Positions 1 through 64,000 of a stretch of DNA of 64,000 bases are shown piece after piece. A program made the position numbers and the translations under genes. Location of the stretch: positions 46,984,192 to 47,048,191 of the forward strand of contig NC_133657.1 in the NCBI RefSeq assembly GCF_009905375.1. Reading direction: 5' to 3'. Position 1 is the stretch's first letter; the number at the start of each line of letters is the position of its first letter. Source of the stretch: Apium graveolens (lineage: Eukaryota; Streptophyta; Magnoliopsida; Apiales; Apiaceae). The notes under the pieces are model-generated. The model had not been told where the DNA came from and searched no databases. It worked only from the letters and a program-made list of their open reading frames with translations.

Positions 1-366
1 TCTTGCTGGCAAATTCAAGGAACTCAAGTTAGAACTTTCGGATGAGTTACTTGTTCACTTGGTTCTTATTTTTCCGCCTCCTCAGTTTAGACACTTTGTG
101 GTGAGTTATAATATTCATAAAAATGGATTCTTAATGAGCTCATTTCACACTGTGTGCAAGAGGAAGAGAGGGTTTTGCGAGAGAAGACTGAGAGTGCTCA
201 CTTGGCATCAAGCTCTCATGATAAGAAAATAAAGAGAGGTAATGATATTGTAAGTGGAAAACCCAAGCATCAGTTGCAAGAGAAGCAGGATAAGGGAACA
301 ACCTGCTACTTTTATAAGAAGGCTGGACACATGAAGAAAAAGTGTTCCAAATATACTGCTTGGCGG
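1..366 (+). pseudogene. CopE gag, C-terminal fragment with CCHC knuckle
   Basis: Encodes the end of a copia Gag. A lysine-rich linker precedes a zinc-knuckle-like motif, CYFYKKAGHMKKKC, at about 304-345; its second position is Y-F-Y rather than the usual aromatic-x pattern. Gag binds and packages element RNA. The knuckle frame stops at 367-369 (TGA) and the protease that follows is in another frame, so gag and pol are no longer continuous. Upstream sequence is beyond the window. Confidence 0.7.
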
Positions 367-427
367 TGAAGAAGGGTAAGACTTCTATCTTTGTTCTGAA
401 GTTAATTTGGCTTCTGTACCTAAGGAT

Positions 428-3400
428 ACTTGGTGGGTAGATTCTGGTGCTACTACTCACATAAGTGTATGTATGTAGGGTTGCCTGTGGAGCCGACCGC
501 CAATTGATGTCGAAAGATTCATCTATGTGGGAGACGGTAATAAAGTTTCAGTTGAAGCTGTTGGGAATATTTAGATTATTATTAAAAACTGGTGTTTATA
601 TGGATTTATTTGAGACATTTGTTGCACCGTTTTTTAGACGAAATCTTATTTCTATTTCCTGTTTGGACAAATGTGGCTACACTTGTTCTTTTGGAAATAA
701 TAAAGTGTGTTTCTCTTTAAATTCAAATGTAGTAGCCATCGGTTCTTTGATTAATAATCTTTATATGCTTGATACTGTTTCTTTTAATAATGAAATTTTG
801 CACTCAAGTGCAAGAGATACAAAGCGTAAATTAGCTGAGAATTCTGCCATGTTGTGGCACAAATGATTAGGTCATATCTTTAAACAGATAATTCAGAGGC
901 TTGTAAATGATAGAATTCTTGATCCTTTAGATTTAAGTGACTTTCAAGTCTGTGTTGAATGCATTAAGGGAAAACAAACAAACTCGAGAAAGTTAGGTGC
1001 CAATAGAGCTATAAGTGTCTTGGAACTGATTCATATCGATATATGTCGACCATTCCCTACGGCCTCTTGGAACGGTCAACGGTACTTTATCACGTTCATA
1101 GATGATTACTCTAGGTATGGTTACCTATACTTGATACATGAGAAGTGACAAGCTCTGGACGTATTTAAAGAGTATAAAACTAAAGTTGAACTTCAGATTA
1201 ACAGTAGTATTAAAGCTGTCAGATTTGATCGTGGTGGTGAATACTACGGTAGATATGATGGATCAGGTGAGCAACGTCCAGGACCCTTTGCTAACTTCCT
1301 AAAGGAGTGTGAAATTATCCCTCAGTACACTATGCCAGGAAAACCAAATATGAATGGTGATGCTGAGAGGAGAAACCATACTCTTAAAGATATGGTGAGA
1401 AGTATGATAAGTCATTCTTCCTTGCCTGAATCACTTTGGGGAGATGCACTAAAGACTGCAATTTATATCCTTAATCGGGTTCCAACTAAAGCAGTGGCAG
1501 AAACTCCTTACAAACTTTGGACTTAGAATATACTTAGTATTAAACATTTATATGTTTGGGGTTGTCCAGCTGACGTAAGGCCATATAGGCCAAATGAAAA
1601 GAAACTAGACTCTAGGACGGTCAGTTGCTATTTTGTTGGATATCCGGAACGTACTCGCAGATTTAAATTTTATGATCCCGCTACTAGGTCTTTCTTTGAG
1701 ACTAATAATGCAAGATTTTTTGAGGATGCTGATTTTGGGAGGGAAGATATAGGTAAAAGTATTGTCTTTGAAGGAAATAATCATGATCCTATTTATGACT
1801 CTGCCGAGAGCAATGATCAGATTATGATACCTATCATTGTTCAAGGCCCTCCGGTTCAAGACAATACTGAAATTCCCCATGAGGAACCAATTGAGCAAAC
1901 TCAACAACCTCATGAATCACAAGAAGTGCCATTAAGGAGATCCACTAGAGAGAGAAAGAGCGCAATTTCAGATGATTATGTTGTTTTTCTACATGAACAT
2001 GAAGATGCAATTGGCATTAGGGAAGATCATCTTGCAAATCTTCAACAAGACATGCAGAGTTCTAGCTCTCAAAATTGGATTGATGCCATGAATGAAGAGA
2101 TGCAATCTATGAAAGACAATGATGTTTGGGATCTTGTCGAGTTGCCTAAAGGCTCAAAACCTATTGGTTGCAAATGGGTATTTAAAACCAAAAGGGATTC
2201 GAGTGGTAACATCGAAAGATATAAGGCTCGTCTAGTCGCTAAAGGATTCACTAAAAAGAAAGGTATCGACTAAAATGAGACTTTCTCTCCGGTTTCCACG
2301 AAAGACTCATTTAGAATTTTTATGGCACTTGTGGCTCATTATGATCTAAAGCTACATCAGATGGACGTAAAGATGGCTTTTCTCAATGGAAATATTGGCG
2401 AAATAATTTATATGGCGCAACCAGAAAACTTTGTCATTGGAGATCCAAAGACTATGGTTTGCCAATTAAAGAAGTCCATCTATGGTCTCAGGCAGGCTTC
2501 TCGTGAATGGTATCACAAATTTCATCATTTAATCACATCATATGGTTTGAAAGTGAATTTGGTGGAACATTGTGTATATCACAAGTTCAGTGGGAACAAA
2601 TTTATCTTTCTTTTGTTATACGTTGATGACATCTTACTTGCTACTTATGATATAGTCTTATTGCACGATACCAAGAAATTTCTCACTAATCAATTTGAGA
2701 TGAAAGATCTTGGTAACGCCTCTTTTTTATTAGGAATTCAGATTCATCGAGATCGCTCTCGAGATATTCTTGGATTGTCACAAAAGAGTTATATCGAAAA
2801 GATCCTGAAAAGGTATGGCATGAAAGATTGTGCACCAATGGATACACCCGTGTCTAAGGGAGACAAATTTAGTCTCGAACAGTGTCCCAAGAATGAACTT
2901 GAGATAAGGGAAATACAAAGGATACCATATGTATCGCCAGTGGGAAGCCTAATGTATGCTCAAGTTTGTAATCGTCCTGACATAACATTCATTGTTGGAA
3001 TGTTGGGAAGATATTTGAGTAATCCGGGAATGGAGCAATGAAAAGCAGTGAAACGAGTTTTACAGTATTTGAAGAAAACAAAAGACTATATGCTCACATA
3101 CAGGAAATCAAATCATATAGAAATCATTGAATATTCAGATTCTGACTTTGGAGGATGCAAAGATGAAAGAAAATCTACTTCGGGCTATGTTTAGCTACTG
3201 GCTGGTGGAGCGATTTCATGGATGTCTGCCAAATAGATGCTCATAGCTTCATCCACCATGGATGCAGAATATGTAGCATGTTTTGTGGCATCTAATCAAG
3301 TTTTATGGCTGCGAAACTTTGTCACTGGTTTGTGTATCCTTGATGGTGTTGAAAGACCATTAAAGATATTTTATGATAATAAATCAGCAGTGGAGTATTT

Positions 3401-3608
3401 AAATAACAATAGGAGCACTACAGATGCAAAACATATAGATATTAAGTTCCTAGTTGTTAAAGAAAAGACTCAGAGTGGACAGATTTCGACAAAACACATT
3501 GGCACTAACTCCATGATTGCGGATCCGCTCACTAAGACATTAATGCCTAAGGTTTTTCACGAGCATACTGCTCATATGGGTGTTACCTTATGTGATACTT
3601 TGGTTTAG
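428..3608 (+). pseudogene. CopE pol: protease, integrase, RT, RNase H (broken)
   Basis: Protease begins with TWWVDSGATTH at about 428-463 (DSGA active site). After a frameshift near 570, one frame runs to 3608 with only stop codons in it, among them at 864, 1524, 2271, 3039 and 3234. Integrase shows an LGHI-type zinc region near 870, IDDYSRYGY near 1100, FDRGGEYYG near 1225 and [10 protein letters not shown] near 1360. RT shows KARLVAKGF near 2224, the catalytic YVDDILLA at about 2619-2642 and KDLGNASFLLG near 2703. RNase H shows YSDSDFGG near 3135 and the terminal DAKHIDIKF near 3423. Function would be polyprotein processing, cDNA synthesis and integration. Several stops are TGG to TAG/TGA or CAG to TAG type. 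Confidence 0.85.
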
Positions 3609-4058
3609 TGGGAGTTTGTATTTTGGTGTTTTATGTAATAAACATTGAGTTGTTTATGTTCTACAGAATACAGTTGATGGAATTTTATTAAATGTCACTC
3701 TAATTTTGTTCAATTTTCTTATTGTGGTTTAATATTGAGTTGAGAAAATTGGAATCAACCTCGTTAGAGATTGACTAAGGGCTAATTGGAAATAGACATT
3801 ATGTAGATCACATTATATGTAATTTCCATGCCAATTATCCATGCATTGATTCATGTCATTGAATATATTTGTGTGGTGACCATGAAAGGTTTAGTCACGT
3901 AAAGTTTGTGAAGAATGCCGCCAGAATCTCATGTATATATAGTAGACGGACCGAATTGTTTTGGTAAAATCTAAGGACGATAAATAGCATAAAAGTTGCG
4001 CACTAAAGTTTTGTTTAATTGATTCTGGATTCATATGAAGCCCAAGTGGGAGATTTTA
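3609..4058 (+). other. CopE 3' untranslated region and polypurine tract
   Basis: About 440 bp of AT-rich sequence with no ORF follow the RNase H stop, ending in the polypurine tract AAGTGGGAGAT (4048-4058). The same tract precedes the CopA 3' LTR at 25391-25401. It would prime plus-strand DNA synthesis. Confidence 0.6.
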
Positions 4059-4500
4059 TTATTATTTTAATAATAATTATTATTTTATGGGCTACATATA
4101 AATATATCAATTATATTTGCTATTTATTATACTGGGTTAAATTAAGTGATCAAATTAGAAACCCAATTAGATTTTAATTTATTGTATGGACCTAATAAAT
4201 GGATACCTAATACCAGGCCCAATTAAATTATAATGGGAGATTTAATTAGGTGGTATACAAAAGGGTTATAGTCCCCAATATATCAAGTACACGTAACGGC
4301 TTATCTTCTACCCATCAGAGAGAGCTATTTGAGAAACCCTAAAGAGTAGTTGGTTGAGGAAAACAATAATCAAGAACAATATACATATTCAGATACTGTT
4401 ACAATTATAACCTTATGGATTCAGGTACGCTTCCGCCTTCGGTTTTAATCTCGATAATTAGATATGATGATTACGGTCTTTATCTCGATAATTATTAGTT
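4059..4500 (+). repeat. CopE 3' LTR (right border uncertain)
   Basis: Begins directly after the polypurine tract. It is AT-rich and includes a GGCCCAATTAAATTATAATGG block and a downstream CT-rich leader. The canonical TG start seems to have mutated, and I could not find a CA end with a TSD, so the end given is approximate. Confidence 0.4.
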
Positions 4501-5410
4501 CTGATGCTACTTTCTAAGGTTATTATATGTTGAAAGGATGCTTTGGAAATGCATTTGGTTTTGACTTCTCCCTGTTGCAGGAAAAGAGGTGAAACGAATG
4601 AAGGAATTGAATATCTTCGGGAACTCTACACCAGCTATGAACCCGTTGCGAAGAACTGAACTGTGGAGGGCTTGGAAGTGAATTTCAATAAGGGCGGGGC
4701 AGTTTTTTTATGGTATTGTCAAGACAAAGAAAGGGTTTCTTAGTCAACTTGGCTGAGTTTTGCTTCTTAAAGTTTAATCTTAACTAGCTCCTTTCTGAAG
4801 TTGAAAAACTGTTTTTTGATACTTAGTGTAAAGTATAGTTAAGCAATTGAATTTTGCTTTTCAGGTTCAAGTTTTGTAGGAAAATAAATGTTCACAGTCT
4901 TTTAGTCTGCGATAAACCCATTTTGATCTATTCTACCAATTTTGTGAGGTATTATGGTTTAATTTATGTTTATTATTTTAGAAATTCTTTCACTGACTTT
5001 TGTTGTGGGTTCGTGGTGTCGGCATACCTATTATATACTTTAATTAAATGAAACTTCCTCCCGGGGAAAAAAGACGTTTTAGGAAAACATTATTAGTTTT
5101 TTGGTGCGTGTTTACATGCACACAACAAGCACAAGCTCTCGCAAGTTTTTGGCTTATTTTTAGCGATAAAATTGTTAAGGGGGTCCATTGACAATAAAAC
5201 CAATTGTACAAATGAAAATAAGTCAAACTTGTTGAGTCTGTGCTAATTATGTTCTCACGTACAATAATTGAAAGTTATTTCAATTTTTTATTTAAATTAT
5301 TTACCCATAATAATTGTATTTAGAGAAAATGGATTGTTAGCATATGTAAATTAATCAAACATTGAAAATAGTAATATAAGGGTATTTTCAGAAGGACCTT
5401 TTGCAAATTG
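4501..5410. other. Non-element DNA between CopE and Ivana LTR; possible exon remnant
   Basis: The longest stretch here that I cannot assign to a retrotransposon. At 4562-4580 a pyrimidine tract ending in CTGTTGCAG resembles a plant 3' splice site. After it, one frame stays open for 33 codons to a TGA at 4681-4683 (KEVKRMKELNIFGN and onward, ending LWRAWK). A second frame is also open for about 25 codons, so coding status is unproven. The rest is AT-rich with no convincing ORF, repeat or RNA gene. Confidence 0.3.
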
Positions 5411-5683
5411 TGTTGGAAAAATAAAACTGATAACTAATTAATATATATTACTAAATAGAGATCATGTAGAAATGAGAGGGAATAATATATTTTATTTTTA
5501 TATTTTTTGGTATGTCATACAAGTTTAACATTGAGGTCTATTTATCGACCTATTAAACATGAGTTACATGGACTTCTAAAGTTAAGAGTCATGTAATTAA
5601 TATGTAATTAAAATTTTAAGTTATATGAAAATAAAAGATATAGCTTGGAATATTATAGAGTCTATCTACTAATATACATAACA
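5411..5683 (-). repeat. 3' LTR of minus-strand Ivana/Oryco-like copia
   Basis: Read on the minus strand this 273-bp block starts TGTTATGTATATTAG and ends TTTTTCCAACA, so it has TG...CA ends. It lies directly downstream of the RNase H remnant and is preceded by a purine tract (AAGAAGAAC on minus, about 5684-5692). A short LTR is usual for Ivana-type copia. The partner 5' LTR would lie beyond the window, past the Tekay insertion. Confidence 0.65.
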
Positions 5684-6576
5684 GTTCTTCTTAAACGACA
5701 TGTACTAACATTATACCTCGTTAAAACCTTAATAGAAAAAATAGGTAGGAAAAACTCTAGCAAAAGAAAAAGAGTATATGTGTTGTACATAATTTAATTT
5801 GAGAAAGGTATCGTATCTCATAAATATCGGAATTTACGCATTCTAATCTTGTTCACCAACTTTTCGAAAGATGATGGAGGGAGTGCTTTTGTAAACAAAT
5901 ATGCTGAATTTTCACACGAGCGAATCTGACAATATCAATCTCTCCCTTTTGCTGACGTTCAAGAGTGAGAAAGAATTTTGGATCAATGTGCTTTGTCCTA
6001 TCTTATTTGATGTAGCCTTCTTTAGTTGGAGTAATACATGTCTCATTATCTTCAAATAGAACAATACGACTTCCTTATTAAATAGAAGAACACATAATTC
6101 TCGAATTTGGTGGACCAAAGATCTTAGCCATACACATTCTCGACTTATTTTATGAAGTGCTAACATATCTGCGTGATTCAAAGAAGTTGTTGCAAGAGTC
6201 TGCTCTATAGATCGCCAAGATATTGCAGTATCATCATATATAAATTATATCATATTTGTGATCTCCATTTGTACGGATAAGATCGATATCCTATATCTGC
6301 ATAACCAACTAATTCTACTTTTGAGTCTTTAGAATAAAATAAACCCATACCCATTGTTCCTCGAAAATATCTAAATATATGTTTCACAGATTAACAGAAA
6401 ATGCAATATCAGGACATGTGTAAGTGGCAAGATACATTAGTGCACCAATGGCTTTAAGATATGGTACTTCAGGACCAATAAGTTCTTCTCCCTTCTCTCT
6501 TGGGCGGAATGGATCCTTATATTTTTCAAGTGAACATACAACCATATGCTTTATCCATATTAAATCACTTATGGAT
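5684..6576 (-). pseudogene. Ivana-like copia: RNase H and C-terminal pol (left half)
   Basis: Minus-strand translation in several frames gives copia RNase H signatures. These include FRPREKGEEL and EVPYLKAIGALMYLATYTCPDIAF (about 6390-6510), a LVGYAD-type block near 6290, LHKISRECVWLRSL (about 6110-6150) and an ATSNKI...TKHIDPKFF-like end near 5960-6010. Numerous frameshifts and stops make it a fossil. The reading stops at 6576, where the CopA TSD begins, and resumes at 26502, so this is one element split by CopA. Confidence 0.8.
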
Positions 6577-6581
6577 CTTTT
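6577..6581. other. TSD (CTTTT), left copy, CopA insertion
   Basis: CTTTT lies directly before the CopA 5' LTR and is repeated directly after its 3' LTR at 26497-26501. Five bp is the normal copia duplication. Confidence 0.95.
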
Positions 6582-7675
6582 TGTTAGTGTATACTGAAAA
6601 TATTTATTTGAAGTATATACATTTATTTCCGGCCAGTTTATTTGAGAATCATTTGAATGTTTACATGTTGTCTAATATTATATATTGTGAACAATCTAGT
6701 ATCAAATGGGATACAGAATATTAGATTGTTAAATATGGTTATATAATATAATAAGGTTCACAGCACATGTGGTGTTGGACAATCCACTGGTATGGCTGTA
6801 GTATTATTTAGATTAGTTTATATTGACTAATAAATAATACTAGTATACTTTATGTATATTGAACAAGATCAAATTTAGAATTGTTCCCTTAATACTGATT
6901 AAGAAGGAGAACTAAGATTCTATGTTATTATTAATGCTTAGGTTCTTAATCCGGAAATAGTAATTGACACGTGTATATTATTTACATGCTTTGATTTATA
7001 TATGAAATAATTCTTTTGAATTATATCATTATATTTTGGGTGATGGAATTATATACATGGTGGATATTATTTATTGAAAGAATCCATATCCTGATAATAT
7101 TCGGGTTAATGATGTCCCCTTGAAAACTCAAAAAGATTTAATTATGTGAAACCCTGCAGGTGGAATTTATTCTGGCATAATTAAATAAAGGTTGAGTGGA
7201 TGATCAAGGATAAAAGATATTAATTAAATAAATTATCAGTAATTTATTTAATTAATGGGCATATGATATTTTAAACATGGGGAATTTAATAAGCAAATAA
7301 TATTGGAACCGAATTAATTAAATTACGGTATTAGGAAAGGTAGTGCAAATATTAATTCTTTAGTGGATTGAATTAATATTTAATTACATTGGGTTAGGCT
7401 CAAGATGTAATTAGAAGGCCCAACCTAATTATCCATGGTCCATATTATAGCCTATATATATTCTTATTCTCTTCTTGCTTAGGATTGTGTGAAAACATAT
7501 TGTAGCCACCAAGGAGCAAGAAGAGAGGATAACTTGAGAAGATGGAGGCCACACTTCGCTCAAGGGAATTTGGGAATACAATAGAAGAGCGTGGAATCAA
7601 CCATTAATAAGGTAATCCTCTTTTCGTAATCTTTATCGTAAAACGTAGTAACACCAAAGTCCGTGGTTCCTAACA
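6582..7675 (+). repeat. CopA 5' LTR
   Basis: 1,094 bp, starting TGTTAGTGTATACTG and ending GTTCCTAACA. A TATA-like CTATATATATTC at 7452-7463 fits the element promoter, with transcription probably starting in the following CT-rich stretch. Near-identical to 25402-26496. Confidence 0.95.
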
Positions 7676-7677
7676 AT

Positions 7678-7690
7678 TGGTATCAAGAGC
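7678..7690 (+). other. CopA primer-binding site (tRNA-iMet)
   Basis: TGGTATCAAGAGC, two bases after the LTR, is complementary to the 3' end of initiator tRNA-Met apart from one extra A. It is the usual copia primer site. Confidence 0.9.
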
Positions 7691-9224
7691 CTGGTAATGG
7701 GTTCTACGTTTTATGATATAATGTCCATGTCGTAATTATATATGCGTGTATATAGTGTTTTGCTTGTATTGTTTTTGATGCAGGTTGTTAATCCACTATT
7801 ATGGCCATGTATATTTTAATTATGTGTTTGGATCCCACGTGGTTTAATCGTGGTTAATTTTTGTTTTGGTTTCCACGTGGTTTAATCGTGGTTGTAATTT
7901 ACGCGAGGGTTGATCGTGTTAGAATAGATTTTACAAAATTAGTTTTGTATTAGATCTATTTTTTTTGTAATTGTTCCGGGTATTTTGTAATAGTTATGTG
8001 CAATTAGAAATCAATTCCGGTAGTTTTTTGTTCCGCTATGCGATTACAAGGGGCTGCTGTTGATGTTTGGATCCAACAAAATCATAACAAAACTCACAGA
8101 AAAGCAACAGCCGCGCGCGCGCTGCGGCCGCTACGGCAGCTGGGACTGCTGGGGCCGCTGGGGCTGCTAGGACTGCTGGGGCTGCTGGGGCTGCTGGGGC
8201 TGCTGGGGGCGTCGGGGCGCGCTTGGGGCAGATTTTTTTTGAGAGCTGGATTTTTTTTCAAGGGCCATAATAGTGGAAAATTTATTTTAATTTTTTCCAT
8301 TAAATTTTAATTATTGCTTTAATTTATTGATTATGTGTGTCGTTAATTATGTGTGTAATTCTTTTAAAATTGCATGTTTAACTTAATTAGGAGGACATGG
8401 ACATAAAATTTATTTATTGCTTTAATTAAATGTTATATGTTGCTAAAATTATGTGTGTATTTTGAATGCATGATTAGACATAATTATAACAACATAGGGC
8501 CCCATTTAATTTTAAAAATCCTCAATTTTAATAAAAAAAAATTCTAAGTGGGAGAGGGAATTAATATGAAATTAAATCTCATGGTCTCCATTATTGGTTG
8601 TAGGTAATTTAACATAAAGACGAATATAAATTATATATACGTCACCCATCGTGGCATGTAATTTATGGTGTCTAGAATGTTATAGAAATTACTAGAACAA
8701 ACTTCTTAAATTAATAAATTTTGAAAGGAATAAATACGAATTTTCTTTATTTCTGATTTGGGGCGATTTTGTCAAAAACGGGTTCATCGAACTTGTAAGG
8801 CTGTGGGTTTTAAGCGAGACCGATGTGACTCCTCCACTACCTGGAAATCAAACCATTGATGAATATTGAATTGAAGTATTCTATTCAAGGCAAAATTACG
8901 AATATTGGAAGGTATACACGCCACCCATCGTGGCGTACCAAGTTCCATAGATTTCAAATAATTTAAGATTTGATGATGGTATACACTTAGCTATGAAAAA
9001 TAATATAGTCCACCCCAACGTGGCATATTGTTTAGTAATAGGACCGAAGTAACATTTAAACAAAATTAGGTGGTATACATGTCACACATCATGGCGTACC
9101 AGAAGCTTATGGTGTTTATATGTTAGTGCATTAAATTTTAATAATTGTTAGAGGAATCAACAGATCTTAATAATTAATGCACCCTTATTTATGTGATGTT
9201 TTTATGCATGATTCTCAGGATAAA
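7691..9224 (+). promoter_or_regulatory. CopA leader with repeated hairpins and G-rich tandem array
   Basis: 1.5 kb between PBS and gag start without a believable gene. It holds two copies of CCACGTGGTTTAATCGTGG (7835-7853 and 7873-7891, hairpin arms CCACG/CGTGG). It also holds a GC-rich tandem array of roughly 9-bp CTGCTGGGG units (about 8138-8221) and four CACCCATCGTGGC-type stem-loops at 8626-8666, 8906-8947, 8998-9033 and 9051-9124. The stems of the last four differ in sequence but each pairs with itself. A role in RNA packaging, dimerisation or translation is inference. Confidence 0.65.
8138..8221 (+). repeat. G-rich CTGCTGGGG tandem array
   Basis: About eight imperfect 9-bp units with repeated GGGG runs spaced by five bases, in otherwise AT-rich DNA. 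It meets the usual G-quadruplex pattern. The open frames crossing it encode only Leu/Gly or Pro/Ser low complexity and are not genes. Confidence 0.8.
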
Positions 9225-12200
9225 ATGGGTTTTAATCCACTATTCACCATACTTAAGGATAACAAACTTACCGGACCTAACTATATTGAATGGAAACGAA
9301 ATTTGGACATTGTGTTGACTGCTGAGGAGTACAAGTTTTGCACTTATGAACCCAAGCCTGAACAGCCTGCTGCTGATGCTCCTGAAGATGAGAAAGAGTA
9401 TTATAAATGGTGGATTAAGGCTGATGAGATGTCGCGATGTTACATTCTGGCAGCAATGTCGGGTGTTTTGTAGCATCAGCATCAGTCTATGGCCACTGCT
9501 TCAGATATGCTCTTTAATCTCAAGGAACTTTTTAGAGATCAGAATAGGGCTGCTAGGAAAGTAGCCATGAAGGCTTTAATGAACACTCAGATGGTTGAAG
9601 GCACACCTGTAAGGGATCATGTTCTCAAGATGATATCGCATCTGAATGAGATAGAGATCCTTGGTGCTGAACTTGACGGGGAAACCCAGATTGACATTAT
9701 CCTTATGAGCTTGTCCAAGAGTTTTGAGCAGTTCCGCTTGAATTACAACATGAACAAGAGGCAGTATAGTCTCGCGGAATTGCTGACAGAACTTCAGGCA
9801 GCTGAAGGATTATTTCGGCAGAGTGTTCAAGTGAATGTGGCTGTGAAAGGTTCTTCCTCTAAGCCGAAAGGTATTAAGAAGAAGAAAAAGGCTCAGACAC
9901 AGAAAGCTGTGAAGGCAGTGGGAGTTCAGGGTGGTGTGAAAAAGCCTAAGGGAAAGTGCTTCAGATGCAAACAGTCAGGTCACTGGAAACAAGATTGTCC
10001 TCTTTCTAAGAAGACAAACAATACTGGTATGTCTCTTTCTCTAGTTACAGAAACATTTATAGCAGCTATATCTATGAGCACTTGGTGTGTAGATACAGGA
10101 GCCACTGATCATGTTTGTAATTTTATGCAGGGGTTCCAACTATCCAGAATGCTTAGAGATGGTGAGATATACGTGTTCATGGGAGATGCTACGAAAGTAG
10201 CAGTAGTTGCAGTAGGAGTTATTCATTTATCTTTTGGTTCTGATAGGATTTTGGTTTTGAACAATTGTCTTTATGTACCTTCTTTTAGAAGGAATTTAAT
10301 TTCGGTTTCTAAACTTGCTTTGGATGGTTATAATGTTTGTTTGGATCGTAATGTTTCTATTATGATGAATAAACGAATTATATGTTCTGGTACATTACAA
10401 GACAATTTGTATATAATTAATCCTAGTCAACCTGCACTGCAACTGCAATTTAGGGAATTGAACAACACATCTTCTAACTCTACTAAAAGAAAAGAACCTT
10501 CTAGTTTGAACCAAACATATCTTTGGCACTTGAGATTAGGTCATATTAACTTGAGGAGGATTCAAATACTGGTAGTAGACGGGCCTTTAAGCTCATTGAC
10601 AGTGGAGCCATTTCCAGTTTGTGAATCCTGCTTGGAAGGTAAAATGACTAATAGGCCTTTCAAGGCAAAAGGGAATAGAGCCAAACAACTGTTAGAATTG
10701 GTTCACTCTGATTTATGTGGACCCATGAATATCCAAGCAAGAGGTGGTTATGAATATTTCGTCACTTTCATTGATGATTATTCTAGATATGGGTACGTTT
10801 ATTTGTTGCACCGTAAGTCTGAGTGCTTTGATAAGTTCAAAGAGTACAAAGCTAAAACGGAGAAGCGACTTAATAAAAGTATCAAGTCACTACGATCAGA
10901 TCGTGGTGGCGAATACTTGCTTGGAGAATTTAGGGAATATTTATCAGAAAATGGGATAGAATCCCAGTTAACTGCACCAGGCACACCCCAGCAGAACGGT
11001 GTAGCAGAGAGAAGGAACCGGACTCTTTTAGAGAGTGTTAGATCGATGATGAGTTATTCGGATTTACCCAAGTCGTTTTGGGGACATGCCTTAGAGACAG
11101 CAGCTTATCTTCTGAACTTAGTACCTTCTAAGTCGGTTCCTAAAACCCCCTTAGAATTGTGGACCGGGGATAAACCGAGTCTAAGAAATATTCAAATATG
11201 GGGTTGTCCAACACATGTGCTGAACAGGAACGTGACTAAGTTAGAATCTCGTACAGAAGTAAGGTTGTTTGTAGGCTACCCCATGAGAACACAAGGATAT
11301 TTATTTTATAGTCCGGAGAATTGGGATGTCATTGTTAGCACCAATGCAAGATTCTTAGAGGAGGAATATATAATGAATCACAAACCCATGAGTACTGTCG
11401 TTTTAGAGGAACTAGTGGGAGGGACAAATAATACCCATGAAGCTGTAGTACAAGTAGAACAACCATAACATAATGTACAACCTGTCACTAATACCGCACC
11501 AGTGCCTCGTCGTAGTGGGAGGGTTGTTCAACAGCCTGATAGATTCATGTTTTTGGGAGAGTCATCAGACTTGGTCTCTGGTGAACATGATGATGATCCC
11601 CGTACATACGAAGAGGCAGCACAAGACAAAGATGCAGATCTTTGGCAAAAGGCGATGGAATCTGAGATAGAATCAATGTATTCTAATCAGGTCTGGGAGC
11701 TCGTGGAACCACCCAAAGGTATAAAACCTATTGGATGTAAGTGGATCTGCAAGAAAAAGAGGGGATTAGATAAAAAGGTGAAAGCCTGGAAAGCAAGATT
11801 TGTTGCGAAAGGGTATACTCAGAAAGAAGGTATCGATTATGAGGAAACCTTTTCACCGGTAGTCATGCTTAAGTCAATCCGTATTCTTTTATCTATAGCA
11901 GCTCATCTCGATTATGAGATTTGGCAAATGGATGTCAAGACAGCTTTTCTTAATGGAAGTCTTGAAGAAACCATCTATATGCAGCAACCAAATGGATTCA
12001 TCAAGGAAGGCCAAGAGCATCTGGTATGTAAGCTTAAGAGGTCTATTTATGGACTTAAACAAGCTTCTAGAGACTGGAATATTTGTTTTGATCAGGCAGT
12101 CCAATCATATGGATTTGATCAAAGTCCAAGCGAATCATGCGTGTATAAGAGAAGTGAAGGTAATGCAGTGGTTTTTCTAGTACTATATGTAGATGATATT

Positions 12201-12335
12201 TTACTCATTGGAAACAATGTTGAGATGTTGTCATCAGTAAAGGCATGGTTGTTCAAACAATTTGACATGAAGGACTTAGGTGAAGCGGCATACATCCTTG
12301 GGATCAAAGTTATAAGGGATCGCAAGAAAAGGATG
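9225..12335 (+). pseudogene. CopA gag-pol, 5' part: Gag, protease, integrase, RT
   Basis: One continuous reading frame from ATG 9225, interrupted by TAG at 9471-9473 and TAA at 11466-11468. Gag starts MGFNPLFTIL and carries KLTGPNYIEWKRNLDIVL; its CCHC knuckle CFRCKQSGHWKQDC is at about 9958-9999. Protease: WCVDTGATDHVC near 10083. Integrase: LWHLRLGHINLRRI near 10519, VHSDLCGPM near 10702, LRSDRGGEY near 10890, GTPQQNGVAERRNRTL near 10982. [19 protein letters not shown] near 11790 and YVDDILL at about 12187-12207. The frame is cut after codon ATG 12333-12335 by the nested SIRE element and resumes in the same frame at 24501. Before that insertion only two point mutations separated it from an intact ORF. 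Confidence 0.93.
12331..12335. other. TSD (GGATG), left copy, SIRE insertion
   Basis: GGATG before the SIRE 5' LTR is repeated at 24496-24500 directly after its 3' LTR. The CopA reading frame is continuous across the two sites. Confidence 0.95.
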
Positions 12336-13655
12336 TGAAAGGCATATGTCATAGCCTATTTGTTTATTCGAGTATTTAACTCAACTCAAATAAGAATGTA
12401 ATAAGTAAATAGTGGATCTATCGTCAGAGAGATCTCACAGAGTAAAACATTATTCATCTACAGACTTGAAGACTTAATTCACTGGAAGAAGCTCAAGAAA
12501 TTGATCAAGCCTCAGTGATATAAATCAAGATTATGGATTTAATCAAGTGACAGAGATCTCGTCAGGGTATCAATTAATTACAAGGATTTAGTCTGAAGAA
12601 AATCAAAGTATCAAAGTCAAGACATGAAGAAACGTCACGGAAGTTAGTCACTCATGAACCAGACAGTACATCGAGTGTCAACGTTGAAGTGGTGGAATTG
12701 ATTCATATATTTCAGTGATTTTCAGAAGTTTTACAGGAGAATGGATGCTGCTCAGGGTTAGTGTTAATTCTCTATTAATTAATTAAGTCATATAATTTAA
12801 TTAAGAAAATAAATTATATCTGCAAAGATTAATTTATTGATTAATTAAATTAATTGATTAATTAATTCAGAATTAATATTAAGGTTTTTCAAAATTTTAA
12901 TTGATTTAAAATCTGTTATTAATTCATAAAGACAACTGATTGTATTAGTATGACAATCGGTATGACTATCAATAGTCATACCGAAAGTCATGCTAATTCA
13001 AAAGGATTGTCTTATCAGATTTTTTATTACATTAAAATCTATTATTAATTCAGTAAGACAATCTGATTTTGAACTACTATGACAATTGGTATGACAATTG
13101 ATAGTCATACCGAAAGTCTTGCTAGTTCATTCTGATTGTCTTGCCAGTTCAAAGAGATTGTCATGCCAGTACATTCTACTCGACTGTTGGATTAAAAGAA
13201 GCAGTAGAAGCAATTCATTAAAATCGATCATACAGAATACACAAGTCAAGAACATAGCAGAAACAAAAAGCAAGACATATCATTTTTTATCTGCTTTATT
13301 CAAGATCAAAATTCTAGATTGTAAAGTTAAATCCAAACCACTAGAATTATTTATCTTGTTCTTGTGTAACAATCTAGCGGATCAAAATCCCTTGAACTTA
13401 ATCTCAAATCGCTTATAGCATTTGATCTTTTTATTGCAAAAATAGAAAAAGTTCATGTTGAATTTATTCTAGATTTATGATAATTGATTTGAGATTAATC
13501 CCTTGTAAACGATACCGTTGTTGTAACACCTTTCAAGTTTAATAATAATTTTATTTAACTTGAATTTTGTTTCACATTTTTATTCCGCATTTTATTCGAT
13601 TAAACGGTATTGTTTGTATTCAACCCCCCTTCTACAAACATATTGAGACCTAACA
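12336..13655 (+). repeat. SIRE 5' LTR
   Basis: 1,320 bp, starting TGAAAGGCATATGTCATAGC and ending GAGACCTAACA. It lacks a 20-bp piece present in the 3' LTR at about 23265-23284. It contains the palindromic TATGACAATCGG array (12949-13170). Confidence 0.95.
12949..13170 (+). repeat. SIRE LTR palindrome array (TATGACAATCGGTATGAC family)
   Basis: Contains a perfect 12-bp inverted repeat CGGTATGACTAT/ATAGTCATACCG at 12958-12983, a second GGTATGAC/GTCATACC dyad at about 13087-13111, and two direct copies GATTGTCTTGCCAGT and GATTGTCATGCCAGT near 13134-13170. The same family recurs in the 3' LTR (about 23790-24011) and just upstream of ORF3 (18701-19005). Confidence 0.85.
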
Positions 13656-13657
13656 AT

Positions 13658-13670
13658 TGGTATCAGAGCC
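13658..13670 (+). other. SIRE primer-binding site (tRNA-iMet)
   Basis: TGGTATCAGAGCC two bases after the LTR; the standard initiator tRNA-Met primer site. Confidence 0.92.
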
Positions 13671-13756
13671 TTCTGATTAACGTACAAATCAAGATCCTAG
13701 ACTTTTGTGTTTCTTTCACTCCTTGAATTTTTTATTCACTCAAAAAAAAATTCATA

Positions 13757-16700
13757 ATGACTACACAAAAAGTTGGAACCGTTAAAATTCCACTTTTCGA
13801 TAAAGAAAATTATGTTATGTGGAAGAAGAAGAGCTACTGTTTTTACAAGTTGCTAATCCCAAATATCTGTAAGTGTTAAAGAAGGGTCCAAAAATTCCTA
13901 TGGTTATTGAACCAAAGGTAATAGAAAATGATGTGGTGATCACCAAAGCGAGAACTTATGTGAAAGATCCTGAGGATTTCTCTCCTGCTGAAATAGAAGA
14001 AGCCTCCCTGGATGCTAGCCTTCAATTAATTTTAGTAGATTCCCTTGATCCCTTGATGAATAGACATGTGATGAATTGTAAAGATTCCAAACATATCTGG
14101 GAAACTATTGAGGTTATTAATGAAGGCACAGAGGAAGTTAGGGAGAACAAGTTAGAAATCCTAACCTCTGAGTATGAATACTTTAAATCCAATCCAGAAG
14201 AAGGAATCACTGAAGTGTTTGAGAGGTACAATGCATTGATCAACAACCTGAACATTAATGGTAAATACTATTCCATCAGGGAGGTCAACAAAAAGTTCCT
14301 TTTAACACTGCCAACTCATCTCGAACATAGAATCACTGCCATAAGAGAAGCAAGAGATCTGAGTGAGATTTCTTTGGATAGGCTCTATGGTGTGTTAAAG
14401 ACTTATGAGTTGGAGCAGATTCAGCAGAAGGAAGTTTACGGGAAAGGAAGAGTGGTCAGCACGTCTACTGCTCTAGTAGCTGATGAACAACAACAACAAC
14501 CTCAATATCAACAACAATCTCAACAGTCAGAAAGAATGGTACAGTCTTCCAAGGTTGAAGAAAATGTGATAGTAGCAGAATTTGATCCTCCTACTACAAA
14601 TCAATCAGGAGATGATTTTTATTCTTTGGAAGAACTGGAGCAATTGGAGGATGAGTTAATGGCCCTGATTGTCAAGAGATTCTCAAATGTCAGATTCAAA
14701 AGGAATCCCAAGTTCAAGTACAAGTCCAACTACAACAGATTCCAGAAAGGTGGATTTTCATCCTCTAACACCAGCAGTGGTGGGTACAAAACAGGGATGG
14801 TTGATCGAAGCACCATTCGATGCTTCAACTGTAATGAGTTGGGACACTTTGCCACAGAATGCAGGAAGCCAAAACAAGTTAGGAAGAACTCTTACGATTC
14901 TAATCAGAAGAGTAAATCTGAAAGGGCTTACCTGGAAAAGGGAAGAAGCTGGGATGATACTGACAGTGAAGATGAAGAAGTTGGGAATCTTGCTCTCATG
15001 GCTAGTGATGCAAACACCTCATCGTCAAGAAAAGAGGGCATTAAACAGGTACAACCGGTAGTGTGGATTCTTGACAGTGGATCGTCAAGACATATGACCG
15101 GAGATAGAGCCCTGCTATCAAATGTGGTTGAGAAAGCTGGCCCAGTAGTTACCTTTGGAGATAACAGCAAAGGTTTAACGGAGGGATATGGCTGTTTGCT
15201 AGCTGGAAATGTTATCATTGAAAATGTGTATGTTGTGCAAGGACTTGAACACAATCTGCTTAGCATTAGTCAGTTCTGTGACAACGACTACAATGTTGTA
15301 TTCGATAAGCTGAAGTGTCAGATTCTGCACAAGAAAAGTGAAAAACCCTCCTTGATGGGAATCCGGAAAGGAAATCTGTTCGTAGCTGACATGAACTCTG
15401 GAAGCAATCCTGAAGTCAATTGTTTCTATGCAAAGGCATCGTCAGATGAGAGTTGGCTATGGCACAAGAGACTTTCTCATCTCAATTTCAAAACAATGAA
15501 TTTTCTTGTCAAAAGAGAATTGGTCAGAGGTCTGCCTCAGCTGGAATTCTCCCCAGAAGGACTATGTGAGGCTTGCCAGAAAGGAAAGTCAAAGAAAGCA
15601 AGTCACAGAGGCACTGACACATCTTCCATAACTGGTGTTCTGCAATTATTGCACATGGATTTATTTGGACCAGTTAATGTCCTTTCGATGTCAAAGAAGT
15701 GTTACTGTCTTGTGATAGTTGATGACTATTCCAAGTATACGTGGGTTTTATTTCTACACTCTAAGGATGAAACACCACAAGTTGTGATTGATCATATCAA
15801 GATGATTGAGTTAGATTCTAATATCCCTGTTAGAGCAATAAGGTCAGATAATGGAACAGAATTCAAGAATTCACTTCTCAATGGATTCTGTACAGACAAA
15901 GGGATTACCAGACAATTTTCAGCTCCTAGAACCCCTCAGCAAAATGGAGTGGTAGAAAGGAAGAATCGTACATTGATTGAAGCTGCAAGAACGATGTTAA
16001 GTGAATCAGGTCTTCCAATGTACTTTTAGGCTGAAGCTGTCAATACTGCATGTTATACTCAGAATCGAACTCTAATCAACAAAGACTTCATGAAAACTCC
16101 TTATGAAATTTTGAATGAACAGAAACCTTCTATCAAATACTTTCATGTATTTGGTGCCAGATGCTTCGTGCTCAAGGATGGAGATGATCGTCGTGGTAAA
16201 TTCGAGGCAAAGGCATATGAGGGTATTTTTATTGGATATGGAAGAAGATCATACAGAGTGTATATCATTGATCAACACAAAGTAACTGAAAGTGTCAATG
16301 TTACATTTCATGACACTAAACTCCCTAGTATCCAAACTGAAGAACCTTCTGAGAAACTGAAGTTTGATGATATGTCAGATTCAGAATCAGAACATGGTCA
16401 AGAACCTGAGTTTGTTGCTGGTGAAGAACCTGTTAATCATGATGATACTCAAGGTAATAGTGATGGAAACTTTGGCAACAATGGAGATACCACTGCTACT
16501 GACGGAGAATCTTCAAGTCAACATGGCAACAACTCAGGGGGAGATGCTAAAGGATCATCTAGTAGGACACAACATCCCAATGAATTTCAAGGCGAATCAT
16601 CAAGATCAAATCTTCCAAGACAGACTGTCTGGAATAAAGCTCATCCTTTTGAGTTGATTATTGGTGATCCAGATGTTGGAGTCAGAACTAGACGTGCTAC

Positions 16701-18231
16701 TCAAAATGAGTGTCTGTTCTCAGGATTTCTTTCTGAGATGGAACCTAAGAAGATTGAGGAAGCACTGACTGATCCAGATTGGGTGATTGCTATGCAAGAT
16801 GAGCTCAATCAGTTTGAAAGTCAACAAGTCAGGAAACTGGTACCTAGACCTACACACAAGAAAGCTGTTGGTACTAGGTGGGTATTCAGAAATAAACTAG
16901 ATGAAGATGGTGTGGTTACAAGAAACAAGGCAAGACTGGTAGCAAAAGGGTATTCTCAAGCTGAAGGCATTGATTATGATGAAACCTATGCTCCAGTGGC
17001 TAGACTTGAGGCCATCAGGATATTTATGGCATTCGCAACATTCTCAAACTTTAAAGTTTATCAAATGGATGTCAAGAGCGCCTTTCTGAATGGAAAGCTG
17101 GATGAAGAGGTATATGTAGAGCAACCTCCTGGTTTTGAAGATCCAGATCATTTGGATTTTGTCTTCTTTCTTTTCAAGGCTATCTATGGGCTCAAACAGT
17201 CTCCAAGAAAATGGTATGACACTTTCTCTGAATTTCTTATTGAAAATAGCTTTATTAGAGGTGTCATAGACAAAACTCTCTTTTCTAAAAAACATAAGAA
17301 TGATACTATATTAGTCCAAGTCTATGTGGATGATATAATATTTGGGTCTACTAATGATAATCTCTGTAGGAGATTTGCTAAGTTAATGCACAGCAAGTTT
17401 GAAATGAGCATGATGGGAGAGCTGAAGTTCTTTCTTGGATTACAAGTAAATCAAAGGTTAGATGGACCATTTATTTGTCAATCCAAGTATCTCAAGGAAC
17501 TTCTCAAAAAGTACAATCTAGAGGATTCTGCATCAGCAAGGACTCCATCAACTACAGCTGTCAAGCTTGGACCATGTGAAAACTCCATTAAGTTAGATGT
17601 CACAAGCTACAGAGGTATGATTGGCTCGTTACTCTATCTTACTGCAAGCAGACCAGATATTATGTATGCTACATGCTTATGTGCAAGATTCCAAGCGGAT
17701 CCTAGAGATATTCATCTCGTTGCTGTTAAACGAATCTTAAGATATCTTAAGGGAACACCAAATCTAGGTATTTGGTACCCTAAAGAATCTGGTTTTAACC
17801 TTGTTGGATATACAGATTCAGATTATGCAGGAAGTGTTGTTGATAGGAAAAGCACCTCAGGGAGTTGTCAATTCCTAGGTAGCAGACTAGTCTCATGGTA
17901 CAGCAAGAAACAGCAAACAGTTTCCAACTCAACGGCCGAGGCTGAATATATTGCTGCTGGAAGCTGCTGTGCTCAAATCTTGTGGATTAGGAACCAGCTA
18001 CGAGACTATGGCTCTGTATTGAACAAAATTCCTATTTTATGTGACAATACAAGTGCAATAGCCATCACCAACAACCCTGTGCAGCACTCGAGGACAAAGC
18101 ACATTGACATCAGGTATCATTTTATTAGAGAGTACGTCATGAATGGTACTGTTGAACTATTTTTTGTTCCAACAGAAGAACAAATAGCAGATATTCTCAC
18201 TAAACCACTTGATGAATCCACATTTACCTGA
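13757..18231 (+). pseudogene. SIRE gag-pol polyprotein (one frameshift, one stop)
   Basis: Starts at ATG 13757 (MTTQKVGTVKIPLFDKENY); a 1-nt frameshift near 13830 moves it into the frame that then runs to 18231. Gag has a Gln-rich linker (about 14487-14530) and CCHC knuckle CFNCNELGHFATEC (14821-14862). Protease: WILDSGSSRHMTG near 15064. Integrase: LWHKRLSHLN near 15459, LHMDLFGPV near 15649, RSDNGTEF near 15841, TPQQNGVVERKNRTL near 15931. A TAG at 16027-16029 replaces the expected Trp, and the same frame continues. [21 protein letters not shown] near 16930, YVDDIIFG 17323-17346. RNase H: YTDSDYAG near 17810; end [13 protein letters not shown]. It encodes all enzymes for reverse transcription and integration and is very close to intact. 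Confidence 0.93.
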
Positions 18232-19483
18232 TTAGTTGGTAAATTGGGCATGTTGAATAGTTTTAGTGATTAATTTAGTTAATATCTGAGATCTGTTCTT
18301 GAATGAATTTACAAATGAATTTTTCATAAATGAAAAATTCATTTGCAAATTTATTTTATCATTTTATCATATTTCTTGCTTATTTCTATGTAATTTCTAT
18401 TATCTTATCTTATTTATTTACTCAACTTGTTAATTTTAATGTCTCAGAATATTTTATTTTCTCTAAAAATATTTTTCTATGAATTTAATTTGTTAAAATT
18501 CAAAAGAAATCTATTTTTGGACTGAAAATATAATTATCTTTGAAATATTTTAATTATTTTAATTATGTAAATATTTTCTGCAATATTCATTTCAGTTTTC
18601 TGAAATTGAAATATGTTATATATTCTGTTTTTTTATGTGCTTTTAACAGTTTTTATGTTAATTATTCAGTATATTTAAATACTTAATTTATCTTATACTA
18701 GAATGACAATCGGAAAGACAATTGAAATTGTCTTGCTGAAAGTCATTTCAGTAATAATGCTTGGTTATTTTTAAAATCAGATTAATTTTATAACTGGCAA
18801 GACAATCGGTATGACTATTGATTATCATGCCAGTAATAAAATTAATATCAGACTTTTTATGTTTTATTTTATACTGGTATGACAATTGGTATGACTATCA
18901 GATTGTCATACCAGTTATATATTATTATTTGTTTTGTTTTGTTTGTTTTTTTCTGGCTTTAAGCTGGTGTGACAATCGGTATGACAATCCGATTGTCATA
19001 CCGGTTATACTACTTAATCGTTTTTGTGTGTGTTTTAAGTTTCATCAGTTCAGTTTTTTGTTTTTCAAAAATTCCAACAGTCTCTCTTTCACTCTCTCTC
19101 TCTCTCTCTTCGAACAGCAAACACCATCTCAACCGCCATTGATCTCCTTTGCTCGAGTTTTTACTCAGCAATCTTACTCCTGTTATATATACTTACATAT
19201 ATATACATACAGGAGTGCTGCCAAAATTTTTTCAAAACTTTTTTTTCGAATCATTGTGTTTGTTGATTTTCGGTATTTTTAATTTAAATTTTAATTTCTG
19301 TTTTGTGTCTTTTGGCTTTTCAAATCTGCGTTTGTGAGTTAAGAATTTTAACGAGATACATTTCTGTCTAAATTTTTCGATTATAATTAATTTAATTCGA
19401 ATTATTAAATTAATTTAATTAATTCAAATTTTCTTAATATTATTCTTAAAATTCTGAAAGTGTGTGTCTTATTATTATTTTAA
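18232..19483 (+). promoter_or_regulatory. SIRE pol-ORF3 spacer: palindrome array and CT-rich leader
   Basis: No gene. An AT-rich stretch (18232-18700) is followed by four palindromes of the TATGACAATCGG family: 18715-18734, 18793-18834 (outer arms ACTGGCA/TGCCAGT), 18873-18915 (14-bp arms ACTGGTATGACAAT and its complement) and 18977-19003 (13-bp arms CGGTATGACAATC with one spacer base). Then comes a CT microsatellite (about 19081-19110) and a sequence resembling a plant 5' UTR up to the ORF3 ATG. Inferred to be a separate promoter/leader for ORF3. Confidence 0.7.
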
Positions 19484-22400
19484 ATGGCTCTCAATTTCCA
19501 AATTGTCGCGCATAATCAGGTTGGTTATTTTAATCCAGAAAAATGTGATGTGGCAAAATTTAAGCCATGGATTAGATTTTTAAATGACCATTCGATTGTT
19601 AGCTCTGCAATTAAATCAAATGTGATTTTAAATGTCGATCTGCTTAGACTGATTTGCACAACCTCTACTGTGGCCGATGATTCAAAATCTTTTTTCATTC
19701 ACCGTGGCAAACACACAGTATGTAGTTGATGAAACAGTCGTCAATCAAGCGTTAAATTTTCCATTGGACAATTTCTGTAATTTGCCCTCTGAAAATGATA
19801 TCACAAACTTTTTCCATGCTATTCACTATCAGGGGGTGATCAATTTAACCAAACTTTCAAAATCCAATTTGGTGTCTGAATGGGACATTTTCTTCGATAC
19901 ACTTTCTAAAGTGTTTGCCAACTGCACTAAATCCAACTTTCACAACATCACTTCCACTCTGTAGAATATTGGTCTTCCGGTTGTTTTCAATCAAAGGATC
20001 AATTTTGGCAAACTACTTTTTCCCATTCTCTTGAGACGTCTCACTACTGCTTTACGTGATCATTCTACAAATCGTAGGGTATCATGTTACTATGCTCGTT
20101 TTCTCATGCTAATAGCAGATCATCTTCTCACACCTGAGCACAAAGCCCTTTTTCCTAACTCTGCAGTAACCGAACCCCCTCCTGTAAGCAAAAAGATTTA
20201 CACCCGCCAAGACACAACCTTCAAATTCATGCAAGTTCCAGTACTTGTATCTGCTTTCATGGCCACTTATATTCCCTTACCTATTTTCAATCTTCCCGGT
20301 CATGAACAGCAACCTCAACCTCCAGTGGTTCAAGCCACCCAGGCTCCTCCAACATCAGATGCTCTTCCATTACAGGTAGTAATCCTCACTCTCACTCCAT
20401 TCCTACTTCTGTTGAAAGACCCCCAGTGGTCGATAGGACTAACCATGAAGTTGTAGAACCACAGCTTCAATCCCAGGTCATAGAGCCAAACACAGAGTCA
20501 CAACGTATCTCAACCTCTCCCCCATTGTCTAAAATGTTACCCAGAAGGTTAATAGGAAGTAGTGTATTGTTAAATGTGAGTGAACCCTCAGCTCTGCCTC
20601 CTCCCAAGAAAAGAAGAACATATACTGAGGCATCTGAAAGCCCATCCTTGTCCTCCCAACAGGACATGGACTTTGAAATGGCCAATGAACAGTTACTAGA
20701 GACATTCTCTCAACAGGATGAATCTATTGAAATTCGCCATAGGGCCATGGCATCTTATACTGAGTCAAGCACAATTCCATTACTCACAATGGAACCATAC
20801 ATACCCACAGATGATACTCAGGACACAGAGCAAGGAGTGCACATAGAGTCTGTTACAGTGCCTGCCATAGTTACGGCAGAAGAGCAGTCACATGCTTCTG
20901 AGGGAAAATCTGACTCTCAGCCACCCTTAATAGAGTCATTTTCTCCCCTCCCAGATCAAACACCTCTGGCTCCCTCACGGGATTCTCCACTCGCAGATTT
21001 ATCTGGAGAAAGTGGAGGGCAACTCGGTCAATCTATCCCTGAAGCAATTCAGACATCTATTTCACATGAAATGATAGGTTTGACTGAGGATAGGGACTCG
21101 CGAATTCCCATTGCACCACCACTGACCTCTCTTGAAGAGGCTAGGGTGATTTTAACTGCAGGTACAGAAGAACAGCAACAGGAAGACTCCTCACGAGCAA
21201 TTATATTGAGAGAAACACAAGCACGTGAGGTGAGTGAACCAAACACGAGTGAAATTCAGGTGAGAGCACACACAGACACAGACACTGAAAACCTGTTAGC
21301 TCAAATTGCTGCTCTAAAAGAAGAACTTGCTAAAAGCCAAGCTGAAGCTAAATCATTCAAAGCACAAGTGGTTGAACGGTCTTCTTCTTCCACCTTTGTC
21401 AACAATCAGCTGGCACTCATCAGGAATGATATCTCAGATCTCAAGAACACTGTCACACCAAAGCTCAATTCCATTCAGGAAACTCCAACTTTATCAGCTG
21501 ATGACATTTCTAACTTCTGCTCTCTACATACAAGAATGACTTCTCTTGAAGACCTGGTTGAAATGAATCATGCACTGGACTCTTCCAGATTTCTAAAGAT
21601 AGAAACGGGCATGGAACATCTTAATGAAGGAATGAAACACTTATATTTCATGATCAAGAATTCTCACTGCCCTAATGAAGAACAAAGAACTTACTTTGAA
21701 GGGCCGTCTGGTGGAGGCTCAGGCTCTGGAGGTGATGGAGGTCATGGAGGTTCTAAAGGAAAGTCAGTAGAGGATCCCTCAACTAAGGGGAGAAGAAAGG
21801 GAGTAGTGGAAAGGGGAAAGAAAAAGATACCTCTGCTGGAGACAAAGGAAAGGCTGATGATGTCTACTACAGTGGAGAACAGGATTACTTTGATATTTTT
21901 GACATTCCCACTGAACCAGTCTTGGAAGATAAAGATGGTTTATTTGAAGCTGAAGAGGAAAGTGATTTTGGAGAATGGGAAGAGGAAGCTACAGTGGATC
22001 CTATCTTTGAGAAAGAGTTTCAGCAGCAGCAGTCAGAGATGAAAAGAAAAGAAGCTGAACTCAAAAAGGTCTCCCAGATCATTGACATGAGGAAAGACAT
22101 ACAAAGAACAGAAACTCTTCAAAAGTAATGTCTTCATGACATTAAGGCTCAAGAAAGGAGAAGAGATGTCAGACTAAAGATTGGTGAAAAATGGGATGAA
22201 GCTAGGAGAGTACTTGATATGCCTCAGCTGAGCACTAACAATGATAGGCAGTTCCTACATCTTCTTGACAAGCTGGAAATCTCAAATCCTAACAATGACA
22301 TGTACATGAATGCTATCAAGACTGAAGTCTCAAGGATCACAGCTGCTTTTGACAGATCCCTAAATGAGATGAGCATTTTTGTATATTGTCAGAGTGAAGG

Positions 22401-22893
22401 ATCTTTCAAGGTGTCACTTCATATGTTTGAGAATCGTTCTTTGTCAGAGATTTGGGTTCTTCTCAACAAAGTAAAAAGAAGCTCAGAATTGAATGAAGTT
22501 CTTCGAGAAAGGCTTAAAGAGTTTGCCAGCAGGGCTAGTCCTCAAGTGGTCAACAATCCTCATCAGGTAAGATTCTTTAAGTCTGATTGTCTTCAAATCT
22601 GTCAGCTAGATGCACAATCTCTTAAAGACTACTCAGCTAAGCATCTGGTCTGGATGGAACATCATTTAAGAACTGCTGGATACTCATCCATGTTGAAGAC
22701 TCAAGCTGCTGATTTGATTCAAGCTTATTGTGAAAAGAATATTAAAAGGTACAATCAGATCAAGAATAAGCTGAAGTCAGTTGAAGTTCAACCAGTCAGA
22801 CCAACAAGCTTCACTTCAGAAAAGGATCGTGTCTTTGACAAAGAGTTGCTTCAAGATTTAGAAGAAGGTGAAGTCAGAAGAGAAGACAACTGA
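19484..22893 (+). pseudogene. SIRE ORF3 (extra ORF after pol), frameshifted
   Basis: Begins at ATG 19484 (MALNFQIVAHNQ) and ends at 22893 (DLEEGEVRRED). It would be about 1,130 residues but is broken by shifts near 19690-19715 (in a T6 run), 20375-20425 and 21790-21860, and by stops at 19962-19964 and 22126-22128. N-terminal about 300 residues: a globular region with VVDETVVNQALNFP, similar in style to the 'putative plant transposon protein' domain. Then a long Ser/Thr/Pro/Glu-rich disordered stretch, a coiled coil (LLAQIAALKEELAKSQAEAK, about 21296-21355), a Gly-rich patch near 21710-21760, an acidic segment, and a helical C-terminal domain (about 22230-22800). No signal peptide or membrane segment is visible, so the traditional 'envelope-like' label for SIRE ORF3 is not supported here. 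Role unknown. Confidence 0.8.
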
Positions 22894-23155
22894 AGTCAAT
22901 TAGCTCAAAACTCAATGTAATATGATTAGAGCTTTATGAATCAAGATAGTCTAATGTAGTTATATGTTCAGGCTAGAGGAACATCTATCTTGTATTCACT
23001 TGTAAATTTCTTTTGGAATCTGGAAAATGTTAAATATAATCCAGAACTTTTCTGCTATTTACTTTGCATTACTGTTTATATCTTTTTCTTATTTGTTACT
23101 TGAGTTATCCTCTAGGTATTTGTTGTTATTGTCTAACAAGCAAATAGGGGGAGAT
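22894..23155 (+). other. SIRE 3' untranslated region and polypurine tract
   Basis: Short AT-rich tail after ORF3, ending in AATAGGGGGAGAT (about 23143-23155) directly before the 3' LTR. This is the plus-strand primer site. Confidence 0.8.
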
Positions 23156-24495
23156 TGAAAGGCATATGTCATAGCCTATTTGTTTATTCGAGGATATAAC
23201 TCAACTCAAATAAGAATGTAATAAGTAAATAGTGGATCTATCGTCAGAGAGATCTCACAGAGTAACATCTGTCAAAGGGTTAAGAAACATTATTCATCTA
23301 CAGACTTGAAGACTTAATTCACTGGAAGAAGCTCAAGAAATTGATCAAGCCTCAGTGATATAAATCAAGATTGTGCATTTAATCAAGTGACAGAGATCTC
23401 GTCAGGGTATCAATTAATTACAAGGATTTAGTCTGAAGAAAATCAAAGTATCAAAGTCAAGACATGAAGAAACGTCACGGAAGTTAGTCACTCATGAACC
23501 AGACAGTACATCGAGTGTCAACGTTGAAGTGGTGGAATTGATTCATATATTTCAGTGATTTTCAGAAGTTTTACAGGAGAATGGATGCTGCTCAGGGTTA
23601 GTGTTAATTCTCTATTAATTAATTAAGTCATATAATTTATTTAAGAAAATAAATTTTATCTACAAAGATTAATTTATTGATTAATTAAATTAATTGATTA
23701 ATTAATTCAGAATTAATATTAAGGTTTTTCAGAATTTTAATTGATTTAAAATTTGTTATTAATTCATAAAGACAACTGATTGTATTAGTATGACAATCGG
23801 TATGACAATCAATATTCATACCGAAAGTCATGCTAATTCAAAAGGATTGTCTTATCAGATTTTTTATTACATTAAAATCTATTATTAATTCAGTAAGACA
23901 ATCTGATTTTGAACTACTATGACAATCGGTATGACAATTGATAGTCATACCGAAAGTCTTGCTAGTTCATTCTGATTGTCTTGCCAGTTCAAAGAGATTG
24001 TCATGCCAGTACATTCTACTCGACTGTTGGATTAAAAGAAGCAGTAGAAGCAGTTCATTAAAATCGATCATACAGAATACACAAGTCAAGAACACAGCAG
24101 AAACAAAACGCAAGACATATCATTTTTCATCTGCTTTATTCAAGATCAAAATTCTAGATTGTAAAGTTAAATCCAAACCACTAGAATTATTTATCTTGTT
24201 CTTGTGTAACAATCTAGCGGATCAAAATCCCTAGAACTTAATCTCAAATCGCTTATAGCATTTGATCTTTTTATTGCAAAAATAGAAAAAGTTCATGTTG
24301 AATTTATTCTAGATTTGTGATAATTGATTTGAGATTAGTCCCTTGTAAACGATACCGTTGTTGTAACACCTTTCAAGTTTAATAATAATTTTATTTAACT
24401 TGAATTTTGTTTCATATTTTTATTCCGCATTTTATTCGATTAAACGGTATTGTTTGTATTCAACCCCCCTTCTACAAACATATTGAGACCTAACA
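23156..24495 (+). repeat. SIRE 3' LTR
   Basis: 1,340 bp, TGAAAGG to CCTAACA, followed by TSD GGATG (24496-24500). Carries a second copy of the palindrome array at about 23790-24011; the first palindrome has two non-compensated changes relative to the 5' LTR. Confidence 0.95.
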
Positions 24496-24500
24496 GGATG

Positions 24501-25331
24501 TTGGCTTTATCTCAAGAGCCTTACATTGATGAAGTATTAGCTCGTTTTAACATGCAGAACTCCAAGAAAGGTTTTTTACCTTTTAAGCATGGAGTTGCTC
24601 TATCTAAGAAGCAGTGTCCTTCGACACATAAGGATATAGAGAGCATGAAAGCAGTTCCTTATGCTTCAATATGTGGAAGCTTAATGTATGCTATGTTATG
24701 TACGAGGCCTGACATCTGCTTTGCTGTAGGCATGGTTAGTAGATATCAGTCGAACCCAGGTCAGGAACATTGGAGTGCAGTAAAAACTATACTCAAGTAC
24801 CTGAGAAGGACTAAGGAGTATATGTTAATTTACAAGGCCTCAGATCTATTTCCTTTGGGATATACTGATTCAGATTTCCAATCAGATAGGGATAAGAGGA
24901 AATCAACCTCGGGATATGTTTTTACTTTGGGAGGTGGAGCCGTTATATGGAGGAGTGTAAAGCAGAAATGCATTGCAGACTCCACCATGGAGGCCGAGTA
25001 CGTGGCGGCCTCTGAGGCTGCCAAGGAGGCTGTATGGTTCAGGAACTTCCTTTTGGACTTAGATGTGGTACCTAATTTGCCTAGGAGCTTGATGGTGTAT
25101 TGTGATAACACTGGTGCTGTGGCAAATTCAAAGGAACCGCGAGACTACAAAGCAGCTAAACATATTGAACGTAAGTATCATCTCATACGAGGAATCGTAA
25201 AGCGAGGGGATATAGTTGTGGCTCACATATCATCAGAAGACAACCGAGCAGATCCTTTCACAAAGAGCTTGCCAACCAAGGTTTTTGACAAGCATGTGGA
25301 AGCGATAGGAGTCAGATGGATGGACACATAG
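24501..25331 (+). pseudogene. CopA pol, 3' part: end of RT and RNase H
   Basis: Continues the CopA frame after the SIRE insertion, open from before the junction to the TAG at 25329-25331. It contains the RT/RNase H connection (EPYIDEVLARFNM), YASICGSLMYAMLCTRPDICFAV in two parts near 24660-24730, RNase H YTDSDFQSD near 24860, KSTSGYVFTLGGGA near 24900, STMEAEYVAASEAAKEA near 24980 and AAKHIERKYHLIRG near 25156. No internal stop. Confidence 0.92.
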
Positions 25332-25390
25332 ATTTTTATGTAATAGTGGATTAAATAAACATTGATGTACACATAGAATATTTTGAGTAT

Positions 25391-25401
25391 AAGTGGGAGA
25401 T
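25391..25401 (+). other. CopA polypurine tract
   Basis: AAGTGGGAGAT directly before the 3' LTR; primes plus-strand DNA. Confidence 0.85.
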
Positions 25402-26496
25402 TGTTAGTGTATACTGAAAATATTTATTTGAAGTATGTACATTTATTTCTGGCCAGTTTATTTGAGAATCATTTGAATGTTTACATGTTGTCTAATATTA
25501 TATATTGTGAACAATCTAGTATCAAATGGGATACAGAATATTAGATTGTTAAATACGGTTATATAATATAATAAGGTTCACAGCACAGGTGGTGTTGGAC
25601 AATCCACTGGTATGGCTGTAGTATTATTTAGATTAGTTTATATTGACTAATAAATAATACTAGTATACTTTGTGTATATTGAACAGGATCAAATTTAGAA
25701 TTGTTCCCTTAATACTGATTAAGAAGGAGAACTAAGATTCTATGTTATTATTAATGCTTAGGTTCTTAATCCGGAAATAGTAATTGACACGTGTATATTA
25801 TTTACATGCTTTGATTTATATATGAAATAATCCTTTTGAATTATATCATTATATTTTGGGTGATGGAATTATATACATGGTGGATATTATTTATTGAAGG
25901 AATCCATGTCCTGATAATATTCGGGTTAATGATGTCCCCTTGAAAGCTCAAAAAGATTTAATTATGTGAAACCCTGCAGGTGGAATTTATTCTGGTATAA
26001 TTAAATAAAGGTTGAGTGGATGATCAAGGATAAAAGATATTAATTAAATAAATTATCAGTAATTTATTTAATTAATGGACATATGATATTTTAAACATGG
26101 GGAATTTAATAAGCAAATAATATTGGAACCGAATTAATTAAATTACGGTATTAGGAAAGGTAGTGCAAATATTAATTCTTTAGTGGATTGAATTAATATT
26201 TAATTACATTGGGCTAGGCTCAAGATATAATTAGAAGGCCCAACCTAATTATCCATAGTCCCTATTGTAGCCTATATATATTCTTATTCTCTTCTTGCTT
26301 GGGATTTTGTGAAAACATATTGTAGCCACCAAGGAGCAAGAAGAGAGGATAACTTGAGCAGACGGAGGCCACACTTCGCTCAAGGGAATTTGGGAATACA
26401 ATAGAAGAGCGTGAAATCAACCATTAACAAGGTAATCCTCTTTTCGTAATCTTTATCGTAAAACGTAGTAACACCCTAAGTCCGTGGTTCCCAACA
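25402..26496 (+). repeat. CopA 3' LTR
   Basis: 1,095 bp, TGTTAGTG to CCCAACA, followed by TSD CTTTT (26497-26501). About 25 differences from the 5' LTR, about three quarters of them transitions. Confidence 0.95.
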
Positions 26497-26501
26497 CTTT
26501 T
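26497..26501. other. TSD (CTTTT), right copy, CopA insertion
   Basis: Matches 6577-6581. The Ivana-like reading resumes immediately after. Confidence 0.95.
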
Positions 26502-28970
26502 CAATATATGCGGACTGATGAACGAAAATTCCTTTAGGTATATGTTCGACTTGGAGTCCAAGACCAAGTTTTGTTTTACCCAAGTCTTTCATTTCAAATT
26601 CTCTTTTCAAAATATTCAATTATCTTATTAAGTTTTATGGGGTACTAATGATATTTAAATCATCAACATATACTGCAATGATAGTAAACCCCATTTTTTT
26701 CCTTTTAATAAAAACACATGGACATATTACATTATTAATATATCCATATTTCAAATAGTACTCGCGGAGATGATTATACCACATGCGACACGATGTTTTT
26801 AACCCATATAATGATCTTCATAATTTAATTGAGCAAACCTCTCGGGGTCTTTAATTGTATGCTTTAGGCATTTTTAATCCATTAGGTATTTTCATGTAAA
26901 TGTCATTATCAAGTGACCCATAGAAGTAGGTAGTCACAACATCCATCAAATTCATTCCGAGCCTTTCTAGAATTGATAAACTTATTAAAAATCGGAATGT
27001 TGTTGCATCCATTACCGGGAAATAAATTTCTTCATAATCAATTCCCGGTCTTTATGAGAAGTATTGAGGAACAAGGCGTTCCTTATATCTCACAATTTTA
27101 TTTTTTTCATTTCTTTTACGCACAATACCCATCTATATCCAACAGGATTTACACCTTCAGGTGTTTGGACAATAGGTCAAAAACTTGGCATTTTTCAAGT
27201 GATTTCAATTCTGTCTCAATAGCATCTTTCTATTTTGGCCAATAATTTATTCTTTTACATTCATATATCGATCTAGGTTCATGATCCTCGATTTTTACAG
27301 AAATGTCAAGTGCAGCTGCATATGCGAATATATCATCCATGACAATTTCTTTTCTATTCCACCTCTTTTCTAAACTGATATAGTTTATCGAGATATCTTC
27401 ATTATCATCAATTTCAGGTGTTTGATCATCTTTTGAAGACGTCTCTTCTGTGACCATATCCAATTATTTTGGAATATTGTTACTTGGTGTATCAACTTGT
27501 TTATCAAGTTTCCTAGATTTTCTGAGAATTTTATCTTTGGATCCATTTGGTCTACCACACCTCTAGCGGACTTTAGACTCGTTTTCTAGCAAAACTTTAT
27601 TCTCTTCATCCGGAATTTTAATTTTACAAGGAGTATTAAAAGCTGGTTTTTGTGAATTTGTCACTGTCTTTACATCAGTAAATGAGTTTGAAAATGTATT
27701 TGCAATTTTGTGTAGGCGGATAATCTTTTGAACTTTAAATTTACATTGATTAGTACGGGGATAATAATGAGACAAAGACACTACATTCCACAAAATTTAT
27801 TGTCTTTCTTTTTCATATTTTGACTTATCTCACCCATATGCAGGGAAAACTGTCTCATTAAACTGACATTCAGAATATATTGCCTTAAATAAATCACTGA
27901 TCATGGGCTCCAAATATTTTATAATTGAGGGAGAGTCAAACCCAACTATAACACAAATCTTCTTTAACGTCCCATTTTTGTTCGTTGGGGAGGAGATATA
28001 GGAATATAAACTGCACACCCAAAAATTTTAAAGTGGGAGATATTTGGTTCTTGACCATTAACAAGCTATAATGTGGAATATTCGTGATAGACAATCGGAC
28101 TTAAGAGAACTAATGACGTATCATGTAATATTGCATGTCCCCAAGCAGTATTTGGTAAATTTGTTCTCAAAAGTAAAGGTCGAGCAATCAACTGCTACCT
28201 CTTAATAAAAGATTCCGCTAAACCATTTTGGGTATGAATGTGAAAAATCAGATATTCTATTCCCGATTAACATGCAATAATTATTAAAAGATTGGGATGT
28301 AAATTGTCCAGCATTATCCATTCAAATTTTCTTAATTGCATGATGCGGAAATTGCTTCTACAACCGAATTATTTGAGCAAGGAGTATGGCGAATGCATAT
28401 TACAGGTGGGACAGTAAACTAACATGTGACCAACGTGTCGATGCGTCAATAAGTACCATAAAGTACTGAAACGGTCCACTTGATAATATAATAGGTCCAC
28501 GTATATCTTCTTGAATTCGTTCCAAAAATGACGAACATTCAATCATAACTTTAACAACATGTGACGGTCTTGTTATTAATTTTCCTTGAAAGCAAGCAAC
28601 ACAAGATCTTTGGATAATGGAACAATCTTATTCTTTAAAGTATGTCCATTTTAATTCTCTATTTTTCTCTATTATTCTTCGCATCATTGTCGAGCCCAGA
28701 TGACCTAAACGATCATGCCATAGAAGAAAATTTGTCGATTATGGTAGTTTTTTATTCATCACCATGTGTGATCCAACTGGATTTATAAAAATATAATATA
28801 ATCCAGAATTATATGATGAGAGTTTTTTCATAATTTATTTCCTCCCTGAGACTATACACGTGATACATAAATATTCATCGTCATTTTCATTGCATGTGTA
28901 ATATGATAGTCATTGGGGAATATATTTTTGAAACTTAAAAGATTTCTCTTTGATTGGGTGAAAAATATTG
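26502..28970 (-). pseudogene. Ivana/Oryco-like copia: RT, integrase, pre-integrase (right half)
   Basis: Minus-strand fragments in shifting frames. Near 26500-26570 an HQSAYIE/GIFVH-type RT end matches the left half across the CopA insertion. At 27230-27463: EDHEPRSIYECKRINYWPK and a Ser/Thr/Asp-rich linker. At 27830-28018: VGFDSPSIIKYLEPMISDLF, characteristic of Ivana/Oryco integrase C-termini. At about 28300-28600: integrase core remnants (SGPFQYFMVLIDASTRWSHV, RLQ/ERIQ-type motif). At about 28640-28740: WHDRLGHLGSTMMRRI, the zinc region. Gag and 5' LTR are absent because the Tekay LTR starts at 28971; they may lie beyond the right window edge. Confidence 0.8.
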
Positions 28971-31900
28971 TGTAATACCCGGGATATTGCGTGTAATTAT
29001 TTTATTAATAAATGATTATTATGTAATTATTATGTGAATTATCTGATGATTGATATTGATAAATAGGTGTATATATGTGATTAAATGTGAGTATGATAAT
29101 TATATTATGTCTAGAATAAAATATAGATGACTGTGATATTTTTCTGGTAATTTTTGGATCGTTATTTGATTTTATAATGATTTACAGATTTAACAATTAT
29201 TTTCTGTATAATTACAAAACTATTTTATAAAATCGGGAATCGTCCAACTTCAACCGTTTTTACATTTTTACAACCCGAAACTCTTCCGAAAACTCTTTCC
29301 TAACCTAATCTCGATATTTTCAACATTTTCCATGTTTTAACTTTTTCAATCCGGATTACGGTTTGACCCGTATGCGTCCCGGCGTACAATTTTCGATACG
29401 ATAATCATTTCGCGATATCAACAAAACCTGTATTCTCAAAAGACAGGATATTATTACGTTATTTTCATATAAAGTGTTTTATAAGAAGTCCAGTTTCGAT
29501 AATTATCCAATACGGGTATCAAAACAAATCATTTTTACAGTTACTTAGCGGCTAAGCAACTAATTTAACGATCCAATACGATCCAACACGATCCAATATT
29601 CTATAATTATAAATAGCCCTTTTATTATTTCATTTTAATCGTATAATCACAATCAGTCAGTCAAAACCATTAATTTACAGAGAAAAACCCTAAAAATATT
29701 ACATTCTTGAAATTCAAACGCACGCACAAAGGCGTTATCGAACTCTGATTCAAGCGTGCAACATATCAAATCAAAGCTCTCGAAAAGCTCGTTTTGATCA
29801 ATCAGCTATTCTAGTACATCAATCAAGGTATTTTTCTTATTTAATTGTTTTATTTCGAATTTATTAAAGATTAAATTATGAAAATTTGTACTTGATGTTG
29901 TTGATATGATTTGATGATTCCATCATGTAGATAATATTTTTCTGGTCAATTTGGCAAGTTATATGTCAAAAATAGAGTTCAATAACATAGAGATAATGAT
30001 GTGTGATTCTGTAAATTGAAATTAGGGTTCTAATGGGTTGAATGTTCTTAATCCAAAATTGGGGATTTCTATTGTGATGATTCTGGGTTGAAAAGAGTTA
30101 CAACGGCTGATAGATCGTGTCAAGGGGAGTCAAATTATGGTACCCATTTTAACGGGGGGAGTCAGAGTCGACTTTGCCGGAAAAACGAGCACACCGGCGG
30201 CACATTTTTCAGTAGAAGTTTTCGGCCGTTCCTGAGAGTTTCTGTTGATTTCGAATACATGAAAAGTTTCTGGAAGCTTGCTCGTCAATTCCCTCTAATT
30301 TGTTGTGGTTTTGGATTAAATTCAGGCGACCGAAAAGCTCCATGGCGGTGGCCGTGGAGTTCCGGCCGACGGTAAAAGGAAGACGGGGACGGGGACCGGG
30401 GACCGGGGGGGGGGGGGGGGGAATTACCATTTCCACCCATGTTATTTACAAAACCTATAAACTTTATATTTCAGATTTAAAACTTATAAAAATCTGATTT
30501 AATTAATCCTATAAACTTTATTTAAAAAATTTTAAATCCTAATTATTTAATTAATTGGTTTTAGTTGATAATTAATTACTTAATTAGTCGATTAATTTAA
30601 ATATTAATTGATTAACTAATTTAATTAACTATTAATTAATTTAATTAATTTTAAATTAATTAAATTAATTATTAATTAATATCAATTGATTTAATAATTA
30701 GATTTAATCATTTAATTAGATTTAAAAATTTTGAAAAATAATTTTGAGCTTTCAGATATTATTTAAAATTATTTTCAAAGCTCGATAATTAGTATTAAAT
30801 CATCTAAAATTTCGATTCAGGTATTCGAACCCTGTTATTTAATTAAAAAATTATTCAGAGACCCATTTTAATTTCGAAAAATATTCAAAAATTCGTAATA
30901 AATACTTGGAAAATCATTTTAACCCTTAATCTTCTTTGAATAATTATTTTAATTGAATATCTTACGTGCTACGTGCTATATGTGATCCGATTGATGCATA
31001 ATTTGATTGTATGTGCATTGTTTGACTGTTTTATTCCTAACTTTCAATCCGTACCTCGGATTTGGGTGAAACGAAGGGTAGTTAGAAGCTTGTAACGAAT
31101 AAAATGAAATGAGAATGAGTATTGATAAGTACATGTGATATTTAACAGAGGAAGCAAGATGTAGAAAGGGAAAGCAAGTGGTTGACGAGTGAAAACCAAT
31201 TGCAAGTGTTAGTAAAGTGAAAGCGAATTGATAAGGCAAGTATCCTTGAACTTTCTTGTACTATAATTGCAAGTATTCTCGAACTCTCTTCTTTATGTTA
31301 CAATTATTCCAAACAGTTCTTACTCTATATTGCAAGTACTTTGAAGTACTTAACCCTAAACCCTGATTCTTATTGATCTTGAGCCATAAGCCTTATTCTT
31401 TGTAAACCATTGATTGTTGAATTCTCAAATACAAACCACACCTATGCGATACTACTCCACAAATACATATATACCACATACTGATTCTTGATACTGAATT
31501 GCTTGATATACCAACCCTCATGCTTTGTTTAACAGAGGACCAATCCTTGTAACCTTTGAACCCCTGGTCTTCTACTTTCTGATTCTTTTCTTGATTGAAA
31601 GCCAACCTTTATGATTCCATTGTTATACCTTCTTGGAATCATGAATCACCCTATGCTTCAAAATAAATATTGTTTATGATTCAGTTTATTGATTTACATT
31701 GTTTATCATATTGTTATTCTGGAATTGGATTGTTTTCAAATATGGACCAGATTCGTGGTCGGACCAGATTCGTGGTCATAATAGGAAAATATGTGCCTTG
31801 GATCCAGTATACAGAGCAAAGTTGGGAGCCTTTCTTGGGGTTAGTGCGTGACTGATCAGCAGCCTAACCTTGGTTTTTAAAATAAAAGGGAATATCCAAT

Positions 31901-32377
31901 TCTAATCATTGCTTATCAGTAAATTTGATTCCTTATATCATTTCAATTGATCATTATTAATCTCAGTGACTGTCATTATGACTTGCTGAGCTAGTTAGCT
32001 CACTCTTGCAAATCTGTTTATATTCTTTTCCAATGAAAAAAGAAACTGGTGGTAGCGAAGATCCCTAGACAAGTATGCGAGCTAGGTATCCAGGTTGAAA
32101 TGGAATAGGCTAGTAGCTGATGTTTGGCTTGGTTGTGTTGATAGTTTGTAATAAAGTTCAAAATTCAATTGTAAGATAAATAAACTGGATTTGGTATGAT
32201 TGTAATATAAATAAGGTTGTGGCTTGTGGACATACTTTAAACTATGTCGATACGTGGTTTATGGTAAGTAGGGTCATTTCATATATATTATTATATTCAT
32301 AAACAGGTTTAAATATGTTGTGCGTGTGTGTGTGTTGTGGACCCCAAACTTCTGACCCTGGTTTGGAGGGCGCTACA
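28971..32377 (+). repeat. Tekay/Del-type gypsy 5' LTR (3.4 kb)
   Basis: Starts TGTAATACCCGGG and ends GGGCGCTACA, with a PBS right after. TATA-like TATAAATAGC near 29606 followed by a CA-rich leader suggests the promoter, leaving about 2.7 kb of transcribed LTR. It contains a G-rich stretch ending in a 17-G run (30405-30421). Short ORFs inside (30088-30375 and others) have no recognisable product. Long LTRs beginning TGTAA(T/C)ACCC are typical of Tekay/Del. Confidence 0.75.
30405..30421 (+). repeat. 17-nt poly-G run
   Basis: Uninterrupted G17 preceded by GACGGGGACGGGGACCGGGGACC. G-quadruplex-prone, hypermutable and prone to sequencing error. Confidence 0.95.
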
Positions 32378-32381
32378 GGTT

Positions 32382-32393
32382 TGGCATCAGAGC
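32382..32393 (+). other. Tekay primer-binding site
   Basis: TGGCATCAGAGC, one mismatch from the initiator tRNA-Met site TGGTATCAGAGC, four bases after the LTR end. Confidence 0.75.
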
Positions 32394-32428
32394 TACAGTT
32401 TAAAGTCACTACCACAAGCGTAGATTGT

Positions 32429-33935
32429 TGTTAAGGCTAAACACGCGCTAATAATTCACGCAAGTATACGCGTTCAAAAGTAATATAGAATTATTTCTAG
32501 TTCGTTCCCAAAGAGACTGGCTTTGGTTATCTATGTAATTTCTGCACTTATGCATCGATGATATGGTTATTATCCAATGCTAAGACGATAACAAATTAGG
32601 TTGATTTTAACTATAAATTAAACTAACAATTATAACTAAGAGAGTAAAGATGGTTGTATATTATATGAGACAAACATGGGATTCTAACTTCATTAAATAC
32701 TTCATTCAATTACCTTATTGTTCTTAATCTTAGCATGCAATGGTGATGACACTAATCAGATAACACGAAATTGCTAAATGCCAACTTTCGTTACACGAAT
32801 AACATACTATCATACATCCACAAAAGTGATATAAGCTGAATAGACACCAATTATATTGAGACCCTATATGTCTATAGAATTTGACAACATAAAGGTCTAA
32901 AACACAAGTTATCTATCATGATTACACAGGGCAAGTAAGATGGTTAAAATTACCTACGAATCATGCATAACAATAACACATGAACCTATGCTAGCATGGC
33001 AAGTTCTAAATCCTTAAATTCACAGTCAATTCATTAAAGATTAACACGCTATCTTACAAGTTCACGACTCTTATAAGAGGAATAAGCACAACCAATACTA
33101 GGTTATCATACAATCACCATACACTAAGGCATCGAAACATTTTAACTAAAGAAATCCTTAAGTAAATCCGCTAGAATCCCACGATAACGATTAGCCCATT
33201 ATCGGACTCATTATCAATGTGGGTTCCGATGAAAGCATGGTATAATATAGTCTTTATACTGAATTACGTTGTTTCTATCTACTATTATCTAAAAATAATC
33301 AAGTTATTAATGACTGGACGAACCCAAGAAATAACCCCTCACGTACAAAACCTAGTATGAAATAAGAGTAAGGTTCACAAATAAGAAAACTAGCATCCAA
33401 GTTACAAATTAGAACAATGATTCACAAGTAAAAACAAGATCTTCTTCTTCTTCGTTGAATCGTGCTAACACGGTCTTCTTACGGCTCTCGTTACGCTCTG
33501 GTACGTCTCTCTCCTAAAAACGTCCTTTATTTGAATATATATAGCAGCCCATGGAATCTAGAAGTCCTCTAATTGTAATTAGAATAGAATCAGGATTTTG
33601 CAATCCCGACCCGGCGCGGCCGCGCGCTTCATTAGCGCGGGCGCGCTGCCTCTCTGACAAACTGGCGCGGCTGCGCGCTTGACCAGGGCGCGTGCACCGT
33701 ACTTCTGATTCTTCTTTTCCTTGCTACTTCGAGCCGGATTTCCATGAGCTTTTTTTCCAGCACCACCTTAACACCAAATTAGCACCAAAATAATGCTAAT
33801 TCACCTGATTACCTAGATAATGCCTGAATTGCAAAAACACTAGAAAACACGTCAAAACACTTAACAACTTGAGTACAACTACATCAATTCAAAGCTTAAT
33901 AGAGCATTATAAAGTGTCATAAATGCCACTCAACA
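32429..33935 (-). repeat. AthB 3' LTR
   Basis: 1,507 bp. On minus it runs TGTTGAGTGGCATTT to TTTAGCCTTAACA. TATA-like sequence (TATATATATTC on minus) lies at about 33531-33545, with the GC-rich palindrome array 33614-33695 upstream of it. Only about three-quarters similar to the AthC LTR by eye, so the two are different subfamilies. Confidence 0.85.
33614..33695 (-). repeat. AthB LTR GC-rich palindrome array (51-bp period)
   Basis: Units GCGCGGCCGCGCGCT (33614), GCGCGGGCGCGCT (33635), GCGCGGCTGCGCGCT (33665) and CAGGGCGCGTGC (about 33684). Unit pairs are about 21 bp apart and the pair repeats every 51 bp. Matches the internal array at 36676-36811. Confidence 0.85.
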
Positions 33936-35138
33936 TTACCCCAAACTTGAATCGATGCTTGTCCTCAAGCATAAACAGACTCAAAGAACAAGAAAGAAAA
34001 ATGCATAAATGTAACTAAATGAATGCCACGATCCCAATAGAATAACTAAACCAATCAATAAACAACATCTCAACAAATGCAGTTACTCGCATAACGATGA
34101 ATCAAATCATACAAATCAACATATAAACTAGAGACGTGCGTGTGTGCAAATGCTTACAGATATACTATCGCAACTAGATCATTAAACATGACTCATTACT
34201 CAACAAGGCAATCGCAAAGTTATAAATAAAATAAAAAGCTGGACTGAAAATAACTTATAACACTTCAATTCTTATATTGGAGTTTTATATGGATTCACGC
34301 TTTTATTCAAACAAAACAACATATTTATGCTTATTTGATCGTGCAATGAGTGAGGTCCACAAAAGACTTATGCAATAGTACCCATGTAGCGAGCGTTAGG
34401 TTAGCGTATCCCAGACTATAAAAGCCTTAGGTCACTAGGCACAAAATCCCCTAAGAACTTAATAACTCGATTACTAAAGAGCCCACTTGTGATCAATTAT
34501 ACATAACACATATTATTTTTCTTTCTTTTTTTTCTTTTTTTTTTTCAATTTCTGAACGAGTGTGTTTCGCTCCATCTCGTTCAACCCTAGACTACTTATA
34601 TAAATATGAGCCGGCTACTAGCCATTTGACACCTAGCCACAACAACTAGCAATGAAATCCAATTTTTCTCAAATTTCTAAAAATTCATGTTATTTTATTA
34701 TGAAGAAAATATCCTAAATTTTAAATATAAATAAGAGATTAAACCTCGGCAAACAAACAAACCATGATCATGATATAGCACTTAAGCAACCTATAAGACT
34801 TAGTAAAATACAAGTGTCTCTAACATGCAAATCAACTTAATATGACTCAACATCTTTAAATACGACATTGCTACACTAGCATCAATATCACAAGTCAATC
34901 GACAAAATCATCTAAGGGATCATGTAATGCAAATACATGAAATATATGAACAAACTAACATGAAAGCTATCAAAAATAAAAAAAAACTACATGGCAAAAT
35001 ATGCAACTATATGAACTAAACTATTATGAATATGCAACTATATGCGACTCACACAAAACATATTCCTTCAACTACTACCGCTAAACTTAAAATATTCACG
35101 ATCCTCAATGAAGGTAATAGTAAGGAATTCAAGCATAC
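33936..35138 (-). other. AthB 3' UTR with PPT and conserved pyrimidine/hairpin block
   Basis: No ORF. PPT on minus (AAGTTTGGGGTAA, about 33936-33949) abuts the LTR. The block at about 34380-34640 is also present in AthC (46060-46335) and, on the plus strand, in AthA (42190-42520): a CCCAGACTATAAAAG segment, TCACTAGGCACAAA, a T/C-rich run, and an arm pair GAACGAG/CTCGTTC flanking TGTGTTTCGCTCCAT. Directly after the ORF3 stop (about 35070-35090) is a decayed second PPT-like sequence. Confidence 0.65.
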
Positions 35139-36355
35139 CTAATCAGAATCAGGCTCCTCACCCTCAACGGGTGGAGTGTCAGATGTGTTCGGAGGTGGAT
35201 ACACGGAATTCTCACAAAAAACTGGCTACTGGATGTCAACACCGGTGGCTCTAAAAGTTGTCCCCAATGCTTGGGTGAGATCTCGTGCAAACTTGTTGTG
35301 GATGTCATGCATCACATCCATCCTCCTTTCCAGATGCTTGTACTGCGTCATGCTCATGCCAGCTCCCATATCAGCTCCTTCCTCCTGCTCATGTGCCTGC
35401 TACGATGGCCCCGCCTCATCTCCTAGCTGAGATCTCCATGCAGCCCTGCTCGCCTAAGTGGCACCAGCAGCTTGCCTCCCACCAAGTAGATGGTCAAAAG
35501 TATAACTAAGCCCCTATAGATCGGGCTTGCCTCCATCCTATTCTTGCATTGTGGCCAAAGTAGTGCACTTAATAGGAGCACTTGGGAGCTGCAACTGCTC
35601 ATGTGCGAGCTAATAAACACCAACTGTCACGCAAAGCTTCGTCATAACTGACGCATATGGAATACACCTCGTGGTACTCCTTCTCAAGAACTTCAGAATC
35701 CCCTGATAAATCACCATCCCAAGATCCACATAATCGCCCTGAAGAATGCCCCACAACAGCCGTGCACGCTCCACAATAATCTCATGCACATGAGAAGATG
35801 GTATGATGTTAGCACAAATAAACGTGTTCCATACACGGGCAAACCTGGTCATGCTGGAAGCCGGGAATGTAGAATACTCAGTAGTGCCCCTCTTGATCTT
35901 CCAATGAGTATCGGGTTGGCACAGTGTAGTAACAATAAGATCCAGATCAAAGTCCCCTGAGTCTTATCATTCCAAATGTCCTGCCCGGGCTTCCTCGCGG
36001 GCTGCTCAATCACCGTCCTAATAGTCTCTGCAATGTACTCCACAGTCCTCCCTCGAACCACCCTGAAGCCATTCTTCTCGGCCTTCATGTTCGAATTGAA
36101 ATCGAGAACAACACTCATGGGCACAGATGCGGGTGCCTCGCAAAAAGGAACCCATCCCATCTTCAGAATCATCTCCAACAGCTGACCATCCTTCCCTGAT
36201 GGCAAAAAATCTCGCTCCTTGATGTTCGGCTTCGAAAGAAGCCTCGTATACTCCGCTTCAGCCTCCGGAGTAGAGAACCTCGGCCTTATACCAGCCATAC
36301 TTGAAGAATCGGTGGTGCTGCTGCTTACTTGTGTTCTTTATCTCTTGGGTGGCAT
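35139..36355 (-). pseudogene. AthB ORF3: plant-transposon-protein-like, frameshifted
   Basis: Start ATG at 36353-36355 (MPPKR, then a TAA where AthC has Ser). The frame is open again from 36298 (MAGIRPRFSTPEAEAEYTRLL) to about 35940; after a frameshift, 35852-35610 has RVWNTFICANIIPSSHVHEI and ERARLLWGILQGDYVDLG. The C-terminal tail (about 35340-35142) has RRMDVMHDIHNKFARDLTQALG and ends near EGEEPDSD. It resembles the family annotated as 'putative plant transposon protein' (Pfam PF20167, from memory), not a viral envelope: no signal or membrane segment. Homologous throughout to AthC ORF3 (46738-47924). Confidence 0.75.
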
Positions 36356-36970
36356 TGGAATTGAGTAGAGAGAATAAGAGTTTGTGTTGAGAGAGAATAA
36401 GAGTTTGTGTTGAGAGAGAATTTGTGTTTGAGAATTTGTGAAGTGGTGAAGAAGTTTGTGTATAAGGTATGTGTATATATTAGTGGTGAAAAGAGAATTA
36501 TATATGGAATAGAAGTGGGATTTGATTATGGGAATAATGGGAGTAATGGGTTTGATTTGGAGAGGGAAATTTGGGATGTGGGGGAGTAAAATTCGGTTAG
36601 AAATTGATTTTGTAGCAAAAATCCCAATTTTCTCCTCTAAAACTGCCTTTTATTTTTTTCAGAATCGGGACCAAGGCGTGGCCGCGCGCTAGGACAACGA
36701 GGGCGCGCGCTACTTCTGCCAAGCCGGCGCGGCCGAGCGCTGGAACAACGTGGGCGCGTCGTGTTTCTGTGATTTCAGCGCGGCCGCACACTAGGACAGC
36801 GCGACCGCGCTAGGCTTCTATAGTCGGTCTTGAATTTTTCACTTTTTCTGATTTTTTCTGTGATTATCTCTTTTTTTCTTGCTTCCTCTACTTATTAATG
36901 TACAACAAACTTGGGTTGCCTCCCAAGAAGCGCTTGTTTTACGTCGTTAGCTTGACGTAGAAACTCGAGA
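36356..36970 (-). promoter_or_regulatory. AthB pol-ORF3 spacer: putative ORF3 promoter
   Basis: In transcription order (minus): two conserved hairpins near the pol end (ACGTCGTTAGCTTGACGT 36941-36958; CTTGGGTTGCCTCCCAAG 36910-36927), the six-unit GC palindrome array (36676-36811), TATA-like ATATATAATTC and ATATATACAC on minus (about 36470-36510), and a CT/CA-rich leader with a 23-bp tandem duplication (about 36369-36423). This is promoter plus 5' UTR organisation; function is inferred. Confidence 0.6.
36676..36811 (-). repeat. AthB internal GC-rich palindrome array (51-bp period)
   Basis: Six units, starting at about 36676, 36697, 36727, 36748, 36778 and 36797: three pairs of units about 21 bp apart, repeating every 51 bp. 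Typical unit GCGCGGCCGAGCGCT. Same unit and spacing as the AthB LTR array but one period longer. Confidence 0.85.
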
Positions 36971-37412
36971 TCAAATGGACAACAAAATGACACTAACCAC
37001 GTTGTGGTTTGCCATGTCACCATAGTAATGCTTCAACCTCTGACCATTTACCTTGAATGCTTGGCCCAGATCATTCTCAAAAATTTCCATCGTTCCATGT
37101 GGAAACACAGTCTTGATAATAAACGGCCCTGACCATCTTGACTTCAACTTTCCAGGAAAAAGACAGAGACGAGATTTGAACAAAAGAACTTGTTGCCCCA
37201 ACATAAATGATTTGAGCACTAGACCCCGATCATGCCACCTCTTGACTTTCTCCTTATACATTTTGTTGTTCTCATAATCCTGAAGTCGAAATTCGTCGAG
37301 CTCATTCAATTGAAGCATCCTCTTCTTTCCAGCTGCATCTAAATCCAGATTCAATTTCTTCAAAGCCCAATATGCTTTATGCTCTAGCTCCACCAGCAAA
37401 TGACACCCCTTG
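36971..37412 (-). pseudogene. AthB integrase, C-terminal part
   Basis: Minus frame from the AthA junction to stop at 36971. It contains GCHLLVELEHKAYWALKKLN, DEFRLQDYENNKMYKEKVKRWHD and a C-terminal domain with SRWSGPFIIKTVFPHG and QAFKVNGQRLKHYYG. It aligns with AthC 48405-48850. The N-terminal part lies at 44459-45365. Includes the left TSD copy CCTTG (37408-37412). Confidence 0.9.
37408..37412. other. TSD (CCTTG), left copy, AthA insertion
   Basis: CCTTG before the AthA 5' LTR, repeated at 44454-44458 after its 3' LTR. Confidence 0.95.
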
Positions 37413-38862
37413 TGATAAGTGGATTTTACATCCACTTGGAATGCTTCATTGCAAGCTTAAGTTGGTATTTTGATATATTTTTTTGTTATTGCATTTCAGG
37501 TATCAGTTAAATAAAGAAAAGAGCTTTTAAAGGAAATATGATAAAAAGTGATCAGAATTGGAAGCCTAGGCCACTGTCAAGTTGTAGAGAATCTTTTTAG
37601 CTTCGCGTGGGCAGTTGAATCACCTAATTCTGACGAGTAGAACTCAAGTTATGGCCAAAACAAGATTCATCAGATTTTTTTCCAAAAAGGCTCCAGGCGC
37701 CCGCCTGGGAGCTGGGGCGGCCGCCCGGGAGCTGAGGCGGCCTCCTGAGGCGCGGCTGGTCGCTGATTTCGCTGAAAAAGCCTTTTTGAGTGGAATTTGA
37801 CGATTTTAAGGGTCCAGGTCCACTAGGGGCGTATATATACTTAAAAAAAGGGTTTTCATCATCCAGGAAGATTGGGATACCAAGGAGAAGACCTAGAAGC
37901 ACAAAACAACTCAGAAAAAGAAGTTCTTATTTTTAACTTGTGATTCTTTGAATTAGTTGTAACTTTGGATGCTCGTTTTCATTCTTGTTGAACCTAGATC
38001 TCGTTTATTCCTACTTTAATTATTATTCAGTTTATTAAGACCTTGTTTTATACCATGCTTTCATTGGAACCCATGGTGACGATGAGTTCGATTATGGGCC
38101 AATCGTTATCATGGGGTTCTACCGGATTTACTTATGGATTTCAATAATTAATTTGTTTTGATATCTTGATGTGTGGTGATTGATTGATATCCTAGTATTG
38201 GTTGTGCTTATTCGTCTTATGTGTGTAGCTAATATATAAGATAGCGTGTTAATCTCTATTGAAGCGATAGTGAATATAGAGGTTTATAACTTGCCATGCT
38301 AGCATAGGTTCATGTATTGTATGCATGATTAGTGGGTAACTCTAACCATTTTATTTGCCCTGTGTAATCATTATAGATAACTTATGCTTAAACCGTTATG
38401 TTGTCAAATTCTATAGACATATAGGGCCTCAATATAATTGTTGTCTATTCAACTTCTATCTCTTTTGTGGATGCTTGGTAGAATTGTACTCGTGCAACGA
38501 AAGTTGGCGTTTATCAGTTTCGTGTTATCTGATTAGTGTCATCACCATCGCATGCTAAGGTTAAGAATAATAAGGCTATTGAATGAAGTATTTAATGAAG
38601 TTAGAATCCCATGTTTGTCATATATATTAATTCAACCATTCTTGTTCTCTTAGTTAATGTTATTTAGTATAATCTCTTAGTTTAATAAAAAGCCAATTTG
38701 TTATTTGTCTTAGCATTGAGCGATAACCATACATTGTTGCATATGTGCATAAATTGAACTTAACCTAAACCAGTCTCCGTGGGAACGAATCTGATTTATA
38801 TCTTATACTACTTGCGAACGCGTATACTTGCGTGAATTTTAGCGCGTGTTTTCGCCCAAACA
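37413..38862 (+). repeat. AthA 5' LTR
   Basis: 1,450 bp, TGATAAGTGGATTTTACATC to TTTCGCCCAAACA. A GC-rich 20-bp tandem array (37696-37755, three units of GGCGGCCGCCCGGGAGCTGA type) lies about 80 bp upstream of the TATA-like GTATATATACTT near 37832. Confidence 0.93.
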
Positions 38863-38868
38863 AGTTTT

Positions 38869-38887
38869 TGGCGCCGCTCCCGGGGAC
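38869..38887 (+). other. AthA primer-binding site (tRNA-Asp type)
   Basis: TGGCGCCGCTCCCGGGGAC, close to the Athila/Tat consensus TGGCGCCGTTGCCGGGGA for an Asp tRNA primer. Confidence 0.85.
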
Positions 38888-38998
38888 TCGGTGTTAATTT
38901 TTAGTTTATGTGCTTGTCATCAGTGGTCGTTAAAGTTCACTGACTCAGATTCTTTTACTTTCACAGTTTATTTGTTTGTGTTTCAGCTACTCATTACA

Positions 38999-40687
38999 AT
39001 GGGAGATCTAGCAACACGAACGAAAGCCTTGATGGATTTTTCTCAACCCATGATAAATGACATTCAATCTAGCATTATCCGGCCAGCTATCACAGCTAAT
39101 ACCTTTGAGATCAAGCATGGCATAATTCAATGGGTGCAGAATTCAATCCAGTTTGGGGGTTCTCCAACTGAAGATCCCAATATACACATTAGGGATTTCA
39201 TTGAGATCTGCGACACCTTCAAGTTCAACGGTGTTTCTGAAGATGCTGTGAAGCTGAGATTGTTCCCATTCTCTCTGAGGGACAAGGCTAAGAGCTGGTT
39301 ACACTCTCTACCATATGGTTCGATTACTACTTGGGAAGATCTTGCTCAGAAGTTTCTTACTAAATTCTTCCTTATGGCGAAGACAACTGCACTCAGGAAT
39401 GCTATCACTCAATTTGCGCAGCAAACGGGAGAATCGCTATGTGAAGCTTGGGAGTGCTACAAGTAGATGCTTAGGAAGTGTCTCATCATGAAATTCCGGA
39501 TTGGATGATCATCACTTGTTTTTACAATGGGTTGGGAGCACAGTCCAGACCCATGCTCGATGCAGCAGCAGGCGAAGCATTATGGGCAAAGAGCTATGAG
39601 GAAGCTTATGATCTAATTGATTTGATGGCTTCTAATGAATATCAGTATCCAACCCAGAGATGTCCACAGGGCAAGGTAGCAGGAGTTCTTGAAGTGGATA
39701 CAGCTACGGCTATCACTGCTCAACTAAAGGCGTTGTCTATGAAGATCGATTCTCTGGCTAACTATGGTGTTCATCAAATAACCAGTGTTTGTGAGCTATG
39801 TGCAGGTTCGCATGTGACGGAGCAATGCACTATATCTAGTGACTCAGCTCAGTTTGTGAGCAACTTTCAGAGATCCCAACAACCAGTTCCAGACACTTAT
39901 CATCCTGACAACTGGAATCATTCTAACTTCAGCTGGAGCAACAATCAGAATGCGATGCAACAGCCGTTCCAGCAATTTGGAAATAAGCTATTCAACCCCC
40001 TGGTTTTCAACAACAATTTGCACCAAGACATCAACTCCAACTTAAACAACAAACTCATGATGCAGGTCTATCTTCGAATGAAAAATCTGAATTAGAGGAG
40101 TTGAGGCTTATGTGCAAAAACCAGGCTCTTATAAGCCAAAGCCAGGCTGTTTCTATCCAGAATCTGGAGAACCAAATAGGGCAAATTGCTAATGCCTTAT
40201 TGAATCGACTACCAGGAACGCTTCTTAGTGATACAGAAACAAATCCAGGCAAGAGGGAAGTTCAAGAACAAGTGAACGCCATCACCTTAAGGTCTAGAAA
40301 GGTCGCAAGCCCCAAAATTCAGCAAGATAAAGAGCCTAAAAATCTCAAGTTTCAGATAATGCAGTTGTGGCTGAAGAAGAAGTGCAGAAGGAAGCAGAGG
40401 TGGAACCAAGGAAGACTGTTATGGAACACACTCCTCCTGAGGGTAATACAGGGGAGAAATAGATCTATCCTCCACCTTCTTTTCCTAAGAGGCTGCAGAA
40501 GAAAAAGCTGGATAAGCAGTTTGAGAAGTTTTTGGAGGTGTTCAAGAAACTTCATATCAACATACCTTTCACTGAAGCTCTTGAACATATGCCTAGATAT
40601 GCGAGGTTTATGAAAGGTATTCTCTCTCGGAAAGTGAAGCTCGATGACTTAGAGACCATTGCTCTAATGGAGGAATACAGTGTTGTG
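38999..40687 (+). pseudogene. AthA gag (multiple frameshifts)
   Basis: ATG 38999 (MGDLATRTKALMDFSQPMI). The retrotransposon gag domain runs through DPNIHIRDFIEICDTFKFNGV, LRLFPFSLRDKAKSWLHSLP and TTWEDLAQKFLTKFF to a TAG at 39464. A 1-nt deletion near 39480 shifts into the frame with ITCFYNGLGAQSRPMLDAAAG and the Cys-rich knuckle CELCAGSHVTEQC (about 39790-39830), then a Gln/Asn-rich stretch. Further shifts occur near 40010-40100 and 40350. Homologous to AthC gag (minus, 52226-53634). Gag would form the particle and bind RNA. Confidence 0.85.
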
Positions 40688-40699
40688 CTGTAACAGAAG

Positions 40700-41527
40700 T
40701 TGCCTCCGAAGCTTAAAGATCCTGGAAGCTTCACTATTCCTTGCACCATCGGAAACTTGTCGTTCGACAAGTGTTTATGTAATTTAGGAGCTAGCATCAA
40801 TCTAATGCCCTTATCTATCTTCAAGAAGCTGGGTCTGCCTGATCCGGAACCAACATACATGTCGTTGCAACTAGCTGACTGTTCCATCGCTTATCCACGA
40901 GGTATAGTGGAGGATGTCTTAGTCAAGGTGGATAAACTCATCTTACCTGCTGACTTTATAATTCTTAATTTTGAGGAAGATAAGAATATTCCCATTATCT
41001 TGGGGAGACCATTCTTGGCTACAGGTCGAACTATGATCAATGGGCAAAAAGGAGAGCTTTCGATGAAGGTTTACGATCAAAAGGTCACTTTTAATGTGTT
41101 CAAGGAAATAAAGTTACCCACAGCTAAAGATGAGTGCTTTAAAGTAGAGTGGGTGGACTCTGTCGTGAATTCGGAGCTTGAGCAATTGCCAAAGTCAGAT
41201 ACCTTAGAGAGATCCTTAATAGGGGAATCAGTTATTGAAGATGAAGAAGGAGTAGAACACCTGCAGGTTTTGGATGCACTTTCGTGGAAGAGGAATTTGG
41301 ATATGCCATTCGATTCTCTTGGGTTAGCAGAGCTAAAAACTTCTCAGGAGCGTTTTGAACCATTTATTCAAGAAGCTCCCACACTTGAGCTCAACCGAAT
41401 GCCAGATCACTTGAGTTATTCATTCTTAGGTGCACCCCCTAACAAGGGGTTTGGATATACTTTTGACGATGTAGAGGGTGACCATCCGTTTTCTGTCGTG
41501 CTTACAAATAGTCCCTCTCGTGCATAA
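40700..41527 (+). pseudogene. AthA aspartic protease region
   Basis: A 275-codon open stretch. The protease active-site segment reads CNLGASINLMPLSIFKKLG (about 40780-40835); the catalytic Asp of the family motif DLGAS is Asn here, consistent with G-to-A mutation. ILGRPFLATGRTMI follows near 41000. Ends with LGAPPNKGFGYTF and NSPSRA. In AthC the RT follows; here it does not. Confidence 0.85.
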
Positions 41528-41725
41528 CAGGTAGTTGATAGGTTTGGTCTTGGTGATGAACAGTATAGAAGATTGACTAGGCGTAGAGAGGCCATGCATG
41601 TCATCCACTGATATTTTGCTGATGATTTGACACACACTTTCGGTACTGTTGTCTGAGACACTGGTGGCGAGTTTAATTGGCCACCTGATCCTCCACCCAA
41701 TGAGGTTGACTCTCCCGCTAATTAG
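41528..41725 (+). pseudogene. AthA: C-terminal tail of ORF3 joined to protease
   Basis: In the frame after the protease stop: RRLTRRREAMHVIH, a stop, YFADDLTHTFGTVV, a stop, FNWPPDPPPNEVDSPAN and TAG at 41723-41725. This corresponds to the ORF3 tails of AthB (RRMDVMHDIHNKFARDLTQALG) and AthC (RRMDAMYDL, then FKQELTQALGTVF). RT through most of ORF3 was therefore lost in the AthA lineage. Confidence 0.75.
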
Positions 41726-42960
41726 GTATGCCTGAAATCCTTATTATTACCTTCAATGACAAGTTTGGGGGTGATAATGTAAGGATTAGTAGTGTGTGTG
41801 TCCATATAGATTTATATAGATTCATATTGCATGTTTAGTTGTAGTTTAATCATATTTTTGCATGATTATTCATTTAGGACATATTTGTTTGTTTTCATGT
41901 GATTTCATATAGTTGTATTTGCATGCATATTTAGCATGGTCCTTTAAGATGAACTATGATATTTGATAAGTTGATGTTGATTTGAGTGTGGCGATGACGA
42001 ATAGAGGGATGTTTAAGTCCTAATGAATTGATTTGCATGCCAGAAACAAATATTTTCACAAAGTCTTATAGGGTTGCTTTTGATCTAGATCATGATCATA
42101 CTAGTTTATTGTTGAAATTTAATCACTTGGTTATATTTAGAATTTGTGATATTCTCGTAATGACGTAAAAACACTGATTTTTTTTTATCTGGAGAAAAAC
42201 TTGGATCTTATTGCTAGTTGTTATAAGGCTAGGCGTCAAATGGCTAGTAGGGGGCTCATATTTTTATGAGTAGTCTAGGGTTGAATAAGATGGAGCGAAA
42301 CACACTCATTCAGAAATTATTGAAAAAAAAGAAGAAGAAAAAAAAGAAAAAAAGAAAAAAAAAAGAAAAAGTATGTGTTTATGCATAATTGATCAAGAAT
42401 GAGCTCTTTAATACTCGAGTTATTAAGTTCTAGGGGACTTTGTGCATAGTGACCTAAGGCTTTTATAGTCTGGGATCCGCTAACCTAACGCTCGCTACAT
42501 GGGTATTATTGCATAAGTCTTTTGGGACCTCATTCATTGCACGGTCAAATAAGCATCTTTGTTATGTGTTCAATAATAGCATGAATCCTTGTATAACTTT
42601 AGTAGGAAGGAGGTGTTGTGAGTCATTATGCGTTTAAAATCTATTATTTTAATAAACTTGTGATTAATTTAATGATAGATAAGTTATGGTTATTGATCTA
42701 GTATCGAGAGATATCTATTAAGCATTCCACACACACACGTTTCTGGTTTGTTAGTTGGTTTGTGGGATTTATTCGAACTCTGTTTTAAGTCATTTCATTC
42801 TTAGAGGCATTGTCTTATTCATTTGGTAATGGTTATTCTAATGGGATCGATTGCATTATCATTTAGTTGCATTCACGTAGTTACATTCATGCATTAGGTT
42901 TGTTTTGTAGTTTTGAGTCTGTTTATGTTTGAGGACAGTATCGATTCAAGTTTGGGGGTG
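41726..42960 (+). other. AthA 3' UTR with two identical PPT-like tracts
   Basis: No gene. AAGTTTGGGGGTG occurs at 41761-41773 and again, as the true polypurine tract, at 42948-42960; each is closely followed by TGATAA. The block at about 42190-42520 is the reverse complement of the conserved 3' UTR block of AthB and AthC, including an A/G-rich run (about 42330-42372). Confidence 0.7.
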
Positions 42961-44453
42961 TGATAAGTGGATTTTATATCCACTTGAAATGCTTCATTAC
43001 AAGCTTAAATTGGTGTTTTGGACTCAAGTTGTTGGTATTTTGATGTATTTTTATGTTATTGCATTTCAGGTATTAGTTAAATGAAGAAAAGATATTTTAA
43101 AGGAAATATGATAAAAAGTGATCAGAATTGGAAGCCTAGGCCATTTTCAAGTTCTGGAGAATCTCGTTAGCTTTGCGTGGGCAGTTGAATCGCCTAATTC
43201 TGACGAGTAGAACTCAAGTTATGGCCAAAACAAAATTCATTAGAATTTTTTCCAAACAGGCTCCAGGCGCCCGCCTGGGAGCTGGGGCGGCCGCCCGAGA
43301 GCTGAGGCGCCCGCCCGGAGAGCTGAGGCGGCCGCCTGAGGCGCGGCTGGTCGCTGATTTCGGTGAAAAGCCTTTATTGATTGGAATTTGACGATTTTAA
43401 GGGTCCAGGTCCACTAGGGGTGTATATATACTTAAAAAAAGGATTTTCATCATCCGAGAAGATTGAGATACCAAGGAGAAGACCTAGAAGCACAAAACAA
43501 CTCCGAAAAAGAAGATCTTGTTTTCAACTTGTGATTCTTTGAATTAGTTGTAACTTTGGATGCTCGTTTTCGTTCTTGTTGAACCTAGATCTCGTTTATT
43601 CGTACTTTAATTATTATTCAGTTTATTAAGACCTTGTTTTATACCATGCTTTCATTGGAACCCATGGTGACGATGAGTTCGATTATGGGCTAATCGTTAT
43701 CATGGGGTTCTAGCGGATTTACTTATGGATTTCAATAATTAATTTGTTTTGATATCTTGGTGTGTGGTGATTGATTGATATCCTAGTATTGGTTGTGCTT
43801 ATTCGTCTTATGTGTGTAGCTAACATATAAGATAGCGTGTTAATCTTTATTGAAGCGACAGTGAATATAGAGGTTTAGAATTTGCCATGCTAGCATAGGT
43901 TCATGTATTGTATGCATGATTAGTGGGTAACTCTAACCGTTTTACTTGCCCTCTGTAATCATCATGGATAACTTATGCTTAAACCGTTATATTGTCAGGT
44001 TCTATAAACATATAAGGTCTCAATATAATTGGTGTCTATTCAACTTCTATCTCTTTTTTGGATGCTTGGTAGAATGGTAATCGTGCAACGAAAGTTGGCG
44101 TTTATCAGTTTCGTGTTATCTGATTAGTGTCATCACCATCGCATGCTAAGGTTAAGAACAATAAGGCTATTGAATGAAGTATTTAATGAAGTTAGAATCC
44201 TATATTTGCCATATATATTAAGTCAACCATTCTTGTTCTCTTAGTTAATGTTATTTAGTATAATCTCTTAGTTTAATAAAAACCCAATTTGTTATTTGTC
44301 TTAGCATTGAGCGATAACCATACATTGTTGCATAGGTGCATAAATTGAACTTAACCTAAACCAGTCTCTGTGGGAACGAATCTGATTTATATCTTATACT
44401 ACTTGTGAACGCGTATACTTGCATGAATTTTAGCACGTGTTTTCGCCCTAACA
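42961..44453 (+). repeat. AthA 3' LTR
   Basis: 1,493 bp, TGATAAGTGG to CGCCCTAACA, followed by TSD CCTTG (44454-44458). Carries four units of the 20-bp GC array (starting 43266, 43286, 43306, 43327) against three in the 5' LTR. Confidence 0.93.
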
Positions 44454-45365
44454 CCTTGCCATAAACCAACTGATACAGTGATATCCCTAGCGGAGTCATG
44501 TATGTTGTTCGATATGCCCAAACAGCTTCATCAAGCTTCAAAGACCAATCCTTCCTTGATGGACACACAACTTTCTCTAAAATGCGCTTGATCTCCCTAT
44601 TAGATTCCTCGTCTTGACCATTCGTCTGAGGATGATAATCCGTAGAAATGCGGTGATTCACATTATACCTTTGCATCATAGCAGTGAACTTGCGATTACA
44701 GAAATGCAACCCCTTATCATTGATTATGACACTTGGAGTTCCAAATCTTGTGAATATCTTCTTTTGAAGAAAATTAAGTACTACCTTTGCATCGTTCATT
44801 GACAATGCCTTAACTTCAACCCATTTCGACACATAATCAACCGCCAACAAGATATACTGTTTGTTACACGATGAGACAAATGGCCCCATGAAGTCAATTC
44901 CCCAAACATCGAAGACTTCGACCTCGAGAAGCATATTAAGAGGCATCTCATCCCTCTTAGACATATTCCCCACTCGTTGACATTGATCACATTTAAAAAC
45001 GAACTGATGAGCATCTTTAAACAAATTTGGTCAAAAGAAACCTGCTTGAAGAATATGAGATGTTGTCTTTTCTCCACCATAATGTCCTCCATAAGCCGTT
45101 GAGTGGCAATCTCGCAAGATCCCCCCCCCCCCCCCGTTTTATTGTAAGGAATACATCTCCTGATCATTTGGTCAGCTCCTTGGTGAAAAAGAAATGGCTC
45201 ATCCCACATATACCACTTCACTTCATGTAGAAACTTCTTCCTTTGAGCGGGAGTTAGCTCTGAAGGCATAACGTTACTTACAAGGTAGTTCATTATATCA
45301 GCGAACCACGATTCTGCTGCTTGCACTCCAAATAACGGCTCATCGGGAAAAGATTCATTAATCAA
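44454..45365 (-). pseudogene. AthB integrase, N-terminal and core part
   Basis: Minus strand, two frames. From 45365: [34 protein letters not shown], then a Gly run from a C15 tract (45121-45135) where AthC reads normally. From 45024: [18 protein letters not shown] zinc region, [33 protein letters not shown] and VWAYRTTYMTPLG. It runs into the AthA LTR at 44453; the C-terminal part resumes at 37412. Confidence 0.88.
45121..45135 (-). repeat. 15-nt poly-C (poly-G on minus) run in AthB integrase
   Basis: C15 inside the coding frame, replacing the sequence found at the homologous place in AthC (about 49505-49520). Slippage expansion or sequencing/assembly error. Confidence 0.9.
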
Positions 45366-46014
45366 AGACTTATCTTGTGAAGTAGCAATTGGATCCTCTA
45401 AACGCGAGAGATGATCGACGACTTGATTTTTAGTCCCTTTTATATCCTTGATCTCTAACTCAAACTCCTGAAGTAAAAGAACCCATCGAATTAACCTTGG
45501 TTTCGAGTCCTTCTTCGAGACGAGATATCAAATTGCTGCGTGATCAGTGAAAACTGTCACCTTGGTCCCAAATAGATACGATCAAAATTTCTCAAAACCA
45601 TAGACGATAGCCAAAAGTTCTTTTTCAGTAGTGGTATAATTCAGTTGAGCACCATTAAAATTCTTATTAGCATAGTAGACTACATGAAATATATTGTTCT
45701 TGCGTTGCCCAAGAACTGCTCCAGCTGCATAGTCACTTGCATCACACATCATTTCAAATGGTTCAGACCAATCAGGTGCAGTTATGATAGGTGCTGTAAT
45801 CAAACTCTTCTTCAATGTCTCAAAAGCAGCAAGGCACTCGTCATCAAACTTGAAAGGAACCCGCATGACCAAGAAAACTGCGAATTCCCTTAATAGATAT
45901 GGGTGGAGGAAGATTTTCTATCACCCCCACCTTGGCCTTGTCCACCTCAAGCCCCTTGCTAGAAACCTTGTGACCAAGAATGATTCCTTGGCGCACCATA
46001 AAATGACATTTCAG
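45366..46014 (-). pseudogene. AthB RT C-terminus and RNase H (truncated)
   Basis: Minus strand. The region 45872-45582 encodes FKFDDECLAAFETLKKSLITAP, DWSEPFEMMCDASDYAAGAVLG and LNYTTTEKELLAIVYGFEKF, the gypsy RNase H start. Upstream (about 45890-46013) are RT tail codons matching AthC 50330-50455. Homology stops at about 46013 at the fusion scar, so no catalytic RT core remains. Confidence 0.85.
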
Positions 46015-46049
46015 TAGGCACAAAGTGCCCTAAGAACTTATGCAAAAGC
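46015..46049. other. Fusion scar with filler DNA between AthB and AthC
   Basis: The 26 nt at 46015-46040 match 46119-46144 with a single mismatch (TAGGCACAAAGT, then CCCTAAGAACTTA). A second short copy, CTTATGCA, occurs at 46037-46044 and 46050-46057. Templated filler of this sort marks end-joining repair of a deletion. Confidence 0.65.
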
Positions 46050-46737
46050 CTTATGCAATGGTACCCATTTAGCGAGCGTTAGGTTAGCGGATCCCAGACT
46101 ATAAAAGGATTAGGTCACTAGGCACAAAGTCCCCTAAGAACTTAATAACTCGAATACCAAAGAGCCCACTCGTGATCAATTGTGCATTAAACCATATTTT
46201 TTTTCTTTTTTCTTTTTTCACACATATTTTTTTTTCAATTTTTGAGCAAGTGCGTTTCGCTCCATCTTAATCAACCCTAGACTACTTGTATACAATACGA
46301 GCCGGCTACTAGCCATTTGACGCCTAGCCACAACTAGCAATGAATTCCAATTTTTTTATCTCCAATTTTTATCTTTTCATGTCTTTTATCATTAAGAGCC
46401 TATCATGAATTCTAAGTATAAGTAATAGATTAACCTCAAAAACTATCAAACCATGACAACAATCTAGTACGTAAACATACTCTAAGCAATAGATATCACA
46501 TATGAATCGGTAAAGCAACACAAAGGGATCATGGTATATGCATGTGCTATATAACATGATAAATAAAGCTATAAATCAAAAAAAACTATATGGCAAAAAT
46601 ATACAACTTTATGTACTAAACTATCATGAATATGCAACTACATGACACACACACAAATACGTTCCTTAACTACCACCCCCAAATATAAAATATTCACTGT
46701 CCTCAGTGAAGGTAATAGAAAGGAACACAAGGTATAC
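46050..46737 (-). other. AthC 3' UTR (incomplete)
   Basis: No gene. Carries the conserved block (CCCAGACTATAAAAGG near 46094, TCACTAGGCACAAAGT, a T/C-rich run, CGTTTCGCTCCATCTT, GAGCCGGCTACTAGCC) also seen in AthB and AthA. A PPT-like CTACCACCCCCAAATATAAAA (about 46669-46689) lies directly after ORF3. Confidence 0.65.
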
Positions 46738-47924
46738 CTACTCAGATGAATCATCATCATCGCCCTCAGAGGGTGGAGTGTCAGGAGGTGGATAAACAGA
46801 ATCCTCACCAAAAGCGGGCCACTGGATGTTAGCTCCAAGGCCTCTAAATACAGTCCCAAGTGCCTGGGTGAGCTCCTGCTTAAACCGACTCTACAAATCA
46901 TACATCGCATCCATCCTCCTCGAAAGCCTCCTGGTACTGGACATCAGCCAATCTCGAACCATCTCCTCCATAAGCTCTCAAAGAGCCTGCCTCTCCCTAA
47001 GCCTGACTGGGCCTAGCCATGGTAGCACCAGCTGCTGGAACTCCTTCTGGAAGGTGATACCCCAAACCATGTGGCTTGGGCTCTCCACTGGTCCACTCCT
47101 GCATCGCATTCAAAATCGATGAATCAATAGGAGTGGCCTGCATCTGCAGCTGCTCATACGAAGGCCACTGGACTCCAACAGCCTTGCAAAGCTTCGTGAC
47201 AATAGAGGCATACAGGATAGAGTATTGCGATTTCCCCCTCAAAAACTTCAAAATCCCTTGGTAGATGTACTCACCAAGGTCCACATAGTCATCATTCAGA
47301 ATCCCCCACAATAACCTCGCCCTCTCCACTATAACCTCATGTGCATGCGAAGAAGGAAGAATATTAGCACATATGAACGCATTCCACGCACGAGCATACA
47401 TTTTCATCGCGGTAGCAGGAAGTATGATAATTATTGGATCCCCTTTTGAACTTCCACACTGTGCCCGGCTGATAGAGAGTAGCAACAATCAAGTCCGAAT
47501 CAAAGTCCTCAGGGGCCTTTGAATTCTAGCGCTCCTCCTGTGGTTCCCTTTGTCGCTGTCCAATCACACGACGAATCGCCTCCGGCTGATAATCAATATT
47601 AAGCCCACGAACAACAGAAAACCCATTCTTGTCAGCCTTGGCATTTCCATAGAACTCGCGAACAATACTCATCGGAACCGCCTCGGGTGACTCGCAAAAT
47701 ATAATCCATCCCTTCCCAGCAGCAATCATCGGCAGCAACTCACCATCCCTCCTTGATGGCAAGAACCCCCTCTCCCTTATAATAGGTTGAGTCAGAAGCT
47801 TGGTGTACTCTTCTTCAGCAGCCCTATCAAACAATCGGGGCCTCGCAACAGTAGTCCTCGAAGAATCAGTAGCAGTCGGATTAGTGCTGCTGCTACCCAC
47901 AGTTCGTGATCTCTTTGGGGCCAT
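46738..47924 (-). pseudogene. AthC ORF3: plant-transposon-protein-like
   Basis: ATG at 47924 (MAPKRSRTVGSSSTN). An open frame to 47526 carries LFDRAAEEEYTKLLTQP, GWIIFCESPEAVPMSIVREF and GLNIDYQPEAIRRVIGQRQ. A frameshift leads to 47488-46997 with YARAWNAFICANILPSSHAHEV, ERARLLWGILNDDYVDLGEYIYQGILKFL and IVTKLCKAVG. The tail (about 46925-46741) is RRMDAMYDL ... PPPDTPPSEGDDDDSSE. Basic N-terminus, acidic C-terminus, no signal peptide or membrane helix. Resembles the 'putative plant transposon protein' family (PF20167, from memory). Function unknown. Confidence 0.8.
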
Positions 47925-48404
47925 GAGAACTGAGAATAAGAGTTAGAGAGTTTATGTTTGGTGTGTAGGAGAGATTTTGTATATTTGAAAGTGTGTGGGA
48001 TGTGTATGGAGAGGTTGTATGTATTTGTAGGGCAAGATTAGGGTTAAAATTTGATTAGGAGTGGGGATTGTGGCTAAGTAGGGGAAGAAAATCGTGGGTT
48101 AATGGGTGATATGGTTTCTGAAACACTCTTAATAAAACTTGAATTTTTTTGTGAATTTTTTTCAGTAAAAATGATTTTTCAAAAGTCAGGGTCGCACGCG
48201 GTCGCGTGAAACCAGCACGCGGTCATCTGCTGGCACGCGGTCGCGTGCTAGGCTACGGGAAAAAAAATTCTGCAACTTTTTTCAGAATTTTTTTGGGTTT
48301 TTGGATAAAGTACTATATTCTAAGGTGTCCTTTGGTCTCATATCTTGGGTTGTCTCCCAAGAAGCGCTTCTTTTACGTCATTAGCTTGACGTGGAGTTAT
48401 GCGA
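47925..48404 (-). promoter_or_regulatory. AthC pol-ORF3 spacer: putative ORF3 promoter
   Basis: In transcription order (minus): hairpins ACGTCATTAGCTTGACGT (48375-48392) and CTTGGGTTGTCTCCCAAG (48344-48361), both conserved with AthB; then the CACGCGGTCGCGTG array (48195-48249), a TATA-like CTACAAATACATAC (about 48016-48030, minus) and a CT/CA-rich leader to the ORF3 ATG. Confidence 0.6.
48195..48249 (-). repeat. AthC internal CACGCGGTCGCGTG array
   Basis: Three units at 48195, 48216 and 48234, i.e. spacing 21 and 18 bp (39-bp period). Same unit and spacing as the AthC LTR array at 55004-55078. Confidence 0.88.
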
Positions 48405-49571
48405 TCAAGTAGACAATAAAACGGCACTAACCACTTTACTGTTTGTCGTACCCCCATAATAGTGCTTCAATCTCTGAACATTTACTTTGAATGCTTGGCC
48501 CAGATCGTTCTCAAAAATCTCCACCGCTCCATGTGGAAACACAGTTTTGACGATAAATGGTCCAGACCACCTTGATTTCAACTTTCCCGGAAAAAGTCGG
48601 AGACGAGAGTTGAATAGAAGAACTTGTTGCCCCGACACCAATGACTTAAGCGATAGCTTGTTGTCATGCCACCTTTTTACCTTTTCCTTGTACATTTTGT
48701 TATTTTCGTACGCTTGAAGTCGAAATTCATCAAGTTCATTTAACTGAAGCATTCGCTTCTTCCCAGCTGCATCTAGATCAAGATTTAACTTCTTCAATGC
48801 CCAGTAAGCCTTATGCTCAAGCTCCGCAGGTAAATGACATCCCTTACCATAGACAAGTTGAAACGGGGACATCCCAAGCGGAGTCTTGTATGCTATTCTA
48901 TAAGCCCAAACAACTTCATCGGGCTTCAAAGACCAATCTTTCCTTGACGAACAAATGACTTTCTCTAGAATGCGCTTGATCTCTCTATTAGACACTTCAG
49001 CTTGACCATTAGTCTGCGGATGATAGGCAGTAGCAATGCGATGATTCACATTGTAGCATTGCATCATAGAAGTGAACTTACGATTGCAGAGTTGTTACCC
49101 TTCGTCACTTATGGTAACTCATGGCGTTCCAAACCTTGTGAATATCTGCTTATGAAGAAAACTCAACACTACCTTTGCATCATTAGTCGGTAGAGCTTTG
49201 ACTTCTACCCATTTTGAGATATAATTGACTGCCAACAAGATGTACTGATTATTGCAGGATGAGATAAATGGTCCCATAAAATCGATTCCCCAAATATCGA
49301 AGATCTCAACTTCAAGTATCACATTTAAAGGGATCTCATCCTTTCTGGAAAGATTCCCAACTCTTTGGAAACGATCACACCTTAAAACGAACCGATGTGC
49401 ATCCTTAAACAACGTAGGCCAGAAAAAACCTGCTTGAAGAATACGAGCTGCTGTCTTTTCACCACCATAATGTCCATTATAAGCTGTGGAATGAAAGTCT
49501 CGTAATGTCCCCTCCGTCTCACAGAATGGGATACATCTCCTGATGATCTGGTTAGCTCCCTGTCTAAACAA
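48405..49571 (-). pseudogene. AthC integrase
   Basis: One frame from 49571 to 48405 interrupted by stops at 49119-49121 and about 49098. Zinc region: [20 protein letters not shown] and CDRFQRVGNLS. Catalytic core: [17 protein letters not shown] and TAYHPQTNGQAEVSNREIK. Then KTPLGMSPFQLVYGKGCHLP and a C-terminal SRWSGPFIVKTVFPHG. The second catalytic Asp segment is in the damaged stretch near 49095. Confidence 0.9.
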
Positions 49572-49599
49572 ATATGGTTCATCCTACATGTACCACTTC

Positions 49600-51301
49600 A
49601 CCTCATGCAAAACTTCTTCTTTTGAGCCGCATTCATATTAGGAGGCATTATATTGCTAACAAGATAGTTCACAATGTCTGTGAACCATGGCTCTTCCTCC
49701 TGAATTGCGAACAACTACTCATCAGGAAAAGATTCGTTGATCAACGTCTTATCATGTGAAGTAAAATTGGGATTCTCCAATCTAGAGAGATGGTCAGCTA
49801 CTTGATTTTCTATACCTTTTCGATCCTTGATCTCTAACTCAAATTCCTGTAGCAAGAGAACCAACGAATAAGTCTAGGCTTCGAATCCTTCTTTGAGACC
49901 AGATAGCGGATGGCAGGGTGATTAGTGAACACTGTCACCTTTGTTCCAAGTAGATAAGATCAAAATTTTTCGAAACCATAAACTATAGCCAAAATCTCTT
50001 TCTCAGTAGTGGTGTAGTTCAGTTGGGCTTCATTTAGCATCTTACTAGCATAGTAGACCACATGAAAGATATTATTCTTTTGCTGCCCAAGAACTGCTCC
50101 CACTGCATAATCACTTGCATCACACATCATCTCAAAAGGTTCTCTCCAATCAGGTGCCGTAATAACTGGTGCTGTGATTAAACTCTTCTTGAGAGTCTCG
50201 AATGCTGCCAAGCATTCATCATCAAATTTGAAAGGCACATCTTTCTTGAGCAAGTTGCACAACAACTTAGATATCTTAGAGAAGTCCTTGATGAAATGCC
50301 GATAAAAACCCATGACCAAGAAAGCTACAGATTCCTTTCACAGAAATAGGTGGCGGAAGATTTTCAATGACGCCCACCTTGGATTTATCCACCTCAAGAC
50401 CTTTACTAGAGACCTTATGCCCAAGAATGATGCCTTGTTGCACCATAAAGTGACATTTTTCCCAATTGAGCACCAGATTGGTTTCAATACACCTTTTGAG
50501 CACCAAATGGAAATTATTCAGGCATTCATCATACGAAGTTCCAAAGATGGAGAAGTTGTCCATAAACACTTCGACATTATTTCCAATCATCTCAGAGAAT
50601 ATAGCCATCATGCATCTCTGAAATTTGGCAGGTGCACCACATAAGCCAAAAAAAACTCTGTGAAAAGCAAACATGCCAAATGGACAAGTGAAAGTAGTCT
50701 TCTCTTGATCTTCTGGTGCAATGCAAATTTGATTGTAGCCCGAATAGCCATCCAGAAGATAATAATACTCATGACCAGCCAACATGTCAAGCATCTGATC
50801 AATGAATGGAAGAGGGAAGCGATCCTTCCTCGTGGCTTTATTCAACTTCCTGTAGTCCATTTATACCCTCCAACCTGTGACTGTTCGGGTGGGGATGAGC
50901 TCATTCTTCTCATTTGCTACCACAGTAATACCTCCTTTCTTAGGTACACATTGCATGGGGCTCACCCAAGAACTGTCAGAAATAGGATATATGATTCCTG
51001 CATCCAGCCATTTTAGAATTTCTTTCTTCACCACTTCTTTCATGATTGGATTAAGCCTTCGCTGTTGCTCAACAGTCGGCTTTCTACCTTTCTCTAGCAG
51101 AATTTTATGCATGCAGTATGAAGGGCTGATCCCTTTTATATCTGCTATAGTCCATCCGATGGCCGATTTGAATTCTCTCAGAATCCTCAAGAGCTTGTCC
51201 TCTTCACTACCTGAAAGGTCAGATGCAATAATAACAGGAAAAGTAGATGCATCACCTAAAAAAGCATACCTCGAGTGTTCAGGAAATGGTTTAAGCTCCA
51301 A
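49600..51301 (-). pseudogene. AthC reverse transcriptase and RNase H
   Basis: From 51301: LLRILREFKSAIGWTIADI, HKILLEKGRKPTVEQQRRLNP and PKKGGITVVANEKNELIPTR, then a TAA (50861-50863) just before MDYRKLNKATRKDRFPLPFID. The RT core has FCFGLCG-type FFGLCGAPAKFQRCMMAIF and MDNFSIFG (in place of the usual FxDD box, near 50570), as in Athila. A frameshift near 50310 leads to RNase H (50319-49960) with FEMMCDASDYAVGAVLGQ. The rest, down to about 49600, is decayed. Confidence 0.88.
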
Positions 51302-52225
51302 AGTAGGTGGTTCCTAAATAGATGGTTTGAGCTTTCCCTCGGCATTCTTGAGATTAGTATTTCCAAGAAATTCAAATGCCATGTCTAGCTTCCGTTTCCA
51401 AGGAGAAGCATTTAGATATTGTAACTGCTCATTGCCTTCATCATCTTCACTATCAAAATCCCCCAATAAGGCTTTTTCTAAGGCATCGGACCTTAGCACA
51501 TGATCAAGTTCTGAAGTAACTGCAGAATTGACCAAATCCACCTTGAAGCACTCCTCATCTTCTATAGGAAATTTCATCGCATTAAACACATTAAATGTCA
51601 CATCTTGATCTTGCACCCTCATAGTGCGTTCACCTTTCTGCACATCTATCAAGGTACGACCTGTAGCCAAGAAAGGTCTTCCCAAGATTATGGGAATCTT
51701 CTTATCATCCTTGAAATCTAGAATGACAAAATCTGCAGGAAAGATGAGCTTGTCCACCCTTACTAGCACGTCCTCCATAATGCCTCGTGGGTATGTAATC
51801 GAACAATCAGCAAATTGTAGAGACATGTAGGTGGGCTTCAGATCAGGAAAATTGAGCTTTTTGAAGATAGATAACGACATCAGATTGATGCTTGCTCCCA
51901 AATCGCAAAGGCAATTGTCAAATGGCAGCTTGCCAATGGTGCAAGGAATGGTGAAGCTACTTGGATCCTAAAGCTTTTGAAGTAACTTTTGTTACAGCAC
52001 GTCACTACACTCTTCCGTTAGAGCAACAGTATCAAGATCATCCAGTTTCACCTTCCTTGAAAGAATACCTTTCACGAATTTCGCATAACTAGGCATTTGC
52101 TCAAGAGCCTCAGCGAAATGTATGTTGATGTGAAGTTTCTTGAACACCTCCAGAAACTTACTAAATTGCTTATCCAGCTTTTGTTTTTGCAATCGCTTAG
52201 GAAAAGGTGGTAGAGGATAGAGCTG
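51302..52225 (-). pseudogene. AthC gag C-terminus and aspartic protease
   Basis: 52192-51992: KQFSKFLEVFKKLHINIHFAEALEQMP. After stops, 51970-51314 reads IPCTIGKLPFDNCLCDLGASINLM with an intact DLGAS motif, then KIPIILGRPFLATGRTLI, and ends NAEGKLKPSI. Same frame as RT apart from stops. Confidence 0.88.
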
Positions 52226-53634
52226 TTACTCCCCTGTATTACCCTCAGGCAGAGTGTGTTTAACAGTAGTCTTCCTTGGTTCCGCCTCTTTCTCCTTTTG
52301 CATTCCTTCTACATTTATAACTTCAAATTTTACATCTTTTGCTTTTTCAGCAACAGCAACTTTTCCAGACCTTAAGGTGACAGCTTTGACTTGCTCTTTA
52401 GCTTCCATCCTACCTGGCACTTCAGTATCGCTGGGAAGTGTGGCAGGTTGACAATTGAGCAAGTATTGGCTATTTGTCCAATTTGATTTTCCAAGGTCTT
52501 GATAGAAATATTCTGACTTTTGCACAACAGCTTTAACTCCTCGAAATCAGCAGTAGAAGGTGGAGCAGCACCTCCTTGTTGAGGATATGGTTGCTTATGA
52601 GAAAATTGCTGAGTTTGCTGGAATCTAGGTGGATTAAACTGTTTATTTGCATCTTGCTGATATGGTTGTTGAATAGCATTCTGATTATTGCTCCAGCTGA
52701 AATTGGGATAATTTCTGTTATTAGGATGATAAGTAGCGGGCACAGGCTGCTGCGGTCTCTGAAAATTGTTCACATACTGAATAGATTCATTAAAAAGAGA
52801 ACACTGATCCGTAGCATGAGAGCCTGCACAAAGCTCACATACACTAGCTATTTGACTTACGCCATAGTTGGTTAAAGAATCGACCTTCATAGTCAGCGCT
52901 GAGAGCTGCGTTGCAATAGTTGTAGCTGCATCAACTTCCAGAATACCTGCTACCTTCCCAGACATCATCCTTTTAGTCGGGTTTTGATACTCGTTTGCAG
53001 CCACAGTTTCAATGAAATTATAGGCCTCAGTATAGTTTTTGGCCCACAAGGTGCCTCTAGAAGCTGCATCGAGCATGGGTCGAGATTGGACCCCCAAACC
53101 ATTATAGAAACTAGTGATCACAAATTATTCAGGCATACCATGATGTGGACACTTTCCCAACATCTCCTTGTAGCGCTCCCAAGTCTCGCACATAGATTCT
53201 CCTGGCTGCTGCATAAATTCAGTAAGAGCACTCCTCATAGCTGTAGTTTTGGCCATTGGATAGAACTTTACCAGAATCTTTTGCGCAAGATCTTGCCAAG
53301 TAGTGATGGACCCAACTGGTAAAGAATGTAACCAGTCCTTAGCTTTGTTCCTCAGGGAGAATGGGAAAAGTCTCAGCTTAATAGCCTCATCAGTAACACC
53401 ATTATATTTGAAAGTACCGTAGATCTCGATAAAATTCCTGATATGCATGTTGGGATCTTCAGTCGCAGCCCCTCCGAAAGAAACAGAATTCTGCACCATC
53501 TGAATAGTGCCCGACTTGATTTCAAAAGTATTGGCCTCAATAGCCGGATGAATGATGCTTGACTGAATGTCATCAATTTTAGGTCGAGAAAAGTCCATAA
53601 GAGCTTGATCAGCTTGAGCTAGACGATCACCCAT
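52226..53634 (-). pseudogene. AthC gag
   Basis: ATG at 53634 (MGDRLAQADQALMDFSRP). Gag domain: DPNMHIRNFIEIYGTFKYNGV, LRLFPFSLRNKAKDWLHSLP. One stop at 53125-53127, then the same frame continues (VITSFYNGLGVQSRPMLDAAS; knuckle CELCAGSHATDQC near 52805-52840; Gln/Asn-rich region) to a frameshift near 52455. It then carries on with PSDTEVPGRMEAKEQVKAV to 52226. Confidence 0.9.
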
Positions 53635-53899
53635 TGTTTCATGTTCCTTCTTTTCACTCTCTTTATCCGAATCTGTAAAAAATATCTTCTCCGCAAAGTC
53701 AAGAGCTTTATCTGTTTCCTCAGCTTTATCGAAAATTCTCTTGCGAGTGCGAGAACGTGTTTGTATAAACGCTCGCTAGAGTACCTGGAACACAACCGGA
53801 AGCAGTAAGTAACAAGTCTTAATCAATGAATCCTAATGACCACAGATGGCAAGTACATAAACTAAACAAATTAACACCGAGTCCCCGACAGCGGCGCCA
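53635..53899 (-). other. AthC leader and PBS
   Basis: PBS on minus TGGCGCCGCTGTCGGGGAC (53881-53899), differing from AthA at two central bases. The remaining leader has no ORF. Confidence 0.8.
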
Positions 53900-53905
53900 A
53901 AAACT

Positions 53906-55317
53906 TGTTAGGCAAAAAGCATGCGCTAAATAAATCATGAAAGTATACGCGTTCACAAGTAATATAGAATGATTTCTAGTTCGTTCCCACAGAGACTCTG
54001 ATTAATTATATTTAATTAACACTTACTCACCAATGTATGATTATTCTTCAATGCCAAGACAATATCAATCAATATTGGTTAACTAATATTAACTACGAGA
54101 ATTAAACACTTGAATTAACAATATTAAACACACATGAGATCCTAACTTCATTACTACTTCATTCAATAGTTATTGTTATTAACCTTAGCATGTAATGGTG
54201 ATGATATTAATCGAACAACATAAAACTGATAAACGCCAACTTTCGTTGTACAAATACCATTCTACCAAGCATCCACAATTTAGATAGAAGTTGAATATGC
54301 ATCAATTATGTTGAGACCCTATATGTCTACATAATTGAACAACATAACGATTTAAGCACAAGTTATTCATGATGATTACACAGGGCAAGTCAAACGGTTA
54401 GAGTTACCCACTAATCATGCATACAACACATGAACCTATGCTAGCATGGCAAGTTCTAAATCTCAAGATCCATTGTCGCTTCACAAGAGATTAACAGGCT
54501 ATCTTACATGTTCGCGACACATATAAGACGAATAAACACAACCTATACTAGATATCATACAATCACCACATACCAAGGTATTAAATAATTAACTAAAGAA
54601 TTCCATAATAAATCCGCTATAATCCCATGATTACGATTAGCCCATAATAGAACTCATCATCACCATGGGTTCAGATGAAAGCATGATAATAACACAATGA
54701 TATAAGTCTAAAAAATACTTATTAAATAATGAAGTATGTCACAAGAGTATTAATGTTCAAAGCATAAAGAAAACTAGCATCCACAGTTACAACGAATTAA
54801 AAGAATCACAAGATAAACTAATGCTTCCTCTTCTTCGTTGTTGCGTGCAAAAACGGTCTTCTCAATCTTCTTGCCTTCGCTCTGGTTCTCGTTAAAGAAA
54901 ACGTCTTCCCATAAAGTTTATATAAGAGTCCAGGAGTCACCGCGCCATAGAAACCCAAACAGAGTTAAAAATGAATAAAACCAGCATATGAATTTTCGCA
55001 CGAACGCGGTCGCGTGCTTCCTCCACGCGGTAGCGTGCTGGCGTGCGGTCGCGTGCTCCTAACGCGCGATCGCGTGCTACCCTTCTGGAAAATTCTCCAT
55101 TTTGCTCCTGTTTATGCTGATTTCTTTGCTCATCACCCCTAGACTGATTCCAAGCACTTCCTTAAGCTTTATTTGATGAAAACCACCTATCTAAGCAAGT
55201 TAAACCCTGAAATACAAAAACACTAGAAAATGCGTCAGATACACAAAATACTTGAGTCCAAGACACCAATTCAAGCTGTTATGAGACGCTCTAAGTGGTA
55301 TAAAATGCCACTTATCA
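53906..55317 (-). repeat. AthC 5' LTR
   Basis: 1,412 bp; on minus TGATAAGTGGCATTTTATAC to TTTTTGCCTAACA. TATA-like TTATATAAAC (minus, about 54916-54926) lies about 80 bp downstream of the palindrome array 55004-55078. Confidence 0.88.
55004..55078 (-). repeat. AthC LTR ACGCGGTCGCGTGCT array
   Basis: Four units at 55004, 55025, 55043 and 55064 (spacing 21, 18, 21; 39-bp period), in sequence that is otherwise AT-rich. Confidence 0.9.
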
Positions 55318-58300
55318 CCTCCCAGAGCTAGATTTTATGACATGTCTGTGAAAGATGCTATCATGGACACTAATGTTGTGGCATGTACGCTTACTTTGAA
55401 TTCTTTATGTGCTAAAGTGCTAGTAGATTCGGGACCAACTCGATCATTTTTTTCTCAAGATTTTGTTAATAAGCTGAATTGTCCAATTGAATTGTTAAGT
55501 GAGATTATGATGGTAGAATTAGCAAATCAAGAGCATGTATATGTGAACCAAGTGTGTAACAACTGTGAGATTGAGATTTCTGGCAATAAGTTTGACGCTA
55601 ACTTGATACCATTTCAGTTAGGAGAGTTTGACGTTATTTTAAGAATGGACTAGCTATATAAGCAGAATGGTCAGATTGACTGTCGTAACAAGAAGGTAAC
55701 TTTGAAGATGTCATACGATAAAGCGGTGATGTTCAAAGGTTAGAAGCAAGAAAAGAAGTTCTTGATGATGATTCAAGCTAAAAAGTTATTACGAAAAGGA
55801 TTCGAGCATTTCATTGCCTACGTGATAGACAAAAGTTAGGAGCCAACAAAACTGGAAGATATTCCTGTGGTAAACGAATTTCCAGACGTATTTCCAGAAG
55901 AATTACCATGACTTCCTCCAGATAGGGAAATTGAGTTTGCGATTGAGTTAGCACCTGGAACGGAACCAATATCCAAAGCTCCATAAAGAATGGCGCCAGT
56001 TGAAATGAAGAAACTAGCAAAGCAATTGCAAGAACTATTGGAGAAAGGAGTGATTCGACCCAGTGTATCCCCATGGGGTGCACCGATATTATTTGTTAAG
56101 AAGAAAGACGGAAGCATGAGGTTATGCATCGACTATCGAGAACTCAATAAGCTTACAATCAAGAACAAATATCCCTTACCTCGAATCGACGATTTGTTTG
56201 ATCAGCTGAAAGGAGCTAAGTACTTCTCTAAGATTGATTTAAGATCCGGATATCACCAATTGAAGATTAAACCAGAAGACATACCCAAGACAGCCTTCAG
56301 AACAAGGTACGGTCATTATGAATTCTTAGTGATGTCTTTTGTATTAACCAATGCCCCATCAGCATTTATGGACTTGATGAACATGATTTTCAAGGAATAT
56401 TTGGATAAGTTTGTCATTGTGTTTATCGATGATATCTTGATCTACTCAAAGTCAATGGAGGATTATGCGGAGCATCTAAGGATATCTTTGGAAATTTTAA
56501 GAAAGAAGAAGTTGTATGCAAAGTTTTCAAAGTGCGAATTTTGGTTACAAGAAGTTCAATTCTTAGGGCACATCGTAAGTAATGAAGGAACCAAAGTGGA
56601 CCCAACAAAGATTGAAGCTGTTATGAATTGGGAAAGGCCAAGAACAACAACAGAAGTGAGAAGTTTCTTGGGATTAGTGGGATATTATCGAAGATTTGTT
56701 CAAGATTTCTCAAAGATTGCGACACCTTTGACGAAGCTTACGAGGAAAAGTGAGAAGTTTATATGGAACGAGAAATGTGAAGAAAGTTTCTAGGAATTGA
56801 AGAAGAGATTAATCACGGCACCCGTTTTGTCACTTCCAGATGGTCAAGGAAATTTCGTAATCTATAGTGATGCTTCTCATAAGGGATTAGGTTGTGTTTT
56901 GATGCAGCATGATAAAGTTATTGCATATGTGTCTAGACAACTGAAACCTCATGAGCAGAAGTATCCCACTCATGACTTGGAACTAGCGGCAATTGTATTC
57001 GCTTTAAAGATTTGGAGACATTATCTATATCGAGAAAAATGAGAGATCTATACAGATCACAAAAGTTTAAAGTACATATTCATGCAAAAGGAGCTTAACA
57101 CGAGACAGCGAAGATGGTTGGAACTGATCAAAGACTATGATTGCACGATTAACTATCATCCAGGAAAAGCGAACGTAGTAGCGGACGGATTAAGAAAAAA
57201 GGAAAGACTGAACGTGTTAATAATACCAGAAAAATTATACAAGGAATTTCAGAAATTAGAACTAGAAGTCAAGATTTGTAAGCCGAATGAAGCAATGATG
57301 TATAGTATGACGTTTCAGCCAGAATTGCCAGAGAAGATAAAGAAATATCAAGAGGAAATAATGGATCAGGATATCAATCATTTGGTTAGAGAAGAATTAT
57401 GCACTCAGAAAGATAATCAAGGTATTCTTAGATTTTCTTCTAGAATTTGGATTCCACTAGTAACAGAATTGAAGAATAAAATTCTACAAGAGGCTCACGA
57501 CTCAAGGTATTCAATCCATCTCGGAAGTACCAAGATGTACAGAGATTTAAAGGAGAATTATTGGTGGCCAAATAAGAAAAGAGAAATTGCAGAATGGGTT
57601 AGCAAATGTTACACGTGCCAAAGAGTTAAAGCAGATCACCAGAGACCAAGTGGACTATTACAACCATTAGAGATTCCACAGTGGAAATGGGAGCATATTG
57701 CTATGGACTTCATAGTTGGTTTACCAGGACAAAAGCGAACCACGACGCTATTTGGGTTATAATAGACAGATTAACCAAATCAACTCATTTCTTGCCTATT
57801 AATGAAAGATTCTCAATGGACAAATTGGTTTACATATATTTGAAGGAAATAGTAGTGCGTCATGGAGTACCTGTGTCTATTGTATCATATCGAGATCCAC
57901 GATTTAATTCAAGATTTTAGAGAAGTTTTCAAGAATGCTTGGGAACCAGATTAAATATGAGTACGACTTATCATCCACAAACGGACGACCAGAGCGAGAG
58001 AATAATCCAGACTATTGAAGATATGTTCCATGTTTGTTCTATTGATTTCAAAGGAAATTGGGACGAACATTTGCCCTTAGTGGAATTTGCTTACAATAAT
58101 AATTATCATTCCAGTATTGGAATGCCTCCCTATGAAGCTCTTTATGGACGCAAATGTCCATCACCAGTATATTGGGAAGAAGTTGTAGAACGTAAGATAC
58201 TTGGACCTGAGTTAGTGTAACAGACAAAAGAAGTTGTGGAAGTCATCCAGAAAAGGCTAATTGCAGAACAAGATCTTCAAAGAAAGTATGCAGATAAATC

Positions 58301-58348
58301 AAGAAAGGATATGGAATTTGAAGACAGAGATCTAGTGTTACTAAAAGT
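55318..58348 (+). pseudogene. Tekay-type gypsy pol: protease, RT, RNase H, integrase
   Basis: Continues the element whose LTR is at 28971. Protease: CAKVLVDSGPTRSFFS (about 55405-55455; A of DSGA is P). [55 protein letters not shown] near 56425. RNase [18 protein letters not shown] near 56857. Integrase: zinc region [27 protein letters not shown] near 57703, TTYHPQTDDQSER near 57962, PPYEALYGRKCPSPVYW near 58123. One frame to about 57740, then shifted. Stops at 55651, 55741, 55837, 55909, 55984, 56791, 57040, 57918 and 58218, many of the TGG or CAG to TAG kind. Gag is missing (AthB/AthC deletion). Cut at 58348 by CopD before any chromodomain. Confidence 0.9.
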
Positions 58349-60011
58349 TGAAAGGAATATGTCCTAAGTCCAATCATGTATTAGGATTTAGGAATAACTT
58401 TTATGTAATCTGTTTTGATTTCATTGATATTAATAAAGACTTGTTTTGTTTTTATTACGGGCTTTATCTATTTAAGTGTTTAAATAAGATATACCATAGT
58501 TTAGAGTAAAGTTTTTTATGGATTATGATGAGATCATAATAGTGAGACCTAAAAAGATGATAACTCTAAACTTAAATAGTTCCTGGTCGTAGGATTACTA
58601 ACTGGTAATTAATAATCCGCAGAGATCGGTACATACTATGCTTGCTTCATTATGAAGGATGTCTGTTCTCATAGACATTTGTGTGGTGACACTATAGCTA
58701 GTATGTAGGTGCTTATTATGGAATAAGTTCACTGAACATGACTCGCACAGCTGAACAACTGATGGAGTTCACTCACGTGTCAGCAGTTGTTCATATAGTG
58801 ATAGTTGTACAAGTATCCTTAGACTTGAGGTCATCATAGTCATCTTGTGTACACTGAACTATGCTTTGGTTTAGTTCTTAGTCTCCAGGGACAATTATTA
58901 AGGCTCTTCTGGGTATAGGAACTTGTACACGAAGATAGTGTATGATCAATAAAGGATCTACCCCTTCCAGTGAAGGAAGCAAATGTTCAAGGCTGATCCA
59001 CTTATGCTAGTTCAGGAATCTCTGGCCAGAGTGAATGAAATTAGAAAGGAGTTTCTAATTTGCATAGAACTAAGCATAGTAAATGGTAAGCAAGTGATTG
59101 AATTAGATAGTCTTGACACGAGATCCATGCCTTGTATTTAATCGGGACATTGTAGGGTAGAAGGAGTTTATTGTACGGTAACTATTCACTGACAGGTTCT
59201 TGGTATTCTAAGCAGTGAATTCATATTATCCGGATAGTCGCGATATGTTGAGAAGCATCACTCACGATGTAGAATAAATGTGATTAATTAATTAATCATA
59301 TTTAATAAATTAGAGAATTTATATAAATAATGATAAAATAGTTTTATTATTATTTATTTCTACTACCGGCTTAATATTGAACCTACAGGGTCATACCATA
59401 AAAAGAGAATGATTTAATGGTGGAGGAATTAATTAATAATGGCTAATAATTATTTATTTATGAAATAAATAATTAATTGGCAAATTTAATAATTGATTAA
59501 ATGAGATTTAATTGATTATAAATTAATTAAGAAAAGTTCTTAATATTATTAATTAAGGATTTAATTTTTGGAAATTAAATCAAGAGAGAGAATTATTTCT
59601 AAAGTGTTTAGAAAAAGGATTAATAATTAAAAGGTGTTTTAATTATTAATGAGAATAATACATTGGATAATAATAATATTATTTATGGGAAAATTTCAGC
59701 TGAAAATTTTGCCTATAAATACACTATTATAGACCCTAATTTTATTCCAACCAACACAAAACCCAAAAAGTTTGGAAAACCCAATTCTCTCCACCTCCTT
59801 CCTCCTCCTTAACATCGTTTTCTTGGTGGATACCGGTGGAGTGCTTCACACTTGAGGAGCAACTGCTAAGGATCTCTGATCGTTGTCTCCGAATTATTTT
59901 AAAAGGTTAGATTCGATCTCTCGAATTTTTATTCACGATTTATATGCTTTTATTTGGATTTTGTATGTGTAAAAGTGTTTTTCCATGCCCCGCTGCGTTA
60001 AAAATCCTACA
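58349..60011 (+). repeat. CopD 5' LTR
   Basis: 1,663 bp, TGAAAGGAATATGTCC to AAAAATCCTACA. TATA-like CCTATAAATACAC near 59711, followed by a CT-rich leader. The partner 3' LTR is beyond the window. Confidence 0.85.
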
Positions 60012-60012
60012 A

Positions 60013-60024
60013 TGGTATCAGAGC
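60013..60024 (+). other. CopD primer-binding site (tRNA-iMet)
   Basis: TGGTATCAGAGC one base after the LTR. Confidence 0.92.
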
Positions 60025-61849
60025 ATAGGTTGTATGCATATAGATCTGTGGTAAAAATTTCGGAATTTTATGTGCTTGTATGAATTAATTATGATTTTTA
60101 CAAGTTATATTATGGATTAATTTTGTCTGATAAGAAATCGTTTCTCAGAATAATTTTGAATGTTGATCTGGGTTCTACAAGTGTTGTAGATCATCTGGGT
60201 ATTTTTTTCATAATTTTATGATGTATAGATTTTTTATTATGAATTTTTGAAGTTGTTACAATTAAATTCGTAATTAAATAGTTATATATATAATTGTATG
60301 TATGTATATATTTGTATATGCTTGTACTGCTGTTGCTTGCTGCTGTATGGGGAAGAAGAAGACAGACCAGATCAGAGACTGACAGGCGCGGAAATCGATG
60401 CGAGAAAAAATTCTGTCGGCTTCCGAAAAAAAAAATATATAGGGGTGTAACGCATTCCGGGAATGTGTTACACACCTGTGGCGCATTCACGGAATGCGTT
60501 ACACCCTTTAATGGCTTAAAAGGGGTGTAACGCATCACCAGAATGCGTTACAGGGCTTGTAACGCGTTCCTGTAATGCGTTACAGCCCGTTTGTTTATCT
60601 TAAAATTGATTTTCTGGGAGTTTCGTAACTCCCTTTTGGGCGTGCAATATACCGTTGAATTTGTTTTTCCGAGACGGATCTAATGGAGTGATCAATTTTA
60701 GTTTATATAAAAGTTTTGAACTGTTTATATTCCATGAAGTGTTTTAAAGCTATTTTTGATCGTTTGAATTGCTTTTAAATGCTTCATGTGATACATAGAG
60801 ATGTGTAATGCTTAGACTAATGTGCTAGATGATGTAACATGCCTACCTTGATGTTTATTCATGTTTATATATGTGATATATACTTAGTTTATCATGCGAT
60901 GATAGATTTAGGTGAACTTAAATAAACATAAGGCGTTTGTTAGACAACCTAGTATAGTGAAATTGTTTCATAACCTTAAGAATAATATTATGAATACAAT
61001 CATGAGATTCTTGTGTTTGTGAAACACGTAATTGAATATGAATTTTCGATATAAGAGAAAGGATGATTCTGTCAACAACAGATTTCTATCTGTAAGAAAG
61101 TGTTATTAAGTGACGCCTCTTGACAATGCTCCACCCGATCTGGGAATCATCTGATTATTGATTATTGATTTGAAATATTTAATTTAAAAGGAAGAATTTC
61201 TTTATAATATGATTATGATTGTAACGTAATATAATCCCTCTAAAGTTAAATAATATCAAGTAGTAATTGGCCAATGACACAACGGGCTTGTATCGGTCAT
61301 AGCCTTCCAACATGATAGAAAGTAGTTCTTATTTTTGAATCATTGTCGTTTCGTGCCACAGCCGAGGGCTTTGATTTCGAAATAAGAAATACTTGTCTAT
61401 TACATAGAGATGTGTACATTGAATAAGAATCTAAAGGTCGTTACGTGCCACAGCCGTGGGCCTTTGGGGACTGATTCATTTGTACGGAATGTTGGGTTTG
61501 ACTTGACTTAGAATATTGAGTTTGTCGTGCCACAGCCGAGACTCAATTATTCAAGAGGCTAAAGTTTGATTAGGGAATAACATAAGATGTAATTGACAAG
61601 AGTTGTCTGCCTATTGAACATTACATGGCGTTTCGTGCCACAGCCGGGGTTGTGTAATGGAATGTAGGATCCCTATTCCCACTAGCATTATGAATGCTTA
61701 ATTTTTCACGTAGAGGGTTGAATAAATTAGATAAACTAGTGGGAGCCACTTATGAATAAGGACCCGATTCATATAGTGTTTTAAAATGAAATCGAATATT
61801 TGCTAAGTGTTGTTATGTGTTTATCATTTACAGATTTACTTTGTACGTT
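60025..61849 (+). promoter_or_regulatory. CopD leader with two kinds of palindromic repeats
   Basis: No gene. Holds four GTAACGCATTC palindromes (60445-60584) and, 0.75 kb downstream, four stem-loops sharing CGTGCCACAGCCG (61352, 61444, 61526, 61634) with different self-complementary stems (61328-61386, 61427-61477, 61511-61552, 61610-61668). The region ends about 190 nt after the last stem-loop, at the gag ATG. Confidence 0.7.
60445..60584 (+). repeat. GTAACGCATTC palindrome cluster
   Basis: Palindromes at 60445-60473 (14-bp arms GTGTAACGCATTCC, one G/A difference), 60482-60505, 60526-60552 and 60558-60584 (arms TGTAACGCGTT/AATGCGTTACA). CpG-containing island in AT-rich DNA. Confidence 0.88.
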
Positions 61850-62461
61850 ATGTCTTCTGCACTATCACTCAGGAGCATATTAGATGCTCACAAATTGACT
61901 GGTCCTAATTATGCTGACTGGCTTCGAAACTTGAGAATTATTCTCAGGATTGAGAAGCTGGAATACGTGATTGACTCACCTAAGCCTACTGAACCTGCTA
62001 GTGATGCACATAATGATGAACATGTTGTGTATCGTAAGTGGATAGATGATGCAAATGTTGTTCAATGCATCATGCTAGCTTCCATGAACATTGAGCTACA
62101 GAAGCAACATGAGCATATGGATGCTCACACTATCCTCATGCATCTACAAGAGTTGTATGATGTGGTAGGGAGGACAGCTCGATATGAGATATCGAAGGAG
62201 CTGTTCGGTTGTAGGATGTCTGAGGGATCATCTGTGAATGACCATGTACTTAAGATGATCAATTTGATTGAACGTCTTGGACAACTTGGTTTTGCCATGG
62301 ATGGGGAGCTGAGCCAAGACTTGGTCTTGCAATCGCTTCCAAGTTCGTTCTCGCAGTTTGTTGTGAACTTTCACATGAATAAGTTGGATGTCAGCCTGCC
62401 TGAACTCCACAACATGTTGAAGACTGCGGAATCGAATTTTCCCCCTAAGAAGTTCTTCTAA
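61850..62461 (+). pseudogene. CopD Gag, N-terminal part
   Basis: ATG 61850 (MSSALSLRSILDAHKLTG), chosen over an upstream in-frame ATG at 61817 because it begins the family-like sequence. Contains KWIDDANVVQCIMLASMN, LQELYDVVGRTARYEISKELF, VNDHVLKMINLIERLGQLGF and LHNMLKTAESN. Frameshifted at about 62450, where the frame ends in TAA 62459-62461. Gag structural protein of a copia particle. Confidence 0.85.
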
Positions 62462-64000
62462 TTGGTGAAGGTTCCAATCCTAAGAAAAGGAAGAGGAACT
62501 CTTCCAAGAAGAAGAAAGTAGGTGAGAAAACGCCGGTTCCACCAAAAGCTGAAGACCCCAAGAGCAAAGTTGTTTGCTTTCACTGTAACAAGGTGGGGCA
62601 CTGGAAGAGGAACTGCAAGGTTTACCTTGCAAAATTGAAGAAGAAGAAGGGTAGTGAGACTACCGCTTCTGATTCAGGTATGTTCATGATAGAAGTGAAT
62701 ATGTCATTAAATCAAATTTCTACTTGGGTATTAGATACCGCCTGTGGTTCTCAAATCTGCAATTTGTTGCAGGGACCAAGGAGAAGTAGGACTCTTGAGG
62801 AAGAGGAGGTGATTCTACTGATGGAAATGGAGCAAGAGTTGCTGCTGTAGATGTAGAATCGTTTCATTTACATAGGCCTACGAGCAAGACTATTATTTGA
62901 AATAATTGTTATTTTGTTCCCTCGATTGTGAGGAATATTATTCCCATGTTAGACTTGGGTGGATTTTTCATTTATTATTGAGAATAATGAATGTTCTATT
63001 CTTAGAGATAATATTCTTTATGGACGTGGTACTTTAAATAATGGTCTGTATATATGTGACATAATTTACTTCAGATTGAACAAACTAATAAAAGAAAAGG
63101 GATGATGAAAATCTCACTTTATAGGGGCACTGCAGTCTCCATTTAGTAGACATGGAGAGAGGGCTGCAAATTTGCTAGGAATGGTACACACAGATGTATG
63201 TGGACCAATGTCTAAGCAAGCCATGGGTGGATTTTCATACTTCATTACTTTCACAGATGATAGATCTGGATTCAGATATGTGTTTGATGAAACACAAGTC
63301 TGAGGCCTTTGAAAAGTTCAAAGAATATAAGTATGAAGTGGAGAAATAAACCAAACATAGTATTATAACTCTTCGATCAGATCGAGGTGGTGAATACTTT
63401 AATGGAGTGTTTCTAGATTATCTCTAAGTAAATGGTATAGTCTCCCAGTGGACTCCTCCAGATTGGTATCTGAAAGGAGAAATCGAACTTTGTTAGACAT
63501 AGTTCGGTCCATGATGAGCTATGCGAATCTTCCAGTATTCCTATGGGGTTATGCATTGGAAACCTCAGCATATTTACTGAATATGGTGCCTTCCAAAATC
63601 TGTTCCTCAAACTCTGTATGAGATATGGAAAGAAAGGAAACCGAGTCTTAAACACGTTAAGATTTGGGGATGTCCAGCTTATGTCAAGAAAGTTGACCCA
63701 GATAAGCTGGAATATCGATCCGGAAAATGTAGTTTTATGGGATATCCTAAAGAGACTTTAGGGTATTACTTTTGCACCGATCATCGGGTGTTTGTCTCCA
63801 GACATGCTACCTTCTTGGAAAAGGAGTTTATCCTTGAAGGAAACAGTGGGAGCAAAATTGAACTTGATGAAGTTCAATAAGCACAAACTACTACGGATCA
63901 AGTGGAAACACCTGTTCTGACTGAACAACCTTTTGTGGAACAAACCATTCATAGATCAGGGAGAGTGTCTCGCCAACCTGAGAGGTATTATGGCCTTGTC
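62462..64000 (+). pseudogene. CopD gag end, protease and integrase (decayed, runs off edge)
   Basis: CCHC knuckle CFHCNKVGHWKRNC at about 62575-62616. Protease-like WVLDTACGSQICNLL near 62725, with DTA in place of DTGA. Integrase: MVHTDVCGPMSKQAMGGFSYF near 63181-63245, LRSDRGGEY-type sequence near 63375, then a deletion/frameshift around 63455-63470. A further fragment resembling VKIWGCPAYVKK is near 63655, and SGRVSRQPERYYG is at the very end. Stops in every frame; inactive. RT and RNase H would lie beyond the window. Confidence 0.78.

What the first reader, a model, noticed from the sequence alone, without database searches (positions are those of the whole stretch)
18701..55317. Hypothesis: an ORF3 plus cognate-repeat module in two retrotransposon superfamilies
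SIRE, AthB and AthC each have an ORF3 with no membrane features, a spacer with promoter-like signals, and an array also found in their own LTR. AthA, which lost most of ORF3 and the spacer, keeps only the LTR array. This recalls, as analogy only, VANDAL DNA transposons, whose VANC proteins bind short repeats in their own element and counter DNA methylation. ORF3 could be a self-recognising activator or anti-silencing factor.
Basis: inference. Interest (0 to 1): 0.88.

Follow-up and report, generated by a model that had tools for sequence, protein, structure and literature searches.

The report
Retrotransposon ORF3 shares LTR repeat arrays
In two unrelated kinds of plant retrotransposon, the puzzling third gene lies behind its own small promoter-like region, which carries the same kind of repeat array as the element's main promoter; this suggests a shared self-regulation switch and makes an old question about that gene testable.

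Summary
SIRE (Ty1/copia), AthB and AthC (Athila) each carry a repeat array in the LTR and a matching one in the noncoding spacer before ORF3. Spacer-to-own-LTR similarity lies 6.6 to 14.9 SD above shuffles; to other LTRs in the window at most 2.7; to nine own internal regions at most 1.3, one excepted (4.0). AthA, which lost spacer and most of ORF3, keeps its LTR arrays.

Other Athila copies in the host genome show the same design, partly with other motifs. A TATA box sits 96 to 108 bp before the ORF3 start in 17 of 18 scorable spacers. The ORF3 domain is under purifying selection.

ORF3 does not look like an envelope protein; many copies have nuclear-signal-like motifs. DNA binding, activation and loss of methylation are untested. 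SIRE-Athila ORF3 homology is only suggestive. No DUF1985 (VANC) match was listed.

The Sirevirus half was published in 2010 (PMC2829016); my searches did not show the Athila half. Best reading: ORF3 has an internal promoter sharing LTR control sites, and is itself their likeliest, unproven reader.

The parts
12336..13655 (+). SIRE 5' LTR (Ty1/copia, Sirevirus-like)
   Evidence: 97.0% to 23156-24495
12940..13176 (+). SIRE LTR array: inverted-repeat units with GTATGAC/GTCATAC half-sites
13873..18231 (+). SIRE gag-pol (RVT_2, copia gag, integrase)
18232..19483 (+). SIRE spacer before ORF3
18693..19009 (+). SIRE spacer array, 4 units matching the LTR array
19184..19204 (+). TATAWAW sites downstream of the spacer array, 286-300 bp before the ORF3 ATG
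19484..22893 (+). SIRE ORF3, broken into several frames; pieces searched apart
23156..24495 (+). SIRE 3' LTR, array 23780-24016
32429..33945 (-). AthB LTR
33605..33705 (-). AthB LTR array (GCGCGGCCGCGC type); TATA 62-64 bp downstream
35148..36355 (-). AthB ORF3 (PF20167), frameshifted
36670..36820 (-). AthB spacer array; TATAWAW at 36504
37413..38862 (+). AthA 5' LTR (scripts used 37412-38852), array 37690-37762 (GGCGGCCGCC, 20-21 bp steps)
41429..41710 (+). AthA: remnant of the ORF3 C-terminus
42961..44453 (+). AthA 3' LTR (scripts used 42960), array 43258-43350
46741..47924 (-). AthC ORF3 (PF20167), broken frames
48188..48256 (-). AthC spacer array (CACGCGACCGCGTG), steps 18, 21 bp
53905..55318 (-). 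AthC LTR; array 55000-55085, steps 21, 18, 21 bp; TATA 76 bp downstream
6581..7678 (+). Control: LTR of the outer copia element (other LTR 25401-26499); no ORF3 relative by tblastn with five relatives, no tandem array in its LTRs
   Evidence: two AthB-motif matches within two mismatches in its internal part

Best explanation
ORF3 of these elements is a nuclear-type, non-envelope accessory protein made from its own internal promoter in the pol-ORF3 spacer. That promoter and the LTR promoter carry the same element-family-specific array of dyad sites, in Athila upstream of a TATA box. Most likely ORF3, probably as a dimer or oligomer, binds these arrays and activates or de-silences the LTR and its own promoter: a positive self-recognition loop working like VANC, though not shown to be its relative. 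Derivatives that lost ORF3 sequence (AthA, short SIRE copies) keep the LTR array as the cis part. Shown: dual cognate arrays, fixed TATA position in the Athila spacers scored, purifying selection on the Athila ORF3 domain, nuclear-signal-like motifs in many copies. Inferred: transcription from the internal promoter, nuclear location, DNA binding, activation or de-silencing, oligomer state.
Confidence: 0.42

Rival explanations
1. The arrays are sites for host transcription or chromatin factors. The spacer array is a copy of the LTR enhancer that drives ORF3 from an internal promoter; ORF3 does something else.
For: Explains dual arrays, TATA boxes and the ENV-linker link equally well. Copy L032 of family F2 has the same order of two unit types in spacer and LTR, as after block copying. 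ENV-less families keep LTR arrays.
Against: Does not by itself explain why motifs change between families (GGCGGCCGCC, GCGCGGCCGCGC, CACGCGACCGCGTG, CTGAGCGGCCGCGCAG) while LTR and spacer stay matched, unless copying is frequent.
Confidence: 0.35
2. The inverted repeats act as RNA hairpins (export, translation, or a source of small RNAs) rather than as DNA sites.
For: SIRE units fold far better than shuffles (6 of 6 stretches, z -3.1 to -8.3); in six SIRE hairpins G-T mispairs outnumber A-C, 11 to 2 (related units, not independent).
Against: Of 6 Athila array stretches folded, 5 fold no better than shuffles; only the AthC spacer does (z -4.2). In the Athila LTRs the arrays stand upstream of TATA boxes, so outside the expected transcript start (inference).
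Confidence: 0.1
3. ORF3 is a retrovirus-like envelope or movement protein, and the arrays only control its expression.
For: Traditional name and position; passages of PMC11728184 and PMC7264820 discuss transmembrane domains in some such ORFs.
Against: Few candidate membrane segments (2 of 33, 3 of 33); nuclear-signal-like motifs; the sunflower Athila PF20167 ORF was predicted nuclear, the membrane helix lying in a different, minus-strand ORF (PMC11728184 passages).
Confidence: 0.07
4. Neutral exchange: arrays spread between LTR and spacer by template switching or gene conversion without function.
For: Block similarity in copy L032.
Against: In AthC the only strong spacer-LTR match is the array; the TATA position behind the array is fixed in the spacers scored. 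CpG observed/expected is 0.84-1.23 in Athila LTRs and spacers against 0.45-0.67 in Athila coding parts, though some other noncoding DNA of the window is also high, 0.89.
Confidence: 0.06

Closest known systems
Sirevirus RM boxes in LTRs and 5' of ENV (Bousios et al. 2010, PMC2829016; abstract, passages and section 9 seen)
   Same: Palindromic repeated motifs, differing between elements, in LTR and upstream of the ENV-like ORF, in the LTR shortly before a TATA box; linker copies in 9 ENV-bearing elements and in none of 4 ENV-less ones. The SIRE of this window looks like a further member.
   Different: The passages seen call RMs Sirevirus-specific, propose regulation and an internal promoter, do not propose ENV as reader of the boxes, and report no array in Athila.
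VANDAL DNA transposons and VANC anti-silencing proteins (PMC5735166, PMC10398659; passages seen)
   Same: Short motifs in tandem repeats of the element's own noncoding DNA, diverging between families; accessory protein less conserved than the transposase.
   Different: DNA transposon, not LTR retrotransposon; VANC has DUF1985, not found in ORF3; binding and loss of methylation are shown there and not here.
Athila 3' additional ORF with PF20167 in sunflower (PMC11728184; passages seen)
   Same: Same domain, said there to be related to PF03078 (Athila ORF1), with a nuclear localisation signal.
   Different: No repeat array, internal promoter or self-recognition in the passages seen.
Grande gene23 (via PMC7264820, passages and reference list seen; the original not seen)
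   Same: Accessory retrotransposon gene for a nuclear protein with its own promoter.
   Different: Antisense orientation; no cognate LTR array mentioned in the passages.
Sunflower LTR retrotransposon methylation study (PMC12844716; passages seen)
   Same: Reports an Athila clade with low methylation in LTRs and leaves open whether an Athila-encoded factor shapes methylation, citing VANC.
   Different: Names no ORF3 array module in the passages seen.

Membership tests
Sirevirus with RM boxes and ENV | Ty1/copia pol | tested here: met
   RVT_2 1.2e-70, copia gag and integrase domains
Sirevirus with RM boxes and ENV | Place in the Sirevirus branch of the RT tree; PPT and integrase signals | not tested
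   no tree was built; the Sirevirus name rests on ORF3 and array layout
Sirevirus with RM boxes and ENV | Repeated dyad motifs in the LTR and upstream of the third ORF | tested here: met
Sirevirus with RM boxes and ENV | CGG-CCG core signature | tested here: inconclusive
   Some SIRE units hold CGG and CCG in dyad (my reading); no CGRYCG in the two SIRE arrays tested. Athila arrays do carry CGRYCG: 12 of the 18 in the window (my count)
Athila lineage (Ty3/gypsy) with ORF3 | ORF3 with PF20167; gypsy-type gag; integrase | tested here: met
   PF20167, Retrotrans_gag in AthC and rve in AthB; the AthC piece 50861-51310 gave no domain, so no RT was scored
VANC proteins | DUF1985 domain (PF09331) | tested here: not met
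   By sequence only. Not among listed Pfam matches of 57 Athila-type members (25 of 26 families shown), 11 SIRE N-domain members or 16 longer SIRE-type members (25 of 38 shown); a profile-profile test was not possible
VANC proteins | Carried by a MULE DNA transposon | tested here: not met
   LTR retrotransposons
VANC proteins | Own-element tandem short motifs in noncoding DNA | tested here: met
VANC proteins | Sequence-specific binding and loss of DNA methylation | not testable with these tools
   needs experiment or methylome data
Retroviral-type envelope | Transmembrane segment | tested here: not met
   Kyte-Doolittle 19-residue maximum at or above 1.6 in 2 of 33 and 3 of 33 relatives; a crude test, no dedicated predictor was on hand
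Common ORF3 domain in SIRE and Athila | Detectable homology of the N-terminal domain | tested here: inconclusive
   hhalign E 0.016-0.024, colinear over 128-165 columns, probability only 2-3%, shuffles 1 of 150 and 4 of 500 as high; an earlier 8-row Athila alignment gave nothing; best weak Pfam match of SIRE is PF03078 ATHILA E 0.031, 2 of 11 members; HMM-to-sequence negative

The most novel reading that the evidence does not exclude
The env-like ORF3 of plant LTR retrotransposons is a sequence-specific nuclear self-recognition factor. One ancient ORF3 domain, shared by Sireviruses and Athila across the copia/gypsy divide, reads family-specific dyad arrays placed at both the LTR and its own internal promoter, and counters silencing. 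This would be a retrotransposon counterpart of VANC and would end the 'plant retrovirus envelope' reading for these elements.
Probability: 0.27. Interest if true: 0.92.

Novelty: new variant of a known kind. Interest (0 to 1): 0.66.

Why it matters
The role of the third ORF in Athila and Sirevirus elements has been open since it was named env-like. The module is directly testable in vitro with short DNA and one protein domain. If the host-factor rival holds, the arrays still point to a plant regulator hijacked by two superfamilies.

Tried and rejected
Chance or low complexity: rejected by shuffles and cross-element controls. Whole-LTR duplication into the spacer: not supported; array matches stand out, and the one other strong SIRE match (score 51, spacer 19386-19453) is AT-rich sequence. 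Arrays diverging faster than their flanks: not shown, since the U3 half of the AthA, AthB, AthC LTRs is poorly alignable throughout. Perfect 10-bp palindromes as a statistic: not informative. Element-level cognate specificity within Athila family F1: not supported. RNA hairpins as a general feature: not supported for Athila. Related plant DNA in viral contigs and genome contigs: none confirmed. Direct HMM link between SIRE and Athila ORF3: negative. PDB relatives: none for SIRE, two chance-level ones for Athila.

Rows dropped before counts: 12 of 30 loci without a recognisable ORF3 ATG in the TATA count; 15 of 30 domains with stops in dN/dS, and 17 of 56 F1-F2 pairs without a computable ratio. 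The GC-block criterion (17 of 20 spacers, 13 of 20 downstream regions; both in 12 of 20 by my count of its rows) includes L053 and L058, whose spacer blocks on reading are not arrays. Only the 20 best of 150 listed PF20167 places were fetched at 8 kb, so the sample leans to family F1. The spacing classes were set by me after reading the positions.
Full report
What was checked. The finding covers a SIRE element (Ty1/copia) and three Athila elements (AthA nested in AthB). Boundaries come from self-comparison, repeats, reading of the sequence and domains. The named SIRE ORF3 relatives are from Apium and Heracleum, both Apiaceae. The window's genome has two chromosome lengths (321389515 and 317564573) equal to contig lengths given for Apium graveolens proteins, so the host is almost surely celery (inference).

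Controls in the window. The outer copia element (LTRs 6581-7678 and 25401-26499) gave no match to five ORF3 relatives and no tandem array in its LTRs; its internal part has two AthB-motif matches within two mismatches. AthA kept about 100 recognisable codons of the ORF3 C-terminus, and its LTR arrays.

Genome-wide, SIRE. When the genome search answered, an exact SIRE 19-mer was found 17,345 times against 0 for the reversed control. Of 47 same-strand neighbour spacings under 15 kb among the 100 listed places, 45 fall in four classes that I set after reading them: 11 under 400 bp, 9 at 4.7-5.1 kb, 22 at 5.7-7.2 kb and 3 at 10.5-12.5 kb. In the window the spacer-to-3'-LTR distance of the motif is 4.8 kb and the 5'-LTR-to-spacer distance 6.0 kb. 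But of the 13 pairs near 6.1 kb in the genome, the three checked are the two LTRs (99.85, 96.1 and 99.3% identical) of short derivatives, not LTR and spacer; ten were not checked. In these the DNA before the 3' LTR holds only short ORF3 remnants. For one of them the 1.2 kb further upstream holds one more remnant, no open piece over 91 codons in the forward frames and no array motif within one mismatch; about 2 kb of its middle was not read, so loss of the ORF3 N-terminal part is likely, not proven. These young copies keep the exact motif in both LTRs and have no exact 19-mer between.

Internal promoter. Of 30 Athila loci, 18 had a recognisable ORF3 ATG. Of these 17 carry TATAWAW within 330 bp upstream, against 4.2 expected, each with one at -96 to -108; a GC-rich block ends further upstream, at -216 to -278, in 17 of 18. 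The loci are related, so this is conservation within families rather than 17 independent events. In the LTRs of AthA, AthB and AthC a TATA box follows the array by 62-76 bp. The AthB and SIRE spacers also have TATA sites, at other distances from the ATG; the AthC spacer has none by this pattern.

The protein. PF20167 matches 57 of 57 Athila-type relatives scanned. SIRE ORF3 pieces have no Pfam family above cut-off. The genome search with a SIRE-type relative gave 73,142 first-look candidates; of the 70 best, which were scored, 63 have open frames of 1,128 codons or more (my count). The Athila domain has median dN/dS 0.24 (28 pairs in F2), 0.22 (21 pairs in F1) and 0.12 between them (39 usable of 56 pairs). 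Published values for Arabidopsis Athila env are 0.19-0.30, and the authors report negative selection in pol-less elements too (PMC2410132 passages and section 8). AthB-AthC pieces of 80 aa or more: pol 77-90%, ORF3 53-69% identical. Of 45 SIRE-type hits, 21 cover the basic site and 13 of these carry P.KKR[RK]; 8 do not. Of 33 Athila-type proteins of 300 aa or more, 25 start with MAPKR, MPPKR, MAPPKR or MASKR (my reading). That these are nuclear signals is inferred from their likeness to known ones (recalled). Membrane segments are rare by hydropathy (2 of 33, 3 of 33). Weak matches of SIRE ORF3 to coiled-coil families suggest oligomerisation.

Common origin of the two ORF3s. Profile-profile alignment is colinear over 128-165 columns with E 0.016-0.024 and a reported probability of only 2-3%; 1 of 150 and 4 of 500 column shuffles score as high, and of the 500 none over 100 or more columns. 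A smaller Athila alignment gave nothing. The best weak Pfam match of the SIRE domain is PF03078 ATHILA (E 0.031, 2 of 11 members), which a sunflower study relates to PF20167 (PMC11728184 passages). HMM-to-sequence search in both directions was negative. I rate it as suggestive.

Known before. Bousios et al. 2010 (PMC2829016) described palindromic repeats in Sirevirus LTRs and upstream of ENV, with linker copies in 9 of 9 RM-bearing elements with ENV and 0 of 4 without, and discussed an internal promoter. For Athila I saw no such report in five searches of an open-access library, of which I saw the top rows only in four, and which misses most subscription papers. VANC and its tandem motif targets are known (PMC5735166, PMC10398659; passages). 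A 2026 study leaves open whether Athila encodes such a factor (PMC12844716 passages).

Judgement. The mechanism stays open between ORF3 as reader of the arrays (0.42) and a host factor acting on both promoters (0.35).

Noticed in passing
L001-L007 and L061 (G000:C1 near 1.09-1.35 Mb): Short SIRE derivatives with LTR pairs 96.1 to 99.85% identical and only ORF3 remnants where read: recently mobile, LTR arrays kept.
   Followed up: partly
L029 and L059: Athila copy with an altered array motif (GCTCA ends) in the spacer, partly shared by its own LTR.
   Followed up: partly
18696-19005 and 12940-13130: In six SIRE hairpins G-T mispairs outnumber A-C 11 to 2, a hint of RNA-level constraint; related units, so weak.
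   Followed up: partly
37408-37412 and 44454-44458: CCTTG on both sides of AthA looks like a 5-bp target-site duplication within AthB pol.
   Followed up: no
46011-46043: AthB pol abuts the AthC 3'UTR region; AthC's 3' LTR and AthB's 5' part were not seen, as after a deletion or recombination between them.
   Followed up: no
45121-45135 and 30405-30421: Long C and G homopolymer runs, possibly assembly or polymerase artefacts.
   Followed up: no
31744-31777: Perfect tandem duplication of the 17-mer GGACCAGATTCGTGGTC.
   Followed up: no
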